Notes under the pieces: generated by a model | What the model was told of the DNA's origin: nothing | Databases searched by the model: none | Seen by the model: only the letters and a program-made list of their open reading frames with translations | Made by a program: the position numbers and the translations under genes | From: Coptis chinensis | Taxonomy: Eukaryota > Streptophyta > Magnoliopsida > Ranunculales > Ranunculaceae | Assembly: GCA_015680905.1 (NCBI GenBank) | Contig: CM027384.1 | Coordinates: 64,797,001-64,861,000, forward strand | Direction of reading: 5' to 3' | Length of the DNA stretch: 64,000 nt | In this document: positions 1-64,000 of the stretch, in pieces | How positions within the stretch are numbered: the first letter of the stretch is position 1 | How the letters are laid out: the number at the start of each line of letters is the position of its first letter

Positions 1-225
1 AGCACTCAACTTCTCTTGGAGTTGTCCTCATTTTGTTATGCAATCCCAATGCATGAAGTGCTGCCAATTCTTGAACTGTGTTACTCATAACTCCATCAGA
101 CTTTTGATAGGCATTTCGGATGGCTTTTCTCACCTGCCCATCTCTTGGTCTTGTATTTTCATACAATACCTTGCTGGTTGGGTGCAATTTTGATTTCCAA
201 AGAAAAGCATGCCAACTGGCCTTAG
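1..225 (-). pseudogene. Possible LINE ORF2 fragment (zf-RVT / RNase H-like), cut by the left edge
   Basis: The minus strand is open across this whole stretch without a useful Met. It includes LWKSKLHPTSK, which resembles the zf-RVT region of plant LINE ORF2, then SNTVQELAALHALGL, which resembles the helix of RVT_3-type RNase H domains. The left window edge cuts it and the Copia LTR starting at 226 ends it on the other side. I infer a LINE-derived fragment; a host protein exon is the alternative. Family assignment is weak. Confidence 0.35.
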
Positions 226-954
226 TGTTGGAGTTATCCCTCACATGAGGAAGAAGAGAAAACAAATACTGTTCGTGTGAAGAAGCCAGAACACACACGC
301 ACTCAGATTGGTCATGCCCAAGGTGAGCCCGCGCCCTTGTCGTGAAAAACAAGATAGTTTTTTTTTCAGCCTCTCATGAAACATGTCTACTGAAGTTTGG
401 GAACTGGAAAAATAAGAGGGTGCGCACGCGCTGAGATTGGCCTTGCCAAAAGCGCGCTTGCGCTCATGCCTGAATATGTCGGGTTCTGATTTTTCTACAA
501 TAAATACAAAATTTCGCAGATGCACTGAAATTTCAGATTACTATAAAAACAAAATTTAGGTTTTGGAAAACCAAGTCTTGAATAGAAACCGAATTTTGAG
601 ATAAACCAAAATTGAGAGGTAACCCTTGCAAAGAAGAAAAGCTTGTAAGGAGAGAGGAGTGATCTTGTAAGTTTTGAGAGACTTGAGAGGAGTGATTGTG
701 ATCTTCCTTCCCATACTTATAAAAAGATTTGCTCTTGTGGAAGTAGGCATCATTGGCCAAACCACGTTACATCTTTGTGTTATGGTATGTTTTACTTTCT
801 CTAATATTTCTATTGCTTGTTTGTAATAGTTATATCCATAGTTTAGGTTGTGGTTGTTGGTTATAGTGAAAGATTAGATTTTCATATTGGAGTAGTAGAT
901 TGTCCAAGTGTAAGCTATTTTAGTAGGGATCGATTGATATCGTTTTCCCTAACA
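226..954 (+). repeat. 5' LTR of Copia A
   Basis: It begins TGTTGGAGTTATCC and ends CCCTAACA, directly before the primer binding site. It contains a GC-rich CGCGC-bearing stretch (about 300-470), a likely TATA box (TATAAAAA at 542-549) and a second TATAAAA at 718-724. It aligns over its length with 5752-6471 and with the LTRs of the minus-strand element at 24206-29819. Confidence 0.9.
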
Positions 955-956
955 AG

Positions 957-968
957 TGGTATCAGAGG
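957..968 (+). other. Primer binding site of Copia A (initiator tRNA-Met type)
   Basis: TGGTATCAGAG lies two bases past the 5' LTR end and matches the standard plant Copia primer site complementary to initiator tRNA-Met. Confidence 0.85.
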
Positions 969-1067
969 CAGGTTAGATTAATCACAAAAGTTAGTTATCC
1001 AAATCTTTCCCAGAAGGTGTTTGATAAAATTTCTAAGAAGGGGTTTGAGTTGAAATAGCTTGTTAAG

Positions 1068-2343
1068 ATGGACCATTCTATAAACACTCGCATGGCTAGT
1101 CTAAATAAAGGTAACTACACTATTTGGAAAGCCAAGATGGAAGACTTGCTCTATTGCAAGGACTTGACACAACCAATTGAGAATGGAAGAGTAAAACCAG
1201 AAACAACTGGCGTGGCTGAGTGGAACAAGATTGACAGAAAAGCTATTGGGTACATTCGACAGTGAATTAACGACAGTGTCTTCCACCATGTATCCCAAGA
1301 GACTATAGCTTTTGGCTTGTCGAAGAAACTCAAAGACCTCTATGAGAGGAAGTCGACCGAAAACAATGTACTACTCATTAAGAAGTTTGCTAACACGAGG
1401 TACAAAGAAGGTTCCTCAATGTCTGAACATCTTAATGAAGTACAGAATACCATTAATCAGTTGCATTTGATGAAGATTGATATGGGTAACGAAGTTGAGG
1501 CTTTGTTACTATTAAACTCTCCACTCGACAGTTGGGAGACTTTAGTAGTTTCTCTTGGCGGAGCTGCTAAGGATGGAATCATTTCCAAGGATATAGCTAC
1601 TGGGGCATTGTTGAATGAGAAAACAAGAAGGGGTTCACGAAGCAGCTCCTCTCACTCAGAGATCCTTGTCACAGAGAAGTGGGGGAAAGGTAAGAGCATA
1701 AAACCATCTCATTCTAAAGGTGATGACAGAAGCAAATCTAGGGGTGATACTAGAATTCCTAAAGTAGAGAGACAATATTACTATTGTGCCACCAAGGGTC
1801 ACTTCAGGTATGAGTGTAGAACACTGAAGAGGGATGAGAAGAATAATTGTGTACATGAAGATATGGTAAAGAGGAACGGAAGCACATGCCGAGATACTAC
1901 CGCACTAGTAGATAATGGTCTAGTGGGAATTGTGTCAGATTATGGTGAATGTTGTGTTAGTACCTCATGCCAGGATACAGAGTGGGTGATAGATACAGGA
2001 GCATCCTATCACGTCACACTGCACAGAAGCTTCTTCACTACCTACAGCGGTGGTGAATTTGGTGAGGTAAAGATGGGTAACAGTGGCGTCACGAAGATTG
2101 TAGGCATTGGGGATGTTCATGTAGAAACCAATGTCGGCTACACCTTGACACTCAAGGATGTAAGACATGTCCCTAACATTCGGTTAAACCTAATTTCCAC
2201 TGAGAAGTTAGATGATTATGGTTTTCTAAACTCATTTGGTAACGGGGTATGGAAACTGAGTAGAGGTTCCATTGTAGTAGCCAAAGGAAAGAAAACTTGT
2301 TCACTTTACAAGACACAGGCTAGTTTGTGTAAAGTAGAGTTAA
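1068..2343 (+). pseudogene. Copia A gag and protease remnant
   Basis: This covers the Copia gag N-terminus (YTIWKAKMEDLLYCKD), the UBN2-type gag core (MSEHLNEVQNTINQLHL), a CCHC zinc knuckle (CATKGHFRYEC preceded by YYC) and the aspartic protease start (WVIDTGASYHVT). It corresponds part by part to gag of the related minus-strand copy at 27549-28961. It is fossil and broken. Confidence 0.85.
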
Positions 2344-2683
2344 ATGCGACACAAGAATCACACTTATGACTTAGTTGAGAAACTGAAAGAAAGAAAAGTT
2401 CTCAAGAATAAGCGGATCTTCAAAGTCAAGTATGAGAAGAATAATCCACACCCAAGGCACAAAGCTCGCCTTGTTGTGAAGGGATTTGGTCAAAGGAAAG
2501 GTTTTGACTATGATGAAATTTTCTTTCCTGTAGTTAAGATGACTTCTAACAGGGTGGTATTGGGTTTGACCTCAAGTATGAACCTAGAGGTTGAGCAACT
2601 AGATGTCAAGACAACTTTTCTTCAAAGAGATTGATAGAACGCTCTTTACACACGTTTATTGGTTTTCAGTTACTTATTTTCTT

Positions 2684-2752
2684 AAGTCCGAGGTCCACAG
2701 TCCAAAGTCCGAAGTCCACAGTCCAAAGTCCAAAGTCCAAATTCCAACGTCC
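2684..2752. repeat. Short tandem repeat of AAGTCCA-type units in the nested solo LTR
   Basis: Units such as AAGTCC, AGTCCACAGTCC and AAGTCCAA recur about eight times in a row with small variation. This is a minisatellite-like tract near the end of the solo LTR. Confidence 0.8.
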
Positions 2753-3989
2753 GTATAGTCGTACGTTTTAGTCAAGTTACCTTACTCATGTGGGTTTGGT
2801 AGGATAGGTCGAATAAGGGATCGTCCAAACCTTAGGGCTCGGATAGGTTCACAACTGGAAATTACAACTTTAAGTGAGTAGGATTTTTAGGTTTCTTTTT
2901 AGTTGGTTTTTAATTAAAATAACGGTAATGCAAATAAAATAAATTACTACGGCGATTATATGTAGGTAAACAAAATGTAGAGAAACAGGGAGAGAGTTAA
3001 TCATGCTCATGCAAGAATAATTTTTTAACAGTTTTTATTACTAAATCACTACATCTCTAATTCGTCTCGTTTCGGAGACGACGTCGAGTATTGATCCCTA
3101 GTGCATGCCCACATCTCTAGGTTGTATTTCACTAGCATAAGGAGTTTCGATAATACCTCATCTCTGGTATATTATTTCAGCTCCTGGCACAAGTTCACAT
3201 CACCGACCGAATTGGAGAGTCATCGACACCAAAAGTCGTAGCGCGAGACTGTTCGAGCATCGGCCTCCAACTTTGTGCGATCTCGATCATTTTGGGACCG
3301 GATGTTAATTCTATGCCTAATTCCTAAGTAGCGATTCTAGAATATTAACGAGTCAATCCGGATTTTCACACGAGCAGCATAACCCTCCCCCTGAGGGGGG
3401 GGGAGGGTTAGCTCATCATCATAGAAGGAATAATAAAGCGTGCTGTATACATTAAGTAAATAATTGCAGGACAGAAATTAAACAAGAAAAGAAATGATTG
3501 TTATTAAGGGTAAAATAACTTACTGTATTAAGCTGCTGAAATAAAAATGGCGGAAGGTAAGTACTGAAGAAAGAAAACTAAACGTAGCTAAAGCATTAAT
3601 ATGCTGAAGGAAGATATATGAAGGCCACCCCCTCATATTTATAGGCATCATAGGATGACTATCCATGACTGATTTAATTTGCTTTTGGCCTTATGCTAAT
3701 TGAATGGTTCGAAACTTTGAGAATCAAAGTTTTGTTTTAACCGCTTTAACTTTTCGTCTTTTTTCTTTGTTTTAAGTTTTGTTTGTTAGCTAATTTCAAT
3801 TCAAACCACCGGTTTGAATTGGTGCGATCTTCTTTCTTGCCGGATGGTATCAATTTGAAACCATCATTTGCCACCGCCTATCTTTGCCGACTCATCATGC
3901 CTTACGGGCCGCGAGTGTGTCCAATGGCGGCCCGATTTTGGCGTTTTCGACTTTTTTGTCCTTCCTTGCAGAGTTAAATTAGCCGTCGC

Positions 3990-4303
3990 TATGGCGACTT
4001 CACTAGCCAACGTCGGCACCTAGATTTATCCGATTTGAGCTTGAAGTTTCCCTCGCCTCTTTATATGTGGGCCCGCCCCGCGACCGGTTACATTCTTTTG
4101 GAAACTTAAATCGGCTCTAGTCGGGCTTTGTTGGGCTTCACGGGAATTGAGTGGGAATTCCAAATATTCCCGTATTCTTGTACTTGGCAGCTTCACTAGC
4201 CAACGTCGGCACCTAGATTTATCCGATTTGAGCTTTGGAAGTTTCCTGCTTCTTTATATGTGGGCCCGTTCCGCGACGGTTACGTTCTTTTGGAAACTTC
4301 TTC
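3990..4303. repeat. 193-bp-period tandem duplication inside the solo LTR
   Basis: The stretch starting CTTCACTAGCCAACGTCGGC at 3998 recurs at 4191, and similarity continues about 110 bases through TTTATATGTGGGCCCG and CTTTTGGAAACTT. The two copies differ by scattered substitutions and small gaps, so the duplication is old relative to the insertion. Confidence 0.8.
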
Positions 4304-5751
4304 CATCGGTCGAGTGGGAAACTCCAAGTATTCCCGTATTCCTGTACTTTGATGCATGTTTTATCACTATATTCATTTTAATTGCGGAAACCTGCAAAAG
4401 TACGAAAATATAATTATTACATGATTATTAAACACATAATTGACCAAAATGCTATGTCTCTCGGGGTTTAATATTACAGTTTTGGGTGCTTATCAGAGAT
4501 CTTGAAGAAGATGTCTACATGGACCAGCCAGAGGGGTTTGAGGTCAAAGACAAGGAGCACCTGGTATGCAAACTAAGAAAGATTTTGTATGGGTTGAAGC
4601 AAGCACCGAGACAGTGGTATATAAAGTTTAAGTTCTTTATGGTGAAGCATGGACACAAGAAGTCTGCTTTCGACCATTGTGTGTTTGTTCAGAAATTTCT
4701 TGATGGGGATTTCATAGTGCTCTTGTTGTATGTGGATGATATGTTGATAGTTGGCCAGAACATCAACAAGATATCCAAGCTGAAGAAAAACTTGAGTAAG
4801 TCCTTTGAGATGAAGAATTTAGGTCAAGCAAAGCAGATACTTGGTATGCGGATCACTCGTGACAGAAAGAGTGGGAAGTTGTGGCTTTCTCAAGAAAACT
4901 ACATTGAGAAGGTGTTGAAGAGATTCAACATGGATCAAGCGAAGCCAGTCAATTGTCCGCTTGGTGGCCAGTTTCGCATGACCAAAGGTATGTGTCCAAA
5001 GGGTGAGCATGAGTAGAGTCAAATGGAAAAGATTCCTTATGCATCTGCAGTGGGCAGCTTGATGTATGCAATGGTGTGTACAAGACCAGATATTACTTTT
5101 ATCGTTGGTGTTGTAAGCCGATTTCTGTCAAATCCGGGTAAAGAGCATTGGAAAGGTGTTAAGTGAATATTGAGATATTTCAAGGGCACTTCCAAGGCGT
5201 GTTTGTGTTTTGGTGGAAATAAGACCTTGCTTGAAGGCTACACAGATTCAAACATGGCAGGTGATGTTGACTCGATGAAATCCACTTCCGGTTATCTGTT
5301 TACTTTTACAAGGGGAGCAGTTTCTTGGCAATCCAAGTTGCAAAAATGTGTTGCCCTCTCCACCACACAAACCGAGTATATTGCAGCTATTGAGTGTTGC
5401 AAAGAGATGTTATGGATGAAGAGGTTCTTCGATGAACTAGGGCCAAAGCAGAAATAGTTTGTAGTTCTATGTGACAGTCAGAGCGCCATCCATTTGAGCA
5501 AGAATTCAAGTTTTTATTCTAGATCAAAGTACATACATGTGCGTTATCATTGGATTAGAGAAGTTCTCGAAGACAAGCAATTGTGCATTGAGAAGATCCA
5601 TATCGACAAGAACGGGTCGGATATGATGACCAAAGTTTTACCGAAAGGTAAGTTTGATGTTTGTTGTGCTACCGCCGGAATGGTAGCACACTCCTCCTGT
5701 TGATTTGGAAATGCATGAAGGTATCCCCCTCATTGTTCGTGAGGGGGAAAT

Positions 5752-6471
5752 TGTTGGAGTTATCCTTCACATGAGGAAGAAGAGTAAAAGTCTTGTTTGT
5801 GTGAAGAAGCCGAGGCGACGCACTCAGATTAGTCTGCCGCCTAAGCGCCGCCACCTGCCGAAAAAAGAAAAGATAGTTTTTTTTTTCAGCCTCTCACAAA
5901 ACATGTCTACTGGAGTTTGGGAACTGGAAAAATAATAGGGCGCGCGCACTCATATTAGCTTGCTAAGAGCGCGCCCGTGCTCATGCCTGAATATGTCGGG
6001 TTCTGATTTTTATACAGTAAACACGAAATTTCGCCGAGGCGCCGAAATTTCAGATTACTATAAAAACAAAAGTTAGATTTTGGAAAACCAAGTCTTGCAT
6101 AGAAACCCAATTTTGAGAGAAACCAAAATTGAAAGGAAACCCTTGCAAAGAAGAAAAGCTTGTAAGGAAAGAGGAGTGATCTAGTAAATTTGGAGAGATT
6201 TGAGAGGAATGATTGTAATTTTCATTCCCATAATTATAAAAAGATTTGTTCTTGTGGAAGTAAGCATCATTGGCCGAACCACGTTACATCTTTGTATTGT
6301 GGTATGTTTTACTTTCTCTAATATTTCTATTGCTTGTTTGTAATAGTTATATCCATAGTTTAGGTTGTGGTTATTGGTTGTAGTGAAAGATTAGATTTTC
6401 AGATTGAAGTAGTAGATTGTCCAAGTGCAAACTATTTTAATGGGGATCGATTGGTATCGTTTTCCCCAACA
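5752..6471 (+). repeat. 3' LTR of Copia A
   Basis: It starts TGTTGGAGTTATCC after a purine tract and ends CCCCAACA. It aligns with 226-954, with scattered substitutions and gaps mostly in the GC-rich part. Confidence 0.9.
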
Positions 6472-6895
6472 CTTCGTTTCCTTCTTTCTTACTGCTTCAA
6501 AAGCTGATGAAACAGTGAATCCCATGTATTGCAGGTCTCCAGATTCTCTTACTCTGGTATCAGATAAGTTCACAAAAAAAACTTTGAAAGTTCTTCGCCT
6601 AAACAATATGAATTCTTTGAAAATCTTAAGGGAAGCAAACAAACAGTAGATGAACCAACTGTACAATACAAATTTTCTTAGTAGTATCGTAATCAAAATC
6701 AAAAGCACTTTTATCATGACCCATATTGATAACAAGCACATCATTATCAAAGAAGTAGATACAATTCCCTGGGCATCCAGGAAAAATCGAATGCAATTAC
6801 AGATAAAGAGCTATTGGGGACCAAGAGCATTGCACGGTTGCCTAGATTTTAATGTTCACCCACTTATGCTCTGCCCCAAAACCTAGTTTGAAAAC
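6472..6895 (-). pseudogene. Partial second copy of an F-box/DUF295 C-terminal region
   Basis: The sequence 6700-6890 repeats the C-terminal coding part of the neighbouring F-box/DUF295 gene. The stretches AGAAGTAGATACAATTCCC, ATGACCCATATTGATAA and CACCCACTTATGCTC have close counterparts at 7080-7255. The copy has no F-box end and is cut by the Copia A insertion at 6471. It most likely reflects a tandem gene copy whose 5' part was lost. Confidence 0.65.
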
Positions 6896-6989
6896 CCTGA
6901 AACAGATTGTAAGCTAGACGATACCATTCCCTTGCTGTGTTGGATAAAATCCTCATACAATGTCTCGAAAGTCCTTCGGCTAAACAAGG

Positions 6990-8309
6990 CTTTGAGTAGT
7001 ATGAATTCACTGAAAACCATAAGGGGCGAGGACAAACAGTAATGGAATTAATTGTACAAATTTTCTCAACATTACCAGAACCAAGATCGAAAACACTTTT
7101 ATCATGACCCATGTTGATCATATGCATATCGTCATCACAGAAGTAGATACAATTCCCCCGGCATCCAGGATAATCTGATGCAATCACGGACAAAGAGTTA
7201 TTAGGGCCCAAAACAATGCACGATCGCCTAGATTTTTAACCTCCACCCACTTATGCTCGGCAAAGTCTAGTTTGGAAACCCTGATTGTGAGACGATAATT
7301 TTCTCCTTCTTTGTGTTGGATAGATGCACCATAGTTCCTCTCTATCTGCAAAAGGTCAGTTGAAGACTCCACGAGATAATTGCGTCCGCGGTCGCCATAA
7401 TACAATCTCGAGGACATTTCCCGGTTGGGTTTTATAAATAATGACTTAGTGGGAGAAGGACCATCGAGGCCCTTCACTAAATCAACCTCTCCTCTACACC
7501 TCAAAGCATACAAGTCACCTTTGTAAAATGTAATGTCGGAGTAAATGGGACATAGTTGTCGTGATCCTCCTTTGACGTGGCCACCTCGTATTTTCTTCCA
7601 AATAAATGGGTCGTCGACGTCGTTGTCCTCTCCAGGCTTATAGAAAAGCAACATGGCGAGTTGGTAGGGAATAGCTATGACAATTGGAGATTCAGCATTA
7701 GGGGATGTAATAACCTTATATATGTACTGATTGCGCATGCGGTTTGTGTCCCATACCATGTCAGGGAAGACCCTAAACCAGTCTTTAACAATATAAACTA
7801 GGGAATTGTGTTTTTCTTCCGAAATTCCAACATAGGAACGTGGTGAGTGGAGGAAGGTTGACTACTTTCCCAGTGAAGGGACGCAGGAGTTGAAACTCTG
7901 AATTCCCATGAACAGTAATTAGCCATCCAAAAGAAGAGCCACAGATTCGACGTCCCTGTAACTCTGGTATATCCACTTTATGAATTGCTCCATCCAGAAT
8001 ACTGAAAAAGCCCAAGGCAGGGTCGGGACAATAGTTATCCCTAGTGTTGGCTGGAGGGGCTTGGCCGACAACATCATAGTAGGGAACAATTAGCCATGGT
8101 AGACGACCACCCTTGTGGTGGAGGTGGAGGCCAACTGAAGCAAGAGATCTCCAGGAAGAGCAGACTGATCCGAACCGCGCAAAATCAGGAAACGCAAGAT
8201 GTTTAACGATCAGTTTTAACATATCATCAGGAAGTTTGTTCCAGTCAACAACCACTTTATGAAGGCTCTTATTACTTGTTGGTGAAGATTTGTTTGCAGA
8301 GAGACACAT
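6990..8309 (-). pseudogene. F-box protein with DUF295 (KIB1-type) propeller, frameshifted
   Basis: Translation begins at ATG 8309. An F-box (WNKLPDDMLKLIVKHLAFPDFARFGSVCSSWRS spans residues ~23-56) is followed by DUF295 repeats (FGWLITVHGN, GDLYALRCRGEVDLV, and a C-terminal YPGCRGNCIYFCDD). F-box proteins of this plant family act as substrate receptors of SCF ubiquitin ligases. The reading frame changes twice: near 7825 (after LPPLTTFLC) and near 7205-7225 (after NLGDRA). The second shift is followed by the conserved LGPNNSLSVIASDYPG. The family normally has a single exon, so these are frameshifts rather than introns. The likely C-terminus is near 7020 (CPRPLWFSV). This is a recently disabled gene, because nearly the whole length is still recognisable. 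Confidence 0.85.
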
Positions 8310-8658
8310 CTGGTAAGCAGTAGGGAGAGGCAGGTGTACAAAACGGCAGAGGAATACTTTGATGACGATATGATCACAAGGAACTCAGAGGAAGACGAAG
8401 ACTAATAATTAGCAAAGGGGAAGGCGACTGTTGGTGAATCAATCGCCAACATACACATATTTATACAAACAAAACCAGTTCATTTCGTATTTGGAGTTTT
8501 TGCTAATTCCGTTATCTCTATGAACTCTAATTCCGGATTTAATTAAGGTAGAAAGACGTTTGCTTTTTAATTCTGAAAGAAAAAGACACGGGCCGGGTGG
8601 ACTTTTCATTCAATGAGGACACTACATACCGTAAAGTCGTAAACTAGCTGGTAATGGT
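8310..8658. other. Upstream region of the F-box pseudogene; no gene seen
   Basis: The presumed 5' leader and promoter of the minus-strand F-box gene. I see no second coding region. It ends at the target duplication GTAATGGT (8651-8658) of the next element. Confidence 0.6.
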
Positions 8659-8841
8659 TAGGGCTGTCAATGGGCAGGGACAAGCCCAAACCCGATTGAA
8701 TCTGAACCGATAAGGTAAGGATATAGACTTAAATTTATCCCGATAAGATTATTAGGCCAGGTCTGGACATACTTATGTCCGATCCGATAATGGCCCGGCC
8801 TGAAATCTATAATAGTTTTATGTGTTTTATATTTAATATTA

Positions 8842-9241
8842 GGGTTTTTTAGACTTTGGTCCTACGCATAGTTGGTTTATTAGATTTTGGTCCAGAAAAG
8901 CTTGAATATTAGATTTTAGTCATAGTTCTTTTTGTTCACCGTTAGTCAAATCAGTTGACTAACAGTCAACGTAGTCAATCTGCTTACTAGGACTAAACAT
9001 AAGACTGAGTTGACTAACGGTGAACTGCTTACTAGGACTAAACATAAGACTGAGTTGACTAACGGTGAACAAACAGAACTAGGACTAAAGTAAGCAGATT
9101 GACCACGTTGACCGTTAGTCAACTGAGTTGACTAATGGTGAACAAAGTTCACCAGAACTAGGACTAAAGTCTAATATTCAAGTTTTTCTGGACCAAAGTC
9201 TAATAAACTAACTATGCGTAGGACCAAAGTCTAAAAAGCCC
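8842..9241. mobile_element. MULE-type MITE with long inverted repeats and 9-bp target duplication
   Basis: The two arms, GGG(T/C)TTTTTAGACTTTGG at the left and its complement at the right, pair over roughly 160 bases including the internal GTTGACTAACGGT stretch. A 9-bp direct repeat TTAATATTA flanks it (8833-8841 and 9242-9250), the size made by Mutator-like transposases. The centre holds a short direct repeat (GACTAAACATAAGACTGAG twice). There is no ORF. Its ends resemble the MITEs at 53027 and 54525. Confidence 0.85.
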
Positions 9242-9258
9242 TTAATATTATTAATATA

Positions 9259-9290
9259 CTAGAATTTAACCCGTGGCTACGCCACTTGAG
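9259..9290 (-). terminator. Helitron 3' terminal hairpin and CTAG end
   Basis: The stem GTGGC (9273-9277) pairs with GCCAC (9281-9285) around a 3-base loop. On the minus strand it is followed by GGGTTAAATT and CTAG, the usual order of a Helitron 3' end (hairpin then CTRR). Confidence 0.75.
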
Positions 9291-10076
9291 TCATTATGGG
9301 TGAATTTAGCAAAATAAAATCGTGTCAATTTATTATTTTTAACTCCAATTTTATTGGAAAAAAATCAAGAGCAAAAAAGAAAAACATTATATATATCCAA
9401 GGAAAACATTATTTCTTTAAATTTGTCGAGTCAGTACTATTTCGACGACTGGCTTGGATATACAACAAATTTCTCTTTCCCTAAGATACAAACCCAGGTC
9501 TGGTGATAGGCATAGGGTCAATTCGTGGATCATTTATGCGTTGAGACATAATGTGAGTTTGAACCTTTTAGGAGCCTATTTCCTTCAGTACTTAAGCATT
9601 AACAATGGAGTATATATGGGACTTCTAATCCAACTAATTCAACACTTAACACATCATGTCAACAGTATTTAAGCATTACAAATTATCTATGACTCAAGAA
9701 CCACTATAATTAAAAAAGAACAAAGATGGTACCTATTTTCTCTACTGTTTGAAGAAGGTTACTGAAGAAGAATTGAGTCAATTGACTGGAGCTTGCTAGA
9801 GAGCGTTTTTTTTTTTTTTTTTGGTGTGAAGAGGAAGGGGTTTTCTTGCCGTGAAAAGGAAGAGGTTTTCTTGCCGTGAAGAGGGGCAAAGGCAGGGGTT
9901 TTTATTTCGGATGGTGATTTTTTGTTGACAAATTTTTTTAGAGTAAGTAGGACTCTTAAAAGAAAGTAAGACTCTTAAAAGAAATTGATTTATTACCGTA
10001 GGATCATCCCAAAACTGTTTTCTCCCTGACCGCTCTATACAACAGCATAAAAAACTAAGCTATTTTATTATATAGA
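9259..10076 (-). mobile_element. Short Helitron with both ends (non-autonomous)
   Basis: On the minus strand the 5' end is TCTATATAATAAAA (at 10076) and the 3' end is a hairpin followed by CTAG (at 9259). The neighbouring bases give the A|T insertion context Helitrons use. The 818 bp between carry no coding sequence, only a T-run and short repeats around GTGAAGAGGAAG. The 5' terminal 130 bases match those of the larger Helitron ending at 13589. Confidence 0.75.
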
Positions 10077-10735
10077 TATTTAGTACTCCCATGAAAAGAT
10101 AGAAGCACATCCTTACGGTTGCATTTTGAGGAAACAAACATGCAACTCTCTAATCTCATATTTTGCACCAAAGATAAAATATTGACGAGTTTCCAGAGCA
10201 AATACCTTCTCAGTGATGCACCTACAATATTCTCACGTTCACCTTGTGGTACAACTTGCAGAATTTGTCGGAAGTCACCGCCTAGAACAACAATGATTCC
10301 ACCAAATGGTCTTTCATTCTTACAAACATCTCGGAGTAAACGGTCGACTGCTTCAATACGAAACCTATGCTGCATGGAGACTTCATCCCAAATTATCAGT
10401 TTTGTTTCGTTAAACAGACCTGCTTGGAGCGAATCCTTTTTGAAGTCGAACATAGAGTTCAAAAGGAATAGAAAAAATTGAATGAACTGTTCTACCACCA
10501 TCTAATAAAAGCGACGCAATACCAGATGAGGCAACTACAATCACAGTCCTAGATGACGACATTTAGTTGCAATCGTATTATACACAAATGTCTTTCCTAT
10601 GCCTGCAGCTCCATTTAAGAAGAAAATTCCCCTTGCATTTTGCATTACTGAATCAACCACGATATCAAACGCATGGCGTTGCTCATTGTTAAGACGATCA
10701 ATGTTATGGTTGATTTGTTCATCTTGTAAATCCAA
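10055..10735 (-). pseudogene. Helitron PIF1-like helicase remnant
   Basis: 10541-10735 has LNNEQRHAFDIV and a Walker A motif FLNGAAGIGKTFVYNT. 10055-10501 has Walker B-like IIWDEVSM and the following [19 protein letters not shown] box, ending in NMRLE. These are helicase motifs I to III of the PIF1 family found in Helitrons. The two pieces are separated by a frame break near 10505-10540, and the C-terminal half of the helicase is absent. Confidence 0.85.
10090..10144. repeat. 55-bp sequence repeated at 12569-12624
   Basis: CATGAAAAGATAGAAGCACA and what follows to AACAAACATGCA recurs with a few changes at 12569-12624, upstream of Rep. Since it codes for part of the helicase (CMFVSSKCN), the second occurrence is displaced helicase sequence. 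This suggests internal rearrangement or remains of a second Helitron. Confidence 0.7.
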
Positions 10736-10978
10736 ATTGGAGTTGGCGTTGCTCCCAAATTAGTCTATTTCCAATCCCTTTGTTCCATTTTTTGAGTGGT
10801 CGGGGCATCGGGGGAAAGTCTTCTAGAGTTTTGTTTTTAGATTCCATGAGGAACTGCTCTAATAGATGCAACCCGTAATCTGTCACCTGCAGGAAAATTG
10901 TGTATTAAAAATATAATATAGGCTACATGAAGGAGGCATTAATATAATATCTGTCACCTGCTCTTTTGATGGATTAGG

Positions 10979-11487
10979 AATGTTGAAGATAGTTCGTAAT
11001 TTGTGTGCCAGGTCGTCTCATATACTTGTTAAGAATCTATCCCACAATAGATGTGGTTGCACTGGATTGCATTCCAACAAAATAATGTCGAACAATCTCC
11101 TTAGAAGATATCCAGTATTCATTATCGCCGCTTCTTCTAAACAATGTATCCACTCTCCATTATCTTCAAGAAGTCCACGTGCAACACACGCAGCCTTGAA
11201 TGTTGGATGAGGAATACCTTCAAATTTGCGTAGATCCTCAAATGATGTTGGGCCCTTTACGATGGTCAATAGTAGACGCAAGTAAAACCTCTCTCCCTCG
11301 TTAGGCTTGGCAAAATACATCCTGCCAATAGCATAACCACTGCTTCTTTTAATCCATACCTTTTTTGTTTTGTGCCAAACAAAGTGCTCGGGGAATTCTT
11401 GGTAAGTATAGGCCCAAGCATCTGGATTTGAAGCACAACAGTTGAAGAATGAAGTGAGACTCGACTTTTGTCATTTCGCCCTTTCAA
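10979..11487 (-). pseudogene. Helitron middle region (between Rep and helicase) remnant
   Basis: 11018-11320 reads MYFAKPNEGERFYLRLLLT, then GPTSFEDLRKFEGI and the acidic GEWIHCLEEAA. This is the linker characteristic of plant Helitron proteins between Rep and helicase (the YYLRLLL / TSFEDLRTV signature). It is preceded by a frame-shifted WVKRSSGYAIGR-type stretch near 11330-11360. Confidence 0.75.
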
Positions 11488-11649
11488 GAATATTCTCCAT
11501 CGGTTCCTTAGGGTTTAACACAACATGATGCATACATGGCAACAAATCAGAACTTAACAGTATGGCATTCCAGTATAACTTAATAGTATATTGATGAAAT
11601 TTGTTTAATCAAGTGTTAAATACCTGGCAAGTGAAGAGATAACCTTACA

Positions 11650-12569
11650 ACAGTTGGAAACTCTTCATGTAAGGAAAACCCAAATAGCCGCCAAGCTGCT
11701 TCTGGTGGTCCAATATATCTGGCATCAATGTACTGTTTAATCTCATTTCCGCCGTCCAACACCATTGTTGTTCTGTCATTACCCTTGTAGATGTACTTGT
11801 GGATGTACTTAACACATTACAATCCCGCACACACTTCGACATTAATGTGACAATTAAACATCCTCACCAACTGTGGATTATATGGGACAACGTTTCTATT
11901 GTCAACCTCTTTGTCTTTCACCATATAGACATGACCCGTGTTGCGATGCAAATAAAGTGGATAACTGTCTTTTTGTATGGTTGTCGCGTCTGTAAACTCA
12001 TGTGGAAAATGCTTTGTGCACTTGCCATTTTCCATACACGGTGAGTTTATATTTTTAACACCACACGATCCATGGATCATACAACTCTTTATTGTATCAA
12101 AGAGCAAGGGATCCTTATCTGGCTCAGGAAATTCTGCAGATATAATTCGATCAATTTGGGTTGCGGTACGAATTTTATCTTCATGCTTGAGAAAAAAGAG
12201 TGCATGCATGTGCGGGAGGCCACGCTTATGAAATTCAATGGTGTACACATGAGCTACTTCACGGCCAAACACATTTTTCTTCTTGATAAATTTCATTAAA
12301 GCTTCTCTCTTCAGTTCGAAAACACGGGCAAGAACATCAGGTCGATCAAACGCATTTTGGTTCTCCAAAATGGCTTCTTGCACTTTTGGCCAGTGAGGAT
12401 TAGCCGTCATTGTAAGAAATATATCTGGATGCTTATTTTAACGTGTTATAGCCATCAAGTCTTGAAAGATCTCATACATGTACCTTAGACTTCCAATGAA
12501 CGATGATGGCAAAATAAACCGCTGACCAACCTGATCAGGATCCATACTCTTAGCTAAATCTGTCAAACT
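11650..12569 (-). pseudogene. Helitron Rep (HUH endonuclease) remnant
   Basis: The open part 11817-12410 carries a plant Helitron Rep N-terminal core: MTANPHWPKVQEAI, then HKRGLPHMHALFFLK, which holds the HUH metal-binding motif (H-x-H after RGLP). A cysteine/histidine-bearing stretch (CMENGKCTKHFPHEF) follows. Upstream, 12420-12569 still reads GQRFILPSSFIGSLRYMYE in another frame with an in-frame stop (ITR then stop), so the start is lost. Rep nicks and joins single strands in rolling-circle transposition. Downstream (11650-11842) the reading is broken. Confidence 0.8.
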
Positions 12570-12624
12570 CATGAAAAGTTAGAAGCACATCCTTATGGTT
12601 ATATTTCGAGGAAACAAACATGCA

Positions 12625-14205
12625 TTGAAAGAAATCAATGAGAATTTAAATTTGAGTATTTTTTTTCTCCTTACAGATATTCCAACTCTTCCAACTCCTA
12701 TTACTTGGCTTTACAACGTCAAAAAGGGAATCAAAATTTTCTTATAACTGAAATGAGTGGTCATGCACAAAAACTTATATGTTAAATATTCGAGTGAAAC
12801 ATCAGCTACCCAACATAATAATTATAACCGTCAGTTACCCAACATACAATGCAAATTGTCAAAAGCATCAGCTTCATTACTTGTCACCCACATCTCATTA
12901 GACAAACTAACGAAGTTCAGTGATTATATTTTAACATGTCACCATATTAAAAAATGAACAGTAGGACTGTTAGGGGTAAATGTTGATTATCACCCAATTT
13001 TTCCAAGTCTTTGCCACTTAATAAATGAAAATTAAAAACATTATATAACCCTCAACTACACATCATTGTAATAAGTTAGCCCAGTCCCCTCACAATTCTA
13101 TTATTAGCGAAGAATGTATAAGAAAAGTTAACAATGAAATCACACAACAATGAAAGAAGAATTTGCAAACCTTGCCGAATACTCACCGAATTAAGAGCTT
13201 CAATAACAAAGAGGATCGTACCTGGAAGTGGCTTAATTACTTGAGAGTGACTATTTTTTTTTTTGGTGTGAAGAAAAGGGGGATAAAAGGGTTTTTTTTT
13301 GCTAGCGTGAAGAGAAGGAGCATGGGTGAATAGGAGAACGAACGAACTCTATAATGTTTTCTTCCATTTGTTTTTGGCAAGTATATAGGACTCTAGTTGG
13401 TGGTTTTCAGTAAGACTGTTAGAAGAAAGCGAATATTTTATACTGTAAGTATATAGGACTCTATTTGGTTGTTTTTAGTAGGACTCTTAGAAAGTAAGTG
13501 ATTGTTTACCGTATGATCTCCCAAAACTGCTTTCTCTCCAACCTCTTGATATAACAACATAAAAAGACCAAGCTGCTTTATTATATAAATCTATTATATT
13601 TATTGAAAGTTGATAAGAAAATTGAAAGCCATATTGGTTAGTATTGTGTCTACCACACGAGATGTGGGTTAGATTCTTGCCACTTACAAATTTAATTAAA
13701 TTTTAAACAAAAATAACAGTTTCCATGTATTGCTAACTGACCTAGGCCTAGTCCGAATCCGAACTTACCCAATAGGACCTAGGCCGGGTTTGGACTCAAA
13801 ATATCAAATATGATTTAGGCCGGGCCTAGACCTAGGTGTGTCCTGTTCAGGTCCGGCTCGTTGACCGCCCTAGTAATGGTGAGAAATCAAGAAAGCGTGT
13901 TATATGCTTGGGTTTCATGTTAAGTTTGTCCAAGTTTGGCTATCATCTCACCTTTCAGAATCAAACAACCATTAACTCAAGGTATTTGAGCTTCCCATCA
14001 TCCTCTCATTTGTGGGCTGTGATTTTCGATAAAGAAAAATTGAGATAAGGATGAAGAGATTTCGACAGTCGGTGCTGTTTTTCTATGGTTCTATCTCGAT
14101 TCTCGAACCTTAAAGTGGGTTCTCTTCCTGGATCTTAGAATGGGTTATTGGGGCGGACCTAAAGTTCATTAACCTCAGCCCATGCCCAAAAATATGTGGT
14201 TTTAC
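12625..14205. other. Helitron 5' region and hAT right arm; no gene seen
   Basis: AT-rich, with a T-run near 13255 and the repeated GTAGGACTCTTAGAAAG motif near the Helitron 5' end. From 13590 to 13872 it is the right arm of the hAT element, with GGCCGGG/CCTAGG-rich sequence. Beyond 13880 I see no supported coding region. Confidence 0.5.
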
Positions 14206-14727
14206 CACTGTTCTAAAAATCGGTCTAGGCGGCCGCCTAGGCGGTCTCTAGGCGCTAGGCGGTGCCCAACCGACTCACCTAGGCCCTAGTCGTTTAAAAA
14301 ATCGGTGAACCGACTAGGCGGGTCTAGGCAGCCTCTAGGCGGTCCAGTCAAGTTTTTTTTTTTTTTTTTTTTTTTTTTTTGAATGATTAAATGTCGAAAA
14401 ATAAAAGCCCGTGTAGGCTGAAGATTTAAATGAGTTTAAAATACTTAAGTCTAATGTAAATTATGTCACTGTAACAAAGAGTATGTTTTTATATGAAGTC
14501 AATATTCTTCAACTATTATACATTTTTGTAATAAGTATTTTTGTTTGTGTTTATTTTTTGAATTATGGTAAATGATTTTTTTTATTTCTTGTAGTATATG
14601 TGTATATTACTATATATATTAGGAAAAAACCCGCCTAGCGCCTAGCCGTCTAGGCACTGCCTAGAAGGCCTAGGCACTAAGCGCTCTCCCACCGCCCGAC
14701 TACCGCCTAGCGTTTTTTAGAACATTG
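14206..14727. mobile_element. hAT-type MITE with GC-rich arms
   Basis: The ends are CACTGTTCTAAAAA and, inverted, CAATGTTCTAAAAA. A perfect 8-bp duplication GGTTTTAC flanks it (14198-14205 and 14728-14735). The arms are rich in CTAGGCGG / CCGCCTAG units; the centre holds a T-run of about 28 and AT-rich DNA. No ORF. Perfect target repeats suggest it is younger than many neighbours. Confidence 0.85.
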
Positions 14728-14735
14728 GGTTTTAC

Positions 14736-15290
14736 ATATCCACCACCAATCTATCGACATCAAGGTTCTTATTTCTGAAAACAATGCTGTTACTGAAACA
14801 ATGGAATGGGATACCACAATAGATCAAGATAATATAATACAACATGGCTGGAGGCATTGGCTCCCTAAGTACTCTTCTGTTTGGATATTAGGAATGATTG
14901 TACTGGGAGAATGATTTCAAGATAATATCATATCTTTAGCCAAAAAAAAAACCCCACGCCACAACACTACATACATATCGTCACCCACACGTTGCTCCCT
15001 CCTCTAATAGGCCAACATTCCAGCAGCTCCTTCACAGTTGTAGCTACTGTAATCAGACTAGTAATGTTTAGAATTCCATGAAAAAGCATCTCCCACACTG
15101 CGTAATATTTTGCCGCTTTTATGTCTACAAGTAATGGTCTGTGTGCCTGTGTGTACATGTCAGCGTTGATAATTGAGGGGTTGAATAAAGATTTTGGCAA
15201 GTAGTTATTTAAATGGTGAGATTTAGGGAGCATTCAAGTAAGTTTTTTGGTGAGATTGCAATCGAGTTCACGTGAAGTTTTCGAAATGGA
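14736..15290. other. Intergenic; one unassigned minus-strand ORF
   Basis: An 88-codon minus-strand ORF (14967-15233) reads HRPLLVDIKAAKYYAVWEML in part but matches no family I recognise. It may be untranslated downstream sequence of the KTF1-like gene. Nothing else is supported here. Confidence 0.4.
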
Positions 15291-16124
15291 TCTGTGGACA
15301 TTAATGTAAAATTCTCAAGCAAAAGGACATCAGGTCGGAATGCAAATCACTCGTCCAACTACCAGATGAATTACACCAACCCTTGCCATGTCTCCTTCCA
15401 CAAGAACCTTCAACAAGTTTGCCCCAGGAGTCGTCATGACTTGATTTTCAGGCGCCTTAGGCCATGGCTCTCCAATCATTACCCTCGTTTTCAAGTAGAC
15501 TTGTACCTTTTTCCAAGGCTATCGGGGTGCCCCAGCTGTCCATGGTTTCCGTTGCTTCCCCAGTTGTCTATGGCTTTCTGAGAAGTTCCTTTACTTCCCC
15601 AGCTGTCTTGTATCAGTGCTCCACTAGCCCACCCAGTTCTATTGTTTTCAGCTACACTTCCCCCTTTGTCCAAGTTGACAGCAGTTTTCCTCATCTTGTC
15701 ACCACAATCCTGTTTACCCCACGATTGCTAATCTCCACCAAAACCAGTTCCGTTTCCCAGCTGTCTGTAGGTGTTTTTGAAGATGCTTTGCTCCCCCATG
15801 GGTCATCTCTTTCTTTACCTTGGAGCAGAAAAAATAATCATTAACTCGTATATACAACACCAACAACAGCAACATGATTATTTGCCACTTCAAAATACCT
15901 TAAATGGGATCTCCACCAAAGCTCGTTGTGTTGCCGCAGCTGTCTGTTGCTTTCTCAGAAGTTTTTGCCACCCCAAGGTTCATCTCCTTTTACTTAAAAG
16001 AATAAAGGATACAGTAACTCATTCAGAAGATGTGAACAAATTGAATTTTCTCATCTTATAACTTTTCCATATGAACAAGTCATATGTAGCTTGAATTAAG
16101 AGCATGCATGTTCAGTGAATGGAG

Positions 16125-16143
16125 TTTAGGGTTTAGGGTTTAG
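16125..16143 (+). repeat. Interstitial telomere-like repeat (TTTAGGG, 2.7 units)
   Basis: TTTAGGGTTTAGGGTTTAG is the plant telomere unit. It could be a telo-box or a chance short insertion at a break site; too short to judge. Confidence 0.7.
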
Positions 16144-16339
16144 AGATGCGATAAAAACTAATGACTTGCCACATACAACCTAAAGGCAAACTGCATGGCA
16201 GAGCAGATACAAAAGAAAATTTGAATGAAATTAAAACAAACTGCCGAACATCTTACGCATAACAGTATCAATGAACTGTATGAGTAAGTTTCGTGTTTGT
16301 AGAAATGTTCATACATAACATTCAGACATTTATACATGC

Positions 16340-16380
16340 ACAAGTACAAGTACAAGTACAAGTACAAATACAAATACAAA
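16340..16380 (+). repeat. Microsatellite of CAAGTA / CAAATA units
   Basis: About seven six-base units, first CAAGTA then CAAATA, lie in the interval between the KTF1-like WG region and its KOW exon. Confidence 0.9.
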
Positions 16381-18150
16381 CACATGGAAAGATGTTAATG
16401 CTATCAATCAAGTCATAAAAGGTACACATACCTCCCTGTCTTCCGAATCCATCATTTCACGTCATGAAATTGGACTTCACACAACTTCAAAGAGATGCTC
16501 GCATTTAACTGCAGAAGTTCATTAGCATGTGAAATAAAATTCAGATTAAGCCTTATCTCGCATCCAACAAAACAGCGTTTCTGATACCAACCAACCTGAC
16601 AAGACCTTTATCTGAGAATCAACCTTAATGGTGATGTCAGAACGATAAATAGCAACAACACCACAAAGATGGCCCTTTAGAGGACCAACTCGGAGTTTGG
16701 CCGACGGAAAATGCTCCATCCCTATCCCCTTTGTGATGACTGTTGACTACATTCAAGAACTAAATTAATAGGGATACAAAATTACAACACTTAGAATCAA
16801 GCATCAGCAATAAAGATGTGGATTACACATCCATCTTAATACATACAATCATGTATGTTCTCCTTTTCTTCCCATGGTTTCTTAAATAACTCAGGTGACT
16901 TGGGGGATCCAATGGAATATTCCAACCCCGGAGCACCAAATACATCGCCCTTAAGGAATATTATAAATTAGAAAGTGAGGAAGCCCACACACCAGTTTTC
17001 AAGGAAAAAATGCTCGAGCTTCAATACATACAATGGATTCATGGTGGACTAGAATTACAGATATTCTCACACATCTGAGACTTGGCACAGAAATAACCAC
17101 CATTTTCCAGTTGGCATTCATCGTAGAAAAAGTTTGTAGATTTGCAGATACATTTTACAATCCCTTCCTTTCCCTGCAAAGCAAGAAAACTCATCACTAC
17201 CTTCTTTCATTTTACTAGGTTTTCGCATTTAATAAAAGTTTTATCCAAGAAAAAGAGTTAGTAATGATCCAAAAAGAAAAGGAGATAAGATGGAGTAGAG
17301 ACTCACTGTAAATGAACCTTCCAAAACCCTGGCAGTGTCATTGAGATAGATTGTTTTAATCTGCCGGTCCATAGAGGAAAACGTTTTATCAGAGGTACTA
17401 TTCCTTATCTCGTGGAGCTCAACATTCAACACTTCTGCTCCTTCCACTTCGTCATATTTTAGAATCTACAAACAATACAATTTAGAACAAGCAATGTGAC
17501 AAAGCAAACTGAAAATGAGTGAAAAGAAACACCATGCCACTACCTGGAAGCCTGATACTCTCTAGTCTCTACCCCTATGATAACACCGAAATCTTTTGGG
17601 CTGCAAAGCAAGGAACAATGATATCTATAAAATTAAAAATAACACTAACTGCAGAGACAACAAAAACAAGCGACAATACTATCTTACCCAAAGAAGACAA
17701 GATCGTGTAATTAAAATTGGTCCCCTTTTCTCGAATTTCTTGAACCTGGTATACCTTCCGAACCTTTGGGTGCTCCATTACTACACTCAGACAAATGCTT
17801 TTTCCGTTGCTCCGCATAAAGGTGTGACAACCATTCTGCGACATCAGATGCGTCTTTTTTATAAGGCTTAAATTCAGGAGCTCATCAGTTGAAGGCACTA
17901 CATCCACATAGACAGATACTTTCTTATATAGATAGCCCTCTTTAAACCATCAATAGTCTGACAAATCTGCCCTGTTTGAACTATATATAGCGGTCAAACT
18001 CCCTGAGATATGAAGCAGAAAGAAAGAAGTTGAAAAGTATATCAAGCAGAGTTCATGTCGTTGCAAGAAAGGAAGCACATACTCAAGATCCTTAGAGCTG
18101 AGAACTCTGGCTGCTGGGACTGCTGTTTGTTTCACAGTACCTCCACCAAC

Positions 18151-19271
18151 CTACATACAAAAAGAAACTGTCACTCGTATTCACAGCATAAACTGATAGG
18201 TCCACTTATAAATTTGTTAATGCATTGATAATGCATTTTTTCATTTAATTTTTTTGATACGTTGATTGCTACTTTTTGTTATTATTTTTTCAAAAGGAGA
18301 AGTAGAGCATAAGTAACGGTATTCATCGAAGGCAACGTGCTAGATATTTAAGATCGTGATGTCATGTCTCAGTCAGATATACTCTTTGAAGATAACAGAA
18401 ATTCAAGAAAGATACTTGGGAATAGAACAAAAAGTTTACGTATATAGGGAAGCCTCGATAATAAAGTATATCTAAGCAGTCAGGATAAGCTTGCCAAGGC
18501 TCTAGGCTACCACATGTTGGGAACCAGGCTTGTCACTTTCTTCCAATAGTAGTTGTAGCTCACCATCGCTTAACTCCTCTTTTTTCGGAAAAATGGAAGA
18601 TTATAGGTTCTTCCAAACCCACTCTTGCCTTCTGTCCTGCATCAATTTTGTCAACAGAACCTGCACTCACTACGAAACAGCAAAATAACCAATCATAATT
18701 GCCCTACACATCAACAAAGTCAACCAATGAGACAAATACACAAGCAACCTGTTACCCCTATTGGACAGTTACATAAACAAAAGATAAAAAAAAAATTAAT
18801 TAATTAATTACAATTAAAATTATAAATTATAAATAATAGTGATAATAATAAACATATAGTAGTCTCAATAAACATAAATTGATTGGCAAAAGCTTCTTTC
18901 GCCACTACTTGTAATACGGTCGGGCCGTATTTACCAGCGCCAAGACTAAAGAAAACAATGATTAACTTAACACGGATGAAATACTGAAAGACCAAAACAG
19001 AAAGAGTGATTTTGGCCCATTGTTTTGTAAGAATGGCTCTGTTACAACAGAATATAGCTGCCGCTGATATCAGCATAGATTGGCCTATTGTTTTGTAAGA
19101 TTGGTTCTATTTCCACACCATGGAGGCAATAAGAGGCATGCAACAACATGAAACTCAATGTTCACAGTATCGACTGAGGATCTTTATAATTGTTGAACAA
19201 ATAAGGAAAACAACATGGATAACAAAATAATAACAATTATAACACTTATCACTTATAACAATTATTAGAAA

Positions 19272-19318
<47 letters not shown>

Positions 19319-19726
19319 GACGAAGCAGTGTGAAATCCTGCGACATGTTACATAACTTGATTTCCTACTTTACTTATTTGAAGAAAAATTGAAGGCTTAA
19401 TAAGTGAGTAGAAGTGCCTCTAAGCAAGAAGTAAAAAGAAGAAACCTCCTGTAGCATCTGCTCTATTACTTCTAGGACTGCAACTTACTTTTCACCTCAG
19501 CTATGGAGAGAGTGTTGTGTGTGGTGTAGTTTCAAACTCTAAGGTAATTACTTATTGCTTAAGATTTTAGCATAGCCGACGACACTGATGAGAAGATAAT
19601 CCTCATTTCAAGTCAACTCTAGACTCATCTCTATTTATGCCAGACCTAGTTATGTACAACGATGGACTCCCTTCTCTTTGTCTCATTACTTACTGTAAGA
19701 TTAATTTTCAGGACCAGAGGTAAGAG
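18151..19726. other. Gene-poor stretch
   Basis: AT-rich, with a TTAAT run near 18800 and an (AAT)n microsatellite at 19274-19315. A minus-strand ORF (18804-19076, including AGKYGPTVLQVVAKEAF) is not recognised. No supported gene. This is where N-terminal KTF1 exons would be expected, but none was seen. Confidence 0.5.
19274..19315 (+). repeat. (AAT)n microsatellite
   Basis: About fourteen TAA/AAT units in an unbroken run. On the minus strand it produces a meaningless poly-tyrosine ORF. Confidence 0.95.
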
Positions 19727-19865
19727 CAGTATCCCAGACTTCAAACTTGGTGTAGAAGCATGCTTGCCTCTCATAAATGCAGTATTGAAGGAGATCAATA
19801 ATAGAACTTATCCTACAAGATTTCTTCTAAATATAGATCTGCCAACAATCATTGCAGACCATAGG
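19727..19865 (+). pseudogene. SurE-type nucleotidase/phosphatase, single orphan exon
   Basis: The exon reads DFKLGVEACLPLINAVL, then FLLNIDLPTIIADHR. It corresponds to the C-terminal half of plant SurE (survival protein E) proteins, metal-dependent 5'-nucleotidases. The A-rich left side offers an AGCAG acceptor at 19726, and GTAATT directly after the last codon gives a donor at 19866, where the family also has an intron. No other SurE exon, including the catalytic NDDG region, is seen within 3 kb, so this is an isolated fragment. Family call is good; functional state is very unlikely. Confidence 0.7.
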
Positions 19866-20936
19866 GTAATTTCTACAGACTCGGGAGTTGTATGTCGTAT
19901 TCACCGCACATGTAATCTTTCCCTTTCCAAATTGAAAAAGTCTGCAGATGGGTTTCTGTAAGTTTTTATAGAACAACAATAAAGGTACTGAATGCATGCT
20001 AACGTAGCAAAACAATCCCATATTGTTATATTCTATATATTTTTGTGAATAGTGAAGAACGAAAAGGTATTGAACATTTCCTGGAAATATCCAATGTATA
20101 TACAGAAGAGATTCCATTAATGGGAAAATTGAGGTACAAATAGTCAATGTACATAGCTTTAAGCGCGAAAGTTCCACGCGATAACAAAAAATACAAGTTT
20201 GACATTGAAGTATTTAGTGCATGCTAATGAAACTTGATCAGCATTCCTTTCTGTTTACAAATGTGTTGACTTACTTAGACATCTTCAAGTTTTTCTTTTA
20301 TTTTTGTTGGAAACTGGCAAGTAATGGTTTCGAACTTTGGATGGGGTTGAGATGAAAACTATGGCGGAAACGTATCCGACACAAATTATTTTTAAAATAT
20401 GGTGTCCATGTAACATAGGTTTTTGCCTTGCGATCTTGCCACATTACTGGCTTTTAATCGTTAGATTTGGACAATCATGTCATTCTCCACATGAGTAAAA
20501 TTATGAATCTTTTATACATGTCCACAGAACTCGGCCTATTTTTAGAATAAATGAAAAGGAGGCAAGAGATAATAAAGATCGTGAACACAGTTGTTTTTGT
20601 TTACTGGTAATCATCATGTATACTATACGCACCCTTCCCACCAACCTGACACACAATAAGATAATATAGACACTCAGAAAAATTAAAATGAAGTAGAAAT
20701 TTTCTCACAGGGAAAAAAAAACCCACGTGAAATCCTGTTCATATTTGAATGTTAAAAGTCACTCGTGATTCGTGAATGACAACAAGAATAAGCAATGGGT
20801 GAATGGGCTGATTTACTGAATCCATACGTTAAGAGTAAAAATATTAACTCATTATGAAAGAAAAAGAAAAGGTAAAGTAGGGTTAAATGGTACCATATCT
20901 ATTTCAGGTGGTCACCTCAATTTTTTAAGATACTCA
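19866..20936. other. Intergenic, nothing recognised
   Basis: AT-rich DNA without a coding region I can support. The next SurE exon does not follow the donor at 19866. Confidence 0.5.
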
Positions 20937-21294
20937 ATGGGATCTATATACAAAGGCTTTTGTACAAAGGTTATGCAAAGGATCCTTTTGTGAGCTTGAA
21001 AGATGACTCGACTGCTGATTTTTGGTGGATATGGTCTCCCGACCATAGCGGTCATCCCCACAAAAACTCAACTGATATAGACATTTTTAATCTCGTCAAA
21101 AGAGGACAAAAAATCGAACAATTCTGGACCGTCAGATAATTTCAAAAGTTGAAAGCAATCGCAATTTCAAACAAGGTTAGAAATGTCAGATTGAGCTGAT
21201 TTTTTTAGCGATGATATCCATGGTGGAGACATCCTCTATACCAAAAATAATCCCATGATTCATTGTGTAAGTGCCCTTTGTATATAGATCCCAT
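20937..21294. mobile_element. MITE with about 22-bp terminal inverted repeats
   Basis: The left end ATGGGATCTATATACAAAGG and its inverted complement at 21272-21293 pair almost perfectly. The interior is about 315 bp without an ORF. I could not find a clear target duplication, so the superfamily is open. Confidence 0.7.
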
Positions 21295-22413
21295 CCCAAA
21301 ATTGAAGCACTGAGAAAACAACAGATGTATCTAGTAGCAACTCCCAAGGGAACCCCGGCCTCCTATCACCATTCTAATCCCCATTTTCAGGATCAAGTCC
21401 ATGGATGAGAGTCGGTGACAATCATCTAACAGCAAGGGATCCAAAGGAGAGAAGAATATTTTAGAAAGTTGCTACAAAATGTACCAACACCCCACTCCTT
21501 ATAAATAGCAAATATAATGAATATAGAGAAAAACATGGGATAGAATTGCTCAGAAGTATAAAAACCTTCTCAGTAGCTAAAGAATTAGGACGATATACAT
21601 AAGATAAATACAAGTATGAATTTTATTCGAGGAATCAGATTCCTCGTATGTCTTACAGGAGGAGCCTATGGAAAGAAAAAGACAAAACCAGGCTAAAGTT
21701 GATCAAAGGGGTCCTTCCAGCAAGGTGGAGCTAATTATTCTTCTGAAGTATTATCTGACAGGTTATCAAATAAACCATTGAAAAGAGGTGTACCATTGTA
21801 TTACACCTCCACAATTTAATAGTAGTAAGTAAAAAAACTAACCTATTAAAGCATATTGCCATATAGTACCCCGATAATTCCTTTCCCAGAAAAAAAAAAA
21901 AAAAAACACTCATTTATGACTCCGAACAGAGTGGCGACCACAGCCAAGGGGGTATCTCAGACTCTTAACTTAGATGAAAGTAATTGGGAGTAAACTCAGA
22001 GCCTAATTCGCATTTCATCATAAATTAGTGCAGGCTTTCAGTTGAGAATCTATTGGCTTATTATTCTTACATGCAACTAAACAGTTTAAAATAGGAATCC
22101 TATTGATTGCAGAGAAAGTAGAGAAGATGGAGTTAGATGTGTAAATGCTTCGAACGAGGAAAGGCGAATGCATATGCATTCCATAACCAAGAGAATGAAG
22201 CCTCATCAACATGCCTTACACTAAAAAGTTTGGTACCATAAAAAATATTATATGTTCATATCAAGCGTTCATGTCAAGCGTTGGTAATATAAAGAAAAAC
22301 TAATGTATTCACAACTAATGTCCAGCAAGGATGATAATGCATGGTTCGTGTAGTAGGAAGTAAGAAATTAAAAAGTGCAAAGAAACTTATGAGAATATAA
22401 ATTGATTCCCAAC
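21295..22413. other. Intergenic, nothing recognised
   Basis: It contains an A-run at about 21890-21906 and no supported gene. The last B56 exon expected downstream of 22414 on the minus strand is not found here. Confidence 0.5.
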
Positions 22414-23596
22414 CTGGAAATGAGAGCTTGTGAGGCATCGACCTATCTGTCTGAAAAGGGGAACCATGCATCTTTGGAATTCTGCAGATTGTGTTGACTC
22501 CAGCATTTCTAATTCCCCAAGAAAGAGAACTTCATTTTGACAGTTGATAACTGGCGAGTACTTCAACAACCCCCTAATAACAGTATCTGCAAGCTTGTAA
22601 TCCTTCTCCACAAACTGGGTATGCAGTATGACAGCTGCTCATGGTAGAATGCAGCCGACTTAGGCTTATGTCCGTCTTTCATTGGAAGGGCAAATCCGTT
22701 GATTATGCTTCCAAGAATCTCCAACAACTCACCTATTCCACTATGCCTCTCAGTCTCAAATATGAAATGGTAGAAGTGTTGAGATTATAATCCCACACCC
22801 ACATCGGGTGTCTAAAGCCTAGCAAATCAATATACAAATCCTGGGGCCGCTCCACTTATCACCATTGGTTTTAGGTTGGATGCCCATATTCAATAAGAAG
22901 ATATTATTGATACCTCTTCTTATAAATGGGCAGTGCACCATGAACTTCCCATAGATTCGATGAAGGACAGTCTTCAAATACTCCCGTTCACAAGGATCCT
23001 CAGAATCAAACAGATCAAGTAGCTTCATAACAAAAGAATGATCAATATATCACTTTGCAATCTTCGTGTCGTGTCTGTCGAAACAGTGTCTCAATAGCAA
23101 TTCATAGAAAATTTGCAAATGCCCCCAAGAACGAATCGTCTTCCTCAGGATCACCACTTTCAATCCCAGTATTCTCATGTGAAGCCAGAGGCAGACACCA
23201 AAAGATATTAACTGAAACCATCCGAATAAGCTCTTCTTGAACAACCTCGGTAATTTTCCCCGAACCAGATTGTATAAAATCCACAATCTCAAGCAGCATC
23301 TAACGCTTAACCTCAATCTCTTTCTCTCTCGCACATTTCACCGTACCCCTAAAATCAAACACTACACTACATATCCTTAGCTTACTTACAAAGAAACAAG
23401 TTATGTCTATCTGAAATAGCCACATCTCTAAACAGAGGAAGTGTCTCAACAACAATAATACTCGAACCGAAACCTGGTAAAAGCCATACGCAGTAACCAC
23501 CCCACCTCCATTTGAAGTCGAATTCGATAAGCCATCACCACTAGTATCCGATTTCGAAAACGTCGTTTGCCCACGCTTTATAATCTTATTACACAT
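22414..23596 (-). pseudogene. PP2A regulatory subunit B' (B56), alpha/beta type, decayed
   Basis: B56 subunits target protein phosphatase 2A to its substrates. The start at 23596 gives MCNKIIKRG, like the M-x-K-K-I-M-K-G-G start of plant B' alpha/beta; an upstream ATG at 23614 adds six less typical residues. Recognisable blocks are [103 protein letters not shown] and [19 protein letters not shown]. The last is [20 protein letters not shown], followed by a GTTGGG donor at 22413. Breaks include several frame changes (near 23300, 23090-23040 and 22620-22640) and loss of about 14 residues after the GFALPMK block. A 119-bp LTR insertion follows INNIF. The final exon is absent. This is a dead gene, still close to its family. 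Confidence 0.85.
22777..22895. mobile_element. Short TRIM-like solo LTR in the B56 pseudogene
   Basis: 119 bp with TGTTGA at the left and TCAATA (one change from TCAACA) at the right. It is flanked by a perfect 5-bp duplication AGAAG (22772-22776 and 22896-22900) and interrupts the B56 coding region after INNIF. It carries the CCACACCC / CCCGATGTGGG-type motif common to short plant LTRs. Fossil, without coding capacity. Confidence 0.75.
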
Positions 23597-24099
23597 CTCC
23601 CCCCACCACTTCAATAACCCCTAATCCTAAAATCTCAAACTAATACCCTTTTCAATACAGTCAATTCAAACCCCTAGAAACTTAACTACTCTACTCAAAT
23701 CAGTAATTCTGAACTTGGGCTTCTATTTAATTTGAGTACAACTGTAAGCACAAACTAAAAGGTGCACAAATTAGTGAAAAAATGTACCTTTTTTTTTAGT
23801 GAGATCTGGTTATTGGGAGACCATCAGTGAGTAGTTGGAGACATGTTTAGAAATTGATTCATGGATTGGGTAATAACGTAAGATTGATTTATGGAGATTT
23901 TGTGATCATTGGAGGAAAAAAAGAGAAGATTGAGACTTTGGACGGTGAAAGAGGGAGAGAAGAGAAGGAATTGCGATATAAAGTAAATTCGTTGTTTTGA
24001 GTTTTTGTTTACCGTTTTTTTTGCCTTGTCTCAATTATATGGAATTGTTTTACCACAAATCAAAAATATAGAAATTGAGAACAGCAAAATATAGAAAAA
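23597..24099. other. Upstream region of the B56 pseudogene; no gene seen
   Basis: Presumed former leader and promoter of the minus-strand B56 gene, bordering on the 3' end of the FLA gene. AT-rich, no coding sequence. Confidence 0.4.
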
Positions 24100-24205
24100 A
24101 ATACAATACAATTAGTCAATTAGTGTCTCCCGCTACCGTGTATAACCACACGTCATCTGAGTCCTTGTATGCCTCAACTTCATCTATTCTACCTAATGTC
24201 AAGGC
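24100..24205 (-). pseudogene. Putative 3' end of the split FLA gene
   Basis: Minus-strand sequence here continues from the FLA segment at 29820-30177 across the Copia B insertion, with matching flanks AAGGC/AGGGC. It stays open for about 30 codons (GRIDEVEAYKDSDDVWLYTV) in a frame shifted from the FAS1 part, then stops. I take it as former FLA C-terminal or downstream sequence; the assignment rests on position only. Confidence 0.4.
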
Positions 24206-24908
24206 TGTTGGGGTTTATACCAATACCAATCAATTCCCCCACTACACATATAATTTGTATTTGAACAATAACCACTCCAATCAACAATCTAAATATTCTC
24301 TACAACCAAACTAACATGTCAAACTCGCTGAACAACTATTAACAACAAATAATAATGTAAAGCAGTAAAAACAAATCACAACACAAAGATATACCGTGGT
24401 TCGGCCAATGGTGCCTACTTCCATAAGAGCTTGTCCTTTTATAAAGTGGAAAGGAAGATTATAATCACTCCTCGCAGTCTCTCACCTTACTAGATCACTT
24501 CTTTCTCTCTACAGGGTTGTATCTCCGTAAAGGTTATCTCTCAATCTTGATAGCTTTCAAGATTGGGTTTTCTCTGACGTCTGTGTTGTCTCTCGTGTGT
24601 TAGGCTTTGCCAAAAACCCAAACATATAGTGCCAAATTCATGGTTCCACAAAAATAGAATCCTGCCAAAATAGGCATGGGTGCGGGGAGCGCTTAGACTT
24701 GTCTTTGGCGGGCGCTGCACGCGCTCTTGCCTTGGATGATGTTCGATGTTCAGCGAGCGGCGGCGGCTTTGCCTTGGACAATGTCCAGGCACTTTAGCGG
24801 CTGGCGCTTCCGAATGGCGGTATGTGGAGGGCGGTTAATGCGCTCTTGTTTTTCCACACAAGCTGAACTGATTTCTCTCCTCTCCTCATGTGAGGGATAA
24901 CTCCAACA
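24206..24908 (-). repeat. 3' LTR of Copia B
   Basis: It aligns with 29083-29819 and with the Copia A LTRs. The GC-rich block (24680-24840) is shorter and rearranged relative to the 5' LTR. Confidence 0.9.
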
Positions 24909-24929
24909 ATCTCCCCCTCCCGAATAATG

Positions 24930-27540
24930 AGGGGGGATACCTCCATGCAATTTCCAAATCAACAGGAGGAGTCTGCTACCATTCCGGCAGTAGCACAACA
25001 AACATCAAACTTATCTTTTGGTAAGACTTTGATTATCATATCCGACCCATTCTTGTCAGTATGGATCTTCTCGATACACAAATGCTTGTCTCCGAGTACT
25101 TCTCTAATCCAATGATAACACACGTGTATGTTCTTGGATCTAGAATGGAAACTCGGATTCTTGCTCAAATGGATGGCGCTCTAACTGTAACATAGAATTA
25201 CAAACTGTTTTTGCTTTAGCCCTAGTTCGTCGAAGAACCTCTTCATCTATAGTATCTCTTTGCAATACTTAGTGGCTGCAATATACTCGGCTTCTGTAGT
25301 GGAGAGGACAACACACTTTTGCAACTTTGATTGCCAAGAAATTGTTCCCCCTGCAAAAGTAACCACATAACCGGAGGTGGACTTCATCTAGTCAACATCA
25401 CCTGCCATGCATGTTTGCATTAGTCTAGCCTTCAAGTAAGGGCTTACTTCCACCAAAGCACAAATACAATTTGGAAGTGCCCTTGAGATATCTCAATATC
25501 CACTTAACACCTTCCCAATGCTCCTTCCCCGAATTTGACAGAAATCGGCTTACAACACCAACGGCGAAAGCAATATCCGATCTCGTACACACCATTGCAT
25601 ACATCAAGTTGCCCACTGCGGATGCATAATGAATCTTTTCCATCTGACTCTGCTCATGCTTACCCTTTAGACACATCTTTTTGGTCATGCAGAACTGGCC
25701 ACCAAGCGGACAACTGACTGGCTTCGCTTGATCCATGTTGAATCTTTTTAACACCTTCTCAATGTAGCTTTCTTGAGAAAGCCACAACTTCCCACTCTTT
25801 CTGTCACGAGTGACCTACATCCCAAGTATCTGCTTTGCTTAACCCAAATCATTCATCTCAAAGGACTTACTCAAGTCTTTCTTCAGCTTGGATATCTTGT
25901 TAATGTTTGGGCCAACTATCAACATATCATCCACATACAACAAGAGTACTATGAAATCCCCATCTAGAAATCTCTGAACAAACACACAATGATCGGAAGC
26001 AAACTTCTTGTATCCTTGCTTCACCATAAATGAATCAAACTTTATGTACCACTATCTCGGTGCTTGCTTCAACCCATACAAGCTCTTTATCAGCTTGCAT
26101 ACTAGGTGCTCTTTGCCTTTGACCTCAAACCCCTCTGGCTGGTCCATGTAGACATTTTCTTCAAGGTCTCCATGAAGAAAAGTTGTCTTAATATCTAGCT
26201 GCTCAACCTTTAGGTTCATACTTGCGGTTATACCCAATATCACCCAGATAGAAGTCATCTTCACTACAGGAGAGAAAATCTCATCAAAGTCAATCCCTTT
26301 TCTTTAACTGAATCTATTCACAACAAGGTGAGCTTTGTGCCTTGGGTGAGGATTGTTCTCCTCATGCTTGACTTTATATATCCACTTATTCTTGAGAATT
26401 TTTCGTCCTTGCAGTTTCTTAACTAACTCACAAGTGTGATTCTTATGCAAAGAATCCATCTCGTCATGCATGGCCTTCAACCACTTCTCTTTGTCTGTAC
26501 CTTCAAGTGCCTCTTGATAGTACATAGGTTCTCCACCATTCAATAGTAGAACGTACGTATGTGGTGGATACCTGGTTGAAGTTAGTCTCTTTCTGTTTGA
26601 CCTCCTTGCCCCATCTACTGGTGCCTCAGGAGGATGCACTTATGCTTGCTCTAGTGGTGGTTCATGCACTTCATCTGCATCTTCTATACCAATAGGTTAT
26701 ATCCCATCATGAGCAATAGGATTCTTATAATGAGCTTCAAACTCATGGTTCTCTGTATTCTCAATGCCTTCTGCATGTTCCACAGTAGGAACTTCTAGTT
26801 TTGAATCAACAAGATCATTGGTGAAAGCCTATAGCTTCTCACCCTCCTCAAAGTCTGCTCGGTTTGGTCTTCCAAGAACACAACATCTCGACTTCGGATT
26901 ATCTTCTTGTTAATCGGATCATAGAGTTTGCAACCAATTTTTTTATCTCCATAACCCAGAAAAATGCACTGCTTAGCTTTGTCATCAAGCTTGAATCTCT
27001 CATCCTTCGGAATATGCACAAATGCTTTGCACCCAAATACCCTCAAGTATCCATAATCAACATCTCTACCTAACCATACTCTCCTGGATAATCACTATTT
27101 AGAGGCTTTGATGGTGATAGGTTGATCACATGTACGGCTGTACGCATTGCTTCTACCCAGTAGGTTGTAGGTAGCTTAGAGTGAGACAACATGTATCTCA
27201 TCCTCTTTACAATGGTATGGTTCATTCTCTCTGCTATTCCATTCTGTTGCGGTGTCTTAGGAACGGTCTACTCATGATGAATCCCATGACTCTGGCAATA
27301 CTCTTCAACAACTTCTTTGTCTCTCTTTTCACCATGCTATGGAATTTCTCAAACATGCCAAGTACTTCATCCTTGGTCTTCAGACTATATGCCCATACCT
27401 TTCTTGATGCATCATCAATGAAGGTCATGAAGTATAAAGCTCCCCCGTGAGACTTCACTTTTATAGGACCACATAAGTCTGTGTGCACTAGTTCAAGGAC
27501 ATTGTCCTTTTTGTGAGATAGGAATCTTTGGAAAGACACC
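24930..27540 (-). pseudogene. Copia B integrase, reverse transcriptase and RNase H remnant
   Basis: The integrase core (VHTDLCGPIKVKS, FIDDASRKVWAY) begins at 27540, with its C-terminal part (MRVFGCKAFVHIP, CIFLGYGD) to about 26800. Reverse transcriptase follows (WLKAMHDEMDSL near 26500, VEQLDIKTTFLHGDLEE and MDQPEGFEVKG near 26150, LLLYVDDMLIVG near 25930). RNase H comes last (25425-24950: YHWIREVLGDKHLC). A fossil with several breaks. Confidence 0.85.
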
Positions 27541-27548
27541 TTGTGTTA

Positions 27549-28961
27549 CTATCCTACCAAATAGTGAGCACATGTATTTAAATGTGTACCTTTAATGTCT
27601 CGCAAGGCCTTTTGCTTAGCAAGAACTTTCATCCCTTTTATGCCCATATGACATAGTCTCTTGTGCCACAGTTCGGAGGAAGCTTCTTCTTCTACCGCAT
27701 TCACTTCTTCTTTACACAAACTAGCCTGCATTTTGTAAAGAGAGCAAGTTTTCTTCCCTCTGGCTGCTACAATAGAACCTCTACTCAGTTTCCATACCCC
27801 GTTACCAAACGAGTTTACAAAGCCATCATCATCTAATTTCCCAGCTGAAATTCGGCTTAGCCGAATGTCAGGGACATGTCTTACATCCTTGAGTGTCAAG
27901 GTGTAGTCGACATTGGTTTCTACATGAATATCTCTAATGCCTATAATATTCGAGACACCACTGTTACCCATCTTCACTTCACTATATTCACCACAGCTGT
28001 AGGTAGTGAAGAATTTCCTATGCGGTGTGACGTGATAGGATGCTCCTGTATCTATCACCCACTCTGTATCCTGGCATGAGGTACTAAGATAGCACACACC
28101 ATAATCTGACATAATTCCCACTAGGTCGTCCACTAGTGCGGTAGTATCTCTGCCTGTGTTTCCGTTCCTCTGCACCATGTCTTCATGTACACAGTTATTC
28201 TTCTCATCCCTCTTCAGTGTTCTGCACTCATATATGAAGTGACCCTTGGTGGCACAATAATAACATTGCCTCTCTGCCTTAAGAGTTCTAGCTTCACCCA
28301 TAGATTTACTTCTGTCATCACCTCTAGAACGAGATGGTTTTCTATTTCTACATCTCCCCCGTTTCTCTGTGACAAGGGTCTCTAAGTGAGAGGAGCTACC
28401 TTTTGAACTCCTTCTAGTCTCCTCATTCAACAAAGACACAGTAGCCATCTCCATGGTAACGATTCTATCTTTAGCTGCTCCGTGTAAAGAGATTGCTAAC
28501 GTCTCCCAACTTTCGGGTAGAGAGCCTGATATAAATAAAGCCTCAACTTCGTCTCCCAAATTAATCTTCATCAAATGCATCTGATTGATGGTATTCTGTA
28601 CTTTGTTAAGATGCTCAGACATTGAAGAACCTTCTTGGTACTTCGTGTTGGCAAACTTCTTAACGACCAACACTTTGTTTCCACCCGACTTCCTCTCATA
28701 GTGGTATTCGAGTTTCTTCCACAAGCCAAAAGTTGTAGTCTCTTGGGATACATGGTGAAAGACACTGTCGTTAATCCACTGTCGAATGTACCCAATTGCT
28801 TTTCTGTCAAGCTTGCTCCACTCAGCCGCAGCAACCGTTTTCGATCTTTCTCCTCCATTCTCAATGGGTAGTGCCAAGTCCTTGCAATAAAGCAAGTTTT
28901 CCATCTTGGCTTTCCAAATGGTGTAGTTATTCCTATTCAGACTCGTCATGCGAGTGTTCAC
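27549..28961 (-). pseudogene. Copia B gag, protease start and gag-pre-integrase region
   Basis: A 470-codon open stretch: gag N-terminus (NNYTIWKAKMENLLYCKDL), UBN2-type core (MSEHLNKVQNTINQMHL), zinc knuckle (CYYCATKGHFIYEC), protease motif (WVIDTGASYHVTPH) and gag-pre-integrase (ELWHKRLCHMGIKGMKVL). It is the longest open piece of this family in the window. The element as a whole is not intact. Confidence 0.85.
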
Positions 28962-29070
28962 AAAATTGTCCTTCTCTACAAGTTATTTAAACTCAAATCT
29001 TCTCTCAGGAGTTTTGTCAAACACCTTCCGACCAAGATTTGGATAATACGCTAGGCTAATCTAACCAAGG

Positions 29071-29082
29071 CTCTGATACCAC
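29071..29082 (-). other. Primer binding site of Copia B
   Basis: CTCTGATACCAC on the plus strand is the complement of the tRNA-Met-type site and lies against the inner edge of the 5' LTR. Confidence 0.85.
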
Positions 29083-29819
29083 TGTTAGGGTTTATACCAA
29101 TACCAATTGATTCCCCTACTATACAGATAACTTGTATTTGAACAATAACCACTCCAATCAACAATCTAAATATTCCCTACAACCAAACTAAAATACCCAA
29201 CTCACTACACAACTATTAACAACAGATAATAATGTATAGCAGTAAAAGCAAACCACAACGCAAAGATATACTGTGGTTCGACCAATGGTGTCTACTTTCA
29301 TAAGAGCTTGTCCTTTTATAAAGTGGGAAAGAAGATTACAATCACTCCTTGCAGTCTCTCACCTTACTAGATCACTCCTTTCTCTTTACAGGGTTGTATC
29401 TCTGTAAAGGTTACCTTTCAATCTTGATAGCTTTCAAGATTGGGTTTTCTCTGACTTCTGTGTTGTCTCTCGTGTGTTAGGTTTTGCCAAAAACCCAAAC
29501 ATATAGTGCCAAACTCGCAGTTCCGCAAAAATAGAATCCTGCCAAAATAGGCATGGGCGCGGGGCGCGCTTGGACTTGTGCTGAAATGGGTGCGGGGCGC
29601 GCTCTTGCCTTGGATAATGTCTAGGCACTTGAGCGCGTGGCGTGCTTCAGATTGGCTTGTGGAAGGCGTGTGGCGCGCTCTTGCTTTGGACGATGTCCAA
29701 GCACTTTAGCGCGGGGCGCGCTCCAGAATGGCTTGTGGAGGGAGCGGTGCGCGCTCTTGCTTTACCACACAAGCTGAACTGATTTCTCTTCTCTCCTCAT
29801 GTGAGGGATAACTCCAACA
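29083..29819 (-). repeat. 5' LTR of Copia B with internal GC-rich repeats
   Basis: 737 bp. Between about 29550 and 29760 a unit containing GCGCGCTCTTGC(C/T)TTGGA, then GCACTTNAGCGCG, occurs about three times, making this part a local GC-rich repeat array within the LTR. Confidence 0.9.
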
Positions 29820-30177
29820 AGGGCTGGCACTGGGAAAACTCCACCACTTCTTCCATCAAATACTGAATGTGGAAACGACAAGAAAATACTGTGGACTACA
29901 ATCTTGAGATTATAAACCACATCAACCATTTTAATAGTTGCATGATTGATCCTAATCATCTGACCAATAGTACCATTTCCACCTGTGGTTACCATCAAAC
30001 TTTGACCAGGATCAAGAGTTGGTAAAGTGGTCCCAGTTGGTAACCTCATTAAATCATAGCTCAACATCATCTAATTAGGAACAATATGGAAACAGAAGTT
30101 ACTCAAATAAGCATGACCAGCTGAGAAGATGGATGCATGACCACCTGAGAAGATGGATGCATGACCCCTGAGAAGAT
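29820..30177 (-). pseudogene. Split FLA gene: second FAS1 domain (C-terminal part)
   Basis: The minus-strand reading starts with three degenerate copies of a HASIFSGG-like unit. It then gives YLSNFCFHIVPN, a stop, and MMLSYDLMRLPTGTTLPTLDPGQSL. VTTGGNGTIGQMIRIN and MVDVVYNLKIVVHSIF follow. The last two match the conserved H2 region and beta strand of fasciclin domains (the GV-x-I-x-x-x-D-V-x-x-x-x-x-x-VHGI pattern). It is bounded by the solo LTR at 30178 and Copia B at 29819. With the pieces at 31690-31983 and 50142-50844 it makes up one two-domain FLA19/20/21-like gene. Confidence 0.75.
30112..30177. repeat. Minisatellite of 22-24-bp units at the solo LTR insertion site
   Basis: The unit CTGAGAAGATGGATGCATGA occurs three times in tandem, the last copy cut by the solo LTR. 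The continuation AAGATGGATGCATCATCC follows the LTR at 31690. In the gene this is an expansion of an Asp-Ala-Ser-Ile-Phe coding unit. Confidence 0.85.
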
Positions 30178-31689
30178 TGATAAGCTCCAAAAACTGTAAT
30201 ATGAAACCCCATTGAGACATATAAATTTGGTTAATTATGTGTTTAATAATCATGAAATAAATATATTTTCATACTTTTGCAGGTATTCGCAGTAAACATG
30301 AAAATATTGGTTAAACCTGCGTTAAAGCACGGGGAACGACGTATATATGAATTCTTCCAAATCAGCCATGTAAAGCCCAACAAATCCGCACAGAAGCATC
30401 AAACTTCTGAAGCTCTTACCTTTTGAACCAGGATTCTGAATGTGACAAGTGAGCTGCTCAGACAATCGGGGCGATGAACTCTATGCACAGGCGTGAAGTT
30501 GTAAAATTGCCAAAAGACCGGATTGCCACTGGACTGCACATGGACCCACTATACGGGCCGGCAAGATTTGATGAGTCATCAATCATGGAGCATGTCAAGA
30601 CAAAAATGCCAAATTATTGGTGCAAAGTTGACACCTTGCATGTAATTAATTAGATTAGGTGTTAATAGTAAAAAAAAAAGGCCAGGTGTCACTTTGTTTT
30701 AATGTGGTGGATAAAAATGAAGTAAATGTGGTTTGATGTTTCACGTGGGAGGAAATGAGATTTCTCTCAAATGGAGAAGAAAACAAAACAAGGGGGACAA
30801 TCCATTTACTCCCTTGACTTCTTTTCTTTTACCATGTATTATTTTAGTTCCTTAGCTTTAGTATTTTTTTTAGTTTTTGGTTTTGGAAAAAAAAAGCTTG
30901 TAATAGTTTTAATGGAGGAAACCTTGTGTTCCTCTTGAAAAATTCTCACTTCTTCATGCAAGTGAGTTTATAAATAGATAGTTTCTTCTTTTTGCTCTCT
31001 CTCTTTTTACATTCCACACTTGTTTTAGTTTTAGCCCAAGGATCATGAGCTAAACCTTCCCTTTGTGGGGAGTTAATAACACTCATGTGAGGGAAAAGTC
31101 TTGTTATTTGGTTTAGTAAATGTTAAGAAGAACAAGTAGGCCTACATCCTATCCCAAAATGATAGTTGGTGTAGAGTCTAGTTAGGGATCAAGTGATGAG
31201 CTTAGAGATAAATCATTACTTGGTTCCTTATGCTAGCATGTATGAGCTTAGAGATGAGTCATATTTGTTAGGGATCAAGTTTTCTTTTAGTAGAACTTGT
31301 CTATGAGTTCTAAGAAGATTTTAATGCACTTACTAAAATCAAATAACAAAAGTATCTTCACATGAGGAGAATTAACTCTCCACTTTTGTTTTAGTAAAAT
31401 TTTATTGCGTCTTAGTTGCATGATTTCGTAACTTAATATTTTTAATTTTTGTGTAGTAAAGAAACCAAATATTTAGTATTAATATAATCATATTTAAACT
31501 TACTCGTTAGTTCCCTAAAAGAGTAAAAACCAAGTTCTAAGTGGTCCTAGAATTTAGGTTGGTTCGAATCCTTACTCCAAACTATATGAACACGAAGATC
31601 GTGAGTAAGAAAAATCTTTGAATTCGCACTTTCGCCAAAGAAGATATTCAAATCTCTATCAAAGCAAAAGGCAAAATTTTTGAATATCA
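30178..31689 (+). mobile_element. Solo LTR in the FLA gene, same family as 2632-4495
   Basis: It begins TGATAAGCTCC and ends GAATATCA, with a perfect 5-bp duplication AAGAT (30173-30177 and 31690-31694). Its first 120 bases match the minus strand start of the solo LTR in Copia A (TGTAATAT, TTAATAATCATG, CTTTTGCAGGT). A TATA-like TTTATAAATAG lies near 30968. No coding capacity. Probably Ty3/Gypsy. Confidence 0.75.
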
Positions 31690-31983
31690 AAGATGGATGC
31701 ATCATCCAAAGCAAAAACAGTCATGTTTTGGAGATTCACTATTTCTGGATACTTGGCTTTCAATGCATGCTATAAAACACTGAACCCATTGTTATGAAGA
31801 CGAAGCATAACATTTTTCAACATCAATCTCATTAAAGCAGGAGAAGTGTTTTGAGGATTATTTGATGATTGTGATGAAGAAGAAATTGTAGTAGTTCGAT
31901 TGTTGTTGTTATCAGTTTATGTTGGAGGAGGAAACAAGAGTGAATTCATCCGTTCAATGTTACATGAAAACGGAGACAGAGGA
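31690..31983 (-). pseudogene. Split FLA gene: linker and start of second FAS1 domain
   Basis: The minus strand continues the first FAS1 piece (50142-50844) across Copia C: PFSCNIERMNSLLFPPPT, a stop, then a serine/threonine/asparagine-rich linker. ALMRLMLKNVMLRLHNNGFS follows, then a stop. Next is ALKAKYPEIVNLQNMTVFA, then LDDASIF, which is the H1 region of a FAS1 domain (the T-V-F-A-x-x-D pattern). The frame is kept across the insertion, so the stops are separate mutations. The cell-wall proteins of this family are secreted glycoproteins. Confidence 0.75.
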
Positions 31984-32588
31984 TGTAGAGAAAAAAGGGT
32001 GTTTTGTGCTTTTCTCGTGTAAGGCGCACCCTGCGCTTGGATTTGCTTGGCAAAGGGTGCAGATCGCGCTCATGCCTTGGTCGAACTCCAGAAGCTTCAG
32101 CGCACCCTGCGCTCCCTTTTGCTTGGACAAGGGCGCGGGTTGCGCTCCACCATATTTCAACACGAATTTGACTTATTTCGAAAGTTTTATGAAATAGTAT
32201 AAATATAGGTTTTTTCTGTAGAAACCTAACTTAACAAAAAACTAAGAAAGAGAGAGATTATAAGAGAGCAATTCTTTGTGAGTTGTGTGTTCATTCTTTG
32301 GGAGTGAATTGAGAGACTTGTAATCTGTTACTCCGGACATCAAGGAAAGCTTGGAACTCGCAGTGTGGACGTAGGCAAATTGCCGAACCACGATATATCT
32401 TTGTCTTGTGGTTTGTTCTCATTTACATTAATTGTTTTACTTTATATGCTTGCTATTTGATATTGAGAAGTGTTGGGATATTACTTGGAGGGTGTTGAAG
32501 TCTTGTCTAGTGAGAAAGATCGATCCTTGTGTAGGATTGATCTATTTGTTGTGGATAACGTTGTTTCCGCATTGCCCTATTAACAACA
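31984..32588 (+). repeat. 5' LTR of Copia C
   Basis: 605 bp. It has a GC-rich block (32020-32155) with CGCGCTCATGCCTTGG and a TATA box TATAAATA at 32198-32205. Its sequence family is different from the Copia A/B LTRs. Confidence 0.92.
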
Positions 32589-32590
32589 AT

Positions 32591-32602
32591 TGGTATCAGA
32601 GC
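32591..32602 (+). other. Primer binding site of Copia C
   Basis: TGGTATCAGAGC two bases past the LTR; complementary to initiator tRNA-Met as in most plant Copia elements. Confidence 0.9.
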
Positions 32603-33228
32603 CGATGGTTTGGCTGGGACAAACGACACAGATCATGTAGAATTTGAAGACGAAGTCATTCAAGGTGGAGCCGCCAATGATGGCGCAACTCAGATGGAGT
32701 TGCTTCCCTGTACACACTATGACGCTCTTAGAAGTCGTGGATGCTCGAGAGAGTGTACCCCGAGTGGAATCCAATGACATGGAGTGATCTTCGAGGTGGA
32801 GCTTGTCCTCTCGACACCTACAAAGTCTGGCATGATATTGTGCAATGGTGATGAACAAATGAAGATCCTTGGATTTTGGTTCAAGGTGGAGATTGTTGGG
32901 TATTGTGAAACTGAAATCTTATAGTCCCACATGGGAGAAGAAATGAGTTCATCATGGGTTGATAAAGTGGGAAGCTCACTAACTAGTACCGAGGCCTTTC
33001 CGGATAAAACCCCAGCCCAAGCCCAATGGGTGGTTAAGTGGGGGACAATATCGGTACTAAGTTATCCCATTGGCATAAGGCCTGAGGTCAGGCTGTATGC
33101 CAGTCCCTATCAAATCTGGGATTTTGAGTTTTGGTAGTGAACCATAGTGCTCGAAATTTGTGTAGACAAGGTGTTCGATAAAATTCCGAAGTGATATTGT
33201 TTTTGGGTTATTGTGTGTAACTTGAAAA
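32603..33228 (+). other. Long leader of Copia C with an extra repeat-like segment
   Basis: Over 600 bp separates the primer site from gag. The middle (about 32890-33150) contains TATAGTCCCACATGGGAG and sequence unlike the rest, resembling short dispersed plant repeats with a TCCCACAT motif. I see no coding region. Whether this is a normal leader or a small insertion is not clear from one copy. Confidence 0.5.
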
Positions 33229-34490
33229 ATGGCTCCCAATATGTCAAATGCTAAGTTTGAAGTAGAGAAATTTAATGGGAAAAATAACTTTGGGATTTGG
33301 AGAGTCCAAGTCAGGGACATCCTCATCCAACAAGGTTTGCATAAGGCCTTAAAGGGGAAACAAGCAAAGCCGGCGAATATGAGTGATGACGATTGGGCAG
33401 AGTTCGATCTATAGGCTTGTTCATCAATCCGGTTGTGTCTTGCTAATGAGGTCATGTATAGTGTGATGGGAGAAAATACCGCTGCCGGTATTTGGCTCAA
33501 GCTAGAGTCTATGTATATGACCAAGAGCATGACGAACAAGATGTACCTTAAGAAGCGTCTTTATCGGTATATGATGGTGGATGGTTCAACGATGCAAGAG
33601 CACGTTAGTGAGTTCTATCGATGCCTAGCAGATTATTTGAATGTTGGCATGCAGATGGATGATGAGAATCAAGCGGCATGTTTAATATTCTCTTTGCCTG
33701 AAAGCTATGAGCATCTAATGACCACATTTATGAACAGAGAAGATGTTGATCTTGAAGAAGTTCAAAGTGTGTTACTTTCTTATGACTTGATGAAAAAGAC
33801 AAGAGTTGAGAATAGCATTGATGCAGGTCAAGGGCTAGTGGCAAGAGGAAGGTCGCATGAAAAGGCTTCTACAAGCAATGAGAAGTCTAGGTCTAAGTCA
33901 AAGAAGCCTTTGACACATGTAAAGTGCTACAATTGTGATGAAAAGGGACATTACGCAAGTAATTGTCCTCACCCGAATAAAGAGAATAAGAGAGATGGTA
34001 AGAAGAAATGTAAGGCTAAAATTGAGGCAAGTTATGCTTCAGGCTCTAAAGGGGACGAGTTAAGTCTCTGTGTGTTCACACAAGACTATATGGCCGAAAG
34101 GCGGATTCTTGATTCCGGATGTTCCTACCATATGTGCCCGAATAGAAAGTGGTTTACTTCTTATGACAGCATTGATGGTGGTTCTATTTTGATGGGTAAT
34201 GACGTTGCTTGTAAAACGGTAGGGATTGGAACTATACGGGTCAAGATGCATGATGGTGTAGTGAGGACTTTAACTGATGTAAGGCATGTTCCTGAGCTAA
34301 AGAAAAACCTTATTTCTCTTGGTACTTTGGATTCCAAAGGCCACAAGTTTGTGGGCAAAGGTGGAGTCCTAAAGATTGTCAGTGGCTCTTTAGTAATAAT
34401 GAAGGGTCAAAGACATGGAACCTTGTATACTTTGACAGGTAGTACGGTGATAGACGATGTAGCAGTGGTTGCATGTAGTGATATATGATT
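33229..34490 (+). pseudogene. Copia C gag and protease region
   Basis: The Tork-type gag start (EVEKFNGKNNFGIWRVQVRD), a long UBN2-type core (MYLKKRLYRYMM, MQEHVSEFYRCL), a zinc knuckle (CYNCDEKGHYASNC) and a protease region (RILDSGCSYHMCPN) are seen, then ADVRHVPELKKNLIS-like sequence. A fossil with few breaks in this part. Confidence 0.88.
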
Positions 34491-35431
34491 CTGAGTGCAC
34501 TAAGATGTGGCATATGCGACTAGGGCATATGAGTGAAAAGGGTTTGTCTGAGTTGTACAAGCGAGGGTTCTTGAAGGACTTGAAAAAGCCAAGTATGGGG
34601 TTCTGTGAGCATTGCGTCTATGGGAAGCAGTGCAGAGTTAAGTTCAAGTCAAGCAAGCACACGACAACAGGCATCCTTGACTATGTGCATACGAATGATT
34701 GGGGACCCTCTAGAGTGGCTTCTAAAGGAGGTAACCGTTATTATGTCTCATTCATTGATGATCATATCTGCTATGTGTGGGTGTATATGATGAAAATGAA
34801 AGATGAAGTGTTTAAGACATTTAAGAAGTGGAAGTCAAGGGTTGAGAATCGCACAAATAGGAAGGTCAAGACACTAAGGTCTGACAATGGTATTGAGTAT
34901 ACCTATATGCCTTTTCAAGAGTTTTGTGCGCAATAGGGAATTGCCAGACACTGGATAGTCAGGGGCACGCCTCAGCAGAATGGAATGGCAGAGAGGATGA
35001 ATAGAGCCTTGCTTGAAAGAGCGAGATGTTTGTTGTCTAATGCCAGTCTAGGCAAAGAGTATTGGGCAGATGCAGTGTCCATGGCGTGTTACCTGTATAA
35101 TAGGTCACCAGTTCCTGCTATAGATTACAAGACACTTTATAAGGTGTGGTCAGGTAACCCAACTGATTATAGTATTTTGTGAGTGTCTGGATTGACAGCT
35201 TACTACCATGTGAGGGAGAGCAAGCTAGATCCTAGAGCTAAGAAAGTCATATTCTTAGGCTTCACAAATAGGGTAAAGGGATATAAATTGTAGTGTCTAG
35301 AAGACCACAAGTTCTTGGTCAGCACAGATGTTACCTTTGATCAGACTTCCGTGTTATCTTTCAGTAAGCCGGAAGGAGCTGGGCAGAATGGTGAGTCTAT
35401 AGAAGTTCAAGCCACTGAGTTTGAGTTGTCT
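34469..35431 (+). pseudogene. Copia C gag-pre-integrase and integrase remnant
   Basis: It has MWHMRLGHMSEKGLSEL, the zinc-binding CEHCVYGKQCRVKF, then the integrase core (RYYVSFIDDHICYVWVYM, TLRSDNGIEY, NGMAERMNRALLERARCLL). It is followed by the VIFLGFTNRVKGYK-type region to 35428. The CACTA insertion interrupts it. A fossil with several breaks. Confidence 0.88.
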
Positions 35432-36119
35432 CACTACACCAAATTGGCCAAAAAACAACAGATGTATTCGGGCATAAACGACGGTTAATAGCCCACGTAA
35501 TAAAACTTGAGCCCATAGCCGTGGTTGTCTAACTCAATAGCCGTCGTCCTCTTACATTAGAATTTGGAGCTTCCACAAGCTACTTCCCGCTCCACTATTT
35601 CGCAAAAAATTAGACTTCACGGCTAAATTTCAATTGGGCAAATAAGAAAAATATTATTTTGAGAATCCGCCTTCGTCAAAACAAAACAGATAGTTTTCAT
35701 TCTTAAACAAAGTGTGAGAGAGAAATAGATATTGAGGTTCATTCTGAAATCTCGATTGTTGTTTTCATCTCATTCAATGCATCATCCATCAACAAATTTA
35801 GTTTCAGGTAATCATGTACTCTCATTTGCGACAATTAACACTTTATTTTTATTTTTTTGTATAAATTCTTCATATTTCAATTATTTTATTTGTTTTCCCA
35901 TCAGTTTTTCGGTTTCGATTTGGGGGGTTTTGGTGGAATGCGTTTTGCTCGATCATCCAATTAGCAGGTACTACATATTTTGATCTTAATTCTTTGATTA
36001 ATATATGTTATTAGTTGAAAATTTGAATTTGTTGTTGTTATATTAAGCCAATTGCAATTTATTTTTAAAAGGTTGAATTTTTCCACAAAGATTACAAATT
36101 TAATGTTTAAGTCACTGTA
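35432..36119 (+). other. CACTA 5' terminal and subterminal region
   Basis: Terminal CACTA, subterminal GCCGTCG-type repeats to about 35560, then AT-rich leader DNA with a possible first non-coding exon ending near TTTCAGGTAATC (35803-35814). It is cut off by mitochondria-like DNA from about 36120. Confidence 0.6.
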
Positions 36120-39100
36120 AAAAATCAGTTGGGTTGCTCAAAAAAAAATTCAGCAGTAGTAACGCATACAACTAGGATACCTTTCAACGTCCTCTTAGTT
36201 AATCCTTGGGTATACGTGGTATCATAAGCATAACATTCCATCTTAACGAGATGTTTTAGGACTAAACCTTTGTCCGGTCAATGCGAGAAAGAAAGAAGCG
36301 ATGTAGAGACATAAGAATGGCTTGTCATCTGTCGGTCCAATGATGCTCTTATAGCTTGACCTACACGGCAAGGGAAAGATCAAAGGCGGGGGGCATTTGG
36401 TACTTTAGCACGAACTATCTGATCAAGTTTTCTTTTGCTGGAAGCTGGCAAAGCCGCCTTTGATTGTCGCGTACATGCCGTTCATGCGCCAATCAATTGA
36501 GAGTTCAGCAGATAAGGCAGAGCAATGGATCACCGTGTGGGTAGTCTCTGTTAGGCTTTCCCTTTCATGTGCACTAATAAAAAGGAAGGGGTTATGGGTA
36601 TGCTTGAATGTCGACAATTTGTCCATCACAGGGCATTCTATGCATCAACAACTTCATTCCCTCGGTTGGATCGACAGCGGGGGCAACTCCAAGATATAAG
36701 GTTTGAACTGGCTCTGGCTTTGTTGTAAGGAGCACTTTATTAACTTCGAACTAAAATGGCCTCATAGGAAGAAGGAACTCCTGATGGCCTGCACCTTAGA
36801 ATGAATACTAGGCAAGGAAGAAGGCTATCTCAGTGCACGGTTGTTTTACGGTCTTGGGACTTGAAACCTTAGAACTCCAAAAGAATTTTCCTGTCCCTAA
36901 CGGTCCCGATATTGAAGAACCTATCCCCGCAGAGACGAGAAAGAAATGGACCGTAAGAAAGATAAGGCCATATGCCAACTATCTTTAGCGTATCAATGGG
37001 CTATTAAAATATGACTAATTATACTCCCTCTACCTCTAAATCCACTTAGTCTTGCTGTGACTTTGGTGACTCGGTTCGACTAAAAGTCTACGTCCGAGGA
37101 TGGGATATGAAAGGACTCTATCTTTTATTAAGCCTGATTTACGAGGCATATTGCTGTAATTTGATTCCAAATAGTTGCTTTTTCCAGTGTCGCTACGAAC
37201 TTACTTCCTGTTTTAAGCCAAAAGATGGGGGTTATAGAAAAAGTGACTTTCTGATACCGCCTTTACTAAGTCAAATCCTGTTTATTAATTTGCCAGCTAT
37301 ATGAGACTGGTTTCAGATCCGGTACCCGCTTTCAGTTCCTCCACTTCTTGCTAGTAGTAGGTAGGCACTTCCACGTGTAGTTGGTAGGCAAGTCGGCAAG
37401 TAGGTCGTATTATTTCCCCACTTTTAGTAGGTGGTCGGATAAGGCACTCGCCTTTTGTAGTTGTATTTAACACTCGCCTTGTAGTTTGGAGATTCGGAGC
37501 TCGTTGGATAAAGAAAGAAGCAAGTGGTCCCACAGTATGAATTCCCCGCTTACCCCTTCAAGGAGTACGAGAAGAAAACTAAGAAAGCAACAAATGGAAG
37601 AGCTTTATGTGTGGTCTAGTTCCGAACTGAAGGTTCATGTAGTCTAGTCCCCATCAGCGCTTAGTCTTGGGTAAATCATGGTAGGGCGGGAATTCTTTTA
37701 AGGAATCAAGTGAGGGCAGACTTGTAATTGAGAGTTTCTGATTTCTATTTACCATTTCTCTCTAGACTTTTCCTTAGTTTGAAGACTCTAATGATAGATG
37801 TTTGCATTGAAGGTTTCAACCGTGTTCTTAGACAAGAAGGCAGTGATTGAGACAACTTGGTAGGGAAAGGCCTTCAGTACCGAGCTCTCGTCGGGTAACA
37901 CCGACATGCTATACCATACTTGGCTCTACACTGGTCCCCTAAATAGGCTGCTTTTTTATGAGCAGCCCTATAGGGATTAGGTCGTGGAAAGGAAGGAAGC
38001 CCTCGTCCAAGCGGTGTATTGATTGAGTTAGTGTTCAGTGTGGTAATAGTACCATTCGGTATTAGACCTCCTAACTACTAACAGCTATAGAGGAAAGGTA
38101 ACTACTATTGGTATTGAATAGCTCGTCCCTTATCCCATTCCTTGTCCGAAATGGCGGTCCGAGGAGCTCCTTTCAGTGAAGTTAAGGTCTTATGCTTTAC
38201 CGTACTGTGCAAACATAAATAAGAAACAAAGAACAACGATATCATACTCTTTTTTACTTCGCGACCTATATTTACTCGAATCCATTAAGGAACACTAAAT
38301 CTCAACGGACAAACAGACTCCGAAAGGGCCAAACCCAGAATGATAGTGCCTAAGCAAGCTGCAACGCCGGCAGCCCTCTTTGGGGGTCATAAGGTAGTTC
38401 CTTGGACTTTACCAGGTGGTTTTTGAGTGCCTGGTTTAATGGCTCCCCGCATTCACAAGGACTCGCAACTTCATGCACACTACAAATATGATGCACAAAT
38501 GTATCCTTATGTGGATGTTGTGGAATTATCTACTGGTTCTCGTCCACTTACCGTTGACCTCGCCTCCCCACCTTTTCCGACCCCAATTGATCGAACAGTC
38601 CGCAATCAAAGGAATAGGATACTTGTTGCGCACCGTCACCTTGTTGAGAGCCCAATAGTCGATTCACAACTTTAGGTTCCCATCGTGCTTCTTCTGAAAG
38701 AGAACAGGTGCTCTATACGGTGCCTTGGATGGGTGGATAAAGCCCGATTCCACCAACTCGTTCAATTGTTTCCTAAGTTCAGCTAACTCAGGAGGTGCCA
38801 TTCGGTAAGGTCCCTTGGCGGGTGGCTTTGCTCCAGAACCAACTCTATTTGGTGGTCGATAGACCCTTATTAAGTAAGAGGCGAAGTGCCTTCGGAAGCT
38901 CCTTAGGCATTCAATCCTTATCTTTGGTTCAATAGCCCAAGCACCTCTCTAGGTATGGGCTGCGGGCTATGCTCACGTAGTATCAAGCTTCGCGGCAAGA
39001 TAGGTTCTTTCTCCTTCACAACAAAGTAAAAGTAACTCAATAAAGTGGTTCAGTCAGATATATAGGGCCCCTCAGTATATATGTGTGTGTTTATATAAGC

Positions 39101-39245
39101 AAAATATCGATTATTCAAACACTCCGTTTAGTAAGGTGAAAACAATAGATTCCTATATAGTGACTTTAATATATAATGGAATGTGAAAATATTTAAGGTA
39201 AGGAAGCAGCCATACTCCAAGCGGGGTGTCAGCAGTAAGCGTCAA
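36120..39245. other. Mitochondrial-DNA-like insertion, block 1 (putative NUMT)
   Basis: About 3.1 kb whose composition (visibly nearer 45% GC, mixed short purine and pyrimidine runs, no long AT tracts) contrasts with the AT-rich DNA on both sides. It looks like plant mitochondrial intergenic DNA. No mitochondrial gene was recognised with certainty. It includes a Ty3/Gypsy reverse transcriptase fossil (38560-38890) of the kind known to sit in plant mitochondrial genomes. Borders are estimated from composition. The mitochondrial origin is an inference a database comparison would decide. Confidence 0.5.
38560..38890 (-). pseudogene. Ty3/Gypsy chromovirus-like reverse transcriptase fossil inside mitochondria-like block 1
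   Basis: The minus strand resembles the start of Ty3/Gypsy reverse transcriptase: [18 protein letters not shown], then [15 protein letters not shown] and ALNKVTVRNKYPIP. It is a broken piece only, without LTRs, and its base composition matches the surrounding block rather than the CACTA. Confidence 0.8.
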
Positions 39246-39857
39246 TTTACAGTCACTTTCGTAATCCTTGTATAGAAGATCTACAGAATACATAAAAGGA
39301 AAATAACACTAATAATAACAACTGGAACAGTAAAAAAAAACTAAAGATTTTATTACCTCTGCTTTCCTTGCCGATGTCCGCGTAAATACGTGCACTTGTA
39401 AACTAAGAGGTGATCTTCTTGTGTTAGTGTGTGACTTGTGTTAGTGTGAATCACGAGATCTAAGAAGAAGGAAAAGAAATAAAACCGAAAGCCGGAAGTT
39501 AGAAATAGAAAAAATATTTATGACGATTATTCTAGAAGATATGACTTACAAAGAACTTATCAAATAATCCCTTCAATATAGTTTCTAGAAGATATGACTT
39601 ACAAAGAACTGATCAAATTTTGTTTCTAGGGTTTTCTTTTTCTTTTTTCATCCAAATTAAAGAGTTGCGGTCTCTAATGAGTCTTGTTATCCCCATATAT
39701 TGAGGTCTTTTGATCATATAGCGTTTTAGTGATTGATAGTATTTTGAATTATGATTGATATACCATTAAATTTTTTCTTGGTATTTAGCAGTTGCTAGCT
39801 TGAACTTGTGCTTCTTGCTAATATTATATTTAGTTCTCATTCTTTTGTATATTAGGA
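39246..39857. other. CACTA 5' intron/leader, non-coding
   Basis: AT-rich again after the mitochondria-like block. It holds a 45-bp direct repeat (TTCTAGAAGATATGACTTAC at 39529 and 39582) and precedes the transposase ATG at 39858, with the acceptor-like TATATTAG just before it. Confidence 0.5.
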
Positions 39858-42800
39858 ATGTCTTTAGTACCCCCAAACAGGGCATGGATGAAAGCACCTC
39901 AAGCTTCTACGGAATATCTTGATGGTGTCATATCGTTCCTCACATTTGCTCAAAACAGACCGGGAAACGATGGATGGTACTGCTGCCCATGTGTAGCATG
40001 TCCTAATGTTAATGGGAAAAAGACTCTACATGAAGTCAGTGACCATCTAATCCGTCTTGGTATTGATGAGACATATACAACGTGGACTTTTCATGGTGAA
40101 CCATTGCCCACTAGTGGTATTAAAAAGGGGATTCCTAGCACTTCTTCAAGTGCAGCCCCTAGGATGGTTGATTTGGTTAATGATGCCCATATAGATCTCG
40201 AGTCATTAGATGATTGTATGGATGAACTTCGAGGTGGACGTGACACACAAAATGAAGAAGATATACATGGTAATGATTACTACAAAAAATTGAAGGAAGA
40301 TGCAGTACAACCTTTATACCCTTCGTGTGAAGATGGATTAACGAAACTTTTCGTGACAGTTGAGTTGATGAGTATGAAAGCTAGAAATAGATGGTCGGAC
40401 AATAGTTTCACGGAGTTGCTCCAAATGTTAAAAGCTATTTTGCCAAAGGAGAGCACTATACCTATTAACACCTATAATGCGAAAACACTGATCAAATCTT
40501 TGGGAATGGACTATGAGGTGATCCACGCGTGTTGTAATAATTGCAATCTATACTGGAAAGAGCATGCAACTAGGGAGTTTTGTCCAGTGTGTAAGGCAAG
40601 CAGATGGAAGTCAATTGTTCTTAGAAAGAAAGGGAACAAAATTCCATGGAAGGTGCTAAGGTACTTCCCATTAACACCAAGGCTGAAGAGATTATACACA
40701 ATACTGTGGATTGCAGAGAAAATGAGGTGGCATGCAAATTCAGTTGGAGATGAGGATTACATGCGCCATCCTGCTGATTCTTCTGCTTGGAAATCAGTTA
40801 ATCGTAAGTTGCCTGAATTTTCAAGTGAGCCCTTGCGCAATGTCCGCTAGGACTAGCTACGATTGGAATTTAATCCTTTTGGAATGAATAACAATTCTTA
40901 TAGTTGTTGGCCTGTCATGATGGTTCCATATAATCTTCCTCCCTCCTATTGTATGACTAGAGAATTTACAATGTTAACATTGTTAATCCCCGGAAAAACT
41001 AGCCCAGGAGATGACAGTGATGTGTATTTGCAACCATTGATTGAAGAGTTAACTGAATTGTGGAGAGTTGGAAGTCTAGCATATGATGCCTACGCTAAGA
41101 AAACATTTACTATGAAAGCTATTTTGCTATGGGCGATACATGATTTTCCAGCGTTGGGTCATCTCTCAGGTAGTAGAACAGGTGGAAAGTATGCTTATCC
41201 AGTTTGTAGTGTACATACCGACTCAATCAGACTATTACATGGGAAAAAGGAAGCATACATGGCAACCAGAAGATTCCTACCAGATGATCATGTGTTTAGG
41301 AGCCATGCAATTTAATGGAAAAGAAGAGCATAGAAAAAAGCCCAATCGTTTGACTGGTTCTGAGGTATTGATAAGGGTGGAAACATTTCCCACAGTGTAT
41401 GGAAAATTAAGCAAGAAAAGGAAAAGACCCGCACATGACGATGAAAATGGTTCATATGCATGGTCCAAGAAATCAAAATTATTTGACTTGTCGTATTGGG
41501 AGGTAAGTTTAAAATGTTTTGCATTACAAGTGTTATATATTATAATATATTAGGTATTTTAACATTTTCAGTTTTGTGTAAATGTAGGAGTTATTTATTC
41601 CACACAATGTGGACGTGATGCATACAGAAAAAAAATGTTGATGAACATCTCCTTGGGACAATCATGGGAACAAAAGAGAAGAATAAGGATGGTCTTGCAG
41701 CTCGCCTAGACCTTAAAGAAATGAAGATAAGGAAGAACTTGTGGCCTATCGAAGAGAATGGTAAGATTTTCTTGCCTAAAGCTCCATTAAACTTTGTCGA
41801 AATCGAAAAAAAGCAGTTGGTATGTCAAACTCTAGTTGATCCGAAAGTTCCTAAAGGGTATAGTTCAAACTGGAAACATCATGTGAATATGGAGGAGCTT
41901 CAACTCAAGAGCATGAATTCACATGATTACCACATCCTCATGCAACAATTGCTCCCAGTTTGCTAATGCATGCATACAAAAAGCATAAGCCTTTATGCGT
42001 CTTTGCTATCTTGCAATTGTCGCTATTCTTCAATGTCTTGTGCTCAAAAGTTATTCACCGTGAGGCGCTCGAGATCATGAAAAAAGCGTGTTGTGGAAAC
42101 TTTATGTGTGTTTGAAAAGTACTTCCCTCCTTCATTTTTTGTTCCCATGATACACCTTGTTGTGCACTTGGCGGAGGAGGCATTAACTAATGGACCTGTT
42201 CCATTTCGATGGATGTACCATTTTGAGCGGTATGTGATATATATATTTATCTCATTTTATGCTATTCATATATGAAATTATCGTGTCTATGATTTATTTT
42301 ATGTAACAGGATGATGAGAATATACAAAGGGAACGTGATGAATAAGACACATGTAGAAGGGTGTATCGCGGAACGGTACATTATGGAAGAATCAGTAAGA
42401 TATTGCATGGAGTACATGCCTAAATCGAGAAAAGGAAGCCATAAAAGAGGAAAGTTCACTACTAATAAAAAGGGGACAAGGTACATTTTGTCCAATTTGC
42501 AATACGAACAAGTGCGCAAATGGCTTTTGCAACATTGTCCTCAAAATGATGAATGGGAGGCATAAGTAAAATCTGATTTTTTTTCTTCATTACTTTCAAA
42601 TATTTGACATGTAAATTTATTCAAATCTAAAGTTGTTTAAATTACAGGAAGTTCCAGTTATACGTTGAACCCTATACATCTCATCCTTCTAGGGGTCGAC
42701 GTCGAAAAAGAAATGTAGCAACTGAAAAGCCATTGGAATACGTTCCTTGGTTAAGACAACAACTACAAAATCAGAAGATGACAACCTTGAAAAGGCTTGC

Positions 42801-43293
42801 TATGGGTCCGAGCTTTGATGCCAAGTCGTATGACAGATATGAGCACAATGGATACATGTTTTGTATTGCAGGGTCCGAAACGGCCAAGTCAACCCAAAAT
42901 AGTGGGGTTTCAATGAATGCTTTTACTAATTTTAGAGCAAGTGCGAAGGATCAGAACCTCGTGGAGAAACAAACTACTTATTACGGCATCATTAGGCAAA
43001 TACTTGAAGTGGATTACTCTGATTTCAAAGAAGTGTTCTATTGCGATTGGGTGCTGATTGGAGATAAAGTAAATGGATGTGTGGTTGATCCAGAAACAAA
43101 TTTAGTATTTGTTAACCTTGGGAAGTTCCAAGGAAAATATAAGGAAAATGACGAGCCATTTATTTGTGCATCTGAAGCTTCTCAAGTTTTCTATTGCAAG
43201 GATCCAACAAGGGACAATTGGTATGTTGTCTTGGATGCTCCAAAGAGGATGAATCAAGGTGTGGACGCGTTTGAGGATCCTTTGGTTTTTTAG
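39858..43293 (+). pseudogene. CACTA transposase, TNP2 type (TAD + TNP2 + DUF4218 + DUF4216), broken
   Basis: Domains in order: transposase-associated domain (NRAWMKAPQASTEYLDGV, CPCVACPNVNG, HEVSDHLIRLGI); TNP2 core (ATREFCPVCKASRWK, YSCWPVMMVPYNLPP, IPGKTSPGDDSDVYLQPLI and DVMHTEKNV with the conserved Asp). DUF4218 (VHLAEEALTNGPVPFRWMY, CIAERYIMEESVRYC) and DUF4216 (KQTTYYGIIRQILEVDYSDF, FYCKDPTRDNWYVVL) follow. Introns are visible, e.g. donor GTAAGT at 41503 and acceptor TGTAG at 41588. Frame changes occur near 40850-40870, 41308 and in the A-run at 41625-41632, and the stretch after QQLLPV (41965-42095) is disrupted. The enzyme cuts and moves CACTA elements; this copy cannot be active. Confidence 0.85.
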
Positions 43294-43582
43294 GCAAGAA
43301 TGAGTGAAGAGGAAATGATATCAGAATTAGTAAATGACATTGTGGAAGAAGTAGATACCACAGATGGTTCTTGGGTTTAGATTGTTTTTTTTTTTTGTTG
43401 TGTTTTTTGTTATTATTATTTTTTATATATATTTTCTGTTCTAAGTTTCTTTTGGAGGAATTGATTGTCAGAATTAGTAATAGTAAATGGATGTTTTGTT
43501 CTGAGCATGATATCAAGTTGAATTGCTATGTTTTGAGCATGATAGATATTAGGTATACATATCGCATCCAACATTTGATCAA

Positions 43583-45440
43583 ATGCTAATGTCGGAGGAG
43601 CAATCTAGCGAGCATGAGCATGAGCATGAGCCTGAGCCTGAGCCTGAGCCTAAGGGTGAGATTTTTAATATTTGGAAGTCTTATCACTCTAGTTTATTTT
43701 ATTTCTTATGTATGTGTATAATTAACAATCTACTATATTGTTATGTAGCCCCACCTCCTGTGAGAATAGAAGTTCAATTCAATGTTGATGGGAAGGCGGT
43801 TGGACCAAATGCAGCGAAATATGCTTCACGACTAGGGAAACTTACAAGGAAACATTGTCTTCCACACTACTCTGAATGGACCCTTGTTCCTGTAGAAGCG
43901 ATAAATCTTTTGTGGAATGGTATCTTGGTGAGTATGTTTTTCATTCGAAATTTTCATATATATATATATGGCTGATTTCTGAATCTGTTTTGGTAGAGCT
44001 GGTTCGATGTCCCAATAGAATATCGAAGCTAACAACTACACAAAGCAAATAACATGTGGAGAAATTGGAAGTCTAGTGTTCGGAAGCATTGTGACAAATA
44101 TGATACAATCTTAGAGAGAAAGCGGAATCGTAAAAGTGGGGAAGAGTGGGATCTATTTGTTGACATGGAGTCAACTGAGCTCGCATGCCTTCGTCGTGAA
44201 AGGGGGAAAGAAAATAGAGAAATGATGAAGAATCCACACACGACGGGTAGGCGAGGATTAGCAAGGACTGTAGAAGAAATGGTAAGTTATAGTCAAATAC
44301 TACTATGAATCCTTAAGGATGATCAATCAGGTATACTACAAATGCTTTAGCCCATTCTTTTTCTTTTGTTATTTCTTGGTCATAAATAAGCAGATTGCTT
44401 GTTTTGCTTGTCTACCATCCTTTTGTCCTTCCGTTAGTTGGGTAAGATCCAAGTTTTAACAATTAAACATATAGGTCACAGTTGTGGATATTAGGACATG
44501 TGCCTCTAGATGTTCTCCTTCATTCTCTAGTCGACAGATGCACTTAGATTCTGTGAGAGGTAAATATGACAAGAGGCCGGTCCTTATATGGGAGGTCCTT
44601 ATATGGAAGATGTCTGATTAGTAAACTAAAGCAAAGTAAAATATTCACTCACTGAGTTTTGATTAAACTACGGGTATTCTATGATCAGTTGTATTAAGTG
44701 TTGTTATGGAACAATTTTTGTTTTATTTTATCTTACTGAATTTCTGTTCGCAGAAGGATGCATTTTTGTATGAGCTAAAGGGATGATATATTCTTATTCA
44801 TAGGTTGTTAATGATCCTGCTAATCCCCCCCTCGAGTCGATATACTACGTCTTTGACTCATACTAGAAAGAATGGAACATTTGTTTTGAGAGGAAGTCGA
44901 CAAAAAATGGTATGAAATATATATTTACTATTCTTAGAGTCAAGAGAAGTAAGTTTAACTGATTTTACTTTTGTTCTCGCTTTACAGATAAAAATCAATG
45001 AAATTGTTGCTTGTGACCCGAGTAGCAAACATAAGGATTTGGACCATGACCCCATGTTAGAGGGTGTGTTTCTTGTTTAATATATACTTTTATATATTAA
45101 TTTTACAATTATTCTTCTAAAATTAATCCCAATGTGGGTAAAAATGAGTTTGTAGGTCTTTGGAAAGGATGGAAGGGGTCGAGTACTAGGCTTAGGTAGT
45201 GGTGTCTCCAAGACCACTCTTATGGCTGCAGCTCCTTATAAAAGGAAAGCCGAAGAAGCGGAGAGATCAAAGTTGGAATTCCAAAGCCAAATAGATGATT
45301 TGAAATAGCAAGTGATTGATGGGAAAAAGACACAAATGGAGATACAATCACAAGTGAATGCAATGCTCGCAATGCAAGGAATTAATGAAGGAGCACCAAC
45401 GCGAATCTCTACGAACTCTCCATCTGATCAGGTATTTGGT
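43583..45440 (+). pseudogene. CACTA second gene, Ptta/En-Spm (PF03004-like) protein, broken
   Basis: Exon-like pieces: a Glu-His/Glu-Pro repeat (43608-43650); PPPVRIEVQFNVDGKAVGPN and RLGKLTRKHCLPHYSEW (43745-43930); NNMWRNWKSSVRKHC and GEEWDLFVDMESTE to TGRRGLARTVEEM (44052-44280). Further pieces are ESIYYVFDSY near 44850 and FGKDGRGRVLGLGSGV (45157-45210), then a coiled-coil-like EEAERSKLEFQSQIDDL interrupted by a stop at about 45308. This is the usual layout of the plant Ptta-type protein (TNPA-like DNA-binding partner). Introns lie between the pieces. Confidence 0.8.
43608..43652 (+). repeat. Six-base coding microsatellite (GAGCAT / GAGCCT)n
   Basis: About seven units, first GAGCAT then GAGCCT, encode Glu-His and Glu-Pro pairs in the second CACTA gene. 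Confidence 0.9.
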
Positions 45441-45499
45441 TAAAATTAGTGTACCATTTTAACTTGTAAATTGCAAATCGTAAAGATGCTATCACTACA

Positions 45500-47150
45500 T
45501 AATCCCACATGAATAATTGGCTTACCGTTAATTATAGTTGGTTGCACATAGCTCAATTAATCTCTTCCTGCTGTTGTGTTCCCTATCACCTCAGCCCAAG
45601 TGCTTTTAGTGATGTTGTGTTCCCTTGCACATAGCTCATTCCAGGTAGGGTAGGCGGGAGACCAAACCACCTTTCCACTGTGTGTCGTTGGCCTGGATGA
45701 GTCTTCGGTCCCAGATTCCATCGCCGCGGCCATCTGGTTCAAGTGACCACTCGAAGGGCTGTTTTGTTTGAGTCATATCCGTGCGCAGAAAAATCCTTGT
45801 TCCTCTTCTTTGAACCCTGGCTGATTCGATAGCTGAGAAAGATCGACCACGATTGTAGTGGATTAGGCTCAAACCGGATGTTAGGTCTCGTCTGAGTCAT
45901 TCCCTGTGGTGTTTCTTAGCCGGCTACTCACTTAAGGGGAAAGCTACGACTGGCGTGACTTTACAAGTATAAGTTCCGTCAAGGAAGAGTCTGTTCTATT
46001 TTAGTAATTCTGAACCTACCCACCAAGTCGGTCGGGGCGGGGGGTTCAAAGTTGGGAACGAAAGTAGGACCTTCGCGGAGGTGACGCACGGCTCTATCGG
46101 TCCGTCCATTTGAGCCTTATTCCCATTCTTTTCTCCAAAAACGGGGTTCATTGGTGCTGCCATCTCTGCTAATCAACCCCTTCACTCTCTCCCACATCCG
46201 GGAATCCGAGCTGTTTTGGTATTCTTCGCCAGGGCAACCAACATGAATCAATAAATGCATTTTAGATTATATAATGAATCTGGTTTTGGAGGGCCGGACC
46301 TTTGAGAACTAATCCTTCTCTTGGGCACCGTGCATCGAAAAAAAAAGTACTTTATTGTCGAATCTGAAAGAAGGATTTCCTACCAACAGGGGATAGATGA
46401 ACTGAACTCAAGAGCAGTCCTTTCATTCAATGATTTATGGGTTTGAAGATGATGCTTGTCACATTCATGCGAAAGAACTTCACTCTGGCACGGGCTAGTC
46501 ATATTCATTCTCGTTCTCAATCTGCTTATAAATCTGAAATCTGAGACTCTCTCTGATCTAGAAAGGAAAGACAAAAAAGCAGTTCTTTCTGGAAGCTCTG
46601 CAGCCGAACCATCAGCGTTCATTGCATGCAGGTCATTTCACCAATGTGTTATAAGTCAAACCTTGCTTGCCCTCCACTGCTGCCATCTCTAACGTTGTTA
46701 TAAAAGTAGAGTCTTGGTCATCCTCCACTGCTGGAAGTTCTTCAGCATGGTTTAGAACAAGGTCTAAAGCCTCCTCCTTGATCTTACGGTCTTCTTGGTT
46801 TGTCCACCTCTCATCACTCGATTTCTTTAAGCTCGAGTCTTCTCCCCCGAATCTTTCCGGCAGATGGTTTAGAACAAGGTCTAAAGCTAGTCCATACCTC
46901 TTTTCTTGCTATTGTTTCAACTAGGCATATGGAGCAAAGCCAGACTTTATATTGCTCGATTGCTTTCGATCTTAGGGGAGATAATTACTTCTCATTCTTG
47001 TGGGAAGATACCACTCAAATGCACGATATCACCTTGGTTCGGTGGAGGAAGTTGTCACATTCACGAAGTTACTTGCAGCAGCATCAAGGACTTGAAAAGC
47101 AATATATCTTTCTAAGTGGTGCTGTAAATCCAAAATCTTTGAACTTGCAG
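45500..47150. other. Mitochondrial-DNA-like insertion, block 2 (putative NUMT)
   Basis: About 1.6 kb with the same non-nuclear look as block 1: balanced base content, GGTCGGGGCGGGGGGTTCAA-type stretches, and no long AT tracts. A 25-bp motif, GATGGTTTAGAACAAGGTCT and the next AAAGC, occurs near 46745 (with one base different) and at 46863. No gene recognised with certainty. It starts where CACTA intron sequence ends (about 45500-45560) and fades into AT-rich DNA near 47150. Confidence 0.45.
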
Positions 47151-47721
47151 TAGCTTTTTATTGCATGCTAGGGGCCGTAGTGTGCTTGTTAGGAACTGGT
47201 TGGTTTACATGTGGACCCAAAACGAAATATAAAGTAAACTTGCAAAGTAACTGTTACCTAGGAACATAAATGATCCAGTTGACAAATAAGCCACAACTTT
47301 AAAGTTGTACTTGTGAATTGAGGTCAGTGATGCGATAAAAAAATATTAGGAACTCTTAAAACTGAATGCTATCAAAAACGAAAAGAGCTTCAGATGACAA
47401 TTTTTTTAAAATTATAAAATGTACTTCATCCTTTCTTCCTAGCTTGATGAAAGAATAATATTATTATGTTGTTTTAACATAGATAATAACAACCAACCAA
47501 CCAACCACTAGTTCTAGCCTACTAATATTTTTAGTAATGCTTGCTTTTTCTATATTATCCTTTACCAAAGTCTAAAGTACTTAAAAGATTTTGTAACGGT
47601 AGCTGTTTCTAGTTAATCCAATGGTTGGTTTGATGTTTTGAACTTCTTAGATTGGACTTTGTCAGCAGTAAGTCTAACTATGCTTCCGCGCTGGTATAAA
47701 TTACATTTAGTCATTTACCGA
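47151..47721. other. AT-rich segment between mitochondria-like block 2 and Copia C; unassigned
   Basis: It should hold the CACTA 3' subterminal region but shows no GCCGTCG-type repeats and no CACTA terminus. It contains a short (AACC)n run at 47492-47507. Origin unknown. Confidence 0.5.
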
Positions 47722-49480
47722 TCTGATGCAGCAGATGACTGGTTGGTTCATGATGAGGTACCAAATCATGGAACCACACAGCAACAGGAAGAAGAGCATG
47801 AACATCCGCAACTTGTAGTGGCTGACCCTAGGCCAAAGAGACAAGTTAAAGAAGTGTACAAGTATGGGCACGAGAAGCCTGTAAAACACTATGGTTAGGT
47901 GGATTTAGTGGCATATGCACTGAATATCGAAGATGATGAGCCAGATAGCTTCAAGGAAGCTATTAGAGATGTTCATTATAGAGATTGGTTGGTTGCTATG
48001 CAAGAAGAGATGGAGTCTCTTGATAAAAATCACATATGGGACCTAGTATTATTGGCAAAGGGCAAAAGGACTATCGGCAGTAAATGGGTGTTCAGAAAGA
48101 AAGAGGTCCTTCCTGAGTCCGACAGTACTGGGTACAAGGCAAGAGTGGTAGCAAAGTGTTTCTCACAAAAGGAAGGAGTCGACTACAATGAGGTATTTTC
48201 CCCGGTGGTCAAACATACTTCCATTCGTGTGTTATTGAGTTTAGTTGCTCACTTCGACTTGGAGTTAGAGCAACTTGATGTGAAAACTGTTTTCTTGCAT
48301 AGGGACTTGGAGGAAGAGATCTATATGAGACAACCTGAAGGGTTTGTTATTGCTGAGAAAGAAGATCATGTATGCAAATTGAATCAGTCAATGTATGGGT
48401 TAAAGCAATCACCTAGGCAATGGTACAAGCGCTTTGACACATTCATGATGCAACATGAGTACACCTAAAGTAAGTATGACTGTTGTGTCTACTTTTGTAG
48501 GCTTGCTTCGTGGTAATGATTTCATCTATCTCCTGCTTTATGTAGATGACATGCTTATTGCTTCCAAAAGCATGGTGGAGATAGCAAGTTGAAATCTTAA
48601 CTTAGCTCTGAGTTTGAGATGAAAGACTTAGGTGGAGCCAAGAAGATACTGGGCATGGTCAGAGATTGACAGAAATAGAAAGAAATGACGGATAGTTGTA
48701 TCTCATAAGAAATACCTTCAGAAAGTAATTTCTCGTTTTGGTATGGAGAATGCAAAGTCAGTTTCTACTCCTTTGGCTGGGCATTTTAGGCTTTCAGCTA
48801 AGTTCTCTCCTAGTTCGGTGGAGGAACAAAAGCATATGGCTAATGTTCTTTATGTAAGTGTCGTAGGTAGTTTGATGTATGTTATGGTGTGCACATGCCC
48901 AGACATTTCACAGGTAGTTAGTGTTGTAAGCAGGTATATGGCAAATCCTGGGAAGTAGCATTGGGAGGCAGTGAAATGGGTACTAAGGTACTTGAAGGGT
49001 ACCTTGGATGTGGGATTAGTTTATGGTAGAGGCACTTGTTATGTCAGTAGGTATGTGGATTCAGATTATGCAGGTGATCTAGATAGACAACGATCGACTA
49101 CTGGTTATGTGTTTATGATGCATGGTGCACCGGTTAGTTGGAGGTCTATGCTACAGGCTACAATTGCTCTATCTACTACTGAGGCAGAATATATGGCAGT
49201 GGCAGAGGCAGTTAAAGAGGCACTATGGCTTCGAGGTCTTCTGGATGATATGGGTATTAAGCAAAACAGTGTTGCTTTGTATTGTGATAGTCAGAGTGCT
49301 ATTCATTTGGCGAAGAACCAGGTTCATCATGCTCGAACCAAGCATATTGATGTCCGTTATCACTTTATACGGGATGTCATTGATGATGGTGATGTAGCAC
49401 TTGAAAAAGTGGACACCCATGACAATCCTACATGCTTGAAAGAGCCCTTTGTGGGCATGGCCATACGGGGCAGTTGACTG
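47722..49480 (+). pseudogene. Copia C reverse transcriptase and RNase H region
   Basis: It begins ADDWLVHDEVPNHG and continues with WLVAMQEEMESLDKNHIWDL, the reverse transcriptase core (ARVVAKCFSQKEGVDYNEVF, LEQLDVKTVFLHRDLEEEIY and LLYVDDMLI) and VSTPLAGHFRLS. RNase H follows (YVDSDYAGDLDRQRSTTGY, ALSTTEAEYMAVAEAVKE, LYCDSQSAIHLAKN, TKHIDVRYHFIRD). A fossil with several breaks. Confidence 0.9.
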
Positions 49481-49555
49481 TGAGTCTTCCTTGCTGGATG
49501 TATTCGACTAGGTTTTATGTGTTAAAACCTCACCGAGGTGGAGAATGTAGAGAAA

Positions 49556-50141
49556 AAAGTGTGTTTTTTGCTTTTCTCGTGTAAGGCGCACCCTGCGCTT
49601 GGATTTGCTTAGCAAAGGGCGCGGGTCGCGCTCATGCCTTGGTCGAACTCCAGAAGCTTCAGCGCTCCTTTTTGCTTGGACAAGGGCGCAGGTTGCGCTC
49701 CACCATATTTCAGCACGAATTTGACTTATTTCGGAAGTTTTCTGAAATAGTATAAATATAGATTTTTTCTGTAGAAACCTAACTTAACAAAAAACCAAGA
49801 AAGAGAGAAATTATAAGAGAGCAATTATTTGTGAGTTGAGTGTTCATTCTTTGTGAGTGAATTGAGAGACCTGTAATCTGTTACTTCGGACATCAAGGAA
49901 AGCTTGGAACTCGCAGTGTGGGCATAGGCAAATTACCGAACCACGATATATCTTTGTCTTATGGTTTGTTCTCCTTTACATTAATTGTTTTACTTTATAT
50001 GCTTGCTATTTGATATTGAGAAGTGTTAGGATATTACTTGGAGGGTGTTGAAGTCTTGTCTAGTGAGAATGATCGATCCTTGTGTAGGATTGATTTATTT
50101 GTTGTGGATAACGTTGTTTCTGCATTGTCCTATTAACAACA
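49556..50141 (+). repeat. 3' LTR of Copia C
   Basis: 586 bp, matching 31984-32588 throughout. TATA box TATAAATA at 49751-49758. It is shorter than the 5' LTR mainly by one small gap in the GC-rich block. Confidence 0.92.
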
Positions 50142-50844
50142 GAGGAGAAATGAATCCTTCCAAACGGTGAACAACAACCAAACCATTGTTGAAGAAATCA
50201 GGATGTGTTATTTCAACACCACCAATATAAACAATCGTACTAGTATCATTATTTGATGAACTAGAAGAATCATGATTATTATTATTAGAGGTAACAATTA
50301 TACAACTACCAGAACTCATAGTTTCAAGTTTAGTACCAAAAGCAAGATTTCTCAAGTAATCATAAGAGAATATTCCCGAAACTATGTGCTCACGAAGGAT
50401 CTGCGGTACAGAACACGAACTGCTTACTAAACCGGAATCGATACATGACTGAATCAAATCATCTGTTGGTGCAAATACTGTTGAAGAACCATTCCATGTA
50501 TAGTAAGCGGAATCTGATAGTGATGGAACTGCTAAGCCTAGCGTTGTTAGTACCGACTCCAAATGAGCCATTGGTGATTACAATTCTTGAGTGTTACTAT
50601 TACCATTCGATGAAGAAGAATGGTGTTCAGTTGGTGCTGGTGAAAAATTAGTTGTAGTAGTAGCTGATGATGCATCACTGAGATTCTTTAAGAACTCTGA
50701 TGATGGCACCGATGAAGGACAAGAAGAAGAATCATTGATGGCTGTTGTTGATGATGAAGATTCATGGGATGAAATGTTGGTAATGACGGTGGTGAGTAAA
50801 GTGAGAATGGTGATGAGATGAAGAAGCAACTTGCTTATCACCAT
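50142..50844 (-). pseudogene. Split FLA gene: signal peptide, Ser/Thr linker and first FAS1 domain
   Basis: Fasciclin-like arabinogalactan proteins are secreted cell-wall/plasma-membrane glycoproteins. ATG at 50844 opens a typical signal peptide (KLLLHLITILTLLTTVI), then a Ser/Thr/Asn-rich region. One in-frame stop lies at about 50579 and the same frame continues. The FAS1 domain follows: SVLTTLGLAVP; TVFAPTDDLIQSCIDSG (H1); REHIVSGIFSYDYLRNL; a long Asn/Ser insertion; and VEITHPDFFNNGLVVVHRL (H2). Copia C cuts it after EGFISPL. The remainder lies at 31690-31983, 29820-30177 and perhaps 24100-24205. Two FAS1 domains and the length (about 1.4 kb without the insertions) suit the FLA19/20/21 group. 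Confidence 0.82.
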
Positions 50845-51313
50845 ATATTGTTGAATTGAGAGAAGAGTGTTTGAAGAAGAGAAGAAATGAAAAAATGAGG
50901 AGATGACTAGAAGGTGGTGACTAGTGAGTGAAGGGAGGTATTTATAGATGAGTGACCAGGCGTGAACTGTGTTATGTGTGACTGTAGTTTCTGCTGTGGT
51001 GAGATATTGATCTTGGTTAGGTTATGTTTTGTGACTGATTTGACTCTGTAGAAACTTCTGGATATCAAAGACCATGAATACTGAGTAGTTGAGAATGCTC
51101 CCAGGAACCCACGTCAGCCCCCCTTTTTTCTCTGAGACTGACACATCAGATTTTACAATAATTCGGCATAAAAAAAAAAGTAAATCTACGCCTTTTTTTT
51201 GCCGATGTCAATTGTTCGTAACCCAAAAATAGATAAAAAACAAAACCCCTCTTTCCATACTCTCTTTTTAATTGCATACTCTCTTTTCAATTTCAGTTGT
51301 ACAAAGGGAATCA
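50845..51313. promoter_or_regulatory. Shared upstream region between FLA (minus) and CpISCA-like (plus)
   Basis: The two host genes face away from each other across about 470 bp. Apart from the FLA TATA box and GA-rich leader (50850-50940), no further sites were recognised. Confidence 0.4.
50939..50946 (-). promoter_or_regulatory. Likely TATA box of the FLA gene
   Basis: TATAAATA on the minus strand about 95 bp upstream of the FLA start codon, a normal plant spacing. Confidence 0.5.
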
Positions 51314-51890
51314 ATGGTTTCCCTTACTAAAAACCCATTCTTTCTTCCATTCCCACCCCCTTCTCTCTCCAACACCACCACAGCAAAAAGTTCCCTCTCT
51401 CAGACCACCATCTCTCAATAGCGACTTTCATGTTCAAAGGAAACAAAACGAATATCCAATCTGAAAAGATGACAAAAATTTCCCTCTCTCAGACCACCAT
51501 CTCTCAATAGCGACTTTCATGTTCAAAGGAAACAAAACGAATATCCAATCTGAAAAGATGACGACATACGCTCCCTTCTGCTTTTTTAAAAACTCAAACT
51601 CCCATTGTTGAACTGAAGAAGACACGGAGATGAAAGTTTCTTTCTTTGGCATTGATTTTGGGGATTAAAGGTATGATTACTTTTCCACACACTTGCACCC
51701 ACAATTTCACTTACTGAAAGTGCACTGAAGCATTTGAATAAGATGAGATCTGATAAAAATGAAGATTTATGCCTGAGAATTGGAGTTAAACAGGGTGGAT
51801 GCTCTAGCATGTCATATACAATGGAGTTCGAGAATAGAGCTAATGCAAGAAGTGATGATTCTGTAATGGAATACAACGGTTTTGTGATTG
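51314..51890 (+). pseudogene. Plastid IscA-type iron-sulfur carrier (CpISCA-like), fragment
   Basis: CpISCA is a chloroplast scaffold/carrier for iron-sulfur clusters. ATG at 51314 gives MVSLTKNPFFLPFPPPSLSN, then TTTAKSSLSQ, a Ser/Thr-rich transit-peptide-like start. A stop follows, and the region contains an 89-bp tandem duplication. The second exon (about 51670-51890) reads LAPTISLTESALKHLNKM, SDKNEDLCLRIGVKQGGCSS, then MSYTMEFENRAN and VMEYNGFVI, ending at a GTATGC donor. The first of the three cluster-binding cysteines (GGCS) is present. The exon carrying the C-terminal CGCG-type pair was not found downstream. Fragment or dead gene. Confidence 0.82.
51391..51562 (+). repeat. 89-bp-period perfect tandem duplication
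   Basis: The 83 bases from TTCCCTCTCTCAGACC to AAAAGATGAC at 51391-51473 recur without a change at 51480-51562, with a 6-base AAAAAT-like spacer. Being identical, it is very recent or an assembly artefact. It lies in the transit-peptide region. Confidence 0.9.
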
Positions 51891-52276
51891 GTATGCCTCT
51901 GTCTTGTTTTTAGAGGAGCTTTAGTTAGAAGGATCACTATTAACATGAGTAATTATATATTTTAGTCTGGCAGTCACGTTCTTTCTTTCCAGAAGACTCA
52001 ATTCTTCTTTTCTAAGCTATGGAACCTGCAAACTAAAATAAATATCCTCCATATTTTGTCTAGATTGGTATATTTCTCCAATATATGAGTAGGTGTAGAA
52101 TCACACATCCAACCTTGTTGTTGCCTTATACATAATACTGATTCTGAGCATTGGGTTTATGCACTTTCAAACATGTGTTGTTGGGATATGCTTTCTTTTT
52201 GTTAGACTTTTAGTAATCATCAATTTTGTTATACTACTTTTTTCTATGTAAATTGATGTAATCAAGTGACATGGGT

Positions 52277-52925
52277 GATTATCAATGTTTAAGTGTAGTT
52301 GCATTTTCAGGTCACAATAAATGAGGAAGACTGGCAAGAAGTTATCACAAGTTCAACTCATCTACCAATTTTTTTTTGGTGACAGAGGTAAGTTACTCTT
52401 TGGTTAAGTTTTCTAATTAAGTTGTAGAATAGGGATGTTCAAATTACTGCTTGGGTTTAGGATTTTTAGCTTGATGATTAGAGGACGGTGCAGACATTTT
52501 TGAAACCGCTATGCCACTACTTGCTCATCTATTTTGGGCTCTTTATTTTTACTTTGTTTTTGTGTGTTTAATGATTACAGTATTGAATGTAACAACACTA
52601 TGTGAAGTGCTGAACAATTTCTCTGCATCAATCCTCCTTAGTGTGCTAGATATGCTACTAAAAATAAAATTATGAGTTACCACATTGTATTGGCACCCAT
52701 TAGATGGCATGTTATTCTTTAATTTGATCACTTCATTTTTTATATAAGCATAAGATTTGAGTGGGATTTCAACATGGTAAAATTTAAGAATAATAATCTT
52801 ATGCTTATTTCATGCTACACTTTGTAATTGATTTGATAGCAAAAGAAAAACCTCCATACCTCTCTCTCTCTCTCTCTCTCATCTCTCATCGCCACCATAT
52901 TTAGCTCCTGTGGTAGCTTCTACCC
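52277..52925 (+). repeat. Direct repeat, left copy (about 0.65 kb)
   Basis: From GATTATCAATGTTTAAGTG to GTAGCTTCTACC it matches 54848-55480 with only scattered changes, including the TC microsatellite (longer here, 52861-52880). Inside is an exon-like piece, after CATTTTCAG, reading VTINEEDWQEVITSSTHLP before a GTAAGT. This weakly recalls the start of a thioredoxin fold. Confidence 0.85.
52861..52880 (+). repeat. (TC)10 microsatellite
   Basis: Ten TC units; the second copy of the direct repeat has a shorter run near 55431-55443. Confidence 0.95.
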
Positions 52926-53026
52926 AACTATTTATGAATTTTACAAAGCATTCTTGCGGGGATAACATGAAATTTTGCTGAGTATGCGACAAAAAAGACT
53001 ATATGCTACATGACAATTATATTTAA

Positions 53027-53232
53027 GGGGTTTTTAGGTTTTAGTCCTACTTATAATAGCGATATTAGGCTTTGATACATTTATACTTGAAAATTAAACT
53101 TTAGTCCAACTTTTGCCTTGTATATTGCTTAATACCTAGAATACCCTTACATGTGCGTCTCACATGTTTGATTAATTTTAGGACCAAAGCCTAATATCGT
53201 TACTATAAATAGGACCAAAGCCTAAATACCCC
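53027..53232. mobile_element. MITE, copy 1 (MULE-like ends)
   Basis: GGGGTTTTTAGG at the left and CCTAAATACCCC at the right form inverted repeats of about 50 bp containing ATAATAGCGATATTAGGC-type sequence. It matches 54525-54730 in the opposite orientation. The ends resemble the MITE at 8842. A target duplication is not clear. Confidence 0.75.
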
Positions 53233-53287
53233 TAATTTTAGGCAGATAAAAGGGATCGATTTCCACTATCTTTTGTTGTTGTTGTAG

Positions 53288-54010
53288 CACAAGCAGCAGT
53301 CGCTGTTGTTAGACTTACAAGCCATGGAAGAGGTACTATGTTTGGTGGAGGTGGAGAAAGATGGGCTGCTGTGAAGATTCAAACTGTATTTAGAGGATTC
53401 TTGGTATTATTTTCTTGGTGTTTTAGTGTTTAGTTCATCTCATTCCATTCTACTTGTTCACTTTCTTTATGGGTGTTTGTGACTTTTGATTGGTGATGAA
53501 TATTTAGTCATAGATTGCTTTTCATTGGTTTGTTTAATTTTCTCTATTCTGCATCTATCACAGATAGCTTTTTGGTTTAGTTCTGATTGGTGTCCTTTAA
53601 TTTCTCTATTTTTAGTCTGATTTAAATTGTGTTTCAGTCAAGAAAAGCTCATAGAGCTTTAAAAGGACTAGTTAAACTACAAGCTATTGTAAGAGGTTAT
53701 CTTGTGAGGAAACAAGCTACTAAAGCCCAAAGATAGTGGAAATCGATACTTGCAGGCCTAAATCACGGTCACGAAGAACCAACACCGACACTTCAATGTC
53801 GGAATCTGGTGAAGATCCATCATATCAAACGATCTCCTCTCCACTTCCATGCCAGATACCAGCTCATCTATCAATACCCAAAGGCTAACATTATCATCAA
53901 GACTTCGATTAGAGATTCACTGGGGATGAGTGTAGGTTCTCAACTGCACAAAGCACACTGCGGTTTACGAATTCTACTAGTTCTCAATTGCAGAAAGCAC
54001 ACCGCCAATG
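53288..54010 (+). pseudogene. IQD (IQ67-domain) gene fragment
   Basis: IQD proteins bind calmodulin and microtubules. Exon 53288-53403, after a TTGTAG acceptor, reads AQAAVAVVRLTSHGRG and ERWAAVKIQTVFRGFL (first IQ motif, VKIQTVFRGFL), then a GTATTA donor. Exon 53638-53734, after TTTCAG, reads SRKAHRALKGLVKLQAIVRG, then YLVRKQATKA (second IQ motif) and a stop soon after. Farther on are GEDPSYQTISSPLPCQIP, typical of the IQD C-terminus, and a short GDECRFSTAQST block with intervening stops. The N-terminal exon is missing. The fragment lies between the two direct repeat copies. Confidence 0.82.
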
Positions 54011-54089
54011 CTAAAGGCTGTGATCAAGCATAGACATGCAAAAAAAAGTTAGACAAATAAAGCAAGAGCATGTGAACAGAGAAATTCAA

Positions 54090-54266
54090 GAGCTAGGGGG
54101 GCCTTATCAGAGTAAACTTTCCAGTTTCGGATAAGTACGGATAGCATAGCACCAAGTAATCCAAACAGAGCACCAGAGGAAGTAACAGCTGGGTTGTTCT
54201 TGATAAAAAGTGCAGCCGTCAAACTACCAACAAAGGCAGAGAGTATGTAGACAAGCCCAATCCTCC
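54090..54266 (-). pseudogene. Rhomboid protease, single exon fragment
   Basis: The minus strand reads GRIGLVYILSAFVGSLTAAL, then SSGALFGLLGAMLSVLIRNW. The SGALFGLLG block holds the rhomboid active-site G-x-S-G motif (here TSSGAL), with the serine in place. Rhomboids are intramembrane serine proteases; this resembles plant RBL1/RBL2-type proteins. A TTTTGTAG acceptor lies at 54267. No other rhomboid exons, including the catalytic histidine, are seen, so this is an orphan exon in the same interval as the IQD fragment. Confidence 0.78.
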
Positions 54267-54524
54267 CTACAAAACAGAAAGAAATAAGAAATTGTAAGCA
54301 TCAACCACAGCCATATAAGAATTCTGGCCAAGTATTCCTTTGTTTCTGAAAATGATAAGCAACTCACATGACCCAAAATCTTGCTCCAAACGAACTCCAA
54401 CAAATATTACACTTGAGAACCTAATATCACTACTGATAAATTCTCATGCAAGAAAAGGGCAATCGAAAGGGAAAAATCATAATTAATTCCTTTTGTATTA
54501 ATCCCTTTTGTCTGTCTGAAATTA

Positions 54525-54730
54525 GGGGTATTTAGGCTTTGGTCCTATTTATAATAGCGATATTAGGCTTTGGTCCTAAAATTCATCAAACATGTGAGAC
54601 GCACGTGTAAGGGTATTCTAGGTATTAAGCAAAATACAAGGCAAAAGTTGGACTAAAGTCTAATTTTCAAGTATAAATGTATCAAAGCCTACTATCGCTA
54701 TTATAAGTATGACTAAAACCTAAAAACCCC
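54525..54730. mobile_element. MITE, copy 2, inverted relative to copy 1
   Basis: It is the reverse complement of 53027-53232 with about a dozen changes. Similarity continues at least 20 bases beyond the shared end (TAATTT-AG-CAGA-AAAAGGGAT), so duplicated sequence includes flanking DNA rather than just the element. Confidence 0.75.
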
Positions 54731-54847
54731 TATATTTAATATATGATTCTTGCTCTACCAGTGGCTCATTTCTTTGCTAGAATTGTTGCTTTACTAGAGA
54801 GTGTTATATATGACATGGGTTTTTTTTAGGTAGTCGGGCGTCTTTGA

Positions 54848-55480
54848 GATTATCAATGTTTAAGTGTGGTTGCATTTTTAGGTCACAATAAATGAGGAAG
54901 ACTGGCAAGAAGTTATCACAAGTTCAACTCATCTACCAATTTTTTTTTGGTGACAGAGGTAAGTTACTCTTTGGTTAAGTCTTCTAATTAAGCTGTAGAA
55001 TAAGGATGTTCAAATTACTGCTTGGGTTTAGGATTTTTAGCTTGATGATTAGAGGACGGTGCAAACATTTTCGAAACCGCTATGCCACTACTTGCTCATC
55101 TATTTTGGGTTATTTATTTTTACTTTGTTTCTGTGTGTTTAATGATGACAGTATTGAATGTAACAACACTATGTGAAGTACTGAACAATTTCTCTGCATC
55201 AATCCTCCTTAGTGTGCTAAATATGCTACTAAGAATAAAATTATGAGTTACCACATTGTATTGGCACCTGTTAGATGGCATGTTATTCTTTAATTTGATC
55301 ACTTCATTTTTTATATAAGCATAAGATTTGAGTGGGATTTCAACATGGTAAAATTTAAGAATAATAATCTTATGTTTATTCCATGATGCACTTTGTAATT
55401 GATTTGATAGCAAAAGAAAAACCTCCATACCTCTCTCTCTCTCATTGCCACCATATTTAGCTCCTGTGGTAGCTTCTACC
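54848..55480 (+). repeat. Direct repeat, right copy
   Basis: Counterpart of 52277-52925, same orientation, with a shorter TC microsatellite and scattered substitutions. Confidence 0.85.
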
Positions 55481-55809
55481 AAATTTTTTAAGGAAGCTAA
55501 ATATTGGAAACCCAATTCTATATTACACGTTCTTCTTGAGAAAACCACAAAACTCATCAACAAAATCTTCTTCTTCTCAATTATAAAAAAACATACGGCA
55601 ACAGAGAGATTCCTCTACCTTCTTCTCAATTAGGGTTTATATTGAATGGAAAGGTTGGAAATAGAAGAACTTAAAAGCCTTTATGCATAGTTGTTTTTCG
55701 TTGGCCAAAACTAAAGGGGTCATGGGTGGTTTCATTGTTATGGCTAGCCGTGGTTTTGTAAGAAGGGTACCTGGTATATGAATTTGTTTGCTTTTTTTCC
55801 ATTATGTAG

Positions 55810-56642
55810 AAACATCTGCTACTTTGAAAAATGTGGAATTCAATGGATATGCTGAGAAGTCCGCAAAGAGGAAAAGGAAGTATCAATACAAACTACAGAG
55901 GTATCATACATCGTCCATGGGAGAGATGGGCAATAGAAATCAGGGACCCCAAGAAGGGTGTCAGGGTGTGGCTTGGAAGCTTCAACACTGCTGAAGAAGC
56001 TGCAAAAGCTTATGTTGCTGAGGCAGGCAAGATGCTCAAACTCGTGTTGTGAAAGCAAATCTACATAAAGCACTGCCTACTGGCAACCACACCTTGCAGG
56101 GGCCAGTGTTTAATCAGGATTTTAGTTTGATGACCTACACGAGTGATGACTCTCTTGGGTTGTTGAAGAGAACCCCCACTCCTGGGGCCAGAGTTTATTG
56201 GTCATTTCGCTTCAATGAAAGATCAAAGTGGTCCAGTCTTTTACCCCTGCTGATGGAGACATGTTGTGTTTTATGTCAAAGGGAGCAACTCTCTCAGTTG
56301 TTCCAAAGTTGGATGGGAAACCAGGAACCTGAGACTCTAGAAATAATGTATGTTCTCTCAATTGTTATAGAAAGTAATGAGCATAATGCTAACCGAAGTA
56401 AGGAATAGAAGACCAATTCTGAGATTGCAGTGCCAGTTGACGTAAATACAACCAAGAATCTTTCTGAATAGCTATCTGCTTTTGAGTCTCAGATGAAGTT
56501 TCTTCAAATCCCATATCTTGAGTGAAGCTGGGATGGTTCAATAGATAGCCTATTAAGTAGGGATACTACTCTGAATGGTGGGAGTTCAATGGATCTTTGG
56601 AGCTTCGACGATTTCCCCCAGATGGTTGGGGGTGTCTTCTGA
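55810..56642 (+). pseudogene. Group VII ERF transcription factor (RAP2.12-like), lacking exon 1
   Basis: Group VII ERFs are oxygen-sensing regulators of hypoxia genes. After a TATGTAG acceptor the sequence reads [20 protein letters not shown], the basic region just before the AP2 domain. The AP2 domain changes frame once near 55900 ([10 protein letters not shown] versus [20 protein letters not shown], then [18 protein letters not shown]). Later blocks are LSAFESQMKFLQIPYLE, DGSIDSLLS and the closing SSMDLWSFDDFPQMVGGVF with a stop at 56642, the C-terminal group VII motif. Stops and frame changes break the middle. The exon coding the N-degron start (MCGGA) is not seen upstream. Expression is unlikely to give a working factor. 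Confidence 0.82.
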
Positions 56643-59159
56643 GGAGCGATTGACTTGATTCAGGTAAATGTTTTAGTATGACATTAGTATTGTTTATTCA
56701 ATCATTACTTGGTAATAAATGCTGCATTTTTACTATAAATTTATTTTGTTCAATGAGTATCAATCGTTACTTAGAGATTTACTGACCATTGTCGTTTCTA
56801 AAGACATCGTTCACCCTTAATTTTATGCTAACACTTAGAGAATCACTTCGAGCGATACTAGATTGATATTTGGCTTTTATTTATTGTGTGAGCATTTCTG
56901 TTATGATCGTTGTTGTATCAGGCATTTGACGTATCACGGTGAATTGCTCTTTTTGTAATAATGGGTTAGAAGAAGTTATTAGAGTCTGAGATGTTGGAAC
57001 AAATAGTTTGTGTTTGTTAATGTAGGTTGATAAATACATTTAAGTAGTTTTTAGCACAATTTTTTTCCCCGAAATTTGTAGGAAGTTTTTCAACAATCTT
57101 TCATAGTTTGTGAAAATATAATAATTAATTCAAATTTTGTCTTAACGTTATCGGTTTATCTATTTATGTCTTAGTACTATTAGTTTATCTATTTATGCAA
57201 AACAAAAGCCTCGGTGGCTACTGAGGAACAGGTCGGAATGGCACATGCACGAACAATTCATTTGTGTGCTTTCTGCAATCATTGAACCCTCAAGAAAGAA
57301 AGAGATCTAAACCATAGCACACAAAGGTGAATTAACTAGATAGAATATTGATGGGTATACCCTCTTAATTTTTTCTTCTTTTCGAATTAGTTTCGGTTGA
57401 AAATGGATGCATGAGTTCCTCCATTTCTCCAGTTTCTTTTAATTTGTAGCTTTGTACCCCTTGCTAGCGCTCTCACCATTTCAAGATTTAGTGATGTGGC
57501 CTAACACAGTATTTAGAGGTAGTTGCAATCCGCCTTTGTGAACCCCAGACTTGCTTGCTTGAAAGTGCCCATACGAAACTAGCACCCATAATGGAGAATG
57601 TTTTGGAGAGGTATACTTACATAGAAATAGAGCCACTTAAAAAAAAAAAAAAAAAAAAAGGTCAAAAGGTTGCTACACAAAATAAAATAGCAGAAGCTAA
57701 AAAGTAGAGTTAAAATCTAACCTTCTCCCTGGACCATTTGAAAAATGAATTAAATTTTTTTGTGTTAATTTCTAGATATATCTAAAAGTCTTAAACTGTC
57801 ATGCGATCCTCTCTAGATGAATACTTTGTATCAAGTATATTTTCAATTTATTACCTAAAGATATTTTTTAGGTAGAATTTGCTTGATTTTTCTTAAGTTC
57901 ATAACATGTAAGAACTTATAATATACTTTTTTCTTTCTTTACCATAGTGGATTAACTTCTAATCTTGCTCTACACTGAAACTTTATTTAAAACATAATAC
58001 CAAATTTTTAGTGTTGTTTGACATTAAGATTATTATGCAGGTTGTTAGGGATAAAGATGAAGTTGTGAGAACCTCTTTAGAGCAGGTTAAATTCTTTTCT
58101 ATTCCTTCTTAGATTCATGTGATGGGGCTAGGTTAAATTCTTTTAAATGGATTGATATGTCGTATATAGTTTGAGTTGGTTTGGGACTCAAGTTCACATA
58201 TAACTTGGACAATCTAACAAGAAAAATTGTAACTTGAGTATTATTATCTTAGTTTTCTCTATGAGTTTTTTAAATAATTGGGTGATATTAAGAATTTGAG
58301 AATTGCCCGAAGTAAGAAGGTTAGTTGAATTATCCTTTTTTTCAAAATTTGAAGAACCATGTATCGAAACTTACACCCCTGTTTTGTATAGTTCGGTTGA
58401 TTGGTTGGTATGAATGGAAATTTATATGTGTTCGGAACCATATGGTATATGAATGGAACTTCATTGGTGTTTGTATGGTTCGGTTGGTTTGATTAGTTGC
58501 TTGGATTGAATTTCGATTCCATTCCGTAAGTTTTTATGATTAGCTAAAAATTTTATTCCTTCCTATTTACATTAAATTAATCTATCACATGCTTACATAT
58601 GCATTTCAGCTACGTAAAGGTATTTATATTGGCGAATGAACAATGTTTATGAGTATTTTTATTAGGATGTACTTTAGTTTCTCACTCAATTTATTTTATG
58701 TAGTTTTTGATGGTTGCCAAATTGTCCATTTCATGATTATTTCTTCTTGACTTTATGGAGCTCCAAACGACTATGCTTGAAGATGTAGAAAAGAGTGCAA
58801 GAGACGTTTTGTTCGCAAGGTAATTCTGTTTTTTTATCTATTCCATATGAGTTTATACGTAATATTTCGTTAATATTGAAATTGGACAATTTAATATTGA
58901 AATTTTAACTTTTGATTGCTATTAGTGATCCAGTTTATTAATTTAATGAGTCTACTTCACACTTGATCTATTGTTTTTGTACTTCTAAGACAGTAGCAAC
59001 TTAATGTATAGTGAATTTAGTTATGCGGTAACTTGAATACAGTGAGAGGTTATCAAAGTAATCTGCGTTACTGTTTATCTTATCAACAGATTTTTGCTGA
59101 TTAGTAATACAAAACTAACATTCAGTAAAGTAAATGTTGATTTTCGCATCATTGGGATA
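56643..59159. other. Gene-poor stretch
   Basis: AT-rich DNA with an A-run at 57640-57659. Two exon-like scraps (58040-58086, VVRDKDEVVRTSLEQ; 58759-58820, ELQTTMLEDVEKSARDVLFA followed by GTAATT) could belong to one lost gene, but I do not recognise it. No complete coding region. Confidence 0.5.
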
Positions 59160-59910
59160 TTGTGTGGTGAGAAGGTTAAGAAACAGAGAACTCACAGCTA
59201 AACAAACATTTTTGCTCCAAGAGCATCCCAAATAGGCTAGATCATGTAATTCCGCTATTGAATCTGATATGTACAACCCCTTGGAATTTTAAACTTGATT
59301 CTTATTATAACATGCTGGTGAGAGAATGGATTGCCCTGTGGTATAGGCCACCAAAAGATTGGCCTATAGACACAGATTTGGACTAACTTCTGCATATATC
59401 TCTATTAGAACATTTGGTTAGAAAGGTGTAGAGTGCTCCATACAAAGTTTAAAGTCTAAACCCAACTGGGTTCATCTATCTATCCTCATCAAAACCTTCA
59501 TGAGCACACACAACATAAATGAGGAGGTTCATAATCATGCACCTGAAACATCAGAGATGTGGAAACAGCCAACATCATGCAACTTCAAACTCAATATTGA
59601 TGCAAGCTACTGACCAAAAGACAATTGTGTTGCAATAGGATATGTACTAAGAGATGCAAATGGTACATTTATTGCAGCAGGAACTAACAAAGGCAAAGGA
59701 CGGACAACAGAAGAAGCAAAATGCCAAGGAGCACTCAAAGGAATACAATGGTGCCGGAAATTCTGCTCAGTAGAAGTCGAAATTGATGCTCAACAAATAA
59801 ACAGTTTTTTGGAAGGGAAGGAAGCTAGCATCTCATGGTCTTCAAGAAGACTGGTGGATGCCTTAGATTATATTCAAGCTTTTGATTACTTTTGTATTAA
59901 CTATTAAGTG
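59160..59910 (+). mobile_element. LINE ORF2 tail with RNase H domain (RVT_3), broken
   Basis: 59560-59906 reads NFKLNIDAS, then VAIGYVLRDANGTFIAAGTN, EEAKCQGALKGIQWC and VEVEIDAQQINSFLEGKE. This is the plant LINE-type RNase H fold with its Asp and Glu positions (NIDAS, EEAKCQGAL, EIDAQ). A stop interrupts right after the NIDAS strand. The DNA just before (59160-59550) has the looser zf-RVT-type character of a LINE end but is not clearly readable. Probably a 5'-truncated LINE; no poly(A) tail or target duplication was found. Confidence 0.65.
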
Positions 59911-62120
59911 GATCCACAGATCTGCAAACACCCCAACGTTCTGAGTGGATTACCCTACCACCAAGTTGGTTGCTGAACTCCTTGGAGGGGGATAAACCAT
60001 CTTTACATCCTCTACTTTCTAATATCTAATATTTATAGTATGTTAACTACCGAAAAAAATAAGGAAACCTTATTGGAATGTATATTATAGGCACATAGTC
60101 CGATCTTTAGTGAAGTTGTTGGACGAGCATTGAACTATCAATGTAGCATGCCCTTCCGCAGGCAGGCTAATTGGCTAGTTTGTTTTAGTACGTGAGATTT
60201 TTTACTAATAAGGTGTATTTGTAGTAGAAAAAGTTTTGTTAAATGTGTGGTTGAGATGAGGTGAAAGGAAGAAATGGGGAGTGATGTCAAGAGTGGAGAG
60301 AGAGAATTGAGTTTGTTATTAGAGAATTGAGTTTGTTAGAGAATTAGTTATGGTTTATTACTGATGAATAGCCTTTCCAAAAGATTGTGGTTGAAAATTG
60401 AAATTTCCTCTATACATTGGGTTTTCAAATGTGTGGGTGTGGTTTGTACTTTGTGGAGAGGGAAATGAGGTGAAGGAAAAAAAGTGAGGTGTGATTTGTG
60501 AGAGTTTCTTTGGGTACGATTTTTTACGGGTAAGTGTCTGAGTGAGAGTGATGCTGCAGTTTGATAGTTTGTTAGACTGTTATTTTGGGAGTCAGTGAGG
60601 TGTCACTAGTTTATTTACTGAAGTACCCTTGTTGAGTTATCACATTTACAAACACCATACTTATGGGCTTATGGCTTATGAGTACCTTTGGGGGCATGTT
60701 AGCATGTATGGTATATAATAAATTAATAACAATGGACGGAAAAATAATGGTCCTGTGGGTTGTACATTTTCTTACATTTCCCCCTCCCCGCCTTCAGAAG
60801 TACCACAAGTTAAGTCCAATTTGCTTATGGCACAATGAATCCATCTCAATGTAGATAAAGAATTTGGCCCCAGTTTCAGAAACTTGGTGTACTCTAGAAA
60901 GGGCAGTAATATAATTACACATTTATTAACTCAAATCATTTTAGATCCAAGCCCATGCCCAATATACTCAAATAGTGAAATATAATTCAGACGGACACAT
61001 GATTTATGCCCAATATCTCAAACACATACGCACAAGCCTTTTGCAAAAACACTTGATTACACTAGTACCATAGGCCATAGCGCAATACAAATTACAAAAT
61101 GCGTAGGGAGCATCAATTACGTACCCTTCAAGGACTTCTCACACCACCACAAGCTGCAACATATATGTTTTCAAAGGCTTGTGATTTGTTAACTCAAATA
61201 AGATAATTACACATTTATTAACTTATAAGGAATTTGGTGTGATGATGAAATGAGTTGGTTAGTTTGTTTGTTATAGAAATCAATAATTCTAGGGAGACAT
61301 GGAATTAAGCCCGTTTTAGTGACTGGGCTGACGTGGCTCTACTCTCTCACATGAGTACTTACAAAGGCATAAACTCAAATATAAAATAGAAATTCAACGA
61401 AAAACAAAAACAACACTCTAACTTTTACCTCCTTCTCTCTCATCCATATCTCCGATCACCGACATTTCAAGCTCACGTGCAACTGGAAAAGATAATAACT
61501 CAATCAATTCTTCTACATCTTCATGAAATAAAGTTGAGATCAAATTTCAAAACTGATTTCGTCCAAGTCATTAAACGTGTCTTTCATCGTTTTAATTCGA
61601 TATATAAGAAAGATTTTCTTGTTGTTAAAGGAGTTTTTGAATAGATAATAAGATGTTCTTGAAGGAGTTTTTTTCAATCTTCCATCCATCGAACTACTTC
61701 GCATTCGATTTTTCGATTCCAAAAAAAGATGTGCAAAGATGCAAAGAGTTTGAGTAAATTTGTCAAATTGACGGAATTGTTATGCCAACTATTTTCTCCA
61801 TTGCCTACTCATATTGGTTTTTGCTTTGTGAGTGATATGATTTAAGGAAGAAGACTATCATAAAAATTTTGTTTACATATTAGAAAATTTTTGACAACAT
61901 TCCACTTATAATTTGGACTAAAGCATCTATATGGGAGAAAGATAACAGAGCATGTTCAAAAATAACATTGCAACGCAACTTGTTCATCTGATACATATTA
62001 TACCATCAAAACAAACACAGTCTTGCAGCCCATAATTTTTTTATAATACTAGCAGTCTAGAAAAATGGCTGACACTTAAACAAAAAAGGACAAAGCGTCA
62101 AAACATAAGCTACAACATGT
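59911..62120. other. Intergenic, nothing recognised
   Basis: It contains a repeated 24-base piece (ATAATTACACATTTATTAACT near 60914 and 61203) and AT-rich sequence. No supported gene. Confidence 0.5.
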
Positions 62121-62125
62121 CTAAT

Positions 62126-64000
62126 TGCTTATTTTTCAAGATTAAATCCTTCGCCTCTCAAAAATGGGTAGTAATCTACCCACTCAAAGTTGTTGGCATT
62201 TGAGAAGCCTATGCCATTTGTGCTATTGGAGAAGCTTCCTCTAGCATTGAGTCCCTGAAAATTGGAACTACTCGGGGGGCCTGGTACATTTAGGAAGCCC
62301 ATGCCATGTGTGCCATTGGAGAAGCTTCTTCTAGTGTCGAGTCCCATAAAATTGGTGCTACTAGGGATGCCAGCTAGTACATTTGGTTCCTACGAAACAC
62401 TGCCCGGAACATTTGGTACCTACAAACAAGGCAATGTTGAAGGTTGTTATCTGTCAAATCCAAGAAAATATACCTTAAAATAGTTTGCAATATCAAAAAG
62501 AGATACTCCAAGTCAAGGGGTATGATAACAGTCATAACACAATGTATTGCGTAGCTACTTTGAGAAGCCTACACAATGAAAACAAAAAGTGACACTAGGT
62601 ATGACCAATACAAACTAAACATTGACATTTCTTTAAATTAAAAAAAACCAACCTTTTCCAAATTAATGGTATCCATGTTCTTTCCAGTAGCCTTCTTCAC
62701 CCCCAACTCTTTCTTTTCTGTACCCTTCTCTTCTAATCTCTCTTCTGCCTTCTTTTGTTTCTCTTTTTCCTTTCTAACAACTTTTTCAACCGTAGATTCA
62801 AACCATTTACTACGTGGATGACCCTTACGACAGACAACCAAAGAACTAAGAATTTTGTTGCTTTCGTCTGCCAAAGGATTGCTACCACCACTATGTACTT
62901 GTGTACGAATTTCAAGCGTATTAGCATGACTACCTTCATCAATTTCATTACTTATCTTTAGTTCAATAAGCAACCCCTTAATCCAACAGAAAACCATTTC
63001 TGTCTTACCTTCATTTTCAGCTGCCAAGTCTGCCGCTTCAAAAAAGGCATTACACATCCTATCAAAGCGCCCGTTTTCAGGATTTAGCTCCTAATCAGAA
63101 TATATAATTTTAATCTTTTTATGACACCTCTTCACATCCTTCCTCCACCTACAGATAATATATTTCAATTCTCTGGTAAAGTATGAATTTGTTTATGGAC
63201 CAATACAGTAAGAGCATGCTTACATAAGATTCTCCTAAACTCAAATAATTGACAATTGCACTTAATGTCAGAATCATCCTCTCTGAAACAAACTCTAAAA
63301 GTGACTCGATGATTCTTTATCCCTACAAACATGTTTTGTGCAACATCATACACCTGAAAGCCGCATTCCTCTTTAATGGAAGAAATAATGTAGTAAAGTT
63401 GACCTTTCACCTCATCTTGAAACTCCTTGAATTTTGATGTAGTGTAAGCATCTTGAACTTGTTTCTCGAATGGATAATCAATAATGCATGGAATCCAATG
63501 ATCGAAAGAATTGAAATCTTCTTCATTCTCCTTTTGCACCTTACTCCGTAGTGCATTCTCATATTGTTAACTCCTTGAATTTTGATGTAGTGTAAGCATC
63601 TTGAACTTGTTTCTCGAATGGATAATCAATAATGCATGGAATCCAATGATCGAAAGAATTGAAATCTTCTTCATTCTCCTTTTGCACCTTACTCCGTAGT
63701 GCATTCTCATATTGTTCAACAAATTTCTTTAAGCTTGTCTTTGAATTAACATAACCATCAAAAAAGGCATTCATACTTTCACTTCTTTCAGTCGAGGACA
63801 TTCCCGCCCAAAAGGTATTTCGCAAAAGTACCGGAACCTAACGACTTTTTTCACTGTACAACCCACTCAACCACTTATTCTCTTTAAGGTTAAATTCTTT
63901 GATGAAACTATTTCACCATCCATCAAATTCTTCACAAGTCAAAGAGTCATAAACTGCTTTTTGCATTGCATACTTGATAGACTCATATTGAGTGCAACCA
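62126..64000 (-). pseudogene. FAR1/FHY3-related (FRS) gene, C-terminal half, cut by the window edge
   Basis: FAR1-related proteins are transcription factors derived from MULE transposases. Reading down from 64000: TFWAGMSSTERSESMNAFFD and YVNSKTSLKKFVEQYENAL (end of the MULE domain). IDYPFEKQVQDAYTTSKFKE and QLYYIISSIKEECGFQVYDV follow, then a SWIM zinc finger CNCQLFEFRRILCKHAL (C-x-C...C-x-H). After a frame change near 63165 come RWRKDVKRCHKK, a stop, and MCNAFFEAADLAAENE with a Lys/Glu-rich coil (62650-62800). A last exon (62126-62415) has repeats of a FSNGTHGMGFLNVPG type and a stop at about 62388. A 148-bp duplication shifts the frame near 63569. Not a working copy as it stands. Confidence 0.82.
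63421..63716 (-). repeat. 148-bp perfect tandem duplication in the FAR1-related gene
   Basis: AACTCCTTGAATTTTGATGT starts identical 148-base blocks at 63421 and 63569. 148 is not a multiple of three, so the duplication itself breaks the reading frame. It is either very young or an assembly error. Confidence 0.92.

Follow-up and report, generated by a model that had tools for sequence, protein, structure and literature searches.

A fasciclin-like pseudogene of Coptis chinensis interrupted by Copia elements, a solo LTR and an upstream Helitron

Pseudogenes which are disrupted by transposons and carry nested LTR elements are a common kind in plant genomes. The locus described here lies in the window C8:64797001-64861000 (the whole 64-kb stretch of DNA that was analysed) of a 935.6-Mb genome in 116 contigs. 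It resembles these pseudogenes in its LTR elements with 5-bp duplications, their nesting, a solo LTR, a Helitron inserted between A and T and stop codons private to the copy. It departs from them only in how many and how diverse the elements in this single small gene are, and in having empty sites within its own genome. The locus is a case of ordinary transposon-driven pseudogene decay, which is unusually well preserved and legible. The closest protein relatives are the fasciclin-like arabinogalactan proteins (FLA) of the two-FAS1 type. The gene shares with them an N-terminal hydrophobic leader, a Ser/Thr/Pro-rich stretch, a Pfam-matched FAS1 domain and a second FAS1-like half; unlike them, it is a pseudogene and its second FAS1 domain falls below the Pfam cut-off. 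It makes a tidy case study of how transposons bring down a gene: four insertions (two Copia elements, a solo LTR and a Helitron) and a nested CACTA transposon are present, three of the sites can still be seen empty elsewhere in the genome, and the molecular clocks are sufficient to order some of the events.

Host gene and sister copies

A FAS1 search of the 935.6-Mb genome gave 27 matches, one of them within piece 1 of the gene (Table 1), where the Pfam match (PF02469) reaches 30.6 bits with a cut-off of 22. A hydrophobic leader and a Pro/Ser stretch were recognized by eye in the N-terminus. Four paralogous loci were found in the same genome, here called PA (C8:84.29 Mb), PB (C8:84.46 Mb), PC (C4:~4.78-4.79 Mb) and PD (C8:30.74 Mb). 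Along the protein segment, piece 1 is 90% identical to PA, PB and PC and 71% identical to the more decayed PD. The original prediction had staked its one-gene reading on a FAS1 profile match for pieces 2 and 3 and on all pieces matching the same paralog. Searched alone, pieces 2 and 3 are literally without a Pfam match, but the protein of PC finds both of them (piece 2: 86% identity, E 1.5e-44; piece 3: 67% identity, E 9.1e-45). The evidence from the paralogs far outweighs this missing match. Piece 3 used as query leads to PA, PB, PC and PD and to short fragments elsewhere in the genome. Two fragments on C2 and C3 have a 17-bp word of the end of piece 3 in common, but in a rearranged setting, and were set aside.

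The DNA of all three pieces is collinear with all four paralogs, in the same order and on the same strand. Because the same four loci are matched in the same order, the pieces are one FLA gene, now a pseudogene, as had been predicted with positions that are right to within a base. A FAS1 scan of the paralogs at E up to 1 marked two stretches in PA and one each in PC and PB. The half of the PC protein that corresponds to the second FAS1 domain weakly resembles the FAS1 loci at C8:71783281 (E 0.0016) and C7:34420911 (E 0.004).

Table 1. Features of the fasciclin-like locus; positions are those of the window, and target duplications are given in the sense of the gene.
Feature	Position	Strand	Description
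Downstream flank common to C8:84 Mb copies	19300..20265	-	From sequence comparison
Host DNA beyond D	24116..24205	-	Possibly last codons
Insertion D, Copia element	24206..29819	-	5614 bp; duplication GCCCT/GCCTT
Host piece 3	29820..30177	-	Remainder of FAS1 domain 2; 24-bp unit three times at start
In-frame stop TAG	30071..30073	-	Private to this copy
Insertion C, solo LTR	30178..31689	.	1512 bp, TGATA...TATCA; duplication ATCTT/ATCTT
Host piece 2	31690..31983	-	Linker and start of FAS1 domain 2
In-frame stop TAG	31770..31772	-	Private to this copy
In-frame stop TAA	31917..31919	-	Private to this copy
Insertion B, Copia LTR retrotransposon	31984..50141	+	18158 bp including nested CACTA; duplication TCCTC/TCCTC
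CACTA (En/Spm-type) transposon in B	35432..47700	+	Left terminus CACTACACCAAATTGGCC; right end approximate
Host piece 1	50142..50844	-	Start codon, signal-like N-terminus, Ser/Thr-rich linker, FAS1 domain 1
In-frame stop TAA	50578..50580	-	Private to this copy
Presumed TATA-like box TATAAATA	50939..50946	-	102 bp 5' of ATG
Insertion A, Helitron	51065..60178	+	9114 bp; TC...CTAG between A and T, without target duplication
Upstream flank, separated from gene by Helitron	60179..61277	-	60462-61277 matches C8:84.29 Mb

The sister copies are themselves damaged in part. PA and PB form a segmental duplication (95.5% over about 20.8 kb), in which PB is frameshifted. The N-terminal frame of PC is shifted, and PD carries stops and a 7189-bp insertion with a TTA duplication, which encodes a Plant_tran transposase and is PIF/Harbinger-like. 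The matching part of the upstream flank is 92.7% identical to PA, gaps included. Flank distances to PA and to PB are discordant, which is a sign of exchange between copies.

The paralogs of the same genome stood in for an orthologous empty-site test. PC joins pieces 1 and 2 directly through a single TCCTC, from which PA differs by one base, and the site of B is thereby seen empty. The site of C is empty in PA, PC and PD, where a single ATCTT stands at the direct junction of pieces 2 and 3. In PA, PB and PC the site of A is empty, with the counterparts of 51065 and 60179 directly next to each other; PD diverges upstream and is hence uninformative on A. None of the four paralogs shows the site of D empty, and a genome search with its joined flanks gave two matches, both of them the window itself.

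Inserted elements

Three separate insertions had been predicted within the gene, and these stand: B and C by their empty paralog sites, D by its duplication and paired LTRs. The predicted target duplications were likewise found (Table 1). The count was incomplete, as the 9.1-kb Helitron upstream had been missed. The view that each gap is an LTR element holds as such for D, whereas C is a solo LTR and B holds a nested DNA transposon.

B is a Copia element with a CACTA transposon inside. It has paired LTRs and a perfect 5-bp duplication, and its gag and RVT_2 domains lie above the Pfam cut-off in Copia order; the integrase core (31.5 bits, cut-off 32.6) falls just short, and RNase H is likewise slightly below its cut-off. 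Between the integrase and the reverse transcriptase of B stand the CACTA domains Transpos_assoc, Transposase_21 (E 2.2e-57) and DUF4216. The left terminus of the CACTA transposon is likely at 35432, and the Copia frame picks up again near 47.7 kb, where a search for the right terminus found none.

D is also a Copia element, with matching paired LTRs and a 5-bp duplication that is one base off. Retrotran_gag_2 (E 3.2e-30) and SH3_retrovirus (E 7.5e-30) are clearly matched. RVT_2 is weak (19.4 bits, below the cut-off of 31.6), and the frames scanned gave no match to an integrase core.

C is a solo LTR rather than a complete element. Among 40 scored of 4766 candidates, 38 further relatives are near full length. 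Five relatives were fetched with their flanks. Two are solo LTRs with perfect 5-bp duplications of their own (L042, L043), and in two others (L045, L046) the LTR is adjoined by non-host sequence common to both, which would fit the interior of a full element, as expected. The fifth (L044) shows neither a duplication of its own nor internal-like sequence. In region L052, two copies of C lie on the same strand, 4.8 kb apart.

Helitrons begin with TC, end with CTRR, carry a hairpin near the 3' end and insert between A and T without a target duplication. A is a Helitron, located 221 bp 5' of the start codon. In other copies of the element, TCAAA follows A in 5/5 5' ends read, and CTAG is followed by T in the one 3' end read (1/1). 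A hairpin lies 5' of the 3' end, and the folding of this region is better than that of most shuffled sequences, with z scores of -2.0 (9/200 shuffles as good) and -2.9 (2/200). None of the five open frames scanned in A encodes a Rep/helicase; one matches RNase H (RVT_3), and the others match nothing or stay below the cut-off.

Course of events and decay of the reading frame

The locus is very probably a pseudogene of a small duplicated FLA family that received D before B and C, acquired a CACTA transposon within B and a Helitron upstream, and decayed. The starting point would have been a duplicated fasciclin-like family with two FAS1 domains, one of them clear and the other weak. D would have inserted close to the end of the coding sequence at about the time when this copy split from its sisters, and B would later have entered between the two FAS1 domains. 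C would have entered the second FAS1 domain as an LTR element and become a solo LTR, presumably via LTR-LTR recombination. The CACTA transposon would have jumped into B, and the Helitron, at an undated time, would have shifted the upstream region 9 kb away. Four stops and a frameshift would have accumulated under little or no constraint, and we infer that this decay extended through most of the history of the copy.

The frameshift is caused by a base missing at 30165-30168 in one copy of the 24-bp unit and is, like the four stops, private: the alignment shows all five lesions to be absent from the four other copies. Units two and three of the 24-bp triplication include the four bases preceding the target duplication of C. 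The triplication is probably older than C, since, once C had inserted, the right flank could not have supplied these units.

Codon changes were counted for this copy, PA, PC and PD at positions where the other three agree; the set excluded PB, which hardly differs from PA. On the branch of this copy the changes are spread over the codon positions as 15, 15 and 22. Among 49 classified changes, 16 are synonymous and 33 are other (dN/dS about 0.6), a synonymous share which is not distinguishable from neutrality (P = 0.077). The corresponding values are 9/15 for PC (P = 0.002), 8/41 for PA (P = 0.75) and 10/33 for PD (P = 0.21). Judged by these counts, codon constraint on the branch of this copy is weak or absent, and the C4 copy shows constraint.

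It is conceivable, and we set it aside only tentatively, that this copy was a dead gene from its origin, or became one immediately, and that all insertions landed in junk. The near-even changes over codon positions agree with this, as do the frameshift of PB, the stops and 7.2-kb insertion of PD and the shifted N-terminal frame of PC. However, none of the four stops occurs in any of the other four copies, the synonymous share of this copy is slightly high, and the C4 copy shows constraint. That the gene died before the insertions or decayed along with them, as had been proposed, fits the private stops and the near-even codon changes, and either order may hold; any of the lesions may have been the first to kill the gene.

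Relative ages and the 3' end

The K2P distance between the LTRs is 0.051 for B and 0.144 for D. The ratio of transitions to transversions is 2.62 for B and 2.25 for D, compared with 1.26 (29/23) on the branch of this gene copy and 0.56-0.86 for the host flanks to PA/PB. This excess of transitions suggests that ages read from the raw LTR distances are too high. With the rice rate of 1.3e-8 per site per year, which is uncalibrated for this genome, the ages would come to about 1.9 million years for B and about 5.5 million years for D, and transitions have probably raised the value for D. The suggestion that LTR ages can date the insertions is therefore usable for the pairs of B and D, with raw values that seem too old, and not for C, which has no pair.

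Transversions per lineage amount to 0.0215 (23/1069) on the gene branch, a clock taken from coding sequence that is perhaps partly constrained, 0.0199 (28/1406) for D and 0.0067 (8/1192) for B. The ratio of D to the gene branch is 0.93 (95% 0.51-1.68) and that of B to D is 0.34 (95% 0.13-0.76). By this measure D would be about as old as the branch of the gene copy, and B would be about a third as old. Compared with seven other copies, C has 34/1451 changes of its own, of which 10 are transversions; this rougher estimate is near B per LTR, and the age of C seems to resemble that of B. On these values D would precede both B and C.

The LTR distances call for caution, as they age D beyond the flanks of this copy. 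The four flank distances to PA/PB (0.027-0.060) fall short of the raw distance of D, and on transversions the gap is narrower but still there: the LTR-LTR value of 0.0415 is nominally greater than the flank values of 0.0306, 0.0319, 0.0388 and 0.0147. D may have inserted before this copy and PA/PB diverged, or exchange between copies may have evened out the flanks. If D had been present in the ancestor shared with PA/PB, it would have been lost there when a repeat tract replaced the 3' end. We consider this unlikely, although PA/PB have no comparable 3' end and the distances just given would fit. It is opposed by the ratio of D to the gene branch close to one and by the lack of any remnant of D in the stretches of PA or PB compared with the window; moreover, exchange between copies can give young-looking flanks. 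An entry of D at about the time of the split is preferred.

The reading frame continues over the D site without interruption as far as a TGA in 24116-24205. The original prediction had suggested 24100-24205 as a further part of the gene; it is host DNA beyond D and may hold the last codons, which no relative shows. The 3' ends in the family are of three kinds: that of this copy, that of PA and PB, where a repeat tract stands, and a tail common to PC and PD, relatives of which occur at several further genome sites. D, the 7.2-kb element of PD and the repeat tract all lie within about 120 bp of one another, where FAS1 domain 2 is about to end. The family has undergone more than one rearrangement at its 3' end. 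With five copies, either preference or chance may lie behind this; a preferred spot for insertion and end-swapping in this small FLA family is quite improbable. The stretch 20266-24051 was considered as a further insertion but could also be a loss in PA/PB; as another copy, at C8:64.19 Mb, has its first ~92 bases, it was not counted.

An open reading frame of 158 codons (50095-50571) covers a remnant of piece 1, and it is very unlikely to be still expressed as a short product. The segment of the first FAS1 domain is open in it, and the start codon and the motif that we take to be a TATA-like box remain. However, a stop stands between the signal-like N-terminus and the FAS1 segment, the frame ends within the LTR of B, and the upstream region is displaced by the Helitron. 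An origin of the pieces from at least two different FLA paralogs joined by rearrangement can practically be dismissed: the informative sites do group this copy with PD (8), PA (7) and PC (1), and pieces 2 and 3 alone have no profile match, but order and strand are those of each paralog, and the ends of B and C meeting with a single copy of the duplication already contradict it.

Scans of the 64-kb window for tRNA genes and Rfam families gave nothing. Organelle-like DNA at 46000-46900 turned out to be repeat DNA, with four other full-length matches on C4, C7 and C8. A search of solved structures with the C4 protein gave two weak matches, to the Tll0220 protein (E 0.0014) and to CupS (E 0.0016).

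FLA copies and the downstream flank of the pseudogene

The downstream flank shared with the paralogs PA (C8:84.29 Mb) and PB (C8:84.46 Mb) shows discordant distances of 0.060 to PA and 0.027 to PB, although upstream these two paralogs are 99.7% identical. An exchange between copies is possible. At two distant sites, L053 (C2:107.89 Mb) and L054 (C3:8.99 Mb), an FLA fragment adjoins the downstream flank in inverted order, as if one already rearranged unit had been copied.

Insertion in paralog PD

The FAS1 domain 2 region of the more decayed copy PD (C8:30.74 Mb) is interrupted by an insertion with a TTA target duplication and inverted ends. It carries a Plant_tran transposase and also an ORF whose match to the plant mobile domain falls slightly under the cut-off. 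The insertion is PIF/Harbinger-like.

Further repeats in the window

Positions of the described features
Feature	Position	Length
Paired-LTR element	226-6471	
Apparent end of C-type LTR	4341-4495	
Shared downstream flank	19300-20265	
Repeats in Helitron	52277-55490	
Tandem duplication	63421-63716	148 bp
PD insertion (L027, C8:30729500-30739499)	junctions near L027 1966 and 9162	7189 bp

The additional paired-LTR element is a relative of the Copia element D in the pseudogene (K2P 0.15 between LTRs), and the end of an LTR like solo LTR C apparently lies within it. In the Helitron, two direct repeats of 650 bp, separated by a K2P distance of 0.039, lie on either side of a 231-bp inverted repeat. 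The copies of the tandem duplication near the window end are exact.
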